From contig NC_049986.1 of the NCBI RefSeq assembly GCF_000003815.2, positions 20,427,720-20,491,719 on the forward strand: a stretch of 64,000 nt of DNA. Direction: 5' to 3'. Shown in pieces: positions 1 to 64,000 of the stretch (positions are counted from its first letter, which is position 1; the number at the start of each line of letters is the position of its first letter). Below the pieces are notes generated by a model, which saw only the letters and a list, made by a program, of their open reading frames with translations, did not search any database and was not told the origin of the DNA. The stretch comes from Branchiostoma floridae (taxonomy: Eukaryota > Chordata > Leptocardii > Amphioxiformes > Branchiostomatidae). The position numbers and the translations under genes are program-made.

Positions 1-577
1 AATCTGTCCTTGCTGCCGGTTAACATGAATGAAGGTTGTAGGTTCTTGTACTCAGATCATGCGGCTGTCTCTTTCGACCTGTCCGAGTTCAACAATCAGG
101 CAATTCCTACAAAATCAATGAGATTTTACATGAACATTTTCCAAGCTATTGTCAACTGGAAGCCGCGAACACTTTCATCTTATGCCAACTCTGTCCATTA
201 ATGCAGGTTGTACGGTCTGATACTGCGGCTGTCTCTCCGGCCTGTCCGAATAATTGAACTTCCGGCTTGACTCGGGGTCACGGACAGATGTCGGAGCCAA
301 TTGCACTTCCCCCCAATCTCCGCGCGCCGATGAACAGCAGCGCCGGGACAGGGTTACAGATGGCCGATGTCACCGCGATGGCGAACCTGGAAACCGATAA
401 CGTCGATACACCGATACCGGCGGTAACTGAACGGTGCTGGGGGAGGCTTTGGGGGCTCTCCTGGCGGCTGTAGGACCGATCGAGGCGCGACCTGCAGTTC
501 TAATCTGTCACTAATAAACTGTTACAGTTTGATCTAAACCTGTGGCGTAATGAAAATTAATGGCACGGGTCTAGGGT
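1..577. other. Intergenic, no supported gene
   Basis: No conserved coding signal is visible. A GC-rich patch at about 280-480 holds a short plus-strand open frame (267-473), but it has no recognisable domain and no clear splice context. It is not called as a gene. Confidence 0.4.
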
Positions 578-578
578 A

Positions 579-1000
579 ACCTTATTTATCTCCTAAGACC
601 CCGATGTTACTCATCGATTCTTATGTGTGGAAATCAGAGTCAGACAAGTAAAGGTGTGTTCAAGCCAGCACGCACCTGTACCTGTAACAATATGCAGGTA
701 TTTCCCAGGTAGCAGCTAGAATTTTACCTTATTTATCTCCTAAGACCTCGATGTTACTTATTGATTCTCACTTGTGTGAAAATCGGAGTCAGAGAAGTAA
801 AGGAGTGTTCATACCTGCGCACACCTGTAACAAGTAGCGAGTATTTTGCAGGTGGCAGCTAGCTGGTAACCTTATGTATCTCATAGACGTCAATGCTACT
901 TAATGAGTCTCATGTCTGGAATATCGGAGTCAGGCAACTAGAGGTGTGTTCAGGCCATTACACACCTGTAACGATGTGCAGGTATTTGCAGGTGGCGGCC
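579..1000. repeat. Three diverged ~140 bp tandem repeats
   Basis: Three successive units begin near 579, 723 and 867. Each opens with a variant of ACCTTATTTATCTCC. Each then carries a GATGTTACT-like block, a GGAGTCAG block, a GTGTTCA block and a terminal GCAGGT-rich block. Divergence between units is considerable, so the array is not recent. Confidence 0.75.
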
Positions 1001-1458
1001 TGCGCCATATAAATATAGGGTCTGTAAGCGGACGGACAGATTGCCACAATGGGACTTGGTAACAAATTGTTCCGGCGATTGTTCTGACAGTAGATCAATG
1101 TAACAACCTACAGAACGACCCGCAGTTATTGTTGCCACAGAAAGTGGCCATATTCCATTCGTAAATCAGGCCGAGGTGGCGAGTTGCAGCCTTTAGTGAT
1201 ATAATGGGTTCATAACAGTCACTATCATTGGGGCGATAAAGGTTAAAATGGATTGGCACAGAGTAATATGGCAAATCTCAATCCGTGCCGTATCTCTTAT
1301 TTAAATTAATCGAGAGCTTCAAAATCAAGTCGAAAGACATCAGCTTCCACTGTTGGTGTAAAATGCAATGATGCATCATGAAAAGGTTGGTATTAGTCAT
1401 ACAACTAAGGCAATATAAACTTTATCTCTTATTCCCAAATACTGAATCTACAACTGAC

Positions 1459-1741
1459 CTTCCGCTATCCTAAGCCCGTACAGTCCGTCCAGGTTGATGT
1501 CCCGGTAAGACCGCCGGAAGAAGTCCACGGTCCACTCCAGCGCCTCCACCACGTCCCACAGCGCCCGGTCCTGCCTGTCCGATCTGCCGACCGGGTCTCC
1601 CCTGCCAGCCGGGCGGGCCTCCCTCTCCCCGCGCCCGTCGGGGGGATCCTTGCGGTGCGGTGTCCCCTGAGACGGGCCCGACCACAAGGCTCCCACACAC
1701 AGCACCAACAGGACCAGCCGAGTCTGCCTTCCTACCCCCAT
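1459..1741 (-). CDS. Possible first coding exon of a secreted protein
   Basis: The minus-strand open frame from the ATG at 1741 starts with a typical signal peptide: MGVGRQ, then a hydrophobic stretch LVLLVLCVGALW, then small residues. A basic, proline-rich segment follows, ending in the ordered-looking stretch DVVEALEWTVDFF. At 1459 the frame reaches a plausible donor (G|GTCAGT) after AEG. An upstream in-frame ATG at 1798 exists, but it would put the hydrophobic segment too far from the N-terminus. The exon is much more GC-rich than its surroundings, which favours coding. I do not recognise the family, and no continuing exon was identified at lower coordinates. Confidence 0.4.
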
Positions 1742-4185
1742 CGTTAACCTCCTGGCGACTGCCGGTAGAACAGGGCGGCCACGCGTGAGCCTCTCCAAAT
1801 CTCGCAGCCCCCTCAGGAACGGAGGCGTGAAGAGGTGACCTCTGACCCATCCCTGATTGCGCAGCCGGTGGAATTAATCCTCCGCCGGTCCCGTGCCAGA
1901 TAAACGTCACACTAACTGCTCAATTTGGCTGCCGAATCGTCTGAGGAAACACTCCTCTGTGGATAACGCTTGGGGATACAGGCTGGGTACCAGAACGTAC
2001 TGATGATCGCACTGACTCAGAGTGACTAGTCATGAGAAGAGAGGATGCGATAGTTTCATCATGAGAAAGAATAATTAGAGCAAAATTGTATTTTCCATTT
2101 AGAGATCAAGTTAAGAAATGGGTTGATCTAAACATAATACATCCAGCTTACAGTGCGGGAAGGGAGTGATGGTAATATCTTGATCCTGATGAAGGAGAAG
2201 CAGAAAGATGAAAAGAAAGAGTCACTGGTCGAGACACAAAAACTGTTTCAGGGACCACGCTGAATCATAAATGATTGATTTAAAGGACAAAAAGCATAGT
2301 TGTATTGAACGGTTGATATTGTGCAGCACTGTAAGAACCGTAGATAAAAGAGGAATATATTGATACCGACAGTACAATCCAAAGGGACGAATTAACTGTG
2401 CGAGAGATGTGGATATAGGGTTAAATGACTTAATGTACCAACTGGGAAATATGGCCGCAAAAACGACTTAGATTGATGAATGGATAACATAATAACAGAA
2501 GAGATTCGCATTGTCTCGACCATTGAAAGGGGGGCAGAAAGGAGGACATATCTAATCCCTATGTTTATACCCTAGATAAGCCACTCATTTATCTCAACTC
2601 TCCTAAAAAGGTATCCTCACCCAGAACAATCACGTAAGAATTGGGTTCTCTTCTAAGAGAATCATCCATCACTTTCAGGTGATCTTAATAATCATGTAAG
2701 GAAAATCATATTTTCTATTCAGCGTTTTATTATCTCTAGATCTGGTCACAAAGAAGGGCGACTAGGGACAAATTTCACTCCTTTTCCTCTAGTAAATATC
2801 CAAAATACCACACAAAACGCGTCTGATGGCATCACACCTCCTCCGTTCACAATATTTATGAACTTGTAGATATGCCCGTAATGCATATATTCCCAATAGC
2901 GGGATGATATTGGCACCGCTCATATGGTGTACACATAGAGGCCCATAAGTTTCGCGGCATCGATTTTTTTGGGGTGTGCCTCGGCGCGCCTGTTCCCCTC
3001 CTGCCAGCCATTCACACCTGGTTTGATGAGACAATTCGCTCCTCTCTCCACCTCAGTACCTCCAGCACCCGTAAAACCGTTTCCTGAAGCTGGGATATAA
3101 AAATAACAAATACGCCCGCGCCGCATCTATACATCAGAACATCTGCAGGCGTTATAGCGTCACTCCCGACTGATAGCTGGAGTTTATGACCCAATTATGA
3201 ACAAGTAAGCATATGATTGTCCTGATGAGATGCCGGGGTCGGTGCCGCTATATTTACATTAACGGCCCCGAATCGGAAAGGACGAGGAGTTTTAATGATA
3301 TGAAATAGACTATAACACCCGGAAACTGGTAATTGAAGACACAAAAATAGTCGGTGACAACTATTCATCCCCGTGTTTACGAGATGTGAGACGAGTAATA
3401 AGACTACCAATAACCTTTATCATTGTAGTCCAGACAGGGATATGCGCGATTAATAAAACTCTAGCTTACCGTTTGAAGGAGCTTTCACAATGGTAGTCAT
3501 ATTGATGGAGATTGAACTTCAAGGTAGAACATAATGTAGTATGAAATGAATTAAGGTTTACGATAAATGCTGTAGATGCATATGGCTTGACGTTTCAGGC
3601 ATCATCTTCTACATCCTCAGTCCCAAATGATGAAAGATAGTAGATGATATCTGAAACTTCTGACCACTTAATGAATCTATCCAGTTAATGAATAATTTTG
3701 CATTATCTAATGCATGAAAGGTATTGTTTAGGCTGGATTTGTTTTGAGAAAAATTACCATGTTGGATTTTCTCAGGATTTTGTCAAGCGAATCTTTCATA
3801 TTTGATATCTTATGGCTCATAAATAGCCTAGAAGGTTGCAATTATGATTGTTTTATACCAGTTCAACATATCTATGCCCTTGCTATCTGCCCTGTCTCCC
3901 TATAGAACATTTGGAATCTGTGCTTTTGAGGATCGTTCAACCTACCAAAGTTTGAAAGGATCAGCCGAACAGATGGTGGGGGAATCTGCTACCCAGAGGC
4001 CTGACAGTTGATTTGACTGAAACAAATCCCGAAGCATACCAGCTTGATGCCTAGTCTCTAACCCAGGTTCCGAGGCAATGGCTGGTGTTTTATATTCTTC
4101 AGGTTGATGAGATGCCCATAGCCATGAAATATCAATGGTCATTGATATCATTCGAAAAAAAAAACTCAATAGAAGAGATCAATAA
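1742..4185. other. Intergenic, nothing recognised
   Basis: AT-rich sequence with only short, unrelated open frames. No splice-consistent exon, RNA gene or strong repeat was seen. Confidence 0.4.
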
Positions 4186-4189
4186 AAGA

Positions 4190-4420
4190 TCGTGGTAAGA
4201 CTTCATTGAAAGACCATGGAGATCTCTTAAAGACATTGAAAGGTCATTGAAATACTATTGATAAACCTTGTAGACCATTAAAAGACTTTGAAGATCATAA
4301 AAATTATTAGAAGATTGACCTTGGAGATCATGAAAATATCGTTAACATTGAGATCATCCGAAGGTAAGAGATGCTGGAGATCATTCAACTCTCCCTGAAA
4401 GACCATTAAGAGACAAGTCA
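4190..4420. repeat. Degenerate short tandem repeat (GAAAGACCATTGA-like)
   Basis: The block is built from imperfect ~15-25 bp iterations of ATTGAAAGAC, GGAGATC and GACCATT words. It is very diverged, so it reads as an old minisatellite. Confidence 0.55.
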
Positions 4421-4509
4421 AAGTTTTAGTTCCTCAACTATCTCTCAACTGTTTCACATCTGGGGAATTCCCACTTAAAGTAAGTACTGCTTTCAGATTG
4501 CTACTGTAA

Positions 4510-4880
4510 GAGCATAGACATTTTCTGCAACATTGGCCATACAATGTTGCAGAAAATGACAACAACCAGAACATTAGATAACAGTACGTGACCTGCAGGT
4601 AAGATAGGAACATACAAGCGCCAAATCCTGCTGTCCAGGCTATCTGGAAAATCCCTGAGTCACCAACCTCAAGTATCTCCCAACCGATTCACTACTTGAT
4701 ACTTGATGTACTACTTTCAGGTCGCAAAGACATTTTCCGCAATGTTGGCCATACAATGTTGCAGAAAATGACATCAACCAGTACATTAGACATGTTAGAT
4801 AGCAATACGTGACCTGTAGGCAAAACCTGAAACACGAAAGCGCCATATCCAGGGAGCCTGCTGTCCAGGCTATGTCTACC
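4510..4880. repeat. Duplicated segment with perfect hairpin
   Basis: Two copies lie about 211 bp apart. The first (4519-4558) holds a perfect 17 bp inverted repeat, CATTTTCTGCAACATTG and its complement, around the loop GCCATA. The second copy (4730-4769) has the same loop with a decayed left arm. Both copies continue into similar flanks containing GTGACCTG and CTGCTGTCCAGGCTAT. Confidence 0.7.
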
Positions 4881-4964
4881 GAAGTATTTGATACAAGACA
4901 AAGACGTCCCAGCGGTCATGCGTCACGCGAAGCGCTCGTCAATTATACATGAGCGCAAATCAGT

Positions 4965-6010
4965 TCTGCTACTCTAACGTGATTGTCTGGGAAGTCACGC
5001 GGCATGCAGCCGGGAGGGCCGGGAACTTGTGCATGGAGAAACTGCACGACTAGAATCTAAAGGTTCAGGGTTCTAATCTCCAGCAGGCCACCAATATCAT
5101 GTGAGTTTGGAAAAGAAACTAAAAGTATATCCTCTCTAGATTCAGGTGAACATGAGTACCTTGTTTCGATGGAATGTACATGCCCTGTGTCCAAAGAGAA
5201 CCACACCCAGAGCATGATTTTTCAAGATGCCACCACACAAAAAGTAATAGTCCTTTCCGTTGTAAGTAGATTAAACATCACAGTATGATCTTGTACCTAT
5301 TGTACAAAAATTATAAGCGCCGACCAGTTCTGCTACTCTGACGTGATTGTCTGGGAAGTCGTGTGGCGTGCAGCAGGGAAGGACGGAAAGTTTGGGAGAA
5401 ACTGCACGTCTACATAGCCCCAAAAGCTTGGTATGATTTTGGAAAAGGTCAGACGTTTCATACAGCCATCCGGTGTCTTTCGTCAGCGTCTCTGGAGAAA
5501 TCTTGCTGGAGAGTTTTTTTTATCCTAGTTGGGAATTGATATGCAAAAGAGATCTAGTTGTAGAACAGGTTTATCACAAATATGAATTGATATTCTTAGC
5601 TCCTGTTGTTTGAATTACAGCTGCTAACAGTTCGTCGCTGGGTTGGGGCTGTAGGTAGCGCCATATCCCAAGGGCCAGAAAGGTCCATACATATGTCCTC
5701 TTTCCTGTTGAGGGTCTAGAATCTAAGGTTCTGGGTTTGAATCTCTAGCAGGCCCCCAATCCAGTGAGTTTGTTAAGACACAACAACTATAAACGTGCTA
5801 GATTCGGGTGAAAAGGACTACCTTGCTTCGGCTAGGAACGTCATATTGCATGGGGTATAAAAATAGAAATCCCGTGTCTGAAGAGAACCACACCCAGATC
5901 GTGAAAAGATAGATCCACACTTATGGCAAAGAGAATTAGTCCTTATAGGTGTGAGTAAATCAAACCTTGCAGTATGGTCTAACACAACTTGTACCTATTG
6001 CGCAAAACTA
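4965..6010. repeat. Diverged tandem duplication of a composite repeat
   Basis: Blocks recur in the same order: CAGTTCTGCTACTCT near 4959 and 5321; a GGTTC...AATCTC block near 5056 and 5721; an AGAGAACCACACCCAGA block near 5197 and 5882; and CTTGTACCTATTG near 5291 and 5989. The GGTTTGAATCTC word resembles a pol III B box, so a tRNA-derived SINE ancestry is possible. No A box or tRNA fold was found. Confidence 0.55.
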
Positions 6011-6551
6011 GTGTATCAAGAGTATGGCTGTCTGCCGGTTATGCGATACAAACAAATGACAGAAAACGATTCCTACGACTGGAAGATTAATGTTTAATCA
6101 TGATGAATGTTTGCTCTTGATGGATGAAGCAAATGGTTCATTCTTGTGTTCCACAAAAATCAATACAGAAACATTGCAGGGGGTGACAGTATGGCAGACG
6201 TTTGAGAAATACAATATGCAAGTGATTTATTTTCAACAAACTTTGCCGTGCGCCTTTTGGGTGAAAACATTGTATGGCAAATTATCTGGAAAATGGCACA
6301 ATAACCATGCAAACTGCATGCCCCTGTTGATTGTATACCAAATGATTCGCATCAAGATACTTCAAGTTTTCACTTTTTCAATTTTCCTTGCTGTTCGTCT
6401 TCCCGAAGACCATTACTCTAGTGTCTGACAATAAATGAATCCAATTTTGAAGTAACCGAAAGTTCGAGCACTGAAAAACCATAATCCTGGACAGATTATC
6501 TGCGTACAGTGCAGTATTAGGCCCGAGTGTGACATATTTCCACCATGACTG

Positions 6552-6632
6552 GTCATCAGTATTAATCTTGAAGAAGGCGACAGTGGCCGTTGAAAACTTT
6601 ATCCGTATATACCTTTGTGTTGGAAGAAAGTT
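6552..6632. repeat. Half copy of a GTTGGAAG-ended palindromic element
   Basis: This segment matches the right half of the element at 60182-60331. It shares the GAAGAA, GGCGACAGTGG and TTTGTGTTGGAAG blocks. Only one arm is present, so it is a truncated copy. Confidence 0.55.
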
Positions 6633-7950
6633 TATCACTGTGCTATGGTTGCTACCATCACAGATGAGCTTTCTGATTATATTTCCAACGTATATATCAC
6701 CAAACCATGGATAGACCCATCATTTTGTATATATTGTTATATATGGGCTTTAAAAACGCCGGCGATCTGCAGCTCGCACAGGAATGGGAAAACGCCGTGA
6801 CCTGAACTGGAGCAGACAATATCCCATCACCTTCAAGCTTGAAATGGCCTTGGTCGAACTTGTTCTATTATTTTCCCCAATCATACCCAAGTCCTCTACA
6901 TTGGAAGGCATGTAAAAATCACAGCCACTCATTTTAGGCCGCGCCCTGTCGCTTTTCGGTAGGTCAGCTCAATTGCCCCGTACGAATACGACAAGCGCGG
7001 TGTTCCCGGCTGACCCCCACCACTCGCGGCCTGATGTATCTCATCGTGTATTGGGGAGGATTGCAAGTCAAGGTGGCTGCCTTAAACACGCTCTTCGGCA
7101 AGGGGGTTGATCAGTCATCACTGACATCAGTGCCAAGGAAAAGTTAGGGATGTCCTTGTAGTTCCCTGGTAGCAACCTTTACAGTTGAGTACCTGGTTCA
7201 AATTATTTAGTAACATGCGTATACTGGAAGACCCAAATCCTGGGAGGGCATCTCGGTTGGGGCTACTCTTTTGGAATTTGGAAAAAACACAAAATTGGGG
7301 TCCCGTGTCCAATGAGGTGCCTCAAGTTAAAGAGTTAAAAGGAGAAGAGGTAGCAACCCCTGCCAGTAAAATATACCCTAGGCCTGCTACAGCAAAGAAA
7401 CAGCAAAGAAACTTGTTATCCTTTGGGCCACAAGAATGTGAACAACAAGAAAGCAAAAGAAATTTGTGCTTCATTATCTTTGTTTGTGCCATGTTCTGTT
7501 AGCTCACATTGTTGTAAACAGAAGCCTTCAAAACACAACAGCAACAGTACAGAATATGAAAAGTAAACAACAAAACGGCGCCGTCGATGAGCCTGCAATG
7601 TAGACTACATTAAGTAGGCATTTTTACCTGCAAGTCCACAACTCGTCCAGGAAAATAGATGCAAAACCGGAAGTTACGCTGCAGTACCAACTTTCCTGAC
7701 CAGTAGGGCCCAGATCAACATCAACAATCGCATTACAAACCCATACGTATACCCCCATACGGATTATCAATCGGCCTAGAAGTTCTCAAGTTAATCATAC
7801 GGAAACGCAAACACACGAGCAACCACGCTCAAAAAACAATACCTCTAATAGCATGTACCAATATCATTGAGGTAAAAAACGATAAAATCTGGGCCGAACC
7901 ACTCGCGTTGGCACCCGTGAGAAATAAGCCTGTACCAGTATAGCGCCCAG

Positions 7951-8150
7951 CCTCCATAGCAGGCTCTCTGGGGGCTTTATTGGCTAATGATACACGTTTG
8001 CTGGCCATCTCTTTTCGTACTTGGTCGCTGATTGCCGGCCAGTGATAAGCGAAGGCCGGTAATCAGCGACCAAGTACTAAAAGAGATGGCCAGCAAAAGT
8101 GTATCATTAGCCAACAAAAGGCCCCAGAGAGCCTGCTATGGAGGCTAATA
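7951..8150. mobile_element. ~200 bp near-perfect palindrome (MITE-like)
   Basis: Two long inverted arms meet near 8045. The left arm begins GCCTCCATAGCAGGCTCTC and runs through TGGCTAATGATACAC and CTTGGTCGCTGATTGCCGGC. The right arm is the reverse complement with few mismatches. There is no coding capacity. This is the structure expected of a foldback or miniature inverted-repeat element. Confidence 0.8.
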
Positions 8151-8197
8151 CCGCCTGCCGTGTGTGGTGGTTATGAGTCAGTGGTACTGATTGGGTA

Positions 8198-9236
8198 CCG
8201 GTGTGACAGCGATCTCGCCCTCCCCGGCTAGTGATCTCGCCCCCCCCCTACCTCGCCCCCCTTTAGCGATTTCGCCCCCCCCCAAAAAAACGGGTTTACA
8301 TGACATTTTAGAAGTTGATTGGTATAAATCACAAAATGCAGTTTCAGAATGATATAAGTACACGAGTTTGATACATAACTCCATTCATAGTATCAATAGT
8401 AACGTAATTACATGGTAATAAGATAGTTGAACTTGTTTCAGACAAGGAGGGTTGGGTCCCTTGTATTCCCATTATTGCATATACCTGAGTCTTGACATAA
8501 GATGTATTTCATTGTATTCACCTGTCCTCAAACAACCTATATATCTCCAATATGAAGTCTCTACCATGAAGTGACCACAAAAGAACTATGTAATGTCTTT
8601 ATTAATTATGCAAATAATAGGTATTGATTAGAATAACGCACATTTTGGTATATGCACCTGGCCAAGGGATATCTTCACCTCCAACATGACTGTTTTTTCT
8701 AGTATTTAGGAAATGATGCATTTACCCGTGTTACTGGTACTTTACCAGTGTTTGTGTAGCTAACAGCTATGTCAACTTGCGCGTAGATAGTGTTTATAAT
8801 GAGAAACTATTATTCACTTGTGTTTTTGTTATGCTTTGGAAATGTTTCCAACACAAGAAAGAAAACACTGTGACAAATTGAAAACATATAGCTGACGTAT
8901 TCCGTACCATAGACGGTGTTGATTTATACGTTCGCAGTAGCACTGTTTTTATGCCACCTCAGCTGCAAAAATTGTCTTTTTCATTTCAATGTCATGTTTA
9001 CACCGAACAATATAGTATCGACTTTCGAGGTATGACAGGCATCTTACGGTACGGTAATAAGGTGCCATAAGGTACCAGGTAACACACCATACACGTTACT
9101 CCCCAGGTGCAGTATAGTACCAGGTAGCGCACCTGTAATATGTAGTAACCAGCTGCTCTTGGGGGGGGGGCGAAAACGCTAAAGGGGGGCGAAAACGCTA
9201 GTGATCTCGCCCCCCGGGGATCGCTGTCACACCGGG
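8198..9236. mobile_element. ~1.04 kb TIR element with poly-C/poly-G subterminal runs
   Basis: The left end CCGGTGTGACAGCGATC is matched by its reverse complement at the right end (GATCGCTGTCACACCGG). Inside each end lie matching GATCTCGCCCCC / GGGGGCGAAAACGCTA blocks with homopolymeric C or G runs. The interior is AT-rich and non-coding. No convincing target-site duplication was seen. It is probably a non-autonomous DNA transposon. Confidence 0.7.
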
Positions 9237-9243
9237 TCAAAAT

Positions 9244-9785
9244 GGTCGATAAACGGATAATGAAAGAGTCCAACTCCGAGACAGCTCTAATCTCTGTGTT
9301 TTATTCATTAGTAATCCGTGGATTCCATTTATGTACTTATTTCGTAAAACAAAATTACAACTTTTACAGGACATCATAAATCATGGACATAAAGGCAGTT
9401 GACTACCATACGAGTTCCGAAAACACTACGGTTAAAGCTGAATGCAGCAGCCTCTTAGAAGACAGGGCGAGCCAGAAAAGCTGCTGTGTTTTTTTATCTA
9501 TCTATCTGTCTATACATAGTCATACAATTATTAAGTTGTAGCACTAACAACTCTTATTGAGTTGTAGCATTAACAACTAGCTATACTGTGCATATTGTTA
9601 CAAGTAATCATATGTTAGCACTTCGCTATCAAATCAACTCGTAACCATGTTATGTACTGTTCATCATATGTTATTATGTGGTCGATAATCAAATAATGAA
9701 AAAAAGGTCGATCGGCCACCCAGGCGGCACTAATCCGTGTGTTTTATTCATTTCTAATCCGTATTTCGCATTTATTTATTTATTG
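9244..9785. repeat. Direct repeat pair ~440 bp apart
   Basis: A ~100 bp segment at 9244-9345 recurs at 9684-9780. Shared blocks are GGTCGATAA, TAATGAAA and GTGTTTTATTCATT, followed by TAATCCGT and a TTTAT-rich tail. The intervening sequence includes a short local duplication around AGTTGTAGCA(C/T)TAACAACT (9534-9580). Confidence 0.6.
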
Positions 9786-12700
9786 GCTACGGGGGAATTA
9801 GGGCAGGTTGCTATGGATTAGAACGCAGGCAAAAGATGTCATGGAAAATTCAAGGGGAATTTTGGACGTTTGTAAAGCCTTAGATCCCCTTCAATGTAAA
9901 TATTTTGTTGCTGATTTCTACTTTCATAAAACAGTCAAACCTGAAATCAGCTCAGTCACCACTCAATGCACTGAGGGAAATGTTTGCAGATGAGAGGTTA
10001 CCGTAGTTGTTCGCGACAGGGTAGGGTTTATCACCGTTGATCTTAGATAACCCGGTGAAGTAAAGATAAAGTTCATCCAGTACTTTTGCCCTTCAAAAGT
10101 ACGAGATGTTACGTACGGTAACATCAACCCTCGTAAGTCCACCGGATGCCATGATTCGGATGAGGGAAAATACACGAATGAAAAGTAATTTTAAGAGATA
10201 TTTCCCAATGCAGCATCGGTAATTCTGGGGTATACACACTTAAGGTATTTAAGTGTTCAAGACAGTCTTGGGAGGGCCTTCAGAACAATGCTTCTATGCA
10301 ATGGTATAATGGCGCTCGGTGGAACTTTAGAGTTGATGTTATATTAACTACTAGTATGTAGAATTGGACGGTGAACTGTTTTCAAGTGACTTGTGGCTTT
10401 AGGCAGTTGCTTGCATCAGGCTATTGCAGAGGACAGGGTGAGAGCGTTGTTCTGAAAAAAAGTTAGCTAAATTGAATTCGAAGCTTTATTGGATCTCACC
10501 CAGAACCAATATACATGTCATGTTGATCCTGATCCGCCTTAACTTTCAATTGAAACCCTGTAAGCGCTCAGCCGTGGATTACCCGCGGACGTGTATCAGC
10601 CATGTTATATTCGTTATTTAATATGATTTGGAGCGGAGCTGTCAAAAACAATTTCAGATAATAGATGCATTGGCTGCAATAGTAAGCAGTGTAAACTGTG
10701 TGGATTCATATCAGCGTTTTGTTATTGCAAACGTCCAATATTTCGCTCATCCACATATATGAGTAAAGCCTAACGTTCCAAGCCCTGGCTTAGCTATTAT
10801 TGACAAAGTAACACTGCACGATTCACACGCATTACAGGCATACGTCAAATATGAATATCTTGTTGCCATGAGAAGATTTTTTTACAACAGCAGTCGGTCT
10901 TGTTTGAAATAGAAAACGAAAGTGGTACAGCCTCCTGTCACAGTCATCTGAACTTGACAAGTCTAGCAAACAGGGAACAGTCAAGGGAATCTTATCTTTT
11001 ATGTTGAAAAAAATAGGGGTAGGCAACGCAATGGGAGGATAATATTAGAGAATGGAAAGACAAGACTTTAAGGGAAACCTCCCGTGGCACAACTCTCCAC
11101 CTTGTAGTAAGCGAGAAACAATGTTGAATCGGAAGCTTTCATGCCGATTGAATATCTGGATCACTACATTGTAATTCCAAGTAACATATGTACAATGTGA
11201 TAACACTACTGCATTCTAGTCGTCATCGTTCTTTGTCTCCAACTAAAACTTCTACCGATCTTGTGCCCTTTGGAAAGGCTTTCCTCAATCCACCGAGCTA
11301 GTGTAAAATGAGTACCTGACTTCAGTTGGGAAGGCAAACGGCGGGAGAAGGAAAGGGATGGGCTTTGCCTTCCAATAACGAGCCCGTGATACAGTGGATA
11401 ACAACACACTGTCCTTTCATCCTCATTGTATGTGGCACTGCTGAAATAGGTTACTAACTCGAGTGCAGTGCCACCTTGTCCTCATCTATCTTAAAAGCAA
11501 ACAAAAAACTAAGAGCTAATACCGAAGACTGTTTCCTCGGACTGAAGATCCATATATCTTAGCCTTCCCATTTCCTTACAGAAGAATCTAACAGCAGAAA
11601 TCATAACAGTCAGTCGCCCGTAGAAGACTTAACGAATTTAAGACCGTCGCCACTTCCGTCTTCATCCCGACATCATCATCTGTGAGTCAATCAGTGATGT
11701 CTGTGCACTAGTCTGTAAAATTAGATCACCAGTATATACCATTACGGGGATGAGGGGTAAGAGATCCTACAGGTTTCTGTGTGGGTTATTAACGCAGTTA
11801 TTCCTTCGGAAAGTCCGTAATGGACAGCACGATGTCAATTCCACGGCAGAAAAAGCAGTTTTATTGCAGACGCCAGAAAGTCGGAGTGAATTTGTTACGG
11901 CAGTTCAGAGAGCTTAGGACGGGCATTAAGACGGGAAAGAGTCGATTCGCTGAAACAACTGTTTTCCTGTACAAAAAAACAATAACAAACAAAAAGGAGC
12001 TAAACTAAAGATGATGAAGAAAATTCTAATGGAATACCAAGGAAACTCCCCAGGGGTCCTAAAATCAACATTGACATTCATCTTGTCGTATGCTAGTACC
12101 AAATATCATCGCAATCCATTCGGAGGTTCGTCAGTTATGGCTGAAATATGCAGAAATACAAGACAGCCACACCAAAAACAATGCGTCAATTATTTCAGGT
12201 AACAACTTAATTATTGTGCAGGTTGTGTGGAAGTCAGGCCATGGTTGAATGGACTCAACGGACATGCATGCTACTGGAAGTGGTCACCACCCTAACGATG
12301 AGCCGTGGTTCACTGGTCATTGTGCTTGTGAAAAAGAGCTAGGAGAATTTCCTTTGTAGTCTGAGCAATGAATATGAATTTGTAAATAGCTGTACATATC
12401 GTCTGTCTTCTCTGTCACTACCAGTGGAAGATTTAGCTCTCTAGTGAGCTCATCTAAGCTTAACTGGTTCAAGATCACTTTTACCTAAGAAAATAAGGTT
12501 GATGTTGGAACGCTCAACCTATACTATCACGCCATTACCCAACTATGTCTTGTCCCAGGACCGCCACTCATCATAAAAAATCGATTTCCTGTTAGTTTTG
12601 TGTCTCTATCGTATGTAGGGCGTGACGCGTGTTGTATTATGTAGTAAACAATGGCCGTAAGTAGGGCATGTCGATTCACGGTCGAAACTGTACGCATTGG

Positions 12701-13480
12701 CCGCAACATTCCACTGCGCACTTTAACCTCATTTGTTCGTTGTCCTCAATAAACGCATGTTCCACCATAACTTTCATCTATAACTGTATAGCCGTATAAC
12801 ACACCTGTTTTTGTATCTGTATAATACACCCATCGGAGTAACGCACCAGCTTCTGTATCTGGCTATTAAATATAGCCTTCCGAGTAACTGTGTATCTTAC
12901 GCAGCCGTCTTTCGGCGTAACACACCAGCTTCGCAGGCACGCGACAAGGCAGCAGCTGGTTATGTTACAAAGAACGACCTGTCACACCTTACTTTTGAAC
13001 ATCTAGCTGCAAGCGTTCTTTGAAGCGATGAGTGAGGATGCTAGAAAAGTTGGCAAGGTGGAACGAGTTCCACTCTAATATCAAGGAAAGCATGAGTTTT
13101 TTGGACACATCATAGGTTGATAAATCTGGTACTTGTAAGAACGATTTTAATAAAAGAGACGATTTACTTAAACTTTTGTGTAGTTTGACAGACTTACCTG
13201 TCTGTCAGAGAAAAGTAATAAAATGAATATGGAATTAAACGGTTACCGTGTCAGTAACTCCACCCACACAGTACATGTAATTTCGACCCATATATTTAAT
13301 ATCTGACCTTTAGTATATGGGTCAGCGATAGAGCACGACAAACCATATGCGGCGGCATTGATTTCTTAATTAAAATTCAATGCAGATATTTCAGACATGG
13401 AGGTCAATAAATCATTATATACCACTTATAACAACTTTTCAGTTCGGAAATATGTGTTAACTTTCTCCCAATGTATATTT
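9786..13480. other. Intergenic, nothing recognised
   Basis: Short open frames only, none with a recognisable domain or with consistent flanking splice sites. Around 12785-12950 there are imperfect ~45-55 bp iterations (GTAACACACCAGCTTC-type words), probably a decayed minisatellite. Confidence 0.35.
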
Positions 13481-13481
<1 letters not shown>

Positions 13482-13557
<76 letters not shown>

Positions 13558-13568
13558 GGGAGGGAGAG
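13482..13568. repeat. (GA)n microsatellite
   Basis: An almost pure GA dinucleotide tract with a few GGGA interruptions. It produces spurious Arg/Glu or Ser/Leu open frames on both strands, which are not genes. Confidence 0.95.
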
Positions 13569-13649
13569 ATGGATGGATTGCAGTGCTAAAAACAGACATA
13601 AACCAGCGCTGCTTTTGCGGGTACAAGGTTTTGGATTTTCCAGTTTTTC

Positions 13650-13985
13650 TGGGGTAATTATAGGGGATAGGGGAAAATTTTGACTTGACGACGGGTACAA
13701 GTACTCAACAGAACGCGTTTGGTGTCTTCATAACTACGTATGTCCAAGGCAACCTCCTTGGTATGTCCCGCATGGGAAGGCAAGAAACAACACACGCCTG
13801 GTGGAAAGATATCTTGGAAACCCCCCAAAGCTGTTGGGGTAAATATTTGGCTTGACACCGGGTACTCGACAGAGTGCGCCTGTTTTCTTTATAACTAACG
13901 CACGTTCCATCTAGGGACGGCAGAACACTTAACAAGCGTCTTGTGGGAAATAAGAAAGCACTCTGGTCCTGGATCAACGCGTTTT
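13650..13985. repeat. Two-copy ~180 bp tandem repeat
   Basis: Matched blocks recur in order: a TTTTTCTGGGGTAA / GCTGTTGGGGTAA block; TTTGACTTGACGACGGGTAC / TTTGGCTTGACACCGGGTAC; CTCAACAGAACGCG / CTCGACAGAGTGCG; and TTCATAACTACGTATG / TTTATAACTAACGCACG. Divergence is about one base in five. Confidence 0.65.
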
Positions 13986-14834
13986 TGTGTGACAGAACCT
14001 GACGTCCGGAGATGGGTAATCAGATCGGTGTTCGCTATTGAAATTACGTCTAGATACCCCCATGGGTGGGATCTAAGGAGGTTAAGTAATCAAACTACAG
14101 AAATGATAACAAAACCGGTTCCTGTAGCACCAAATAGCTGCTAGGGGCTTTAAAACTACAACACTCAGCCCCAAGAGTTACGTACCAGTACCACTAAACA
14201 TCAAGACCATAGCATGTCCAGAACACTAGGCACCAAAACCAGAATTTCAGCTACAGTAACGTACATTAAGACCTTAGTAACCCACCTACCAAATCAAGCC
14301 ATCCGGGCCTTCCCGTGTCACAGACGCTAGCAGAAACATAACCTTCTTGACAAAGGTACTAAAGAGAACTCTACGTCATTTGATGCAATGCCATGAGACA
14401 CAGCATCAAGTTGCAGGTTGAAATTGATTCTATACCTAACTGCATATTTTTAATCCACGATGGCTTTATCATGTTGCTTTCAACTAAATAAAACACAAGA
14501 TCATCTGCGTGACATGATTTAACATGGGGAAACACAAGATGAAATTGTATCATAGTAATAAATCAATGTCAACATTCTCCAGGGTTTTAATCTTAAGGGT
14601 TCATCATCTTACTATCAACTTTATGAAAATTAGGGTCTTTAGACAAGAAAAATCCATTGGCCTTGAAGCCATCCTAATGAGCTAAAAGGTGCTCCCATAT
14701 TCACTTGTTCGAAATCTGATTCCAACAAAGGGATATGCAAATTATAGACAATTTCGATCTGATCGTCTCCAGATTATTTTTAGGGAGCGGGGACGGGTGA
14801 TCCAGTAAACTAAACAGGATGGTTATCAGGCTAG
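13986..14834. other. Intergenic, nothing recognised
   Basis: No coding exon, RNA gene or clear repeat structure was identified here. Confidence 0.35.
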
Positions 14835-15030
14835 CACAAGCTAGCCTCCGTCAGGCCTTCCTACGGGGGCACGGGGATCGTAGAATTCTGCCAAAAATCA
14901 TGAAATTGGCCAGGGGAGTCAGGTTTGCATTCTACCTTTGGCTGCTCGGCCGGTTGGAAGCATGCAAAGGTTCCTGGCAAATTTTCTCCCTATATATAGC
15001 AGCCAGTGTTGTCAGTCAGGTAAAGACTAA
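14835..15030. repeat. Interspersed repeat family A, copy 1
   Basis: It shares an ordered set of blocks with 39476-39640 and 41935-42090: CTAGCCTCC, AGGCCTTCCTACGGGG, GATCGTAGAATTC, AATTGGCC and a GGCAAATTTTCTCCCTAT tail. Three diverged copies in one window show a dispersed family. No coding capacity was seen. Confidence 0.55.
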
Positions 15031-15856
15031 GCACAAGCCTGCGACAAGATGACACATCTGTGACAGTATGGCACTCTAAAAATCTACAAAGTTCTTCCCT
15101 TTTAATGTATTTGAGAGAACTGAAAAGGAAGACTTAATGGAAAAGTTCCAGCGACACACGAGAAGAAGCTTTTATCACAACAGTTTCCACACGGATACAC
15201 AAACAGGAGATGGCACACATCAACTGCAAATGAGATGCCATCATTTTGTTTCAAGCCGGTCCTGTTGTATGTTTAGATTAGGCCATGTTGATTTGATTAT
15301 ATGGATAACACCTTTGGGAATCCCAAAACTGATGCGAGCGTGCAAATAAAATAAAGTTTGGCCAAAAAAAGTTGCCTTCATTATGAAATTTAAGTGGTCT
15401 GGAAAGTTGAACAAATGACAAGCACAGTATTGAATACCAAGCAATAGACAGACAACCTGTGAGTGAGTGAGTTGTATTTCTTCTCCAGACCAATGCAAAG
15501 TCCATGTAGCTTTAATGGCATGTGAATGAGCAAAAAGACCTTCCGAACTTTAGTAGCTACAGTATAAATTAGATTACATATACATACAGATGGCCTAGAA
15601 GTTACATTTTGTGCTACTTATCCAATAAATCTCACCATATATGAATATTCTGACAAAGAAATTCTTTCTGCAGGTCAGTCTATACAAGGTTTAAACATAC
15701 AGGTACCTACAATTATTATATAAATATATCATACAATATGAGAACTGTGGTCTATCTTCAACTACACAATTCATTTACACATTTCCAAATAACTAAAGAA
15801 CTTTCATTGATGGTCTTTTGGAACCATAATTTTGCAGATGGTCTGTTCCTTTGTCA

Positions 15857-15862
15857 TTTATT
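15857..15862 (-). promoter_or_regulatory. Candidate poly(A) signal of the RING gene
   Basis: AATAAA on the minus strand about 300 bp downstream of the stop codon at 16162. The position is reasonable, but the motif is common by chance in AT-rich sequence. Confidence 0.3.
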
Positions 15863-16161
15863 TCATACATTGCAAACTAACATAAGAAATGAAGTTGACC
15901 TGATCTCTTACCCCAAACTTAGCAGAATTTACTATTACTGAATTCTTTGCAAACCATTATAAGATAATATGAGCTTTAAATTGATTTGACTGTGAAATAC
16001 TTCACAATGGGAGATGCTGCCTTCATCTGAAAGATGATAAAAAAATCTTTCTGAAAGATTTCCTTGTGAAATGGAGTCACCTGCATGATCTACATGTATA
16101 TGTATACAGATCTACCACATTAAATCAAAAGAAATGCATTATACAGACTATGGTTACATGG

Positions 16162-19100
16162 CTATTTTGGTCTGTTTTCCTTGTCAAACATGTTCTTGAG
16201 CAGGTCCCTCTGACTGGCACCGTTCTTGAACAGCCTCATCTTGAGCGATGGTTTGGGAGGAGACGGGAGTTTGTTCTCATCATCACTGGTACAGAGGAAG
16301 CTGCTGCTGGTGTCCACTGATGAGGCTGGGGATATGATATACTAGTATTATATATAAATATAGACATTATGTAGTGGTGAGTGGCACTTTAAGTTTAAAG
16401 CACAATATACTGCAAGGAAAGGCAGAGGATGCAAGACCTTGACGGACTTGGACCAGTGACCTGAAAGAGTGGACTGGGCAAAAACTGGCATGTTGGGCTG
16501 AAGACTGCTTATGCTGATTGTGTTGCTGCCCTTGCTGCCAGTGAGGCTATGGGACTGGTGAGGTGAGGTGAGGTGAAAGTAGTGAAACCCCTGACTAAGA
16601 AGAAGCATCTACCTTCAAACTTCAGATATTGAAATAGTGGTAACAACCAAACTTAGCTTTTAAGCAAATTGAACCGAACCATTGCATAAGAAGTGGAAAT
16701 CTCTTACCAATCTAAATCAGCTGAAGCTTCAGTATTTAGTACTTTCCACTACACGAAAAAGCAAATATCTGGGTCGAATACTCCTGTATATAAACCCAGA
16801 TATTCAAAATATGTGGCCGATAACGGGTATATGCCGTCCGTTCACTTGGTATAGACGGACCTGCATATGACCCGGAGATTCACAACTATTAGTGTGCGGG
16901 ACATATGGAGGCCGATAATGCCTGCATATGTGCCTGGCCATCCCGGTGCATGTCCCGCCCATGTCCGCTCATCCGACCCAAATTTCCTGCATATACCTGC
17001 CTATTCGGGACATGCATCCTTGTTAGCACCTAATTATCACCTAATTATCTCACCCAGGCCTCGGCTAGAGCGGCTTCATTATACCATTTGTCATTGAAAG
17101 CAGCAGCTGCTTCGTTTTACTACCCTGCCCTACCTAGGATCCCCGTGTAGTGTGTTTATTTTGCTTTTATTCTTTCTGAATGGTGAATGAATTTTCTTTA
17201 TTTTTTCAAAGTATTTCTGGACAGTAGACTGTCCTGACGATTTCCTCCATATGTGCTAGGAATGATGCTCCTTTTACGTCTTGTGAAGTTCTGCATTCCC
17301 GCTATCATACATTCTGTTGTCCACCCGTCTTCTGCACAGACTTTTGTTAGTCAGGAGCACAGCTGCGGCAAAATTTCTAAAATTTCTAAACATGGACGTG
17401 AAGATTTGTGTAACCATTGATCCATCGCAACACGGGCGGCCTCCACTGTCCACGGGGCCGAAGCAGAAATCACCCGAGCCAACCACCGCCTCCGGCAGCA
17501 ACTTTTAAGCCAGCCCTACATGGCGACGTGTGACGTAGTCTCAAACCGTCCGCAAAATCACAACCGGGCATGTTGGTCGTACCCCACCGTACCCTACAGA
17601 GCCTGCCCGCGCGCGAGGCTGGATCAGTTCAGTTCAGTTCAATTCATCCTCATATTCAGCGAGGCTGGATACTAGCTATAAAGTTACCGTTGTTTAACAC
17701 TCCAAGCAGAATCCAATCCTTCAGCGTAGGCAGTTCAAATTCCACGCGGCAAGATGTTGTTTAGTCTCGAGGTCGCATCATTCTAAATCCCACAGTGTTC
17801 ACTAACGTTGTCTGCCGTGCATGCAGATATCCAGCTATCGGGGTCCGCTGCGTAAAAGCGCAACCTCACAGAAAGAATTCTAGCTCTGAAATGCCAACTG
17901 TAAGATTTGAAAACGTTGACTGGTGTGTTGATTGGTCCTTAATTTCAAACACCTATATGCTGTGTGAAATACAATTGGCTAGTTCTGATGAGTATTTGCA
18001 TACAGACAGACACAATAGGTCGGGAGGTCCACTGTAGCTAAATTCAGCTTTTGTCACCTGGCCAGTTCACAGTCAAACAAGACCCACAAGGAACTAGGTG
18101 AAAATGTGTTACTGTAATTGTTAATGATTTCACACATCAGTCTGGTAACAAACATATTGTTTTTGCAACAAGCATTATCCACAAGGATAAAAAAAATGAA
18201 GGCTTCCAATGTGAGCGTGGGTATATCATATACGCCATGTTTTCTTTTGTTTCAAAAACACAACATTGGTCTTTAGACTGAGGCGGCCGTTTCATTGATA
18301 AGCTTAGGGCGTAAAATGACAGACTACCCCACCATAGAATGGTGGAGAATGTTATCATCAAAGTTCAAACGTGTTAGATTTTACTTAGAATGTCCATTTC
18401 GTGTAGTTCAATCTAGGCAACAAACTGCCGCAGAAAAAAAAACGAATATTAAAATTGAGCGTGGGTAAGCCATGTTTTCTTTTGTGTCAAAAGTTAAAAA
18501 AAAAATTAGTTGATAAGCTAAAAACGTAAAACCGAAGCTTAAGAATGTAATAATACCAAACGCTGGTATATGACGCGCTCAAAGTTATTTTTAGTGTTCG
18601 TTCTAGGTAACAATCCATTGGAAAACGATGATACGCGCCATTCGTGCGTAGGCCTTTCTTTGTTCTTGTAAAACAATGCATTCGTTTATATCAGGCGTTT
18701 GTGAGTTTTGTTGACTGAAAATGCCAGACAAGTCAATACACATCCGCTTGGAGAGTACTTTTATGTAAAGCGGATGTCCTTTACCAATCTTACTCAAACC
18801 TATTCTTATGACAAAGTATCATTACGTCTATCAATTCACACACAAGATGGTCTCTTGTTTGGCATTACTCAAGACACGAGACGTGAGCAGTGGCCGCATA
18901 TCCCCATACATGTCTTATTACCGAATGTGCGGGCATAAGCGGTAATATGCAGGACCCGCGCTTGTCATGACAGGATATGACTGCACATGCCCCGGATACA
19001 CCAGGTTTCACTGGACATATGCAACCCCAAAAACGACGGGATATTCAAGTTTTCGTGTAGTGTTCAGCATAAAGCTAAGTTAGACGTCGCTTTGCTCGCT

Positions 19101-21533
19101 GTTTGGCTTAGCCAAACTTCTGGTGCTGGTTGGCCTCACCAACCTTCAGGTGCCTTCGCTTGGGACTCTCTGACGTGCGGCACCAACTCGAGTGGTTCAA
19201 CTTCAAGATACTTAAATATTTTGGGTCACAATTGGTACACCTACTCGGCAGTTCAGCACTGGTGACTCAATGACAATTCCTTGGCCTACCGCTATGGTTA
19301 GAGTCTAACTTAGACTAAGCTAAGCTTAATGATATTTCTTGCGTGAAAATTTGAAAAGGGTTTCAGATTAATGTTTGGGGGGACACATATCTTAGAGGGA
19401 AGCCTACACTTCCCCCCCTGACAGGGACACTGAGTAACCCCCCACCCACCTGTAGCAGCTGCAGCAGTTGATGACTGTGGTTCCTCCAAGAGAAATTCTG
19501 GCAGGTTGGCAGGGTTGAAGCAGCAGGACTTCCTGTGAGACGTCAGCAGCTCCAGCTTACCAATAAACTCACAACCCAGCTTTCTGAATGGACAGGCCAC
19601 CTGAATAGTTTCAGTAAAAGAAAAATGTTACAAATAACTTTTTAAAAAGTTTTCTAGCTGAAAAGTTAACATTGTGGAAATGAGCTTAGTTCCAGCAATT
19701 TCAACCTCCTTGGTTTGAGATTGTTCTAAAACCCTTTTCCTGAGAATTAGAAGAGTAAGGAAATGCAGTCAATTTGCAAGTACTCACCATGTGATCTCCA
19801 ATGATGTTGGCAAGAATGAAGTCGTAATGAAGGTCCTTTTCTCGAACAGGTCTCCTAGATGTAGGTTATATGAAGAAATATGTATGATAATAATCTACAG
19901 GAATAAAAGAATAGTTAAAATGATAAATCATGATAAGTAATAGAATATAATAATGTAATAAGAATACATAAAAGTAATCTTTCCATGCTGATATCTGGCA
20001 TGAATGTGTAATATCATTCTCACCTGTCCTCTGGACAAGTCTTGCTTGTGCGTAACCAAGCCATAATGCACTGTAAAACAATTAAAAGATAATGTGAAAG
20101 TCTTGAAATGCAGACCTGTAAGTTGTACATTTGTGCGACAAAATTTCGGTACTGGAGAAGAGAAAAAAAGACGAAATTTCTAAACATATTATACTAACCA
20201 AACGTTGCACCAATTACTCAAGCAACTGGATGTGATTTTGGTCAGACATTTCAGATGACCTCTGTTATCTTTCGTCAGTGACACAATTGTTACTTTAAAA
20301 CAACATGATTTTGTTACTAGTAATAAATGTGGTTAAATATCAAGTTATGGTACCTGTGTCCCCGTGGTGCCTGCTGTGGCTGAATCGTGAAGTTCTGGTG
20401 AAATGTTTTTACTTTGTTTTGTTTGTTTCCCTGTATACAGTAGCTGTGTCCACAGGGTGCCCTTTGTGACGGAGAGGTGACCTGTTTTTGTTTGTTTATT
20501 TATTTACCTTTTTTCACTAGTTGTGTTTAGTCAGTGCCTGCTGTGACTGACATGAAGATGTACTTGCAAAATGCTTTTTATTTTTTATTTAATTGTTTAC
20601 CTGTTTACAGTAGCTGTGTTAACACTGTGCCCATTTGGACCAAGAGACATAATATTTTTTGTTTGTTTGTTTACCTGTTTACAGTAGCTGTGTCCGCAGG
20701 GTGCCCGTTGTGACCTAGAAGAGACATACTATTTTGTTTGTTTGTTTATCTGTTTACAGTAGCTGTGTCCGCAGGGTGCCCGTTGTGACGGACAGATGAC
20801 ATGTTTTTGTTTGTTTGTTTACCTGTTTACAGTAGCTGTGTCCGCAGGGTGCCCGTTGTGACCGAGAAGAGACATATTATTTTGTTTGTTAAATTGTTTA
20901 CCTGTTTACAGTAGCTGTGTCCGCAGGGTGCCCGTTGTGGTTCTTTGAACACATCTTGGCAGATGGAGCAGTACAGGTGTTCACTCACGGACTCTGGGTT
21001 CAGGAAATACCTGCAGGTGGGTATTAAGTAACGTTAGTGCAGTACAGGTGTTCACTCACCGACTCTGGGTTCAGAAAATACCTGCAGGTGGGTATTAAGT
21101 AACGTTAGTGCAGTACAGGTGTTCACTCACGGACTCTGGGTTCAGGAAATACCTGCAGGGGGAGAGGAATCAGTAAGTTTCTTCTTAGTTCAGCCAGGTA
21201 GAACTTGAACTTTTCTCGCTAAAATCAGTAAAAATTTGTGATTCAACAACACGCAACGTGGATTAAAGAAACTTGACTTCGAAAATCAGAAATACTGATC
21301 TTTAGTAGCTAAGATTATTGACACACAAAAAAAACAGCATTGCTATCTAACGATTTCGATCTGGTTCTGTGTTGAGGCTAGAAAAATTACGACAATCGGG
21401 GGAAAATATCAAAAATTTTATGCAACCAACGATCGATGCGATCGTATTTATTTGAAAGCCGAACCAACCTTTCTTCTTCGCCTTCATTTGAGTCCGCAAA
21501 GCCCTCGTCCCCTCTCTTTCTCTTGCTTGCCAT
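16162..21533 (-). CDS. RING/TRAF-type zinc-finger E3 ubiquitin ligase, complete
   Basis: Six exons join in phase: 21533-21469, 21010-20902, 20070-20024, 19854-19788, 19600-19450 and 16325-16162, giving 200 aa. Residues 36-73 form a RING finger C36-x2-C39, C51-x-H53, C56-x2-C59, C70-x2-D73. The last ligand is Asp (CPED), the C3HC3D variant known from TRAF proteins and RNF41. One TRAF-type finger follows: C99, C106, H118, C122. The N-terminus is charged and lysine/glutamate-rich. The C-terminus is a basic, probably disordered tail ending MFDKENRPK. By family knowledge it should transfer ubiquitin from an E2 to a substrate; the substrate is unknown. Closest in architecture are RNF41/RNF151-type proteins, but I cannot assign orthology. 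Exon 2 is flanked on both sides by tandem partial copies of itself. The last intron holds a CACTA-like element. Confidence 0.85.
16747..19062. mobile_element. Non-autonomous CACTA (EnSpm-like) transposon
   Basis: The left end is CACTACACGAAAA and the right end TTTTCGTGTAGTG, an exact inverted pair beginning with the diagnostic CACTA. The element is flanked on both sides by TTC, matching the 3 bp target duplication typical of this superfamily. Subterminal regions at both ends are rich in GCATATG, GGACAT and CCCGC words, consistent with subterminal transposase-binding repeats. The 2.3 kb interior has only short open frames and no recognisable transposase. It lies in the last intron of the RING gene. 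Confidence 0.75.
20350..20901 (-). repeat. Tandem stubs of the 3' half of RING exon 2 plus its donor
   Basis: The 3' end of exon 2 (encoding RAPCGHSYCKQ) and its GTAAAC donor recur downstream in the intron at about 20822-20860, 20749-20788, 20673-20712, 20598-20639 and 20431-20471, with weaker copies near 20515 and 20350. Copies nearest the exon are almost identical, and those farther away are decayed. A TTTG-rich linker separates them. None carries an acceptor, so they are donor-only decoys. Confidence 0.85.
20981..21160 (-). repeat. Triplicated 5' half of RING exon 2 with its acceptor
   Basis: The acceptor CCTGCAG and the first ~45 bases of exon 2 (encoding YFLNPESVSEHLYC) occur three times at a spacing of about 71 bp. 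Their boundaries are near 21010, 21081 and 21152. The copy at 21010 is the one continuous with the rest of the exon. Splicing to an outer acceptor would include intron sequence with an in-frame stop. Confidence 0.85.
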
Positions 21534-21910
21534 GTTAAAGATTGAAAATTCAACAAGAATGATCGCGTTAATAGTAACAGGGCAGGTCAAAACATACAAA
21601 ACATTTCACCTGAATGGCAGTCTTTTTTCGACAAGTTTGAAATTCGTGAAACTATCAAACGCATGCGTACTAGAGTCTAACACAACGACAAAACGCTCAG
21701 TACCTCAAATTACAAAATACGGGCAAAAAGCAGTAATACGTTATGTAGAAGAAATAAATGACATCTAATTATTCAATTCGCAATATTAAACTATCATAGG
21801 TTATCTGTTTGTAATAATTCACGTGATAGTTACTATTCTTCTTTATTTTGCTGCGTTTTGGTGTTATTAACTGCAACCTTTGACCTAATAACAACCTTTG
21901 ACCCAGCAAG
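21534..21910. promoter_or_regulatory. Probable bidirectional promoter (RING gene / SNAPIN)
   Basis: Only 377 bp separate the divergent start codons at 21533 (minus) and 21911 (plus), with no intervening exon. SNAPIN begins in the context GCAAGATGGCGGAC. The AAGATGGCG core is the YY1-type motif common near animal transcription starts. No TATA box was assigned. Confidence 0.6.
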
Positions 21911-23290
21911 ATGGCGGACAGTGACGGAATTTTGGTCAGTCCGGCTCCCGGTGTGACTAGAGACGCTCTAGCGGATGGCATGATGAGACTTCTCCGGCCT
22001 GCTGTAGAAGAGTTGGACGATAGAGTGCGCGGTGTCAGGTCAGTGCGGTTTTATGACTTTATGTGGTGGTATAAGACCTCAGGGTCATACTTTAGACAAG
22101 CTTCCTCTTGCACGAAGCAGGTGATAGTCACATGATGTTTTGTTGTGGTACAAATGTAGGTCACACGACACCATTTTGTTCCTTGTCGAAAAAAATAAGT
22201 TTACTCAGTTTCGGGAAGTAAATAAAACCAGACCAGGTATTTCTACGAAGTTACTCTGCTTGAGGTGTTTCCATCTTGACTTTATGATAGTCTTTGAAGG
22301 GAAAAATGATTATGTCTTGCCTGAGAATTTTTTTTAGTAATTTTTACAGATTTATGTGCATTATGAAAATCCCTAATAATGTCAGTTCAGCTGATGGTTA
22401 TTTTGTTCATCCTACAGACAGAGTCAGCTGGAGCTGAGAGAACAGATCGATGGTTTATGTGGAGGTGAGTGTAGTATAATCAGCTGTAGCTTTCCCATGT
22501 TGTGCAATGCTAATACATGTTTATTTATTTATTGCATCTCAAAATCAAAGAAAGCAAAATGATTTTTGGAAACTTTTAGTCTTACCTGTATTTGAAAAAG
22601 AAATGTGTGTCTATTTTCATTTGCTTCAGAGTTGAAAAAGATAAATGAAGAGCAGCAGGTACCGGTAGATTTGGAGCCGTACGTCAAGAAACTGATGAAC
22701 GCCCGGAGAAGAGTCATGGTGGTCAACAACATCCTGCAGAATGCTCAGGTGTGGTGGTGATGTTGTAACAGTGTGGGGGTTCAAGCACCACCAAATCAGT
22801 CATGCCAAGCAGCTCTGAGCTTTTGGCATAGTGGTTTGCATTGCTGGGATTGTGATCTGGCAGCCCAGATTCAGCATGTGTTCGAATCCTGGAAGCCAGG
22901 ATATTGTTTCTGTCTGTTTCTACTCTTTTCTTACAGTGTCATACACTTTCACTTCAATTTATCTTAAATCTTACATCTTACCAAGAAGGCTGTTGAATCT
23001 TTATGGCCGATTACTACTAATGAAGTTAGATGTACAGTTAAAGTTTCAGACTACTACTTGAAAAGACATGCTTAATCCTATATATTATATCATGGAACTT
23101 CAAGATAGAAGCTCTGTATATGTTGGGTAGCACTAGTATGTACTTGTACCTCATGATTTAGAGTTTATGGAATTGTTTCCTTTTCACCCCCACACAGGAG
23201 AGACTTGGTAGACTCCATCAGAGCGTTTCCCGGGAAACCGCCAGAAGAAAAGCTTTACTGGAACCTCCTAATGCTGGACCAGTCATGTGA
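21911..23290 (+). CDS. SNAPIN: SNAPIN, SNARE-associated BLOC-1/BORC subunit, complete
   Basis: Four exons join in phase: 21911-22038, 22418-22464, 22630-22748 and 23198-23290, giving 128 aa against about 136 in vertebrates. Conserved blocks are LRPAVEELD, SQLELREQID, DLEPYVKKL, NARRRV, VNNILQNAQERL and SVSRETARR. All match the Snapin family's helical coiled-coil region. Known role: a small cytosolic subunit of BLOC-1 and BORC. It links to SNAP-25/SNARE machinery and to lysosome and synaptic-vesicle positioning. The variable N-terminus (residues 1-20) is short, as in the family. The ATG follows AAG and is the first in frame. The C-terminus differs from vertebrates and ends PNAGPVM. Confidence 0.95.
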
Positions 23291-24791
23291 TCATCATACA
23301 ATCATCATCAACTTGTCATCATTAGCTTTAGCCTGTTATCCATCTGTACCTACCGGCAACTGGGTCTCAATTCATTTCCCATATATACTTAAGCTTACAT
23401 GTATCAGAAGTAAAGTCTTTGTGAACATTCATTCAATTGCTCTCTATTGTCTGTTGCTTGCCATCTGACAAGGGTTCTGTCCTACAAACTATGTAGGTTG
23501 GGGAGGTAAAAATCTGCAAGATTGTGCAGAGAAAAAATTCATTTGAGTTACCAACAGTGTAATTGATAAATATGATTAGTGCTTATGAAATTATGAAATG
23601 TACAGACTTTGTGTAGACTGGTTTGTTGATTGCTTTATTTGTAAAGAAACACATGCAGCCAGTGTCAAGGGCTCTGCACAAATTTGATCTTTTTCTATAC
23701 CATATATCATACTGTTATGGCACAACCATATTAAAAGAATGGAAAGTCATGTCAAGCAGTCACGTTTAGATGTGAGTTGCAACAGTTGGTCTTCTAAATG
23801 CAAACATAAAATGTATGGAGACACTTAAAAGTGTTCTATAATAATTATTCAATGTAATTTGTTACTTATGCCTGAATACTTATGCCTGAATACTTTTCAT
23901 TTGGGATATACATAGTGTGGATATATTATAATTAAATGAACAGATTGACTATTAGCTATGATTGTATAAAGTATAGGGGAACATAAAGATTTCAATATTA
24001 TCTTGATATGCATTTGTCCAACCATATAAGTCACACATCAAAGTCTGAACTTAGTCCATTTCAATACAGTACGGCTCAACCCATAAAATTATACATGATC
24101 CTAAAAAACACCAACATTTTAAAATTCAGTAACAACAACATGATGTTTCCATATGCTGACTAAAAATAAAAATCACACCAAATTACCCGTACAAATCTTA
24201 CATGCCTGTATTATTCATAATAAAACATAAAACATAGGCAGAGTTGTAGCTCATTAATGTATATTATGCATTGGAATGATTACTGTTACAGTAGCTTTAC
24301 TGTAAGATACACCGTATACACTGCGAGTGTTTAAGCATTTACCTGAATGATATTACAGATTGTATTAGCTGAATACTAATATCTGTACTGAATACTTTAC
24401 ATCACCAGAACCTGCTAAAGAATTAACAAAATCTGGTGACAAAAGGTTTTCTTCCTCAACAAAGAGATTAGACTGTGGAAAGGGATTCTTTATTAGATAT
24501 TGAAATAGCCATTCAAAGAATCCAATCTTAAAACTGCATCTAATTCTGCCAGGAGTTTGGTTTTAGTTTGATTCAGACCTCCATTAGTGACTGGTCATGA
24601 TATGTCACTATTCTTCCTGGAGTCCTGGTGAATGATGTAATTCTCGTATGGCTGATACGAGACGGTGAGGTTTGCCCTGCCTCCAGGAGTGTACTGTAAA
24701 TCTATAATATTGCATTTTTACATTTGTTGATCTAATACTGTCTGATTGTTTGACCAGCCAGATGTTGTTGTGACCTGTCTCCATGCTTGTC
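23291..24791. other. SNAPIN-UOX convergent intergenic region
   Basis: AT-rich sequence between the two convergent stop codons. It should hold both 3' UTRs. An AATAAA on the plus strand near 24166 is a possible SNAPIN poly(A) signal. Nothing else was recognised. Confidence 0.35.
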
Positions 24792-27700
24792 TCACAGCTT
24801 GGCTGTTGTCTTGCGCCTGATGGCAGCGTGGATGTTTCCTGATGGCTTGTCAACTGGCATGAGGACCTGTCGGGAGAAGGAATTGACAAAACAAAATGAA
24901 GTTTTCTATGATTAACTGTAAACACTAAAAGGAGATACGAATTAAGACCAAATTAAAAACCAAAACAAACCAACACTGAACATCTTCCACATGTTTTTCA
25001 ATCTTTCATTCATAAACTTCTGCTGTGTATGATAGAGTGGAGGCTGTTAGCCTGGTATCCGAACTTATTATACTTATTATACTTATACTTATCCGAACTT
25101 ATTATACATGTAGCTCCAGAGCTTGAGTCTCTTCTGTCCTCTCTGCAAATTTAAAGAGACTTCGGAGCTATGATAGGTTTAGATACATGTATCAGGCTAC
25201 GAAAGTGTACTCTCACCTCACTGGTCCCATAGCCTCACAGGCTGTAGGGGCAGCATTTCCATCAAAATAAGTTTTCCACCTTTCTCTGTCCTCAGCCAAA
25301 CTGTACTGTACTACATATTACTAAAAAGCACACATCTTGCTAATACATGTATAAGAATCACAAACATCTTTTCTAAAACAGCCATTTTCATAAATCATTT
25401 CCTGACCTCATCCTTGTTTTCCAGTCCAAACTTGGACATGTCCACGGTGAAGTTGTGCACGTTGGGCATCGTCATCTCAATTTCACTGATCTGGAAACAA
25501 AAATAGAGTATGTCAATTATTTAAGGTTAGACTTCCAGGTAGAAAATGTCTTTGTTACAATGTAGATCAAACAACGAGATAAATTATTTGAAGACTCAAA
25601 CTTTACAGATAGCATCTACTACAGCCAGTGCAGCCAGCGTAGTTAGTCTGAAAGAGATTAATGCATTCACTACTATGCAGAGTCCTAGACTCGTTTGCCA
25701 GCTTTTGATACTAAGTACAATGTCATGTATCTTATGCCACCGTAGGATCTGCTTGGAGATTACTTGACTTACTTGGAGATTAAGTCACTGATAAAAAGGA
25801 CAGAAGATGCTATCTGGAACATCAGTATTGAGAATTACAGTTTCTAACCCCTGCCACATGAACGACCTACCTGTGGTACTCGTCCCAGTATCTCACACTC
25901 AGCATCATACAGGGTCTTCTGGACAGAGGCAGAGAACATGCCTGCTGCCGCGGGACCTGCAAACTCCTCTAGGATGGTGGACTTTGCAATGTTCCTGGGA
26001 AAACAACAATGGATCGTGAGCTTACATTTTACAATATACATTTTCAAGTCACATTAAATCTACCAAAGACGTCATTTTTAGCTCATTCTAATATACAATG
26101 GGCTACCATGATCCAGAAAAAAAAAGAAGGCGAGATGGTAATATGGTAAAAATAGAGTACAATCTTCCAAGATGATGCCAAGGTACTATAATTACTGGTA
26201 CATGTGCCATGTTACATAACCAATTTGAGCATGCATTAAAAGAATTACCAAGTGGACAAAGTTATTTTATTTTATTCGCATTCATTTTTTTAGCATGGGA
26301 CAAGAAGCTCACAATGAGCTTATAGAGGTCTTCTGCTCTGTATATTACATACAATGACAATCGAAAGTAACAAAATTGAGATTATAACGATTGAAACATA
26401 CCACACAGCATCGAAGTCCAGCCCCTGTAGTGTGCTGTACTTCCACCTGCTGTGCACGACAGTCTCCAAACACCTGTCCTGCACCTCAGGTAGGCTGGTG
26501 TACCTGTCCCTCAGGAACCCCGAGAAACCAGACTGGGTCGTCTTCAAGATCTTCATGTCCTTCAGGCCAGCATGAACCACTGGTGCACCTGAGGAAAGTT
26601 GTATAGAATTAATTGAAATAACAAAATAGGAGAAAGGTAATTCCCTGGAAACTGTAACAGATATTAAGTGAAATTTGGGCTTTTAAATCTATAGAAAGTT
26701 TCTATCTACAATGTAGTTACACTCATTTTTTGAAAAAAACTTTTTGAAAAAGCTGTTTTGAAGATGAAAAAGATTCAGTCTGTTTATCAAAATTCACCAC
26801 TCAAGTGGAAGGGGCTAGGGAACAGCCAATGGCACCTTAACTAGTCCTCCAAAGAAAAGAATGTGCAATGTCTAAACAATATTGACTTGTTGTCTATGCA
26901 AGCTTTTTTTCAGATCACTAAATTGAAACATTATTTTTTTCCCAAACTTTGGGTAACATCCCTCACTGAGTTTGTTGCACTGCTTAAGCTTTAAGTTCAA
27001 GTACACTACCAGACACAGAAGTTTGGTACTGTTAGAACACCAAGTCTTGTTGTTGACTCCATGCCAAAGAACCAATATCTCACACTAACTCTTTCTGCCA
27101 CCACAGCAAACTCTGGGCTGCTTTAATCAGGATGCTTGTAGAACAGTCACACTAGAGTAGGTACAGTGTAAATCATAACTATGGCAACAAAGGTCAAGTC
27201 TAGTCGGATTTCAAAGCCAACTTTCCTGGCTTCCTCTATCATTAACGCTAACAAGGCTGAATTCCAGGTTACCAAATGGGAAACATATCTTACCAAATTT
27301 GTTGCAGTTGGACTAAAGATACCAGTCTTGTTGATTCCATGCCAAAAAGCCAATAGCTCACACTAACTCTTTCTGCCACCACAGACTTTGGGCTGGTTTA
27401 ATTAGGAGGCTTGTAGAACGAACATGGTAAAGTATACGTAGGTACAGTGTAAATCATAATTGTGGCAACAAAGGTCAGATCTAGTTGGATTTCTAACCCA
27501 CCTTTCCTGGCTAAGTCCTCAATCATTTTTAAAGTTAACAAGGCTGGATTCCAGGCTACCACATGGGTAACAATTATCTTACCAAACCTGTCGCAGTTAA
27601 GGTGAGTGCAAAGCCTGGTACCAAAGTTTGGTATTGTTTGGACTATGGGTCTAAGTCTTGTTGTTGATTCCATGCCAAAAAGCCAATAGCTCACACTAAC

Positions 27701-30421
27701 TCTTTCTGCCACTACAACAGATTCCGGGCTGCTTTAATCAGGAGGCTTGTAGAACAGACACGATAGAAATTGAATACAGTGGAATTCATAAGGCTTGTGT
27801 CAATGAAGGTCAGAGTTTTGACTTGTCTTCCGTCTCTTTCTCTGTGATTTGTCACGAAAAGCCTATCATTCACACTTATTCTTATTGCCACTACAGTAGA
27901 CACGATGAACTACAGAAACAGCACTATGATTCTTAACTTGCCTTTAGTGCCCTCCTACAATTGCTTTTTTACAAAAAGCCAATCGCTCACACTTATTCTT
28001 ATTGCCACTACTGTAACAGCAGAGACAATGAGCTACTGGGAGAGTTTGATTTATACAACAGTCATAATACAGCAGATACAACATTAGGCTATAGCTAGCA
28101 CCTTCACACTTCAAGGTGATATATCTGGTCCATCTGGTCTGACCTTCTGATTGTAGATTGCATCTTACAGCTTGTGGCACTGGGTGCAGGTGAGATTACT
28201 CAGGTGTGTGACTCACCTTATTTGCCCTGCTTCATGTGACAGAAGCACAAGGAAGCCATTCTCCTACACAGAGACATCAAACAACGGCAGCAAACCACCT
28301 CTTGTCTGTACTCTGCTATCTCAACCGTCACCATCAGTTCCTGACAGCCTGCTTATGAATATCAATGAGCAAGATCCCTTTTGAAAACTGAAAGGCCTAT
28401 TCTCTGATTGGCTGATAGCTGGTTTGTGGCAACGCCCACAGGAACTGATGGTGACAATTGAGATAGCAGAATACAGACAAGAGGCAGTTTGCTGCCGCCG
28501 CTGGATGTCTCTGCGTAGGAGAATGAAGGAAGCCAGCTAGCTGTAGTCATAGATCTAAAAAGTTACAATCTTCTACCCTATCATAATTGCTTGTGGCACC
28601 TGGCAGAGATGAGAATACTCAGGTGTGTGACTCACCTTGTCTGGCCTGCTCCACGTGACAGAACCTTACAGCATCTGGAGTCATGATGAAGGCATGGGCA
28701 TGGTCCTTTCCACCCTGCGGACAAGAAACATTTAGAAAATCTAGTTGTTAAGAACTATACATTCAGGCTAAGACCTTTACAGAAAGTTCACTTTTAGAAA
28801 AATGAGAATGTATGGAATTGTGTTATATATTCAATGGTGAGATATTCAGGTTATCATTATGACTACATAATATACAAAATATTTATAATTCTTTATTAAT
28901 CAGACAACTGAATAAATTCTCTTAAGCGTCAAACTTGTATTATCGCTATAATTCTCGGTCACTGATGAAACATTGTACATGTAGATGCTATCTAATATGT
29001 ATTACATTTAGCCAGTTTTTGCTTTATTTTGTTGAGTATATCAAACATCTATTGATGTTGATGATGACATACTATTTTCATCCTCCTCCAGGGTGCCATG
29101 GTAATGTCCACCTTCACCCTGGTGATGTGGGAGAAACTGGACAGGAAGTGATGACACAGGTCCAGTCCGAACTGCTCTGGAGTGGTCACCTGGATAAATA
29201 TCAACAAACAAACAAACAAACAAACAAACATGAACAACAAAATAACTCCAAGCTTTCAAGCCTTAATAATAGTAATGTGGGTGACACAAGTACCAGCCTA
29301 AACTGTTCTGGAGTGGTCACCTGGATAAACATCAAAAACAAACAAAAAAACATGTTGAATTAACACAAGTTGAATTAACACAAGTCCAGAAATGTATGAG
29401 ACACAAGTCTAAAATCCAAACAGCTCTTGATTAAGTCACACACATGAAGATATACTGGTAACACACTCCAAAACTAGTGATATGGAAAAAAAATGAACAG
29501 ACTGTCCAGACTGCTCTATATAGTATGGTCACATGCAGAAACATTATCCATCATAAGTTGGTTGGTGAGTTAGCTGATTAGTCATTTATATCAAGTAATT
29601 CTGGCAAAAACACAAAACAAACTCATTACATTATTAGATACACGTAGTAATTCTTATGTTCAAAACTCATGCTCAACTCACATGTAGTGTGTGAGCATGG
29701 ACAGTGTTCTTTTACGTCAAACTCACCCCTTTAGTTTTAGCGAGAGCATAGACCGTGTTCTTCTGAGTGTCTGTGGCGATGATGTCACTGTTGTCTCCAT
29801 GGAGATAGTCTTTCTTACTGGACAGGGTCAGACTGGTGGACACCTGTTGGAATATTAATGTAAAAATTAATTTAAAAAAGGACAAGTAAAAGCATAATAT
29901 TCATGTGATTAGCAGCTTTTTCTAATATACTTGTATTGTAGTAATATTCTCGTTTGGCTTTAATGTAAAGTGAATAAGTCAATTATTTAAAACTTTAATA
30001 AAATAACTAAACTCCTGATATCTCATGATATAGTCATGATCAAAGTTACAAATATTATTTAGCAAGTTTACTGTTTAAAATTTTGCAAAAGAAAACAGAA
30101 ACCAGATAAATGTTCATGTTTACAGAAACACTGACATGCATACTCATAAAGTCAAAGTCAAATAAAGTCAAAGAGTATTGGACATGGACATATTCTACCA
30201 AAAATTAGTAAAAGTGGTCTTGCACCCTCACTGCAGGAATCTGTGTAGCCCAAGGGCTAAAGAAACAGATATCATGGGCACTGTATCCACAAAGGTGTGA
30301 GAAGTATCTAACCTACCTCCAGCTCCCTGATATCCTGGTGTTTTCCCCCTAACCTGCGGATATGGAGCAGTCGGACCCAGTTCTTCCCGTACTCTGTGTT
30401 TGTGAACTCAACGTCCGCCAT
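24792..30421 (-). CDS. UOX: Urate oxidase (uricase), complete, peroxisomal
   Basis: Eight exons join in phase: 30421-30317, 29843-29727, 29189-29073, 28714-28636, 26588-26402, 25994-25871, 25490-25407 and 24866-24792, giving 295 aa, close to the family's ~300. It oxidises urate to 5-hydroxyisourate with O2, releasing H2O2, without a cofactor. The catalytic set is visible: K13 (in EYGK), T59 (in ATDTQKNT), H255 (in NVHNF), F161, R178 and Q227. The family signature [17 protein letters not shown] is present. The C-terminus AKL is a peroxisomal PTS1 signal. Exon 7 uses a weak donor, GTCAGG. The start ATG lies six bases inside an exon with its own acceptor, so the 5' UTR is split. Exons 2, 3 and 4 each have a nearby partial copy. 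No inactivating change was seen. Confidence 0.96.
25040..25203. repeat. Inverted-repeat element with TAGCCTGRTA ends
   Basis: The left end TAGCCTGGTATC is mirrored by ATCAGGCTA at the right, with inner AGCTCC/GGAGCT blocks also inverted. It is a short palindromic element in a UOX intron. The element at 40997-41085 has similar ends. Confidence 0.5.
25690..25765. repeat. Interspersed repeat shared with 38376-38445
   Basis: Both copies carry CCAGCTTTTGATA and, about 45 bp later, AGGATCTGCTTGGAGATTA. This is a dispersed repeat in a UOX intron and again downstream of DNASE2. Confidence 0.5.
27050..28020. repeat. ~330 bp tandem repeat array in UOX intron 4
   Basis: The block TCACACT(A/T)A(C/T)TCTTTCTGCCAC with the preceding TTCCATGCCAAAAAGCCAAT recurs near 27060, 27340, 27680, 27870 and 27980. 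Two full units of about 300-330 bp also repeat GGCAACAAAGGTCA and AACAAGGCTG blocks. The later units are truncated. There is no coding content. Confidence 0.75.
28193..28250 (-). repeat. Partial copy of UOX exon 4 (3' end plus donor)
   Basis: About 55 bases match the exon 4 donor region at 28615-28665, including ACTCAGGTGTGTGACTCACCTT and the GTGACAGAA block. In the copy the reading frame is interrupted by a stop (GGCAAATAAGG), so it cannot serve as an intact exon. Confidence 0.75.
28251..28530. mobile_element. Palindromic MITE-like element in UOX intron 4
   Basis: Arms of about 90 bp are inverted copies: CATTCTCCTACACAGAGAC, CAAACCACCTCTTGTCTGTA and GTCACCATCAGTTCCTG on the left, with their reverse complements on the right. 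The ~90 bp centre contains TTGGCTGATAGCTGG. It is non-coding. Confidence 0.8.
29279..29345 (-). repeat. Partial copy of UOX exon 3 (acceptor plus 5' end)
   Basis: It matches the exon 3 acceptor region at 29150-29215, sharing CTGGAGTGGTCACCTGGATAAA and then a CAAACAAA tail. It lies on the upstream (transcriptional) side of the real exon. A weaker fragment may exist near 29490-29535. Confidence 0.75.
29672..29718 (-). repeat. Partial copy of UOX exon 2 (3' end plus donor)
   Basis: GAGCATGGACAGTGTTCTT matches the exon 2 stretch GAGCATAGACCGTGTTCTT. It is preceded by an AACTCAC donor block like that of exon 2 (29720-29726). Confidence 0.6.
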
Positions 30422-32147
30422 CTTTCCCTGCAAAAAGAAAATGCTTTTAAGTGCACAATTGTATCAAAAATAGATAAAATGTCATCCATCCCAGCTTTGA
30501 GTGAAAGTTTAACTTGGGATAGAAATGCATAGAATTACTCACTTACTTACTAGTAATAAAGTACTAGTATAGACTGATTTATTGAATTGAAACCCCTGGC
30601 AGCAAACAAGACTGAAATGCAAAAATTCACAATAGATCTAGAATTACAAATGGCAAGATCTTAAAATAGCAAGACTTCCCAATTTTGAACACCTTCTATG
30701 ACACAAAATGCCTTTAAGTTTGCAAATTAACTACATGTTATTAGCTTTGACTATTGGGTACAACATTCTTAACCAACTCTCTGGGAATATGGAAGTATAA
30801 CTCTTTCTGACAGGTGAATACTTAAAACCCACAAGTACTATTCAAGTTTGTTTCATGAACAAATACAGCCAGCAAACATGCAAGTCACAAAATCCACACA
30901 AAGCTGAATGCGAGAGGAAAATAACGTACGTACTGTGGCTTTGCATTATGTAATATTGTGTAAGGTATGTCTTACTAAGATGTCAAGCTATAAAAACGCC
31001 TTCGCTTTGCAAATATAAGGAACAAAGAAAGTTTGAGGCTACCATGCTTTCACTGGCATGTGGGGCAAGGTACAACCTTATGCAATAGGCTTTATGCAAA
31101 CACCATCTTTGTTGCATTTAATCTTCATTTTTGCTTTTTTGGATTTCTGTAGTATCCGACTAAATCAGCATTCTAAAATAAATGTTAACGTTATCTGTGT
31201 GTGTTACTCTTTTCTGGTTTAACTTTAACTTTTTTCAAGAAAAATGGCCACGTGGTTAAACCTCAGGTGTTTCATTCCTGGCATTTGGCGTGAGGAAGGT
31301 TACACAACACCTGCACCTTTAGACTCGTTTAGAAAGTTCTCCCTAGGCCCTAATCAAAGATATCTCGAAATGACAAAAAAGAGTCATAAATGGCAAATGT
31401 GAATGAAAAGGACTGTTAATACCGACTACTTTGCTGGCGCCACCTTCCCTATAAACTCTGGGTCAATAAACACTGTAATGACACGCCTCCGGGAATGTTT
31501 GGTTGACCCGTTTTTCGCCTGTGAACTGTCTATCACCCCAGCGGGCCTACGTGACACTTTTGTCTACTCGACACTGATTAGAAATTTGTTTGTTTACACT
31601 TTGTGGGCGGTTATCTTATTGTCCAATCAGAGCTGAACCGGCTCTACCTGGTGTTAGTTCTCCTGTTTATACAATTACTTTAGGTTGTACCACTAAATAA
31701 TATGTGATATTGGCAAGTTACGTAGCTTTCTGTAAGCTTATACAACTGGATATTGGGTGACCTTCGTAGACAATTGGTTATAGTCTATTAACTCTCCTTT
31801 TAAATGTCGACATATACTTTATAATATAAAGGCTCTAAGACTCTCAACGTTTATACTTTTCTAAAAACCCCGAGGACATTATAAAAGCTACACTGGTATG
31901 AAATTCATCACAACTGTATAATGCATCTGACTAACTTAAGTGCTAACGTTACCTGCGTGTTAGTAGACGAAAACATTGACCAGTACAAATCAAAAGGAAA
32001 TGTGGGCCTGCCTTGAAGTTGAATAAACTAACAGCACGATCATCTGTTTTTATACTAATAGACCGACTGGATCACTGTAACACATGTTAGACAGCAGCAC
32101 TCACAGTTCTAGAAAAGGTGAAAGTACTGTCTCACCTGTTGAGTTAC

Positions 32148-32185
32148 CTGCAGAGTCGTCCCCACACAGCTGACCTGCACCTCAC
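32148..32185 (-). other. Candidate 5' non-coding exon of UOX
   Basis: A 38-base minus-strand segment is bounded by a strong acceptor (CACTTTCCCCCAG) and a donor (GCAG|GTAACT). The UOX start-codon exon begins with an acceptor (TTTTCTTTTTGCAG) six bases before the ATG, so an upstream exon must exist. This is the best candidate seen. Confidence 0.35.
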
Positions 32186-32639
32186 CTGGGGGAAAGTGTA
32201 AACAACATTGCGCAAGTCGAACAAAATTAGTCAGTAAATTTTTAGCCACAGATTCTGCAGTATGGGGGCATACACTTGCTTTTTTAAGCCTCAATGCTGT
32301 TAAAATTGGTAAAAGAATCATAATCACATTATATGGTGATAAAAATTGTGATACTTGCGTGGGTAGAATTGTTGAGCATAAGGGAAAAGTACGTATTCGT
32401 GTAAGTTGCCGAACATCGGGCTATCTATTTAACGAAGTCATATAGGTCAAAGGTTACGCGAAAGTTTTGGGTTGTTTCTCGCCGCGCGCAAGGGACATTT
32501 TTATCTCGAGCTTTCTCATGTTTTACTGACTATTTAGATGATATAACAATTGTGATGCGGAGAAGGATCTTCGAACCGCTACTTGACGATGTCTTGACGC
32601 TTTGAGACGTCTTGATAATGTAGAGAAACAGTGTGAGTG

Positions 32640-32996
32640 TCGAGGTGTAGTAGGCGGGATTCGCCGGTACCGGTTGTTTCGGTGGTGGGTGGGAGGGCGT
32701 GTACGTGTGTGCCGGTGAAAGATCAGATGATGCTCAGTGACATTTGCAAGTTTCTGTTCCGGATCACCACATGATTGGAACGCCTGGGAAAAAATCCAAC
32801 AGTTTCGCGCTGGTACGTGTAGAAAGGGGCTGTTGTCATACCACGATTTCTCACTTTTGTGGAGACAAATAAATATTATATTATATCTGTGAGAACTTTG
32901 GAATCACGATTAGCTACTCCAGGGCCTTGTCAAAACAAGTGTGGAGCCAACTCTGTTACTGACTAAAGACAAAACGCCCAGCTGAAAACACTGAAG
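32640..32996 (+). promoter_or_regulatory. Probable DNASE2 promoter and 5' UTR
   Basis: A locally GC-rich segment (about 32640-32720, with GGCGGGATT and GGTGGGTGGGAGGGCG) precedes the start codon at 32997 in otherwise AT-rich sequence. No TATA box or mapped start was identified, so this is positional inference. Confidence 0.35.
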
Positions 32997-35900
32997 ATGT
33001 CTCATTGGAAGGCTGCACCGTTTCTCCCCATATTCTGGCTGTTTCTGTGCTTGTCCGGAGCCGGAGTCCGTGCCGCTGGTGTGTCCTGTCTGAACGAGCA
33101 GGGGAAACCTGTGGACTGGTGAGTGATACAGCCTTAAATATCACTTGTATTTTTCCAGAGCAATGTATACTCGGGTCATTTGACCAGTGCTTTCCAGCTA
33201 TTCCTGGGGTATTGTACATTACACATTGCAACATCACAACACATGAACAATTACACAATGATATTTATAAGTAAGTGAAACAATTAGATGAATGATTTGA
33301 AATTTTTATAATACTGTAAATGCAGAAATGTTCACGGTGGATTAATGTTTCCATAACAGTAAGAGACTGCAGTGCATGGTGCTACCGCGAAATTAAAACC
33401 ACCACGGAAAGTCCATTTTCCAGCTACCGCGAAATTAAATCCCCGCGAAATTAAATGCATTTACAGTATTCATTTCAGTGATATTTGATGATCTCGGCAA
33501 TTTAAAAAAAAGCTTCAAAAGCAGCTTACAGATAGTTGAACTTGACGTGATTTCAAACTCCATACGTGGAGGCATTTGGACTGAACACTATAGCTACGTC
33601 ATTTAAGTGTTAAGTACAAGAAAAGAAAGCCACTTACTAAGTTACTTTGCTATTGACTTAAGAACATGCTGTCAATAGTGCCAAACATTACTTCTTATTA
33701 ACAGGAACATCTTGTACATTGTCAATATCTGACCAGTTAAAAAGTCAAGTACTAGTACTGAGTCTTTTGGTAGGAATATTCTGTCAATATTCTCGTCCTT
33801 AAAGCTAAATATCTGATCAAGTAAATATATTTGCTGTGTGTCTTGTTAGATATCTGATATATCTTTACACCAAATTTTCAGGTTTATTGCGTACAAAATC
33901 CCGAAGATTTCAGAGAGTTCGTACAAACTGGTACAGGAAGGCCTGGGACATGTCTACATGGATGCTAACACAAAGGTGGGGTGAGAATTAGAAGTACTTC
34001 TTGAACTTCTTGTTTCATAATTGTATAGTTCCTCTTTTTAATTGCTGATTGGCCAACTTTTCACTTTGTTGTGACAGTGAAATGCACATGTATAACAATT
34101 AAAGGTTTGTGTAATCTCATTAGAAATATGGATTTGTGTGTACTACTAGGTGGTTGAAGTAGGGAAACATAAGTTCTAACAGTTTATAGCATAAAGCTCA
34201 GCTTCCTTTTAAAGTGTTATGTAAATATTATTACTCCTCAAAGGTCGAGTTTTCAGTTCTCCTTTTTCACACATTTTGCTTTTGTTTCCCTTCCCATTGT
34301 ACTAGGCAGTCCTTTCAGGTTTCACTTAAATTTTGCAGAAGTAAGTGCCCTTTTTTCAGTTTTTTTTTTCGTTTAAAGCTGTTTCAGTACCACGGTCAGA
34401 TCAAAGCAGACCTGGTCATTTACAGAGTTAGACATTATTAATTTTTTCTAATCATTACATTAAGTTTACAGATGATCAAGAACTTATTATGTAATAAATA
34501 ACTACTGTGCTCTGATGAACTGATTAATCACTTTGCTAGAGTGTCTACTTTTTGCCTTAGCAGAAGTGGAGTGATGTTTCTCCGGAATCCCTGAACAACA
34601 CCAACAATGCGATCGGCCGTACCTTACAGCAGATGTACAGTAGAGCAAGTGGACAGGTACGTATACGGCTATGTAATGTTGTTTAAGACCGTAGTATATG
34701 TAAGTACATGTAGAGAGGGTTAGAATATACCTAGACTATCTAGACTGTTATTTTCAAATAGGCTTCAAATAGGCCATTATATATATAAGCTGAGTCTGTA
34801 GGGCTGATGTAAATAAGGGGTTTATCATGATCACTTCATGTTGATAAAGACCATATGGTATGACAGTAGTATGTACACCATAATATAACCAATGGTTTCT
34901 GGACAGCCAACGCTATTCTTGCCCTCTTGGCTCTTGCCCTTTAGTAACATTCTAGTCTATACGGTTGGTCCAAACAGGATGTTTTATATGTAAAATGTAC
35001 CATGTGTTTGTGTTATGTGGTTGTTAGATGTTCTGTCCATCCACCCAATGCAGGATATTGCCTATCTGCTTTACGACGATGAGCTGCCAAACGACACGTT
35101 AGCTGCCACCTCTACCAGCAGGGGACACACTAAAGGTAGCGGTTACTTCTATCCTTACTGTATTTCTACATATTTGCAACATGTATTTATGGTCTTGTAG
35201 CTTAATAATAATTGGATGGAGTGTGTAAGGGACCGACATCTCAGTTTGGACCCCCTAGCTCTGTACAGAGCCAACTGGAAACATGGTGTGAAGACTAATA
35301 CAGACTGTTGCCCACCTGTGTCAAGAGGCCCAGCAGCAGTTTAATCAAATACCGGATACTACTACTACTCACAGCATCTCTGTTAACTGATACATGCATA
35401 TCAGTACAATTGTATTCTATGTTTACAGTGTTGTTGTTGTTGTTGTTGTTTGATAAGAGTGCAGGTTTTGGTTGGCTCACAGCACTCCCAAGTTTTACAC
35501 CAGGCATACATGTATTCTGTGTTAAAAGGTGTATTTACTGTTTGATAAGTCCACATCACACCTACATTTACCTCAGATCCTGTATATTCTGTGTTACAGG
35601 TGTGTTAGTGTTTGATAAGAGCGGAGGCTTTTGGTTGGTCCACAGCACCCCCAAGTTCCCCAACCCTGCCAAAGACTCGTACTCCTGGCCTGAGAATGCC
35701 ATCATCTACGGACAGAGTTTCCTCTGTATCAGCTTCCAGTACATAGAGTTTGAAAAGATTGGTAATTTTCCATTTTTGATGATTTTTATAGGTTGTATAC
35801 AATATTAATGGCACATCTTATGAGGATGAACTGAACTGAACTAAAACAATCATGTAAGCTCTGCCAAGTAGTTGTACTTAATTGATTAAAAAGGTTTTTT

Positions 35901-38223
35901 ACACATTCAACTAAACATTTATACCTAGCCGATGTTTTATACATGGCTGATGTTTCGATGTTTCAATAATACCCCTCCCAGCTACACATTGTACATCCTA
36001 GCTATTCTATATCATCATCTGACGCAATGTTTACAAAGGACTGTACTGATAAGTAACTGGTCAGTGTGTTTGTTTGTTTGTTTATTCATTTTGTGACGTA
36101 TCACCTTGTCTTGGAGCTTTTAAATGTGCCATGGGGTTAACCCCAGACATACATGTACATAAATATCAAATAAAATAACTGTAAATATTATATATTTCTT
36201 ACAACATATTGCCTCTCATCATATAGCATTTGTACTAAAGCCTTAAGATTTATTTGCATTATGATTTTCCAGGACAACAGCTCCTGTACACCTGGCCCAG
36301 GGTCTACGATAGCCAGCTCCCAGCATCCTTTGCTCCTGACTTCCCGTCCCTGTCCAAGGTGCTAAAAGGTCAGCACGTGGGGTCGTCGCCATGGAACCAC
36401 ACCCTGATACTCACCTCCAGGGGTGGGCAGCAGTTCCACAGCTTTGTCAAGTTTGGGACCTTTGATGCAGGTGTGTAAAACTACACACCTATACACTAAT
36501 GCCTTAGGAACTGGCTTTTAGTTACGATATTTGAAAATAAGTCAAGTTTTGTTGAAAGTTGAAACAGTATACTTTGTAACATTTTCAATGATAGTACAGC
36601 ATATGTATCCTCCAAAGCAAACATTAGGACTAGGGAAAAAAGGGAAGATACGCACATGTACAGGACATACCTCCTCTTCTGCTGGGTGTGTTTCTCCAGT
36701 GTTTCCCCTGAGTTTTTACTATTGAACTGAGCTTTGGATTAAGTAACATTATCCTCTCAGATTAGTGCTTTTTTTCAAATAGTGCACAGCAAATTTGGAT
36801 TTGTGGTAATTTGTATCACAGTATCAGATCGGATTGCCATTGCCACTAACACACAGTTTACAGCTGAAAGAATTGTCCAAGTACTAGTAATTCTACATGC
36901 AATGATAAGATATAGCAGGATTTGCCTAGAATACGACCCATTTACCCTCCTCTCTACAGACATCTATGCCCAGTGGCTGGCTCCATATTTCCAGACTGGG
37001 CTGTTGACGGAAACTTGGCAGAATGGAGCAGGGAAACTAAACTCTTTTTGTGGAAAATACAAGGTAACTACTTCAGAACTTTACTTATAGCCATGTTTGT
37101 CCACTAATTGGTGTCAGTCCTAAACTGTTTACTTGTCTCTTTTTCTTGTACTGTCTGGTGCTATGGAGAACTGTAGTTTTTTTCTGATGCAAGTTGGGTA
37201 TAGTTGTTTCTTTGCGATTAGAAAATAGACAAATGACTTGTATATTTTTCTTTTGAGATTTTGTTGGTAAGTAAATTACAAGTAACATTTTGAAAAGATG
37301 TGGATTCAGATACAGTATGCAGTTGAAACTTTGACTACATAAACCTAATGTTAGCTACATGTGTAACTCACCACCTTTTCTGTTGAAGATGCTTTCGTGG
37401 GTATGTCCTTGCAGGTGATGAACATCAAAGAAGTCAAACTTCCCAACAACATCAGCTTCACCTCCACCAAGGACCACTCCAAATGGGCCGTCACCCTGAA
37501 GACCGGGAACCCCTGGACATGTATAGGGGGACTCAATAGACAGGTCAGATTCTTAGACTGCCATCAGTTTAAGAAAAAGGAACATGAGACTTGGGCCATG
37601 TTGATTTGTTTACATAGATGACATCCGCATGCATCAATTTTTGTCTATTTAAATCTTTAAAAAAAGTTTTGATTTTACTGTTAATCTTACAAGGCAACTG
37701 CAAAATGACCAAAAAGGCTGGCATAAGTTTAGGGATTCCCAAAATTCCAACTGTGTTTTACCCAGGCATGTGTCATGGCGTCATGTGGACATGCTTTTCT
37801 TAAAAAAACAAGAAGTTGGATGCACTAGACACCCTTACATTGACTGGGAAGAAGATCCTCTGACAAGCATGAAATTCTGATTGACCATGACTTCTCTGAC
37901 AGTAATTCTATCATATATAAAATGCACCATAATGTAACTTAAAATTCTCGAAAACTCTTCACTATGGAAGGTGGATGCCACCAGACCCCCCTTCAATAGT
38001 GGTGCCCATATCACTTGCCATCACTCACTGCCAGCAAGAAATTTGGACCCCCTGTAATAAAATCCTAGCTAAAAGCCTGTTTCCTCATGTATATTTTTGT
38101 CCCTTCCAGATGAGTCAGGAGGACCGGCCTGGTGGCACTGTGTGTGTCAATCATCCCCAAATATGGCAGGCCTTCGTCTCCATTGTCAAGGACATGGAGA
38201 CATGTACCAAGTCTGAGGACTAG
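32997..38223 (+). CDS. DNASE2: Deoxyribonuclease II, lysosomal acid endonuclease, complete
   Basis: Nine exons join in phase: 32997-33118, 33882-33975, 34564-34656, 35054-35135, 35600-35761, 36273-36470, 36960-37063, 37415-37543 and 38110-38223, giving 365 aa, close to vertebrate length (~360). Known role: it cleaves DNA at acidic pH without divalent metal in lysosomes, degrading engulfed or apoptotic DNA. A signal peptide is clear (FLPIFWLFLCLSGAGVRA, residues ~10-27). The two phospholipase-D-like catalytic motifs are intact: H145 in VHSTPKFP and H306/K308 in DHSKW. N-glycosylation sequons include NNT, NHT and NNIS. Exon 3 has a tandem acceptor (TAGCAG), so one optional Gln may be inserted. 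Exon 5 has upstream partial copies. A poly(A) signal is at 39123. Confidence 0.96.
33311..33470. mobile_element. MITE with AATACTGTAAATGCA ends, copy 1
   Basis: The left end ATACTGTAAATGCA is matched in inverse at the right (TGCATTTACAGTAT). The interior has CCGCGAAATTAAA and ACCACCACGG blocks. The element at 55161-55386 is a second member of this family. It sits in DNASE2 intron 1. Confidence 0.75.
35445..35560 (+). repeat. Two partial copies of DNASE2 exon 5
   Basis: 35449-35500 matches exon 5 from TTTGATAAGAG through GGTTTTGGTTGG, CACAGCAC and CCCAAGTT. 35506-35553 matches the exon's acceptor zone (TGTATTCTGTGTTA, then GTTTGATAAG). Both lie upstream of the real exon at 35600. The first copy loses the catalytic-His codon context (GGCTCACAGC in place of GGTCCACAGC), so it could not substitute. 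Confidence 0.8.
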
Positions 38224-38375
38224 ATAACATCACTTAAATATGTACCATGAGACCTTGAGATACATAATCAAAAGGAAAAACAGAGGTTGGGTTGTGGGGA
38301 TTAGTATTGTTCAGGATCTTTACCGACTTGCTCCCCTCAGAAGGATCTGCCAGTAGCCAAAGGATACTCCTAGAC

Positions 38376-38445
38376 AAGCTACACTCTTTGGCCAGCTTTT
38401 GATATTATTTATAATTGATACCACAGGATCTGCTTGGAGATTAAT
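38376..38445. repeat. Interspersed repeat shared with 25690-25765
   Basis: It shares CCAGCTTTTGATA and GGATCTGCTTGGAGATTA with the copy in the UOX intron. It lies in the DNASE2 3' UTR or downstream region. Confidence 0.5.
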
Positions 38446-39122
38446 ATACAACCACATCTGAGACATAAACAATGTAGCTAGACAACAGCAATTACAGATT
38501 TTTAAATATAAACAACTAGATAACAACAGATAACATTTCAATCATCCCATAATTATTGTTAGCTAGCAGGAAAGATTTTCACTTTTTATAGATCTAATAC
38601 ACCAACAGAGTAGTAAGTGTAAGCTATCTTGACCACTTTATAAGCTTTATAGTATTCATATTGTAAGCCATGGATTAGATCAACCTTATTAACTTGTTTT
38701 TAATTATTATTTAACCAGGTTTCATGCTGTGTGTGTCTGAAAAAGTGAATAACTGGCTGGACCAGTACATTGTGTTTTATACAAGACTATGTTGGGGTTT
38801 GCATTTTACAAAAAGACCATTTTGCAGGATTTTATTGTATAGAGACCACTGTTGTCATTGTTTTAGACCATCTATCAAGATGAAAAGAGTTGGAGATGTT
38901 GTACCGTACTGTGCTGCATTCAAACAACTTTGGTTGCATATTAGATATTTTACCCACAAACTTACAAGTTGTGTAATACTGTATACTATAAAAAAATTAA
39001 GATGTCTTCCTGCTGTAGTCATTGATAGGTAATTTTTGACATAAGCAACTCCTGTCAGCTATATTAAGGCGCTAACTCTTATATAATTCAGTCTCTACAT
39101 GTACCAGGTATCAAAATCATGG

Positions 39123-39128
39123 AATAAA
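39123..39128 (+). terminator. Candidate DNASE2 poly(A) signal
   Basis: AATAAA 900 bp after the DNASE2 stop codon and before PIPOX. It is plausible, but other AT-rich matches exist. Confidence 0.35.
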
Positions 39129-39475
39129 AATGATTTCAGTCTCTAAAGAATGGAAAGTCCAGCTTGTCATCTATAGAGAATAGGCTATTTTCAACTTAGC
39201 AAAATATATGTTTTCAAATCTAATATCATTGTTGCTAGCCATCAACGGTCAATGACGTTGCAGTTTGTTTAACTTTTGGTTAATGATTGTTAGACATATT
39301 ATGTTCATGTAGCTAATGGGAACTATAAAAATCTGAACCGTACACATGTGCATGCCGCTTAAAGCCATCTACTTTAAGCCAACAGTTGCAGATATTTAAC
39401 TAGTTAAGCATGTCCTGTAATGGATATCAAATCACCACAGTTTTTACAAACGTTTGGTTTGGTTATTCTTTTGCT

Positions 39476-39640
39476 TAGCCTCCACCAGGCCTTCATGAGG
39501 GTCAATTCGACAAAAATAGGTTAAATGGTATGGTTGGCTGGGAGAGTCAGTCCACGAGCAAATTTTACCCTATGGTGGCCAAACTCCTCTGGCAAATTAT
39601 TCTCCCTATTGCCAGCATAGTTAGTCTGGTAGAGACCTAT
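39476..39640. repeat. Interspersed repeat family A, copy 2
   Basis: It has TTAGCCTCCACCAGGCCTTC, AATTCGACAAAAA, GGCCAAACTCCT and GCAAATTATTCTCCCTAT blocks in the same order as the copies at 14835 and 41935. A tail fragment (AAATTATTCTCCCT...) also occurs near 40375. Confidence 0.6.
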
Positions 39641-39902
39641 AGTTGGTGTAGGATGTTAGTTCCGATGAAGAAAAGACTGAACTTTAATGACCCGATCAAT
39701 GACCCGGACATCTACTTGATGTGCAAACATAACTTTAGACTTTCCTCTTTCGTTCTAGTTTCGTCTAGAGCCTTATTTATGCATATGTCGCCAAAGTAGT
39801 CACAATTTACGGTCGAGTTGAATCTTGCAATACTTTGTGGCAGTGGTGTAACAAAGTGTAATTATATTGAGTTGCTTAAGTGCAACGGACTTGAAGTTGG
39901 CA

Positions 39903-42900
39903 ATGACGGACGCAGACGAAGTTTGGGGCTGTATCGTGGTGGGAGGCGGTGTCATGGGATCCGCCACAGCCTTGCAACTTGTGGAGAGAGGCGTCCGGAC
40001 TTTGCTGTTGGAGCAGGTACGCTTTGATGACGCTTTGGTTAGTCCTATCTTGGGTAATGGTTAACTGTAGGTACGTACGACTCCGCACGTACACGTTCCG
40101 TCTTGGGTTATTGATTAACCTTCGACTGATAATGTCACGCCACCAGAAGGACCTGATTTGTAACTGACTTTAAAGTGTTGTTTGACCGGCTGTTTTGGTT
40201 ATTTAAATGTTCTAATCGACCATTAGTTTATTTGTATAGAGACTATAGTCTCCAGGCAGACGTGTCAGCTGGGTCGAAAAAAAAGAGAAGAGTTTGGTCA
40301 AATAGGTTGCCATGACATTTCAGTCAGTCTAATTTTACGCGGCCGACCGAACCCTCTAGTAGCATAATCCCCAGAAAATTATTCTCCCTCTAATACCCAG
40401 CGTAGCTGAGTCTGGTAGAGGCAGTATTATTACGTTCGCCAAGAAAGTTATATTTGGAGTAGCGTTTGTGTGTATGTATGTATGTCTCCGCCGTGTTAGT
40501 AGGTCAAAGATGCACGTCAGAAATCATCACTGAATCGCTCAACACTTCATACACGTGTACATGTGACGTCAGCAATTCGTCAAAGGATGCTAGAAGTCTG
40601 TACATGTATCGCCCCCCGTCCCGGCAGTAGCTATCCCACGTCACTAGATGGTACTGATGAAAACGGTCTTGAACGTGACTACGTTTGTGTGCCCCTCTTG
40701 TGAGTATTTTAACCCGTCACGGAAGAGAAGTCAAACGTTTTGTTTTTAAATTACTCTTCTTCTACCTGACTTCTTGAAGACTTCTCGAAACAAATATTCA
40801 AGGTCAATGACCTGATTCAGACAGCTGTCACCATGGTTACTTGCAAAGGAGATAACAAACTGTAGTAGTCGACTGCATCATGTAGCAAGTGGCAGGACAA
40901 AGCTGGAGGGGCTGGTCACCTTATGTTTGGATGTGTTCATGTGGGAGTAGGAATAAGCAGGGCAGTAGTTTGTTAGGCATGTGAAGGTAAACGTTATTAG
41001 CCTGGGTATTTCAAGTTCTACCGTGGCTCCTTACACTCGCTACCCTTAAGATAGCCCGGCAGAAGTAGGATGGTACCCAGGCTAAAACATAATGGGTCAT
41101 AATGTTTGTTTGCAAATATGACCTCCCTTCTTGTTTTGTTTTTTTTTTCATTAATTTTTTATTTCAAGAATTATTTTATATTTTTGTAATCATGGACACC
41201 CGTCCCAGTTCACCCTCCCGCACACCAGGGGCAGCTCGGTGGGCGGTACCCGGGTGATCCGGCGCGCGTACCGGGAACAGCTCGCCTACATGGCCGACAT
41301 TGTCACCGAGTCCATCAGTATGTGGGAACAGCTGCAGGACAAGACTGGCGTCAAGCTAATTGTGTAAGTCGATGTCCAATGTTTCAATTTGAAGTTGTCA
41401 AATTGTAACCCCTATTCCAAGACGTTCCCAATGAAGCTGAAATTGTGGCATCAACTAACATGCACGTTTCCTAAAACGTCACCGTCCACTTGCACCGAAT
41501 GACATCCTCTGTGAAAATTCAAGCGTCTCAGACGGCGAAACGCCGTTTGCGACAACCGTCCAAGGCGTCTTAAATTATTGGGACGCTTTGGACGGTTACG
41601 GCGGCGGACGGCATGGGACGGGCTTTTGAACGCCCGACGAAACGTCCAAGACGGTCCGAACGGCATAATAAACGCTTGGACGCGTCTAGATTGGCACTTT
41701 AGACGCGTCCGGTCGGACGTTCGGGACGTCCGAGACGGCGTCTGAAAGCGGGCAGCCGGACGCTCCCGCGCTCCGTCGGGCGGGCCCCCCGCTGGGAACA
41801 GACGTCTCTGCGGACGGACCAGACGCCGATTGCGACGGACGTAAATGACGTAATCCAGGCTGCTGGGACGGATCGGACGCCGATTGCGACGGGCATAAAC
41901 GGCGTAATCCAGGCCGCTGGTACGGGCGGTAGCCTCCACCACGCCTTCCCACGGGGGGTACAGATCGTAAAATTCGACAGAAAATGGAATGAAAGGCCAA
42001 GAGGCAGTCATCGCTATATTATTAAAGGTTAATATCTGGGCCAAACTCCTAGCAAAATATTTTTTCTTCAAGACACAGTTTTAGTTAGTCAGGCAGTACA
42101 GTAGAAACTCATAACGGGCCGGTGCATTTAATTTGGAACGTGTGCAGACGGCTGTCCGGACGCCGTTTCTGACGGCGTCCGGTCACGGCTATGATTTTAT
42201 GGCCTCTAGGGATAAGCGTTCCCGCATACCAAACAAACAAATATTCAGCCAGGCAGTGAATTGTAGAAGACCACCCACCACCGGGCCGTCAGGTTTAGCT
42301 AAAATCAAACACAACTTGAACAAATTTCTTCGTAAATTGTTTACACGTACTCCGCGGCGTTTAATCAACTTTGCTACATGTACGAAATTCAATCCGGCCT
42401 TCAATCGTGTCCGCGGCTTTCTGTGCCGCCGTGCCGAAAAGTTACATCAGAATGGACGAGCCCACATAACATCAAGGGTAAATACAGGACGTTTGAAATT
42501 TTCTATCGTAAATTTTAATTGCACCAGTATTTGCTAAAGACTGGATATATAAATGTGAAATAACGTTAAATTTTCTACAAAGATCATAAGTCATTTTTTT
42601 TTATTTCGAGGTAGCGAAATAAAGTCTTCCGTTTCATAAGTTCCTAACCCCAAGTAGTTGGAAGAGCCGACTAAGATTTTGATTGGCACCGGCAAAATCG
42701 GTAGGTGCTATCTCATTATCTGTTGTCTAAATCTACATTTTAACAGCATTATCATTCTTAATAGAAACAACAGATATTTTTTACAAGTATTCTACAACGT
42801 GTTCATAATTCTTTTTATTTTGTGGCATCAAAACAAGATCCTAAATTTTATCATAATTTTTTCTTCGCGTATGTGGGGAGGGCACCCGTAACAACAAGTC

Positions 42901-45900
42901 GTCGGTAAACTTTGCAACAGATGAATGTACAAAAAGTTAGAATAAAATGCGAAGTATTCACTTACCGGCGCCTGCAAAGTATCGACAATCAGCTAACGGA
43001 AGAACCGCTGCTTCTTTTGACGTCTGTCACATCTGTGATTTCTCCTGTCCAAGGTTTGCTGCTTCGAGTAAGTAGTATAATTTTTTCCCCCTTGTCGGCG
43101 CACGACAAATAATTTTTGTACATTCTTTTTAGTATAAATAACGGACATACAGTCATCGCCGTAAACCCAACCTCAGCACAATGTCGTACAAACATCAGCT
43201 GCTACGTCTAGACGTGAAGTCCTTGGTCCAAAAGTGCGCAAAATTTAACAAACGTACATGAAATCCACAGAAATAGTCACCTTCTGAACATAAGTCCTGC
43301 AACCGCCGGAGTGTTCAACGGTCTGAAATTCGAATTCACCCGCTGAAATTGGCGCATGTGCAGAAGTTAAAACGTCATGTTTCCCGTGGGGATCATAAGA
43401 AAAGACGCAGCCGTCTGCCGGCGTCGGGTGACTAAGTATTTTATAGCCCCATCAGTGGCCGTCTCCGACGGCAATGGAAGGTCTTTCAGCCGTTCGGGCG
43501 TTCACCATAAAAACTGACAGAACGGCACGGACGCTCACGATGTGTCCGCGGCCGTTTCGGACTGCAATGAACGCGTCCAGAACGTCTGAAACGCGCTCGG
43601 ACGCCATTGGACGCTTGTAGACGCCGTCCGGGCAGTTTCGGACGCTTGAATTTTCACATTGTCAAACCTAACATTTGCAATTCTAATTTGCAATTCTAAT
43701 AAGTAAAAAAATAAACTTAAAATCTATCGAGTGCCTGAAAGCTAACATTTCCTATCAACCTTTACGTAATCTTAAGATGAATGTCTGAATGTTCTTTAGA
43801 CTCTTCATACTGTAGTAAAGTTGCTTTCTCTTGTCTTGATCACGTACGAAATATTTCTTACATGCTTTTAAAATGAACATATCTAAATCTGCCATATTGA
43901 ATACGAAGTAACAAAAACATTGCTATGTGACTGTTTTAAAGTCCCAAGCCGTTCGTGGTAGTCGCCGATAGGACCGTGGAGGGTGTCCGCTCCAAAGCCC
44001 GTACCCTGCAGACCGCGGGCCTGCCGCACAGACTGGCGGGCGGACCCGCTCTCCGGGCCGACTTCCCCGCGTTGCATTACCCGGTGGGGTTTACCGGGCT
44101 TGTGGACGAGAAGGGGGCGCAGATCAGGGCGGATAAAGCCATCAAGTGTTTACAGGTAGAAAAGTTTCTTTCTCTAATTTTTTTTTCAATTTTACACCAT
44201 CATTGGTTTTCCAGTTTATGTTATTAGACAGATTCAGAAATGGGATATTCTGAACATTGTCCGTCAAAAGAAATTCCACACATTTTTCCATTGATCAATG
44301 GATTTCTATACTTTTAAGTCAATATAATTGAATCATGTATACGTATTGCACGCTGCTGTTCCTATTTCGGTGAATCGTAGGCTTCGTCGCTCAAGCGTGC
44401 ACAGCGTCTGTATCTGCGCTTTTGTCAGAAGTCTTAGATTAATGAGGTGCGGTGAACAACTTCACCAGTTTGGTATGTCATCGGAGAATAAAGTTCTTAC
44501 ATTGAACTTGGAATTCTCTGTTTTCTTTCACTAATAACTAGGATTTAAAAGGAAGGTGGCCGATAAAGCGTAAGCGACGAATGCCACATACTCTCCTGAA
44601 AAAGTTAAACAACTAAATTTACATCAGGAAATTTTAGCTAAACGAAGACATCATCCCTACAGGGCAGTGGACTCAAAGATGACTTTAGCCTGAAGTCTTC
44701 ATCATTTGCTTTTATCGTTCTCTATGTTCCCAGGAAGTGTTCTCACAGAAGGGTGGAGTCATCCGGGATGGGGTGAAGGTGGAGACCATCACACCTGGTG
44801 ACGTCATCACGCTGAGCACGTCACGTGGTACATATCGCACCCGCCGATTGGTTCTCACCTGCGGCCCCTGGGCTGGTGACGTCTTAGCAGGGGTTGGGTT
44901 ACATCCTCCATTACAGGTGACCGCACCACAAATTTCTTTTCTGAGAATGGTCAGTGACATATTGATACAAATGTGTGATTTGATATTGAACAGTGAATAG
45001 GCTGTATACACTATGATAGCTTGCCATCCAATGCAAGAAACTGGAACTTTTTAACCTTTTCGGTCACATTATACATTGCAAGTACCCTTCATTATGACTG
45101 GCTTATCATTCATGAATTTCCAGGCCGTCCATAATTTCTTCATTTATTGATCAACTGACAGAAAAGTTACGTGACGTTCTTATGAGTGTATTTGTCTAAT
45201 TACTTAATTCATTACCCTTTTAATAGGCTTACCAGCCTCCCAATCTATGTTTTACTCTCTGACTTTGTGAAAAATATCAACTCAAAGGTGATGCCGATAA
45301 ACCTGCTGTACATGAGAAAGTCGCAAGGTGAGCCCATATCCGTTCGTGACGACTTCCCGTGCCTGTTTGATGACGACAGCGAAGTTGGCGCGTTTCCGTC
45401 CCTGGAACATCCAGACACCATCAAGGTGTGTTAAGTGGTTAACTTTCATTCGTTTGTTGGTTTTCCTGATTTGATGACATAGGAAAGCATTTAAGCATCT
45501 TTCTGTCGCACACTTATCAATTGCGTAGTGGAACTTTTCACCACAGTATTGGAAAAACGACATCGCCCATCTTCTACACCTAAATCTATAATGTTACATT
45601 TATATAACATTCTTATGGAATGATGTAACGTTATTGATTCATTTGTATAAGATAAGTACTTTCCATCTCTCAATACATGTTCTGCTATCAGATCAGCTTC
45701 AGCCAGCGGGGCGGGACCGACAGGGGACACACCGCGCACCTAGACTCGCCAGACGCTAAAATACGGTCGCAAATTAAAGGCTCTTGTCTTGCCCTCTTTC
45801 ACTCCCCCAAGCAATGTCTACCAGTAGCTTCTACACATACATCTATATCATTCCATGTGATTATTCTTTTGTTTCATACATCTTCCCATCTATACCATCA

Positions 45901-47747
45901 AATCCCTGACAGCTGTCCGTAAAGATCAGCTTCAGACAGCAGGACAGGACCGATGGGCCTCAGCGCCCATCTCGACAGGACAAGGCCACATTACTCTCTC
46001 AGCGCTGCTCTCTCCCTCTATCTTCGATCATGGTTACGTTTAATCTTTGATCGTCTTTATCAAATCCCTCATTCACATTAGATCAGCTTCAGTCAGCAGA
46101 GCGGGACCAACTGGGGCCACACCGCACACCCGGACCGACGGGACGCGGACATGGCCGCACAGCTATGATCTCCCTCCCCCAAACAGTTCTCATCTTGTAC
46201 ACATTGATCAACAACGTTACATTTCTATAAAATTGTTGTGGTCACAGTAACGATGTCTCCCATGCTTTTATACCATCAGATCAGCTTCAGCAAGCAGGGC
46301 GGGACCGACCGGGGCCACACCGCCCATCCCGACAGACGGGACACGGACGTTGTGAAACTATTGTCCTGTCTTGATCTCCCTCAAACTGTGCCATCTTCTA
46401 CACATAAATAGATATATACCTGACCATAACATCTTTAAACAATATTTCTCATACTTTACCATCAGATCAGCTTCAGCCAGCAAGGCGGGAACAACCGGGG
46501 CCACACTGCTCATTCGGACAGACGGGACGTCATACTGACTCTCCGACCTGTTCTCTCACTGAGTCTCTCTCTTCTACACATACAGCATGATTACGTCTTT
46601 GATCATCTTTGTAACATTTCCCATTCTTATTACCGGTAGATCAGCTTCAGTCAGCAGGGCGGGACCGACCGGGGCCACACCGCCCACCCGGACCGACGGG
46701 ACGCGGACATGGCCGCACAGCTAGCGGCGGACCAGGCCTTCCTGAAGGACTACGTCAGCAAACATTTCCCAGACTTTGAGAACCAACCGTGTGTGGTGGA
46801 GAGGTGCATGTATACGGTAAGTGACGTCTGCAGATTCTCTTCTGTAAGTCATCTATGACCTTTATTTTTTTTCAAGAAACTGAAGTAACTGGATATGATT
46901 TTGGAAACGCCAGACGTTTCAGATAACATCCGTTATCTTTCGTCAGTGACACTAATGCAAAATGTCTTGTTGTATCACAGACGTCTAACCGTTTCCAAAA
47001 TTATATCCAGTTGCTTGTGTAATTGCTATATGGCGCATCTTATTACATGAATGTCTAAACTTTATCGACGTATCGCAAAGATTTATTTTGTCGCTCAAGC
47101 CTATCTCTCCGTTCTTGAGGACTCAAGCCATGCAATTATGTGTACATTCATGGATGTCCTCTTTTTCAGCGACTTGCAAAAGTTCAACGCAGCCACTTCG
47201 ACGTGCTTAATTGTCTCTCAAAGCTCAAACGAACAAAGAACTTCCTAAAAGTGATAGGTGTAAGTCACACGGACCCTCTGTGTTCCGAAGATAGCTTGCT
47301 TAGTTGCTGCTTTTGAACGCGCCAGATTACCAACCGATTTGCGCACCATAAATGTTTATGATCAAGCGTTTAAATTGCCAATATACTTGCAGAACACACC
47401 GGATGGGAATTTCATCCTGGACAGATATCCTTCCCATTCCAACATCGTTTTCGGTACCGGATTTTCAGGTAAATTTGTTCATAATTGTAATTCTAATGAT
47501 GTACTTGTATGGCGTTTTCTTCTGTGTGACGTTCTGTGTCGTTCTGTTATATTCTTAAGGGCACAGTTTCATGGCGCCCGGTCGCCCCTGTGGTAAAGTG
47601 TTCGTGCATGTTTCCCCAGGACACGGTTTCATGGCGGCCCCTGTGGTGGGACAGCTCCTGTGTCAGATGGTCCTGGACCTGCCCACCAGTTATGACGTCA
47701 CTCCATTTCGTCTCTCCAGGTTCCCGCGCAAAACGTCTTCTTTGTGA
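39903..47747 (+). CDS. PIPOX: Peroxisomal sarcosine/pipecolate oxidase, complete
   Basis: Eight exons join in phase: 39903-40016, 41209-41363, 43942-44155, 44734-44916, 45288-45425, 46640-46816, 47393-47468 and 47620-47747, giving 394 aa (human ~390). It is an FAD-dependent amine oxidase that demethylates sarcosine or oxidises pipecolate, producing H2O2. Visible features are the Rossmann dinucleotide motif GGGVMGSA (residues 14-21), PHTRGSS after it, CGPWAG in the second FAD-contact region, and C324 in VERCMYTNTPD, the family's covalent flavin cysteine. The C-terminal GFSGHGFMAAPVVG is also present. The C-terminus is SSL, a weaker PTS1-like tripeptide than the vertebrate AHL. An in-frame ATG at 39867 would add 12 residues; the later one fits the family better. 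Exons 6 and 8 have decoy partial copies upstream. Intron 2 holds a DNA transposon. Confidence 0.95.
40997..41085. mobile_element. ~90 bp palindromic element, TTAGCCTGGGTA ends
   Basis: Exact 12 bp inverted ends (TTAGCCTGGGTA / TACCCAGGCTAA) enclose a partly self-complementary centre. It lies in PIPOX intron 1 and resembles the element at 25040-25203. Confidence 0.7.
41511..43657. mobile_element. ~2.1 kb TIR transposon with GGACG subterminal repeats
   Basis: The left end GTGAAAATTCAAGCGTC is exactly inverted at the right end (GACGCTTGAATTTTCAC). Both subterminal regions (about 41530-41900 and 43390-43640) are dense in GGACG/CGTCC words, unlike the AT-rich middle. The interior carries only unrecognised open frames (for example 42133-42537) and a nested family A repeat. 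No clear target duplication was found. It is probably non-autonomous, in PIPOX intron 2. Confidence 0.75.
41935..42090. repeat. Interspersed repeat family A, copy 3 (nested)
   Basis: It shares TAGCCTCCACCACGCCTTCC, ACAGATCGTAAAATTC, AAAGGCCAAG and GGCCAAACTCCTAGCAAA blocks with copies 1 and 2. It sits inside the 41511-43657 element, so it apparently inserted later. Confidence 0.6.
45691..46639 (+). repeat. Five decoy copies of PIPOX exon 6 (5' part plus acceptor)
   Basis: ATCAGCTTCAG preceded by an AG acceptor recurs at 45691, 45925, 46081, 46280 and 46466 before the real exon at 46640. Each copy extends 60-90 bases into exon 6 (GGGGCCACACCGC, CGACGGGACG blocks) and then switches to intron sequence. 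Spacing is 156-234 bp. The copy at 46081 extends farthest, through GACATGGCCGCACAGCTA. None reaches the exon donor. Confidence 0.9.
46889..47010. mobile_element. Palindromic element, CTGGATATRATTTTGG ends
   Basis: The left arm CTGGATATGATTTTGGAAAC is inverted at the right as GTTTCCAAAATTATATCCAG. The centre has TCTTTCGTCAGTGACAC. Half copies occur near 20226-20285 and 5438-5490. It lies in PIPOX intron 6. Confidence 0.75.
47556..47600 (+). repeat. Decoy partial copy of PIPOX exon 8
   Basis: GGCACAGTTTCATGGCG followed by GCCCCTGTGGTAAAG mirrors the start of exon 8 at 47620. It is preceded by TCTTAAG in the acceptor position. It lies just 60 bp upstream of the real exon. Confidence 0.7.
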
Positions 47748-48834
47748 CTCGCCACAAAGTGTATATCTAAAAAAGACGCTTCGCATCAACTAATTTGCTG
47801 TCACATGCATACATTTACAATTGGAAAGCTAAGTTTCTACGAATCACTAGACTACTGATGCTATAAACACCAATTGTTATAGGTTAAGGCTATGGATTAG
47901 GGTAAACATTAACACTAAGGTCAACATCCCCTTGGCAGCAAAATGACCCAACGGCAAAAACGTCTAGAAACTTTCAGCTGCGAGAACTACGGCAGAACAA
48001 TTGTCAAGCCTGGGACGTCTGGCACTTCATATTGTTCGTCCAGTTACTTCTTGTTTCAGCCACATACTGACATAGACAGCCTCATGCATAGTTAAAGAGA
48101 ACTTGAAACTTTGTGGACAAATAAGCTATACAACATCATTACCACAACCATCTTCAATGTCTTTATTAAAGCTCAATTGCACGACAGCATCAAAATATCT
48201 AACTTAAAGGCACAAACTATGCAACAAAATATCAAGTTTTCCTCATACTTAAAGATTCGTTTTATATACTTTTTAAATGCAAACTATACATTCAAGTATT
48301 TGCAACAATACAAAAAATAGATTTTTAGTAAATGCACATGCATAGTTATGTATGTCATATAAAAAGGACCTGTCTAACAAGTATGAAATGGATGTAGCTT
48401 AGGCTAGTAATCATATAATATAAGGTAACAAAATGTTGAAATATCATAAATCAACTAATATAAAACTACTGTAACATCAATCTTCTTCATAGAGGTATGC
48501 AACTTGCAGATAATTTTCCATCTTCAGAATTTTACTCTGTGGCAATCATTTTCCAAAAAAAATTGAGGAGGTTACTTTAAACTGGAACAAATTTGGCCTG
48601 CAAATGTTCCATACTTCAGTCTTTAGATGGATGCAGGTATATGTATATTTTTCTTAATTTTCTATAGCTGCCAGTATGTAATCGAATATTGCTACCTCTA
48701 CCAAGTAAGCCATGATTCCACAATCTTTATATTTTCTCAATGATTTAGCAGGGGGCAACTTGAAAAGCAACAAATAAAGTACAACAAAAGTGCAAACATT
48801 TATACAGCTAGCATAACATGCAACACCAAGTCTT
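47748..48834. other. PIPOX / unidentified-gene convergent region
   Basis: AT-rich sequence between convergent genes, expected to contain their 3' UTRs. A minus-strand AATAAA at 48162-48167 is a possible poly(A) signal for the minus-strand gene, about 930 bp beyond its stop codon. Confidence 0.35.
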
Positions 48835-49200
48835 CCCTGATTGGCTGACAGTAAAGTAACAGAACATCCTAAAGTTATATGGCAACAACTGGAAGAACCC
48901 AACAATGGCTGACAATTAGGCTTTTTCTGATTGGCTAATCCAATGCAACTATCTCCTAATTGGTTGATAATAAAGCTACAGAACATCTAAGTATTCTAAA
49001 TATCCATAGCAACCATTAAAAGAACTAGCTATGGCTAACCACCAGCGCCCCTGTGATTGGTTGACCAAATGCAACTCCCTTCTGATTTGTTGATAGTAAA
49101 GCTATAAAACATCTATTCTAAATATCCATAGCAACCACTGGAAGAACCCAACTACAGCTGACCACCAGCCCTGCCGTGATTGGATGATTCTCTGGATGTC
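48835..49200 (-). repeat. ~125 bp tandem repeat spanning the terminal exon
   Basis: Three diverged units share CTGATTGG(C/T)TGA, TAAAGCTA(C/T)A, AACATC, ATATCCATAGCAACCA and GGAAGAACCCAAC blocks. The third unit forms the last ~100 coding bases, including the stop codon, of the minus-strand helical-protein gene. The other two lie in its 3' UTR. Confidence 0.7.
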
Positions 49201-52200
49201 CTTCTCTGATTGGATGAAGTGGTCGATGATGCTGGCCTTCAGCTCCTGGTGCCAGTATTTGGGCTGGCCCTGGTTTAACTGCAGCAGGCAAACCTGGCGG
49301 ATCTACAAGAAAAACAGCAAGAAAAACTTTTTTACAAATGAATATTTTTTACAAATCTTTTCCTTGCCAGATTCAAACGTAATGTCCCTGTGGCACAAGT
49401 TGAAGTACAATTCTACTGTTTTGCCACATGGATCAAATTCTGATGGTTTGATCCTAGGGCTGGTCCCATCTAAGACATCATCATCTTGTAGGGGATTGTA
49501 TAAATTATGCCATTTAGGATGCATGGGGACCTCAGGCTATAGGCTGCTTAGTGTATGCAGGAGCTTCAAGCATCAAACCTCTTCATATTAAACAACCCAA
49601 CAAACAAGGAGACTACTTCTCAAGAAGGTGACCTAGTGTGCTTGGGGTGACCTAGTGTGCTTGGGGTGACCTAGTGTGCTTGGGGTGACCTAGTGTGCTT
49701 GGGGTGACCTAGTGTGCTTGGGGTGACCTAGTGTGCTTGGGGTGACCTAGTGTGCTTGGTAAAAAATGCAAGCCATAGAGATGATAGACAAGCTGCAATA
49801 CTTGAAGAATCATCATACTTTTTAACCTATGGTGTGAAGATGCACAGGAGTTCACAAAATGATTGTTACAGTATATGAATTAATAAGGATACTCACATAT
49901 TGAGTCACACTGAAGACTGTGTCATATTTGTCTGCTGACAGTTTGATGATGTCACGAGCTGTCTTCAGAGGAGCATCCACCTGTCAGTGAGTGTTTTTGT
50001 TTGGTAAAGACGTTTGGTTAAACCCATCTGATGATGTATTCATACAAAAGTTTAAGTTTCATTGCCAGGCAAGTAGCATGTCAATGGTTAGAGTGCACTA
50101 TAAGTATGTTGTGTTTTCCCTGTCTCAAATAATAGGGCTTTTGCCTTATTTCTTCTATTGTTCACTAACGTTTAAGACTCAGTAAGCAAAATGAAATTAT
50201 GCTTTAGCTTCTTCTTTCAAGTCATATACAATCATGCATTGTAGCTCACAACATGTTTCTAACTCATTTATGCCACCAGTATAATAATGGTCCAATCACA
50301 TACTTCTCTTGCAAATGCCTCCACATTTTCTTGTCTCCTCTGCTTGTAGACCTCTTCCACTCTCTCCTGTAAGGAAGAAACAAAAGTAGATGCAAAGTGT
50401 CACAGCATAGCTTTATAATATAGTTATACAATATGCTGAAAATGGACAAATGATGTACTATGTATTTATTTGCCAATTTTGAGGTCTTAATCATTGCTAA
50501 TGGCTTTAAAACTACATGTAGGTATGACTATTGCTATACTATAATATTTATATACATTAATCAAACTCCTACCTGTAAAGTTTTCATGCCGTCATCATAG
50601 GCTGTGAATAGTGAGTAGTCATCCTGGGGGTGTGAGAGCACAGTTCATTATCAAGAAAGAAAAACAAATTGAATTTCACAAAAAATAAACGCTTGCTATT
50701 ACCATTATCATTGTCTAAACTAATAGAAAATGTATACATTACATTCTTCATGTCAATAATCTGAATGTAGAATATGAAATATACTGTGCATCTGGCTGAC
50801 TTAATTATATTTCAGCCATACATAGTATGGTGAAATATATTGTATTCGTAATGTTTCTTTCTTTCTCCTGTCAAATCTTCAAAGTGATTCATCTCCGCCG
50901 TTCCTGGACCGAATGACCTGAAATTTGGCACAGGGGTAGAATGGGCCAATACCTTGATGCTTTTTTCTCAGTTTTTTCATATCTGCCTCTAAAATGATTT
51001 TATTGAGATTTTTTGGTCAATTTTAGACCAAAACTGTGTATTTTGGCCCCTGTACCCTGGTATTACAACCAAATGAGCTGAAATTTGACAGAGATGTGCC
51101 TTAATAATGCCCCCATATAAATTCGATAACACTTTTGGTGTACAGTACAACAAAATGCTTATTTTTGCGTTTTTGTTACCAATTTTTGACCAAAAAAGGA
51201 CACTTTTGGCCCCTGTACCCTGGTATTACAACCAAATGAGCTGAAATTTGACAGAGATGTGCCTTGATAATCCCTTCATATAAATTCAATAACACTTTTG
51301 GTGTAGAGTACAACAAAATGCTTATTTTTGCGATTTTTTGACCAATTTTTGACCAAAAAAGGACACTTTTGGCTCCTGTACCTTAGTATTGCAACCGAAT
51401 GAGCTGAAATTTGACACAGATGTGCCTTGATAATCCCTTCATATAAATTCAATAACACTTTTGGTGTACAGTGCAAGAAAATGCTTATTTTTGAGATTTT
51501 TGGCCAATTTTTGACCAAAAAAGGACACTTTTGGCTCCTGTACCCTGGTATTACAATTACATGACCTGAAATTTGGTATAGATAGGCATTAGATACTTGG
51601 TAACAAGATTCAGGTAAAATTTAATTTTGGCACTTTTCTGAGGGGAAAGTTGTTTTCTTTTGGCCTCCTGACGTGACCTTCCGTGACCCCGCACAGAGCC
51701 ACATCTGTGCGCGTCAGCCGGAGAGTTAATTGAATCAAAGACCTAGCCAATCAGCGAAGAGGAGGCCAAAGGCTAATTAATATTCATAAGCGGGGCCTCA
51801 TGATCCCGTATATAGCAGTGTTCCCGCCAGGGGGAGCGAAGCCCGCCTAAGGCTCTCGCATTTTAGACTATTCAGAAGGCTTTATATTGTATCAGTTCTT
51901 AGGGGCATATCTATGATAATCGCAGCAGTCATTTAACTTCTCTTCAGGAGTTTAGCGTAACACTATTTCAGGTCAAACCGTCAAAGGCAACTAAAAACAA
52001 ACTTTAACGGTACTGAGTTTAACAGTACTTACAACTTGTTATCCGAAGTTGAAACGCTAGCGATGGTATTTTCGCTGCGCTGTTAGCTCCGTGCGACTGT
52101 TGTTGACGGTCTTATAACGGTATATTTTGCACCCCTGTACCCTGGTATGAGTAACATTTGGTATAGATAGGCATAAGATAGTTGGTAAAATGATCCAAGC

Positions 52201-55200
52201 AAAATTTTTGGCATAAAGTACTGTAAAAGGCTTAATTACAGCACTTTTTTTAGGGGAAATTGGTTTTCTTTCGTTCTCCATGCCATGACCTTTCGGACGT
52301 TCACCCCACAGAGCCGACATCTGCACCTGCGTCTAGCCAGCAGGAAGAGTTAATTCAATTAATGGTTCAGCCAATCAGCGAAGAGGAAAGCGAAGGCTAA
52401 TTAATATTCATAAGCGGGACCACACAATACGTTAACTTGAAGACTCAGGCCGTACAGACTTCTCGCCAGGATTTTTTCAAAGCGTCGGACAGGGGTCCGG
52501 GGGCCGCCGAATGTCCCTGGCGGGGTCCAGGGGCAGGGCCACTGTGGGGGGGACCCAGGTGGGCGAGTTTGACTTTAAAATATTTCGGGTCAAACCTTCA
52601 AAGACAACTAAAACCTCATAAACAACAAACTTTACTTAGCTCAACAGTATACAAAAATATTGTACGGGTTGCCATCCTTAGTTGAAGCGCTTATTTATAG
52701 CGCTAGTATCTTCGCTGCGCCGTTAGCCGCCGTGCGACTTTTGTTGACGGTCTGATATCCCTACGTCGCCGCCTCGCTGATATTCCCACGGACATGTTTC
52801 AAGAAAAATACCCAGCAAAAAACGCTGTTCTGCGTCAAATTCTATTCTATAAAACATGTGGGACTCAGTGTTACAGTCTAAATATTTTGTAGAAGCACCG
52901 CTGTAGGAAAGAAGGTCCAAGCAATGTAAAACATCACGTAGCATGAAGTTCGCTGTCAACTGGCACACAGCACATGACTGTTTGAAACTCTAAGTCTAAT
53001 CAACAGCCGTGTTTGATTGATAGCCGGCGGTCCTTTGATGAAGTCGGCGAAAGGTGCGTTAGTTAGAAAATCTGCGTTTAGTTTTGATACGTAATTATAA
53101 GTTAGACAGTGGCGAGAATGATTATTTTCTCATCAATATTTCTCTTCAGAATTATTTGAACTTATTTGTACATGTAAACAATTGGCTTACCTGTGCAATG
53201 TTTATATGATTAATGATCAGTGTACTGAAATCATGTGTAACGTATGGCTCCTAGTCAATAGATCAGCATTTTCTCTATAGTGACCACCTGTCTATAGTGG
53301 CCACATTTCCTAGTGCTGTTGTTGTTTGACATAAACTTTGAACATTTAAATTGTAAGTAACTTTAAACTGCCAGAGTTTCAGCCCAATAAAACACTCTCA
53401 GCGCCAGGGTATGAACAGACTGACCAGACAGACGAAAATAAATCCTCGAACAAGGTTCAATCGTATCTTCCGGGTCTGGCAGGAAGTTGTTAAACTAAAA
53501 TAAGAATAGGCTCGATGGCTGATTGCATACAAAGTAAAACAGTTTAACAGTTTTACAGCTTGAAGAAAACAGACGCTCCTACAGTACCTGCACCTGCTTG
53601 ATAATTATTAAATCGTATGCCCTACTTGAATAAAAAAAGTTCACTGCAATAATAAATGTACCAACATCACAAAGAGCTTATACTTTTTTAAACTTACACC
53701 TAGTTATCGTACTGAAAATTGTTAATGACATTACATGAAGTAATTCAACAATTTTCAGTCATGATGAAAATTTTCTGAATGGAAGGTGTGATTATTGTCA
53801 TTTTCTGAAAAATAGAAGCAAGCTCTGTTTTTACCTGGAATCAATTCACAATACCAGTCCACTTTGGGGGATAATGTACTGTTAAGATGATGTTCCATTT
53901 TTGCGCAGGGGTGATTTGGAACAGTCCAATGTTGCGTGGGAAGGGGTATGGCTGAAATATGCTGTATTTGCTCTTAAGCAAATGTCGGCCTTTCTAGTAT
54001 ATATATATATCACTATCATAAAAGGTTATATTGAAGTTTATTTGCCCGAGGGCTAATTGCAACATGAAACATACAGAAAATATAGTATTTAACAGTCATA
54101 CATAAAATAAAGTAATTTGGTATAGATAACAATGGTGACAAGTGTAAACAAGTGACTATTCTATCAATGATATGGAGGGAGTTATATTGGAGGGAGTTAT
54201 ACAACATTGTTGACTTGCCTCAGCATCCCTGTACTGAGCCTCCACTCTGAGCCAGCTCTGTTTTAATCTGGAAGGATAAACAAAACTCAGATAAGTCAAT
54301 TTAGTTTCATAAAATACTCATACTTTAGGCACTTGATGAAATGAAACTGCCTTAGCGGAAAAGCAAACTTTAAGACTTATTCCATATTCTTATCTTTCGA
54401 TTATGCTGGACTGGAACATGTGGAGATGCTGGTGTCACGTCTCCGAGGATGAACTGAACTATCTAAGATTTAGCTGTACCTCATTTCCAGCTCTGTGCTG
54501 TTGATGGGTAAGATAATCTCAGTGCTCCCAGTGCTGCTCCTGAACTCATCAACCAACTCACGGACCTGGAAGGGATCAAAAAAGCATTTTAGTATTTTTT
54601 TTACAATTTTAAGTATTATACATAGTATAACATGACATGTACAATGTATGTAATGACTGCAAGATGCTCTGAAATGGATAATAACAACTTGAAGTTATTA
54701 TGCACCCATGCATAGGGTAGCGCACATCTCCGTTTCATTGCAGAAGCCATAGGCCACAAAACTTTGTACAATCTCTTTCCCAATGCTGATGAGTACTAAA
54801 CAAAGAAAGTAGCATGTACCATTTTTTTTGTGTACCAAGTCCTTGGCATGATTCGGCCAGGAATAAAAATCACAACCTACTGAATGCAAGCCAAACACTT
54901 TACCCGTTTGGCCATTGCTTTGGTTTCTAATGGATTATAAGGCTTGGAAAAGATATGCCCCCACCTTGGAGAGACAGAAAAGCCTGACCAGCTCACTGTT
55001 GGCCTCCTCAAACCTCTCCTGCTCCTCAGACATACGGGTCTGGAACAGGCAAAAGGGTAACTTACTAACTTAAAGGTTTCAGTACAATAATGACTGCAGC
55101 TTAAGAAATTAATTGGACCTTGTTGACTGCAAAGCAGTCATCTCAGTGACAGAAATATAATATTGTAAATGCATTTAAGTTCGCAGGTATTCAATTTTGC

Positions 55201-58200
55201 AGTAGCGGGACAAAGGACTTTTCGTGGTGGTTTTAAGTTCACAGTAGCACAATGCACTGTAGTCTCTTACTAGTAGTCTTACTGCCAAGGAAAAATGTTA
55301 GCGATGGTTTTAAGTTTGCGGTGAAGCAGTCACCATGAAAAATGCGAACATTAAACCACCGCAAAAGTTTTTACATTTACAGTAAATCATGGATCCTCTG
55401 CGGTGGTTTTATCTTCATGGTTTTTGAGACACTGCGAATATGTCCCTGTTGTATTACCACTGGGTAACAGTAACAACAACATTGTTTCCACTGAAAAATA
55501 GAAACACAGTGGAAACCTCCCTTTCCCTTGACCTAACCAAAACAACTGCAACTTTCAAAGTAAATGAATCTACAGTTGGCAACAATCTCACCTGCAGTAC
55601 TGCCTGGTATGGTTCATACATTTTTTCTCCTTCAGCTGCCTTGGCTTCTGCTGAAAAGATCTATGGAGGACAAAATCATTAAATTAATGCTTTGAATCCG
55701 AGAAGTAATAAAGGAGTTTTGAAAACTTAATGATATTGTATTGTGACATGTCTACATACATGTACATGTACGTCTGCATACAGGTGCATGTAAGTTTTAT
55801 GATTCAAATTGATATTTTACCACAGTCACATTAGATGGGAAGAACATGCCTCTTCTCCTTTGACATCCTAAGATCCATCCTCACACTCAGGGTTGACAAT
55901 CACGGCAAAGCCTATGATATCACCCCTGACAACTCAGCCACAGTATTCGGTTATTAGGGGTGCCTTGCTTATGAATATTAATGAGTTTGCCTGATTTGTC
56001 GCAGGCCAATCAGCGACCGGATTGCAAGTTTCTAACAAACAGCATACGCATGGTACGGCGCGGCATGCACAAAGATCTGTTTATCTTTGTGTGACGGTAA
56101 TTTTTTTTTTTCATATGCTAGGTCAGTATACGTTGATGCCGTGGTTACCTATACCCACAGAACCGACAGTTGTTAAATTTGGTACCTAAATAAAGACGGC
56201 TGGACGCTGAAAGAACTGTGAAACGTTTTGCCGGTACTGTTATCTTGCTCTTGAATATTAATGAGTCGCCTTATATGGCGCCTTTCCGAACTTGCGACTA
56301 CAACAAGCCATCTCTCCGATGGGCTGACAGTTGGTTAGAAGCCACGCCCCTAATAACCGAATACTGTGGCTGAGTTGTCAGGGGTGATATCATAGGCTTT
56401 GCCGCGATTGTCAACCCTGAGTGTGAGGGTGCCTAAGATCATAGAAATGTGATATTAAGATCTAATTGTATACCTTAGTGGCTGTGAGAGTTGCCTCTGC
56501 CACCTGCCTGACCACAGCACCAGGGGACAGGGGAGACTTGTCTGGGATAACTGCCTTCTCACGGAAACCATCTGGGGAAGGAGCAGAGCAAATTCAAAAT
56601 TGATCAATCATACAGTACATATTAGGTTCTAAGCTACACAAACAAGGGAATTCCATTGATCGAGAACAACTGTAGACTTTTTTTATGATGCCTTGTTGTG
56701 AAAGAGAGTTTAACTTTCGAAGGGAGTTTAACTTTATTTGAAATTGAAAGACCTAGTACTATACTATGCTAGATATACCTCAAAGTCAAGCCCACTTTAT
56801 TTACATGAATCTGTCATACAGTACTGGTAGTTCAGGACTCTCCTACTGTTTAAAACTGCCTTTTAACGATGCAAAAATCAATATACTATGTCTGACTTTA
56901 CCTATGGCATTTTGCACAGCTTGGTCCAGCAGGTCTTCTAACATTCTGGTGTTCCTCAGTGCAAACTTGTCGTGGACGTTCTGTAGTGAACTCTGCAAAA
57001 ACGAAGATTCAGTGTTAATGTATCATTCAGTCAAAAAGGTTGATATATATAAAATAGGGATCCATTCCATTTGGGCTGCTAATATGTTGTTGGTATAATT
57101 CATCTTGAGGCATGCTTTCTTGTCGATTTCTGTATCAATATCAATCTTATTTCAATATAATTAATTCAATCTTTGTTACGTTATTTTATGCACGCCACCA
57201 TTTTGTCACCATCATTTTCGGGCCACCGATGTTTAAGATGACAATACAGCAATTTTTAACACATAGAGTTGCCAGCAATACTTATTTGCATTTAAAGTTA
57301 AACTGGCATATTTCTGTGTTGTGTAAAACTTCCTTAGTTGTAAGTCCGATTATCCTAGGCTGTGGCCATGGATAGAAGCCTAGCCCATTTTTACGGGCCA
57401 GCCTTCCGGACTAGGCTGATTAGCGCTGACCCAACCAAGTACCATCCCATCATGGGCCCTGGTGGGGAGCCCCCCCTGGAAGGGGCTCGGCCAACAACCT
57501 AGGTTGTCCTCAAGGGGGCACAATTGTACCCCCTTGGTAAAAGATGTTCTTAATTAAAATTAGTAACAAAGGCAAGTGAAAACCATATATGGGCTCATAT
57601 ATTCGACAAATGTCTTTTTCACTTCTGGCAATTTCTATTCAGCAAATAAGGCTTATATAAGTTGGGAGTCTCTTTTTTAAGTACTGCCTAACAGCTTTAA
57701 AAGCACAACTTCCCATTCTTTTAGCCTCCAACTTTGATACTCTAGGATTATTATTTGGCCCCATTACAAACAAATGTTGCGTAGAACGATGCAATTTCCT
57801 ATCTGCTGCAAGGTCCTGCTTTACATAATATATGGGAAGGTTGATCATGTTACATGTAAACAATAGGCTCTCTCTCACTCACTCACTTACGCAGCATATC
57901 AGACTTCACTGAGGCAGGCCTGCAATAGGCTATTCCACTCTGCAAGGTATTAAAACTTAAATTGAGGGGCAAAAATCTCTTTTTTCCAATGGATGAACAA
58001 TACATTTTGTGTTAAAACTTTTTTTAATACCTCTTCATAATTTTCTACTCTCATTTTTCAGAACTTTGATCAACAAAATATTTTCCTTGCTTCGTCTCCC
58101 TTTGTTGAAATGGAATAGCCCAACGCCATTATATCTGTTTACCAAAGTCGCTGCCCGTGAACAAAAACATTGGCTTGACTACATGTTAAGAAAGGTATCT

Positions 58201-60479
58201 GCCTCAAACCTATTGTGTTTGACATAGTTTACAAATTTAGCCTGTATTTGCACAATCCCTCGCTGGTTGTGGTTAAATGACGCCCTCCCTGAGCGGCAAC
58301 TAGGCCCGGCTGATAGGGGCGCTATTTATTTTAGTCAGGCTTACAAAGAACTGTGGTCCAAAAGTAATTTCTTGTGTAAAGGTTGGCATCAAATGTTTGA
58401 ATTATACAGGACAAGGCGTATATCATGACTGTTCTGTCTTGTAGGCAACCAGGAAGTGATATGATCTGTCAGGTGTGTAGCACACTGTTAAACACACAAC
58501 AGACTTATAAGTTGACTGATCTCTCATCGGAATCTGCACCTGCCTTGTTTCATCTGTTTCCTTTTGATACCTTCAGGCTTGCAAGTTTATCAAACACTCC
58601 TGCACTTGGTGCGAGCTTAACCAGGCACTGAAACATGCCCTGTACATGAATTTATGAAAAACAAAGGGTGAGTCTCATTTCAGAATGTCCCAACAACTCT
58701 TTGCTAAATTCAGCATAAAGATTTCAGAAACCCATAATACGTATTACTCTACGTAAAATCATGGCTTTCCCTACAAATTAAGGGAACGAAAAATTAAGGC
58801 CTGTATACACCTAATATAAAAGAGCAATGACTGCAAAACCTATTTAAAAACCTGTAATGATTTTTTTCTTCAGACCCAAGAAATACCACTTTGGTACAGG
58901 TACCGATTCTGATAACAAAAAGCTACATCAGCATGCAGATAAAGTGTTGTTGAAGTTTAAAGATTGCATCACAATCCAATGAAGACATGTTTAATATAGA
59001 GTTTACGATTTTGAGTTGCTCCATGTATTTCCAGCAAACCTTGTTGCTCAACATATTCTCTCTGACAGTTGACAATCATACAGTTTGTACCTCACTCCTC
59101 CTCCTCCACAGTTCTCCCACAACAATATGAAAGGGATTGCCAACCTTGAGTTGCTCCATGTATTTCCTGTAAGCCTTCTTCCCCAGCAGTTTCCCCACTT
59201 CCTGTTGGAAGCTGCTGATGCAGCTGGTTTCCACGGCAACAAACTCCTCCTCCAGGAGGCTGGACCGGGTTGGCAGCTGCACACCCTCCAGTCTCTCCTC
59301 GGCCTCAAGCTGGAGATGGTACAAGTTTATATCTTTATATTCTTAGATGAAACAATCAACTACTTAGACTAGGGGAGATCTGTACATTGTCAAGTTGATA
59401 TATTTAGTATTCTAAGATGGAAAAAAATTACTACTGAAAAATTACTATAAAAAGACTTGCTTGTACTATAGGGGGCTCCTTTTGATCATGAAAAGCACAG
59501 TCTCTTTTGTCTCTGCTTTACTACGCTACTTAAGACTGTATACATTTAGCTACTTCCTTCAGCTCTCTATTCTTTATGTCTCCATTTGCAGGATGGCAAT
59601 TATTCAGTACTTTTCTGCCAAGTCACATATAAAATTGTATATTCTCCATCTTAAAAAAAACTGTCTACAGTTAAGAGATCCCCAATTGAATGACCCCATG
59701 CATAATTCCAGAACTGCATTTTCTAAACTGTGCAAAGCCATCATTTGAATAAATACATTTGTACCTGGGGGGTGCTGTCCTATAGATCTGTCAAACACAA
59801 TGTAGTTTCAATGTTGTGGATAAAATGTATGTAATACAAAAGACATTTTCTTCAAAGAGTGCCAAATTATACAAATGTATAAAGTGTAATCCTATCCCAC
59901 CTCAAGTCTCCTCTGCCACTCTGTACATCTCAGCTTGATCTTCTTGTCGTTGATCTCCAGAGTCTTGTCAAACTTGCTGCGGATCTCACGGCCAAGGTCA
60001 AGGGACGCCACCTCCACAGAGTCTCCCAATCTGTTCAGGAGCAAAGGGGATTTCTTAATTAATAAATTGACAATTTTTTTGTTAGTGAGAATGCATAGAG
60101 AGACTTGATGGGATTTCAAATCAGAGCACTCATAAAATAGAATGGAAGCTCATCTGTGTTGGTACATAATACAATACTAAACTTCCAACACAAAGGTATA
60201 CACTGATCAAATTTTTAACAACCACTGTGGCTTTCTTCAGGGTCAATACTGATGTATTGTTCATTACTGATTCTGAAGAAAGCGACAGTGGACATCGAAA
60301 ATTTGATCTGTGTATATTTTTGTGTTGGAAGAATATTAGTATTGTAGTGTTCTGATAAACTTATGACTTAGGAAAAAACTACATTGTGATGATCTAGATG
60401 TTGGAAAAGTGGAGACTCACCCGAATAGCAAATGTTGAAGGAGATCCAGGGACTTGTTGTACATCTGATTGTGCCAGTC
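49102..60479 (-). CDS. Unidentified alpha-helical protein, 3' portion (13 exons)
   Basis: Thirteen exons join in a single phase: 60479-60421, 60030-59901, 59309-59091, 56992-56902, 56571-56474, 55660-55592, 55039-54965, 54565-54480, 54267-54219, 50623-50573, 50366-50304, 49980-49897 and 49302-49102, giving 424 aa to the stop. The 5' exons lie beyond 60.5 kb. The sequence is rich in E, K, Q, L and R with heptad-like spacing and few Cys, which suggests an all-helical or coiled-coil protein. The C-terminal ~20 residues are hydrophobic and Trp-rich (WWSAVVGFFQWLLWIF). The stretch GVQLPTRSSLLEEEF in the third exon is reminiscent of the helical domain of guanylate-binding proteins; this is a weak match and no GTPase is visible. 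The intron after 54219 uses a GC donor (GAG|GCAAGT). Confidence 0.75.
49627..49759. repeat. 19 bp minisatellite, seven perfect units
   Basis: GGTGACCTAGTGTGCTTGG repeats seven times without a mismatch, apart from the last base. It lies in the last intron of the minus-strand gene. Perfect identity implies recent expansion and likely length polymorphism. Confidence 0.95.
51035..51600. repeat. Four ~160 bp tandem repeats
   Basis: Units start with GGC(C/T)CCTGTACC near 51045, 51209, 51371 and 51532. Each contains TGAGCTGAAATTTGACA, GATGTGCCTTGATAAT, CACTTTTGGTGTA and TTTTTGACCAAAAAAGGACA blocks. The middle two units are nearly identical. The array is in the large intron of the minus-strand gene. 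Confidence 0.85.
51560..52440. repeat. Direct repeats continuing the 160 bp array
   Basis: Two blocks match: about 51570-51805 and 52145-52425. Shared pieces are TTTGGTATAGATAGGCAT, GGGGAAA(G/T)TTG, CATCTG(T/C)(G/A)C, GAGTTAATT, CCAATCAGCGAAGAGGA and GGCTAATTAATATTCATAAGCGGG. The intervening AGGTCAAACCGTCAAAG... segment recurs again near 52590, as does CGTGCGACT(G/T)TTGTTGACGGTC (52090 and 52732). It appears to be a composite repeat. Confidence 0.7.
54210..54219 (-). promoter_or_regulatory. GC-AG type splice donor
   Basis: The exon ending at 54219 is followed by GCAAGT instead of GTAAGT. The exon side is a strong GAG, and phase matches the next exon (50623). This is the expected context of the minor GC-AG class. 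A missed small exon in the 3.6 kb intron is the alternative. Confidence 0.6.
55161..55386. mobile_element. MITE with TACTGTAAATG ends, copy 2
   Basis: The left end TATTGTAAATGCATTTAAG and the right end TTTTTACATTTACAGTA are inverted. Internal blocks GGTGGTTTTAAGTT and ACCACCGCAAAA are also inverted. It belongs to the same family as 33311-33470. Confidence 0.7.
55867..56440. mobile_element. ~575 bp TIR element with ~95 bp inverted ends
   Basis: The left end (from CTAAGATCC, through CACACTCAGGGTTGACAATC, CAAAGCCTATGATATCACCC and ACAGTATTCGGTTATTAGGG) is inverted almost exactly at the right end. The middle contains a second inner symmetry around TGAATATTAATGAG and CGCGG words. There is no coding capacity. 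It lies in an intron of the minus-strand gene. Confidence 0.85.
57100..58995. other. Intron with diverged repeat material
   Basis: 57360-57545 is GC-rich and repeat-like (CTAGCCCATTTTTACGGGCC, GGGGCTCGGCC). From about 57550 to 58625 there are broken open frames that might be remnants of an old element, including a plus-strand frame at 58009-58227. No diagnostic motif was found, so no class is assigned. Confidence 0.35.
59011..59040 (-). repeat. Exon stub of the minus-strand gene
   Basis: TTTGAGTTGCTCCATGTATTTCC repeats the coding segment at 59149-59169 (MEQLK region) just downstream of the exon's own donor at 59091. Confidence 0.65.
60182..60331. mobile_element. Palindromic element, CTTCCAACACAAA ends
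   Basis: CTTCCAACACAAA at the left is inverted at the right (TTTGTGTTGGAAG), with inner ATCAAATTTTT and CACTGTGGCTTTCTTCAG arms also inverted. A half copy is at 6552-6632. Confidence 0.75.
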
Positions 60480-60635
60480 CTGGGTACAAATTATACAGTA
60501 ATTTGAGCACATTTTGCAACGTCCTAATATTTACTGTCAGTCAGTCTATGCAGACTATGACATGAGCAAAAATATCATAAGAATGTCACTAAAAACAGGT
60601 TAATATCTGAGTAAGTCATCTCAGTTAAATTGATA

Positions 60636-60862
60636 CCTCTATAGCTCCTGAGGAATGATTGGCCCTTTGTCCTACCCCTTGCATTAACAACCATCAAACC
60701 GTGATTTTATACCTGTTCATGGCCTTAAATGAGTATGACCTGACCCGACCCTCACCTCCAGGTCCTGAGGTATGATTGGTCAATTGTGTACCCTCACCTC
60801 CAGTTCCTGAGGTATGATTGGTCTATTATGTAACATTACCTCCAGTTTCTGAGGTATGATCG
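60636..60862 (-). repeat. Four exon-end stubs (encoding IIPQELE plus donor)
   Basis: A minus-strand block reading ATCATACCTCAGGAACTGGAG followed by a GT donor recurs near 60837-60862, 60796-60821, 60753-60780 and, more decayed, 60640-60665. Its phase fits the following exon at 60479 (IIPQELE then DWHNQ). It is the 3' end of an upstream exon of the minus-strand gene. The real exon is either cut by the adjacent retrotransposon or lies beyond it. Confidence 0.65.
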
Positions 60863-61000
60863 TGTCCCGCCTGATTTGCATCTGAATTGCGTACAGGATG
60901 GGAGGGCACGCAAACTGTTTTTGATCTGAACTCACGATTTTGATTTACGTATCTTGGGTCGAATCGTCGGACAACTTTGTGTATTAATTGTTTGCAATTT

Positions 61001-61255
61001 GCTGTTGGACAGCAGGCACCATCGGACGGTGTGGCGAGATTGTTGGACAATCCGGAGTATTGTATTCGCTGTTGGACAGCGGGCACCGTCGGACGGTGTG
61101 GCGAGATTGTTGGACAATCCTGAGTATTGTATTCGCTGTTGGACAGCGGGCACCGTCGGACGGTGTGGCGAAATTTTTGGACAATCCTGAGTATTGTATT
61201 CGCTGTTGGGCAGCGGGCACCGTCGGACGGTGTGGAGATTGTTGGACAACCTCGA
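61001..61255 (+). repeat. Four 67 bp 5' UTR monomers of the retrotransposon
   Basis: Units start at 61001, 61068, 61135 and 61202, each beginning GCTGTTGG(A/G)CAGC and containing CGGACGGTGTGG and GTTGGACAATCC. The last is truncated before the ORF. Internal tandem monomers upstream of ORFs act as promoters in some LINEs; that role here is inference. Confidence 0.85.
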
Positions 61256-61273
61256 ATAGTCGCTGTCGACAAA

Positions 61274-64000
61274 ATGGAATTCCACTGCACATGTATACTT
61301 CTGGCCCTTTGCCTGTTGCTCAGCAAAGCCGAACCAGGATCACAGCCAAACACTAAACATGAGATAAATGAAGGAAATGTCACATGTACTTTCAGATCTG
61401 ACTGTACTTCTAACTGGGCCACGTTTGCCTTCATGATTAAGCACAGTGGGGTGAATGGGACTTATTTCAGCCGCAACAAATTGCTGATGCACAACGATAG
61501 TACAAAGTTGTCAATGATTCTAATACTGCTCTTAAGTGGAGATGTTGAGGTGAACCCAGGGCCTAGACCACCGAAGTTTCCCTGTGGGAGCTGTAACAAG
61601 GCTGTACAGAATGCTCAATGTGTCATTTGTTGTGATGACTGTAATAGATGGTATCACAAAGACTGCATTGGGATATGCTCGGAAGTATACACTGTATTAG
61701 AAACCCACAAATCATACTCATGGATATGCTGTGACTGCGGCGTACCAAACTTTGCATCAGACATGTTCGACATCACTGACGACAGCTTCCATTCAGTAAA
61801 TTCATTTGATACGCTGAACTCCAGCACAAGTTTGCCAGGTGACACACCGACGGCCACATCCACTCCACTTAGATCAAAACAAGGCAAAACTCACACTAGA
61901 GGTAATGGCCACAAAAAGAACAAGGCTAAACTCCTGCTGGTAAACTGCCAGAGTGTTCGAAACAAAACTGCTGAATTGGCAACTGTCATTGACACTTATA
62001 AGCCAGACATAATAGCGGGCACAGAATCATGGCTCAATGAAAACATATCAAGCAGTGAAATATTCCCTGACAACTACATAGTGCACCGTAAAGACAGACA
62101 AACTGGCCCAGGAGGTGGTGTTTTTCAGGCAAACAGGGATGATCTGATTGTCACCCACAGACCAGATCTGGACACAGACTGTGAGATAATCTGGACACAA
62201 ACCCAACTTGCAGGAAAGAAACCGCTTATGATTGGTACATACTACAGACCTCCGTCGGACCAGGGCAATAGTCTGGGTGAGCTTGACAACTCTATAAATA
62301 AAGTGGGAACTAAGATAAACTCCAACAATGTGATCATTCTTGGAGATTTCAATACCCCCGGTATAAATTGGGATGTCAGCACAACAGATAATGCTCAGAA
62401 CTATACAGGACAGGCACAGAAACTACTGCACTTAGTGGATAACCATGGGCTATTCCAAACAGTTCAGGAACCAACCAGAAATGGTAATCTCTTGGACCTA
62501 GTCTTAGTTAACAACCCAAACATAATTGAAAAGACCGCAGTAGTTCCGGGAATAAGTGACCATGACATGGTTCTAGTGGACGTGAACTTGGCACCCAAAC
62601 AGAACAAAAAACCAAAAAGGAAAGTGTATATTCGCACGAAATCTGACGAGCCGGCTATCAAGAATGACCTTGAGGACTATGCAACAAACTTTAACATGAG
62701 AACAAAAGACATGTCAGTGACACAGAAATGGGATGACTTCAAAGGCAAAATGAAGCACACAATGAACAAACATATTCCTAGTAAAATGACATCAAGCAGA
62801 TACAACCTGCCCTGGTTTAACAGCAACTTAAGAAGGCACTGTCGGAAGAAACAGCGTCTTTACAATAAAGCTAAGAGAACAGGACAAGAGGAAGACTGGA
62901 ATAAATACAAGAAAGTAAAAAAAGGAGTTCAGAAAAGCATAAGAGCAGCACACTCAAAGTACGTGGCAAACATACTGGGAGAAGCTATAACTGACAAACC
63001 TAAAACATTCTGGTCATACATAAAAGGCCTGAGGAGAGACCTTGTCGGGATAGCCACTCTAAAGGTGGGGAGCACCATTATTAGTGACAGTGAGAAAAAA
63101 GCAGAGGCACTCAGTTCACAGTTTAAAAGTGTATTCACAGAAGAAGACACCACAGACATGCCATCTCTTGGGCACCCCTGCACCCCTCCTATGGAACAAA
63201 TAGAAATTTCTATTTATGGTGTAGAGAAAATGCTGCAAGGCCTTAATCCATCCAAAGCATCCGGGCCAGACCAAATACCTCCTTGGTTCCTCAAAATGAC
63301 AGCCAGTGAAATCGCACCTGTTTTAACTAACATTTTCCAACAATCGCTTGACACAGGAGAGATTCCTAAAGACTGGAGAGATGCAAATGTATGCGCCATT
63401 TTCAAAAAGGGAGATAGAGCGGTCCCCAGTAACTACAGACCAGTTTCACTTACCTGTATTTCCTGTAAACTACTTGAACACATTATCCATAGCCATATAA
63501 TGAAACACTTAGAAGGCCACAATGTACTAACGGACTACCAGCATGGTTTCAGAGCAAAGCGATCCACAGAAACACAGCTTATTTTAACAGTACACGACAT
63601 AGCTGGGGCACTGAACAACAAAAGACAAGTGGATCTAGCAATTCTTGATTTTACTAAAGCCTTTGACAAAGTCCCACATAGCAGACTGATATCAAAACTA
63701 GAGCATTATGGAATTCAAGGTACCACACTTAATTGGTTAAAGGCTTTCCTAACGAACAGAGAGCAAACTGTAGTGGTAGAAGGGAAGGCCTCAGCTCCAG
63801 TTAAAGTAGCGTCTGGAGTTCCGCAAGGAACTGTCCTGGGACCATTGCTCTTCCTCTTGTACATAAACGACTTGCCAGACCAGCTCGATTCAAGTGTGAG
63901 GTTGTTCGCAGATGACTGCCTGTTATATGTAGAGCTCTCTACAAAGGAAGATTCACTACTTCTTCAGAAAGATCTGAACACCCTGGAAGAGTGGCAAAGG
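61274..64000 (+). CDS. Retrotransposon polyprotein: 2A, PHD-like finger, endonuclease, RT (open at edge)
   Basis: The frame is uninterrupted for more than 900 codons. Residues 1-20 are hydrophobic and signal-like (ILLALCLLLSKAEPG). A second hydrophobic run (SMILILLLSG) leads into DVEVNPGP, the 2A ribosome-skipping motif, with the break expected between G96 and P97. A Cys/His-rich PHD-like finger follows (CGSCNK, CDDCNRWYHKDC, WICCDCG; residues ~102-156). Then comes an apurinic-type endonuclease (LLVNCQSVRNK, GTESWL, ILGDFNTP, SDHDMV). The reverse transcriptase has ILDFTKAFDKVPH, SGVPQGTVLGPLLFLLYIND and FADD at 878-881. It nicks target DNA and copies its RNA by target-primed reverse transcription. 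CR1-type clade placement is by domain order and motif style, not phylogeny. Confidence 0.92.
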   Translation, partial: MEFHCTCILLALCLLLSKAEPGSQPNTKHEINEGNVTCTFRSDCTSNWATFAFMIKHSGVNGTYFSRNKLLMHNDSTKLSMILILLLSGDVEVNPGPRPPKFPCGSCNKAVQNAQCVICCDDCNRWYHKDCIGICSEVYTVLETHKSYSWICCDCGVPNFASDMFDITDDSFHSVNSFDTLNSSTSLPGDTPTATSTPLRSKQGKTHTRGNGHKKNKAKLLLVNCQSVRNKTAELATVIDTYKPDIIAGTESWLNENISSSEIFPDNYIVHRKDRQTGPGGGVFQANRDDLIVTHRPDLDTDCEIIWTQTQLAGKKPLMIGTYYRPPSDQGNSLGELDNSINKVGTKINSNNVIILGDFNTPGINWDVSTTDNAQNYTGQAQKLLHLVDNHGLFQTVQEPTRNGNLLDLVLVNNPNIIEKTAVVPGISDHDMVLVDVNLAPKQNKKPKRKVYIRTKSDEPAIKNDLEDYATNFNMRTKDMSVTQKWDDFKGKMKHTMNKHIPSKMTSSRYNLPWFNSNLRRHCRKKQRLYNKAKRTGQEEDWNKYKKVKKGVQKSIRAAHSKYVANILGEAITDKPKTFWSYIKGLRRDLVGIATLKVGSTIISDSEKKAEALSSQFKSVFTEEDTTDMPSLGHPCTPPMEQIEISIYGVEKMLQGLNPSKASGPDQIPPWFLKMTASEIAPVLTNIFQQSLDTGEIPKDWRDANVCAIFKKGDRAVPSNYRPVSLTCISCKLLEHIIHSHIMKHLEGHNVLTDYQHGFRAKRSTETQLILTVHDIAGALNNKRQVDLAILDFTKAFDKVPHSRLISKLEHYGIQGTTLNWLKAFLTNREQTVVVEGKASAPVKVASGVPQGTVLGPLLFLLYINDLPDQLDSSVRLFADDCLLYVELSTKEDSLLLQKDLNTLEEWQR

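Follow-up and report, generated by a model that had tools for sequence, protein, structure and literature searches.

Exon stubs at splice edges in five amphioxus genes: mirage minisatellites and their probable origin in tandem duplication

Partial copies of nine splice edges, belonging to eight exons, were found in five genes of the window (the whole 64,000-nucleotide stretch of Branchiostoma floridae DNA analysed here): a RING-finger gene, uricase, a DNase II-like gene, a PIPOX/sarcosine-oxidase-like gene and a GBP-like GTPase gene. These exon stubs are amphioxus mirage minisatellites in further genes, a class already described. They are probably neutral leftovers of ordinary small tandem duplications, tolerated and not aimed at exon edges. 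The stubs are a real feature, and the first-pass annotation that described them was partly confirmed in its observations and partly supported in its interpretation. Phase-consistent splicing, Pfam and alignments bore out its real exons with nearby partial copies in five genes, and its "at least nine exons" became eight exons with nine edges.

Anatomy of the stubs

Real exons were called by phase-consistent splicing and Pfam matches. The parent exons and their copies are listed by gene.

20902..21010, minus strand: RING-finger gene, real exon (YFLNPESV...SYCKQ), with copies of both edges; Pfam zf-C3HC4_2, 1.1e-12
20355..20890, minus strand: donor-side stubs of the RING exon, about seven, period ~75
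21039..21180, minus strand: acceptor-side stubs of the RING exon, two, period 71, acceptor copies at 21081 and 21152
29073..29189, minus strand: uricase exon 3, real, acceptor 29189; Pfam Uricase, 6.6e-65
29282..29352, minus strand: acceptor-side stub of uricase exon 3, 88% over 72 nt, acceptor copy at 29320; self-comparison and edge alignment
28636..28714, minus strand: uricase exon 4, real, donor 28636; phase-consistent splicing
28170..28244, minus strand: donor-side stub of uricase exon 4, 84% over 75 nt, donor copy at 28217; self-comparison and edge alignment
35600..35761, plus strand: DNase II-like exon 5, real, acceptor 35600; Pfam DNase_II, 1.3e-120
35428..35494, plus strand: acceptor-side stub of DNase II-like exon 5, copy at ~35428; self-comparison and edge alignment
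46640..46816, plus strand: PIPOX/sarcosine-oxidase-like exon 6, real, acceptor 46640; splicing phase and Pfam
45687..46550, plus strand: acceptor-side stubs of PIPOX exon 6, five
47620..47747, plus strand: PIPOX exon 8, real, last exon, acceptor 47620; phase-consistent splicing
47560..47600, plus strand: acceptor-side stub of PIPOX exon 8, weak, period 60; found by eye, under the self-comparison threshold
59145..59309, minus strand: GBP-like gene, real exon, donor 59145; phase-consistent splicing
59005..59053, minus strand: donor-side stub of the 59145 exon, copy at ~59010, lacking the donor GT
60639..60862, minus strand: 42-nt donor-side stubs in the GBP-like gene, including the "exon" at 60840

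The tandem unit spanned the exon-intron boundary at nine aligned edges, with the intron side of the repeat weak or absent at PIPOX exon 8 and at the 59145 edge. Parent exons were intact and phase-consistent at the sequence level. Copies of acceptors lay upstream of the real exon and copies of donors downstream, as had been noticed earlier. The PIPOX exon 6 stubs had their first exon bases at 45692, 45925, 46082, 46280 and 46466, and the spacing of the copies was 157-233 bp. A palindromic insertion separated uricase exon 4 from its donor-side stub.

The parent exon of the 42-nt GBP-like array lies outside the window, at L003:892-1029 (64892-65029 on the window scale), separated from the array by about 4 kb and a retroelement. 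The candidate exon at 60840 was rejected as a stub of this parent; the window exon set, self-comparison, edge alignment, coverage, event test and identity and fixed-register counts had taken it as an exon. The Pfam GBP match of the joined gene model fell on the upstream L003 exons, and the coiled-coil part of the gene alone had no Pfam domain.

Decay of the copies and their splice sites

Splice sites were lost at the same rate as the rest of the unit. By local alignment, the splice dinucleotide was retained in 19 of 24 copies (23 from the window and one from L003), and retention at the other aligned dinucleotides predicts 18.6; among the RING donor-side copies, GT was retained in four of seven. 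The claim that each copy carries exactly one splice boundary does not hold for every copy. One of the five scored as lost, PIPOX 47560, has AG in the fixed register, the alignment having missed that span. A fixed-register count gave 15 of 22 copies, at least two registers being off; in the identity and fixed-register counts several copies were out of register by a few bases, and local alignment served for the recount. Mismatches in the exon part numbered 28, 17 and 34 at codon positions 1, 2 and 3 (288, 293 and 289 sites), a slight tilt to position 3 (hand-calculated chi-square ~5.7, 2 df). Since mismatches were spread over the codon positions, there appears to be little coding constraint on the copies. 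Exon-part and intron-part identity showed no consistent pattern across copies.

Maintenance of the stubs for a function, as decoy splice sites or alternative exons regulating their genes, is very unlikely. Many of them do have good splice sites. Among the intact copy sites outside the GBP array (n = 13, fixed register), 10 scored at least as high as the real site, so that the real site is not distinguished by its strength; the shortest exon was always given by the real acceptor-donor pair. The 42-nt unit of the GBP-like gene keeps the frame, and our home-made exon finder called it coding; the reading frame through the stub of PIPOX exon 8 is open as far as the natural stop. Against a function stand the decay of splice sites at the pace of the rest and the two uricase stubs, in both of which the exon part is less similar than the intron part. 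Moreover, of the 18 copies with a register-independent answer, 17 would run into a stop if the stub position were used.

Divergence of the copies argues against an assembly artefact, in which repeats or alleles would have been misplaced in tandem. The species is highly polymorphic, which would favour such an error, as would a 203-nt perfect duplication in L009 and the four RING copies identical to the exon in their exon part. The draft is also reported to have mis-assembled one globin mirage (PMC3087553). However, the aligned exon part diverged from the exon by 4-21% in 18 of 22 copies, the oldest falling to ~79% identity, and two arrays contain a palindromic insertion or a retroelement. Re-sequencing speaks against assembly error in the published account of PGBD5, at that gene (PMC3902484). 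We consider an artefact most improbable, even more so than a function. A dispersed transposable element was ruled out for the RING array, as 20350-20950 matched once in the genome (513,431,437 bases). This search, made with the donor-side array alone and skipping very common words, found no second haplotype of that array in the one assembly.

Tandem duplication and the position of its breakpoints

The sampled DNA was dense in local duplications. The window held 61 local repeat pairs with a score of at least 34, against a mean of 0.1 in ten randomised sequences matched for local composition, and 59 local-duplication loci were found in 23 regions totalling 230 kb (9.5 kb of it N), about one per 4 kb. 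A unit straddling the exon edge, the consistent pattern according to the first-pass annotation, was seen at the nine edges, but intron-only repeats occurred at five places in the window as well:

27019..28015, no strand: intron-only repeats in the uricase gene; self-comparison
49627..49759, no strand: intron-only 19-bp minisatellite, seven perfect copies
50908..52757, no strand: intron-only 163-bp array and associated repeats
18231 and 55964: further intron-only repeats; self-comparison

Small tandem duplications with units of about 20-300 bp would arise throughout the genome, presumably by slippage or unequal crossing-over. If one breakpoint fell within an exon and its partner within the neighbouring intron, the unit would straddle the splice edge; the complete exon would be the last copy if the unit crossed the acceptor and the first if it crossed the donor. 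Tandem duplication thus leaves stubs before acceptors and after donors, and the gene would still work because one intact exon always survives. Splicing most likely stays on the innermost acceptor-donor pair through exon definition, which may explain the tolerance, and stubs would normally leave with the intron because this pair is used. They would then expand, contract and decay like neutral intron DNA. The earlier statement that this is not random duplication found no support, as the side rule follows from the geometry of tandem duplication.

Duplication might instead be truly focused at exon edges, through transcription- or splicing-linked breaks or slippage or a composition step at the boundary; we regard this as rather unlikely. 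In unselected genes the edge excess was not significant: 11 of 38 in-gene duplication loci straddled an edge, against 7.9 expected (P = 0.14), 29 of the 38 depending on ab initio exons with imprecise edges. The proposed process focused at exon edges thus found no support there. The homology-verified subset of these genes gave 4 of 9 against 1.8 expected (P = 0.08). Enrichment was present in the window, where 8 of 14 events straddled an edge against 2.1 expected (P = 0.0002; 0.01 allowing two-fold visibility), although the window had been picked for the stub feature and its excess is that of a selected sample. Pooling all 52 loci gave 19 against 10.0 expected (P = 0.002). Both edges of the RING exon were duplicated, which also favours a focus. 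On the other side, edges were covered less than introns by bases: in the window duplications took in 12.8% of intron positions and 6 of the 79 edges, and elsewhere 11.2% of intron positions and 9 of the 204 predicted edges. Copies containing exon sequence may also stay recognisable longer, the parent exon being conserved, and their count would thereby be inflated. Of the 11 window arrays in a base-coverage permutation, 4 hit edges and 3.4 were expected to (P = 0.46). The permutation was run without the RING array, since that array extends past the coding span, and the event test was added because of this omission. An edge focus was not demonstrated, though there may be a mild one.

The 14 window events were hand-curated from the self-comparison, two components each being split into two; 39594 (partly intergenic) and 48836 (last exon/3′ end), both in-gene, were dropped, and the PIPOX exon 8 stub, under threshold, was not counted. 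The random 10-kb regions were annotated with the exon finder, which gave 31 models; on a looser setting its predicted edges were exact in 53 of 122 cases. Pfam, run on 10 of the 31 models, found a domain in eight; the first model had been joined to window exons, and one of the others lacked its tail. In the out-of-window sample, 4 of 33 loci came from window-flanking regions, the end of exon 4 (ALDH) in L026 was placed by hand and units above 450 bp were given that length. The counted locus at L004 9226-9841 covers three edges and is possibly a whole-exon duplication.

Known mirages and frequency of stubs

That the class was already known as the mirage minisatellites of amphioxus, as the first-pass annotation suggested, agrees with published accounts (PMC3087553, PMC3902484). 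Mirages are described there in Adh3 and the globins BflGb6 and BflGb9 as tandem duplications of one intron-exon boundary, on either side, with units of 10-160 bp; BflGb6 units are 81-100% identical, and AG/GT occurs in many mirage units (PMC3087553). The stubs resemble these in having tandem units over one intron-exon boundary in the same animal group and most likely the same species. Relative to the mirages of that account, the window cases sit in other genes, some units are longer (157-233 bp from one PIPOX copy to the next), some copies are older (to ~79% in the exon part) and one array is interrupted by a retroelement. The lancelet PGBD5 gene is described with imperfect 60- and 108-bp tandem repeats across 5′ and 3′ splice sites (PMC3902484). 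The window repeats likewise cover splice sites of both kinds, but are spread over five genes instead of one. Intron creation by tandem genomic duplication, as in the Rogers model and Gao and Lynch 2009 (both as cited in PMC3087553) and the potato RdRp case (PMC4974935), similarly involves copied segments bearing splice sites, and new introns could result; unlike in that model, the window exons stay intact and no new intron was shown.

The expected generality was confirmed, as ALDH, globin, DNA-polymerase-subunit-B and MFS genes also contained mirages. Among 10 globin exon-2 loci, two had a mirage, one donor-side (157 bp) and one acceptor-side (150 bp), in agreement with the published BflGb9 and BflGb6 respectively in side and unit length alone (PMC3087553). 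Mirages were found at 9 of 79 window edges, including weak ones and one whose parent exon lies outside, and at 4 of ~88 edges in homology-verified genes elsewhere. If several per cent of splice edges carry mirages, splicing must ignore many near-perfect decoy sites, and amphioxus would offer a natural setting in which to test exon definition and the formation of new introns by duplication. Tentatively, and with rather low probability, tandem duplication may be mildly but truly edge-biased (about two-fold), with ~5-10% of exon edges bearing splice-competent stubs recruitable as introns or exon extensions. Under such a bias thousands of decoy sites would stand in reserve, and the 42-nt GBP unit, being in frame, is an example of a possible exon extension. 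For gene annotators the stubs are a warning, as the one at 60840 was taken for an exon on first reading.

Genes of the window and their partial exon copies

Six genes were annotated in the window from reading frames, splice signals and phase.

Table. Genes annotated in the window, with strand and supporting evidence
Coding from 21010 down, minus: RING-finger gene (Pfam zf-C3HC4_2, 1.1e-12)
21911-23287, plus: snapin (Pfam Snapin_Pallidin, 1.7e-28)
30421-24790, minus: uricase (Pfam Uricase, 6.6e-65)
32997-38223, plus: DNase II-like gene (Pfam DNase_II, 1.3e-120)
39903-47747, plus: PIPOX/sarcosine-oxidase-like gene (Pfam DAO, 3.2e-48)
49-61 kb, minus: coiled-coil (GBP-like) gene (frames, splice signals, phase)

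PDB matches of the PIPOX protein were sarcosine oxidases. The window part of the coiled-coil gene alone had no Pfam match, but predicted upstream exons in the adjoining region encode a GBP domain (Pfam, 1.7e-35), and the gene was therefore taken to be guanylate-binding-protein-like.

Partial copies were detected by sense-strand alignment at nine splice edges, belonging to eight exons in five genes. The first-pass annotation had counted at least nine exons in five genes; the number of genes stands, while nine is the number of edges, the RING exon being the one with both edges copied. The weak case among the nine, the PIPOX exon 8 edge, was spotted by eye. Copies were located upstream of five acceptor edges and downstream of four donor edges, as had been claimed. 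Tandem duplication of a segment reaching from intron into exon would leave the complete exon as the last copy, and duplication from exon into intron would leave it as the first. Since this side rule is true of any tandem duplication over an edge, it does not point to a mechanism.

The stubs are fresh instances of an already known class, the mirage minisatellites, and the class does occur in amphioxus, as first suggested. Published cases include the globin pair BflGb6 and BflGb9 (PMC3087553) and PGBD5, added as a lancelet case in PMC3902484, where TnC is cited. Our duplication pipeline, run on all ten globin matches, flagged two loci:

L034: globin mirage, donor side, period 157
L038: globin mirage, acceptor side, period 150

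In side and unit length these fit the published pair of PMC3087553, which supports B. floridae as the origin of the DNA. No genome-wide mirage count was found among the literature matches listed; subscription papers lay outside the search, so one may exist. The present analysis adds a rough mirage frequency, neutral decay of the splice sites and a comparison in genes unselected for the feature.

Self-comparison of the window yielded 61 local repeat pairs (score at least 34, at most 1.5 kb apart) in 23 loci; ten random sequences with the same local composition gave 0.1 pairs on average. It found no duplication locus in the snapin coding span. The repeat unit had been said to straddle an exon edge consistently, which is contradicted by intron-only repeats in three of the genes:

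18231: RING gene
27019-28015: uricase
49627-49759: GBP-like gene, 19-bp unit in seven perfect copies
50908-52757: GBP-like gene
55964: GBP-like gene

Uricase exon 4 and the donor-side stub derived from it are separated by a palindromic MITE-like element (28257-28525, 87-nt arms, 89% complementary), and because of this placement the insertion looks younger than the duplication. One PIPOX intron contains a short inverted repeat (46883-47016, 27-nt arms, 93% complementary), perhaps a small terminal-inverted-repeat element. In the GBP-like gene, an array of 119-126 bp at 48836-49187 extends, by frame reading, over the final coding exon and the 3′ end, a mirage-like geometry at the coding end and not at a splice edge.

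Edge preference of local duplications

By position, edges were not favoured over introns: 6 of 79 window edges were straddled by a repeat (at least 8 bases on either side), versus 12.8% of intron positions. Counted as independent events, the window showed an excess: 8 of 14 straddled an edge versus 2.1 expected under random placement with unit sizes kept (P = 0.0002, or P = 0.01 when copies with exon sequence are assumed to be recognisable for twice the time). Because the window had been chosen for its stubs, we tested other parts of the genome (513,431,437 bases). Twenty fixed-step regions on two contigs and three window flanks (230 kb, including 9.5 kb of N) held 59 local-duplication loci with a score of at least 36, one per 4 kb. 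Five aldehyde-dehydrogenase (ALDH) regions, chosen from about nine gene places matched in one family search, comprised 34 exons and four in-gene duplication loci, of which two were mirages:

L026, exon 4: ALDH mirage, donor
L027, exon 6: ALDH mirage, acceptor

The L026 stubs (about 51 nt) form a long array on the sense strand at 4586-5160, the best pair being 96% alike, and the reading frame stays open from exon 4 into the first copy.

Genes in the remaining regions were ab initio models. Further cases in these included a DNA-polymerase-subunit-B gene (L011) and an MFS gene (L015), both with domain support. A perfect 203-nt tandem duplication spanning a predicted acceptor (L009:7099-7503) must have arisen very recently, unless it is an artefact of the assembly.

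Among 33 loci (4 ALDH, 29 in predicted genes), 9 straddled an edge versus 6.9 expected (P = 0.23). The ten globin exon-2 loci contributed five duplication loci, two of them straddling, so that the count in genes unselected for the feature rose to 11 of 38 versus 7.9 expected (P = 0.14). The homology-verified subset gave 4 of 9 versus 1.8 (P = 0.08); with the window included, the figures were 19 of 52 versus 10.0 (P = 0.002). Strong focusing of duplication at exon edges is thus not supported; a mild edge bias may exist, though these counts do not show it. The comparison in unselected genes favours a generally high rate of small tandem duplication over an edge-directed process.

Fate of the stubs

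Each copy had been said to carry one splice boundary. By local alignment the dinucleotide was kept in 19 of 24 copies, with 18.6 expected from the other aligned dinucleotides; a fixed-register count, in which some registers were misplaced, gave 15 of 22. Exon-part mismatches at codon positions 1, 2 and 3 numbered 28, 17 and 34, a slight position-3 lean that may stem from the real exon. In 17 of 18 copies, use of the stub position would run into a stop codon; this count omits a misregistered DNase II row and three GBP rows for which a stub had served as the reference. The exception was the PIPOX exon 8 stub, with a frame open to the natural stop. Outside the GBP array, 10 of the 13 copy sites judged intact scored at least as high as the real site (matrix from this window), which means that the strongest site is not the real one. 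The real site always yields the shortest exon, which would fit exon definition.

The 42-nt array of the GBP-like gene

The 42-nt stub array lies at 60.64-60.86 kb, and the matching motif ends the real exon at position 892 of the fetched region L003 (64892 on the window scale). The exon originally placed at 60840 is therefore a stub, separated from the real exon by a reverse-transcriptase element (RVT_1, 2e-31). The unit shares its frame with the real exon. At L003:850-1029 the in-frame 42-nt unit behind that exon has a terminal GT donor, which would allow an extension of the exon by 14 residues; this unit is a possible exon-extension or intron-shift intermediate. The retroelement, which is non-LTR-like and sits inside the mirage array, has an open frame at 61274-64000 on the plus strand with endonuclease (Exo_endo_phos_2, 6.4e-15) and reverse transcriptase (RVT_1) domains; in front of it, at 60997-61249, are about four tandem repeats of 67 bp.
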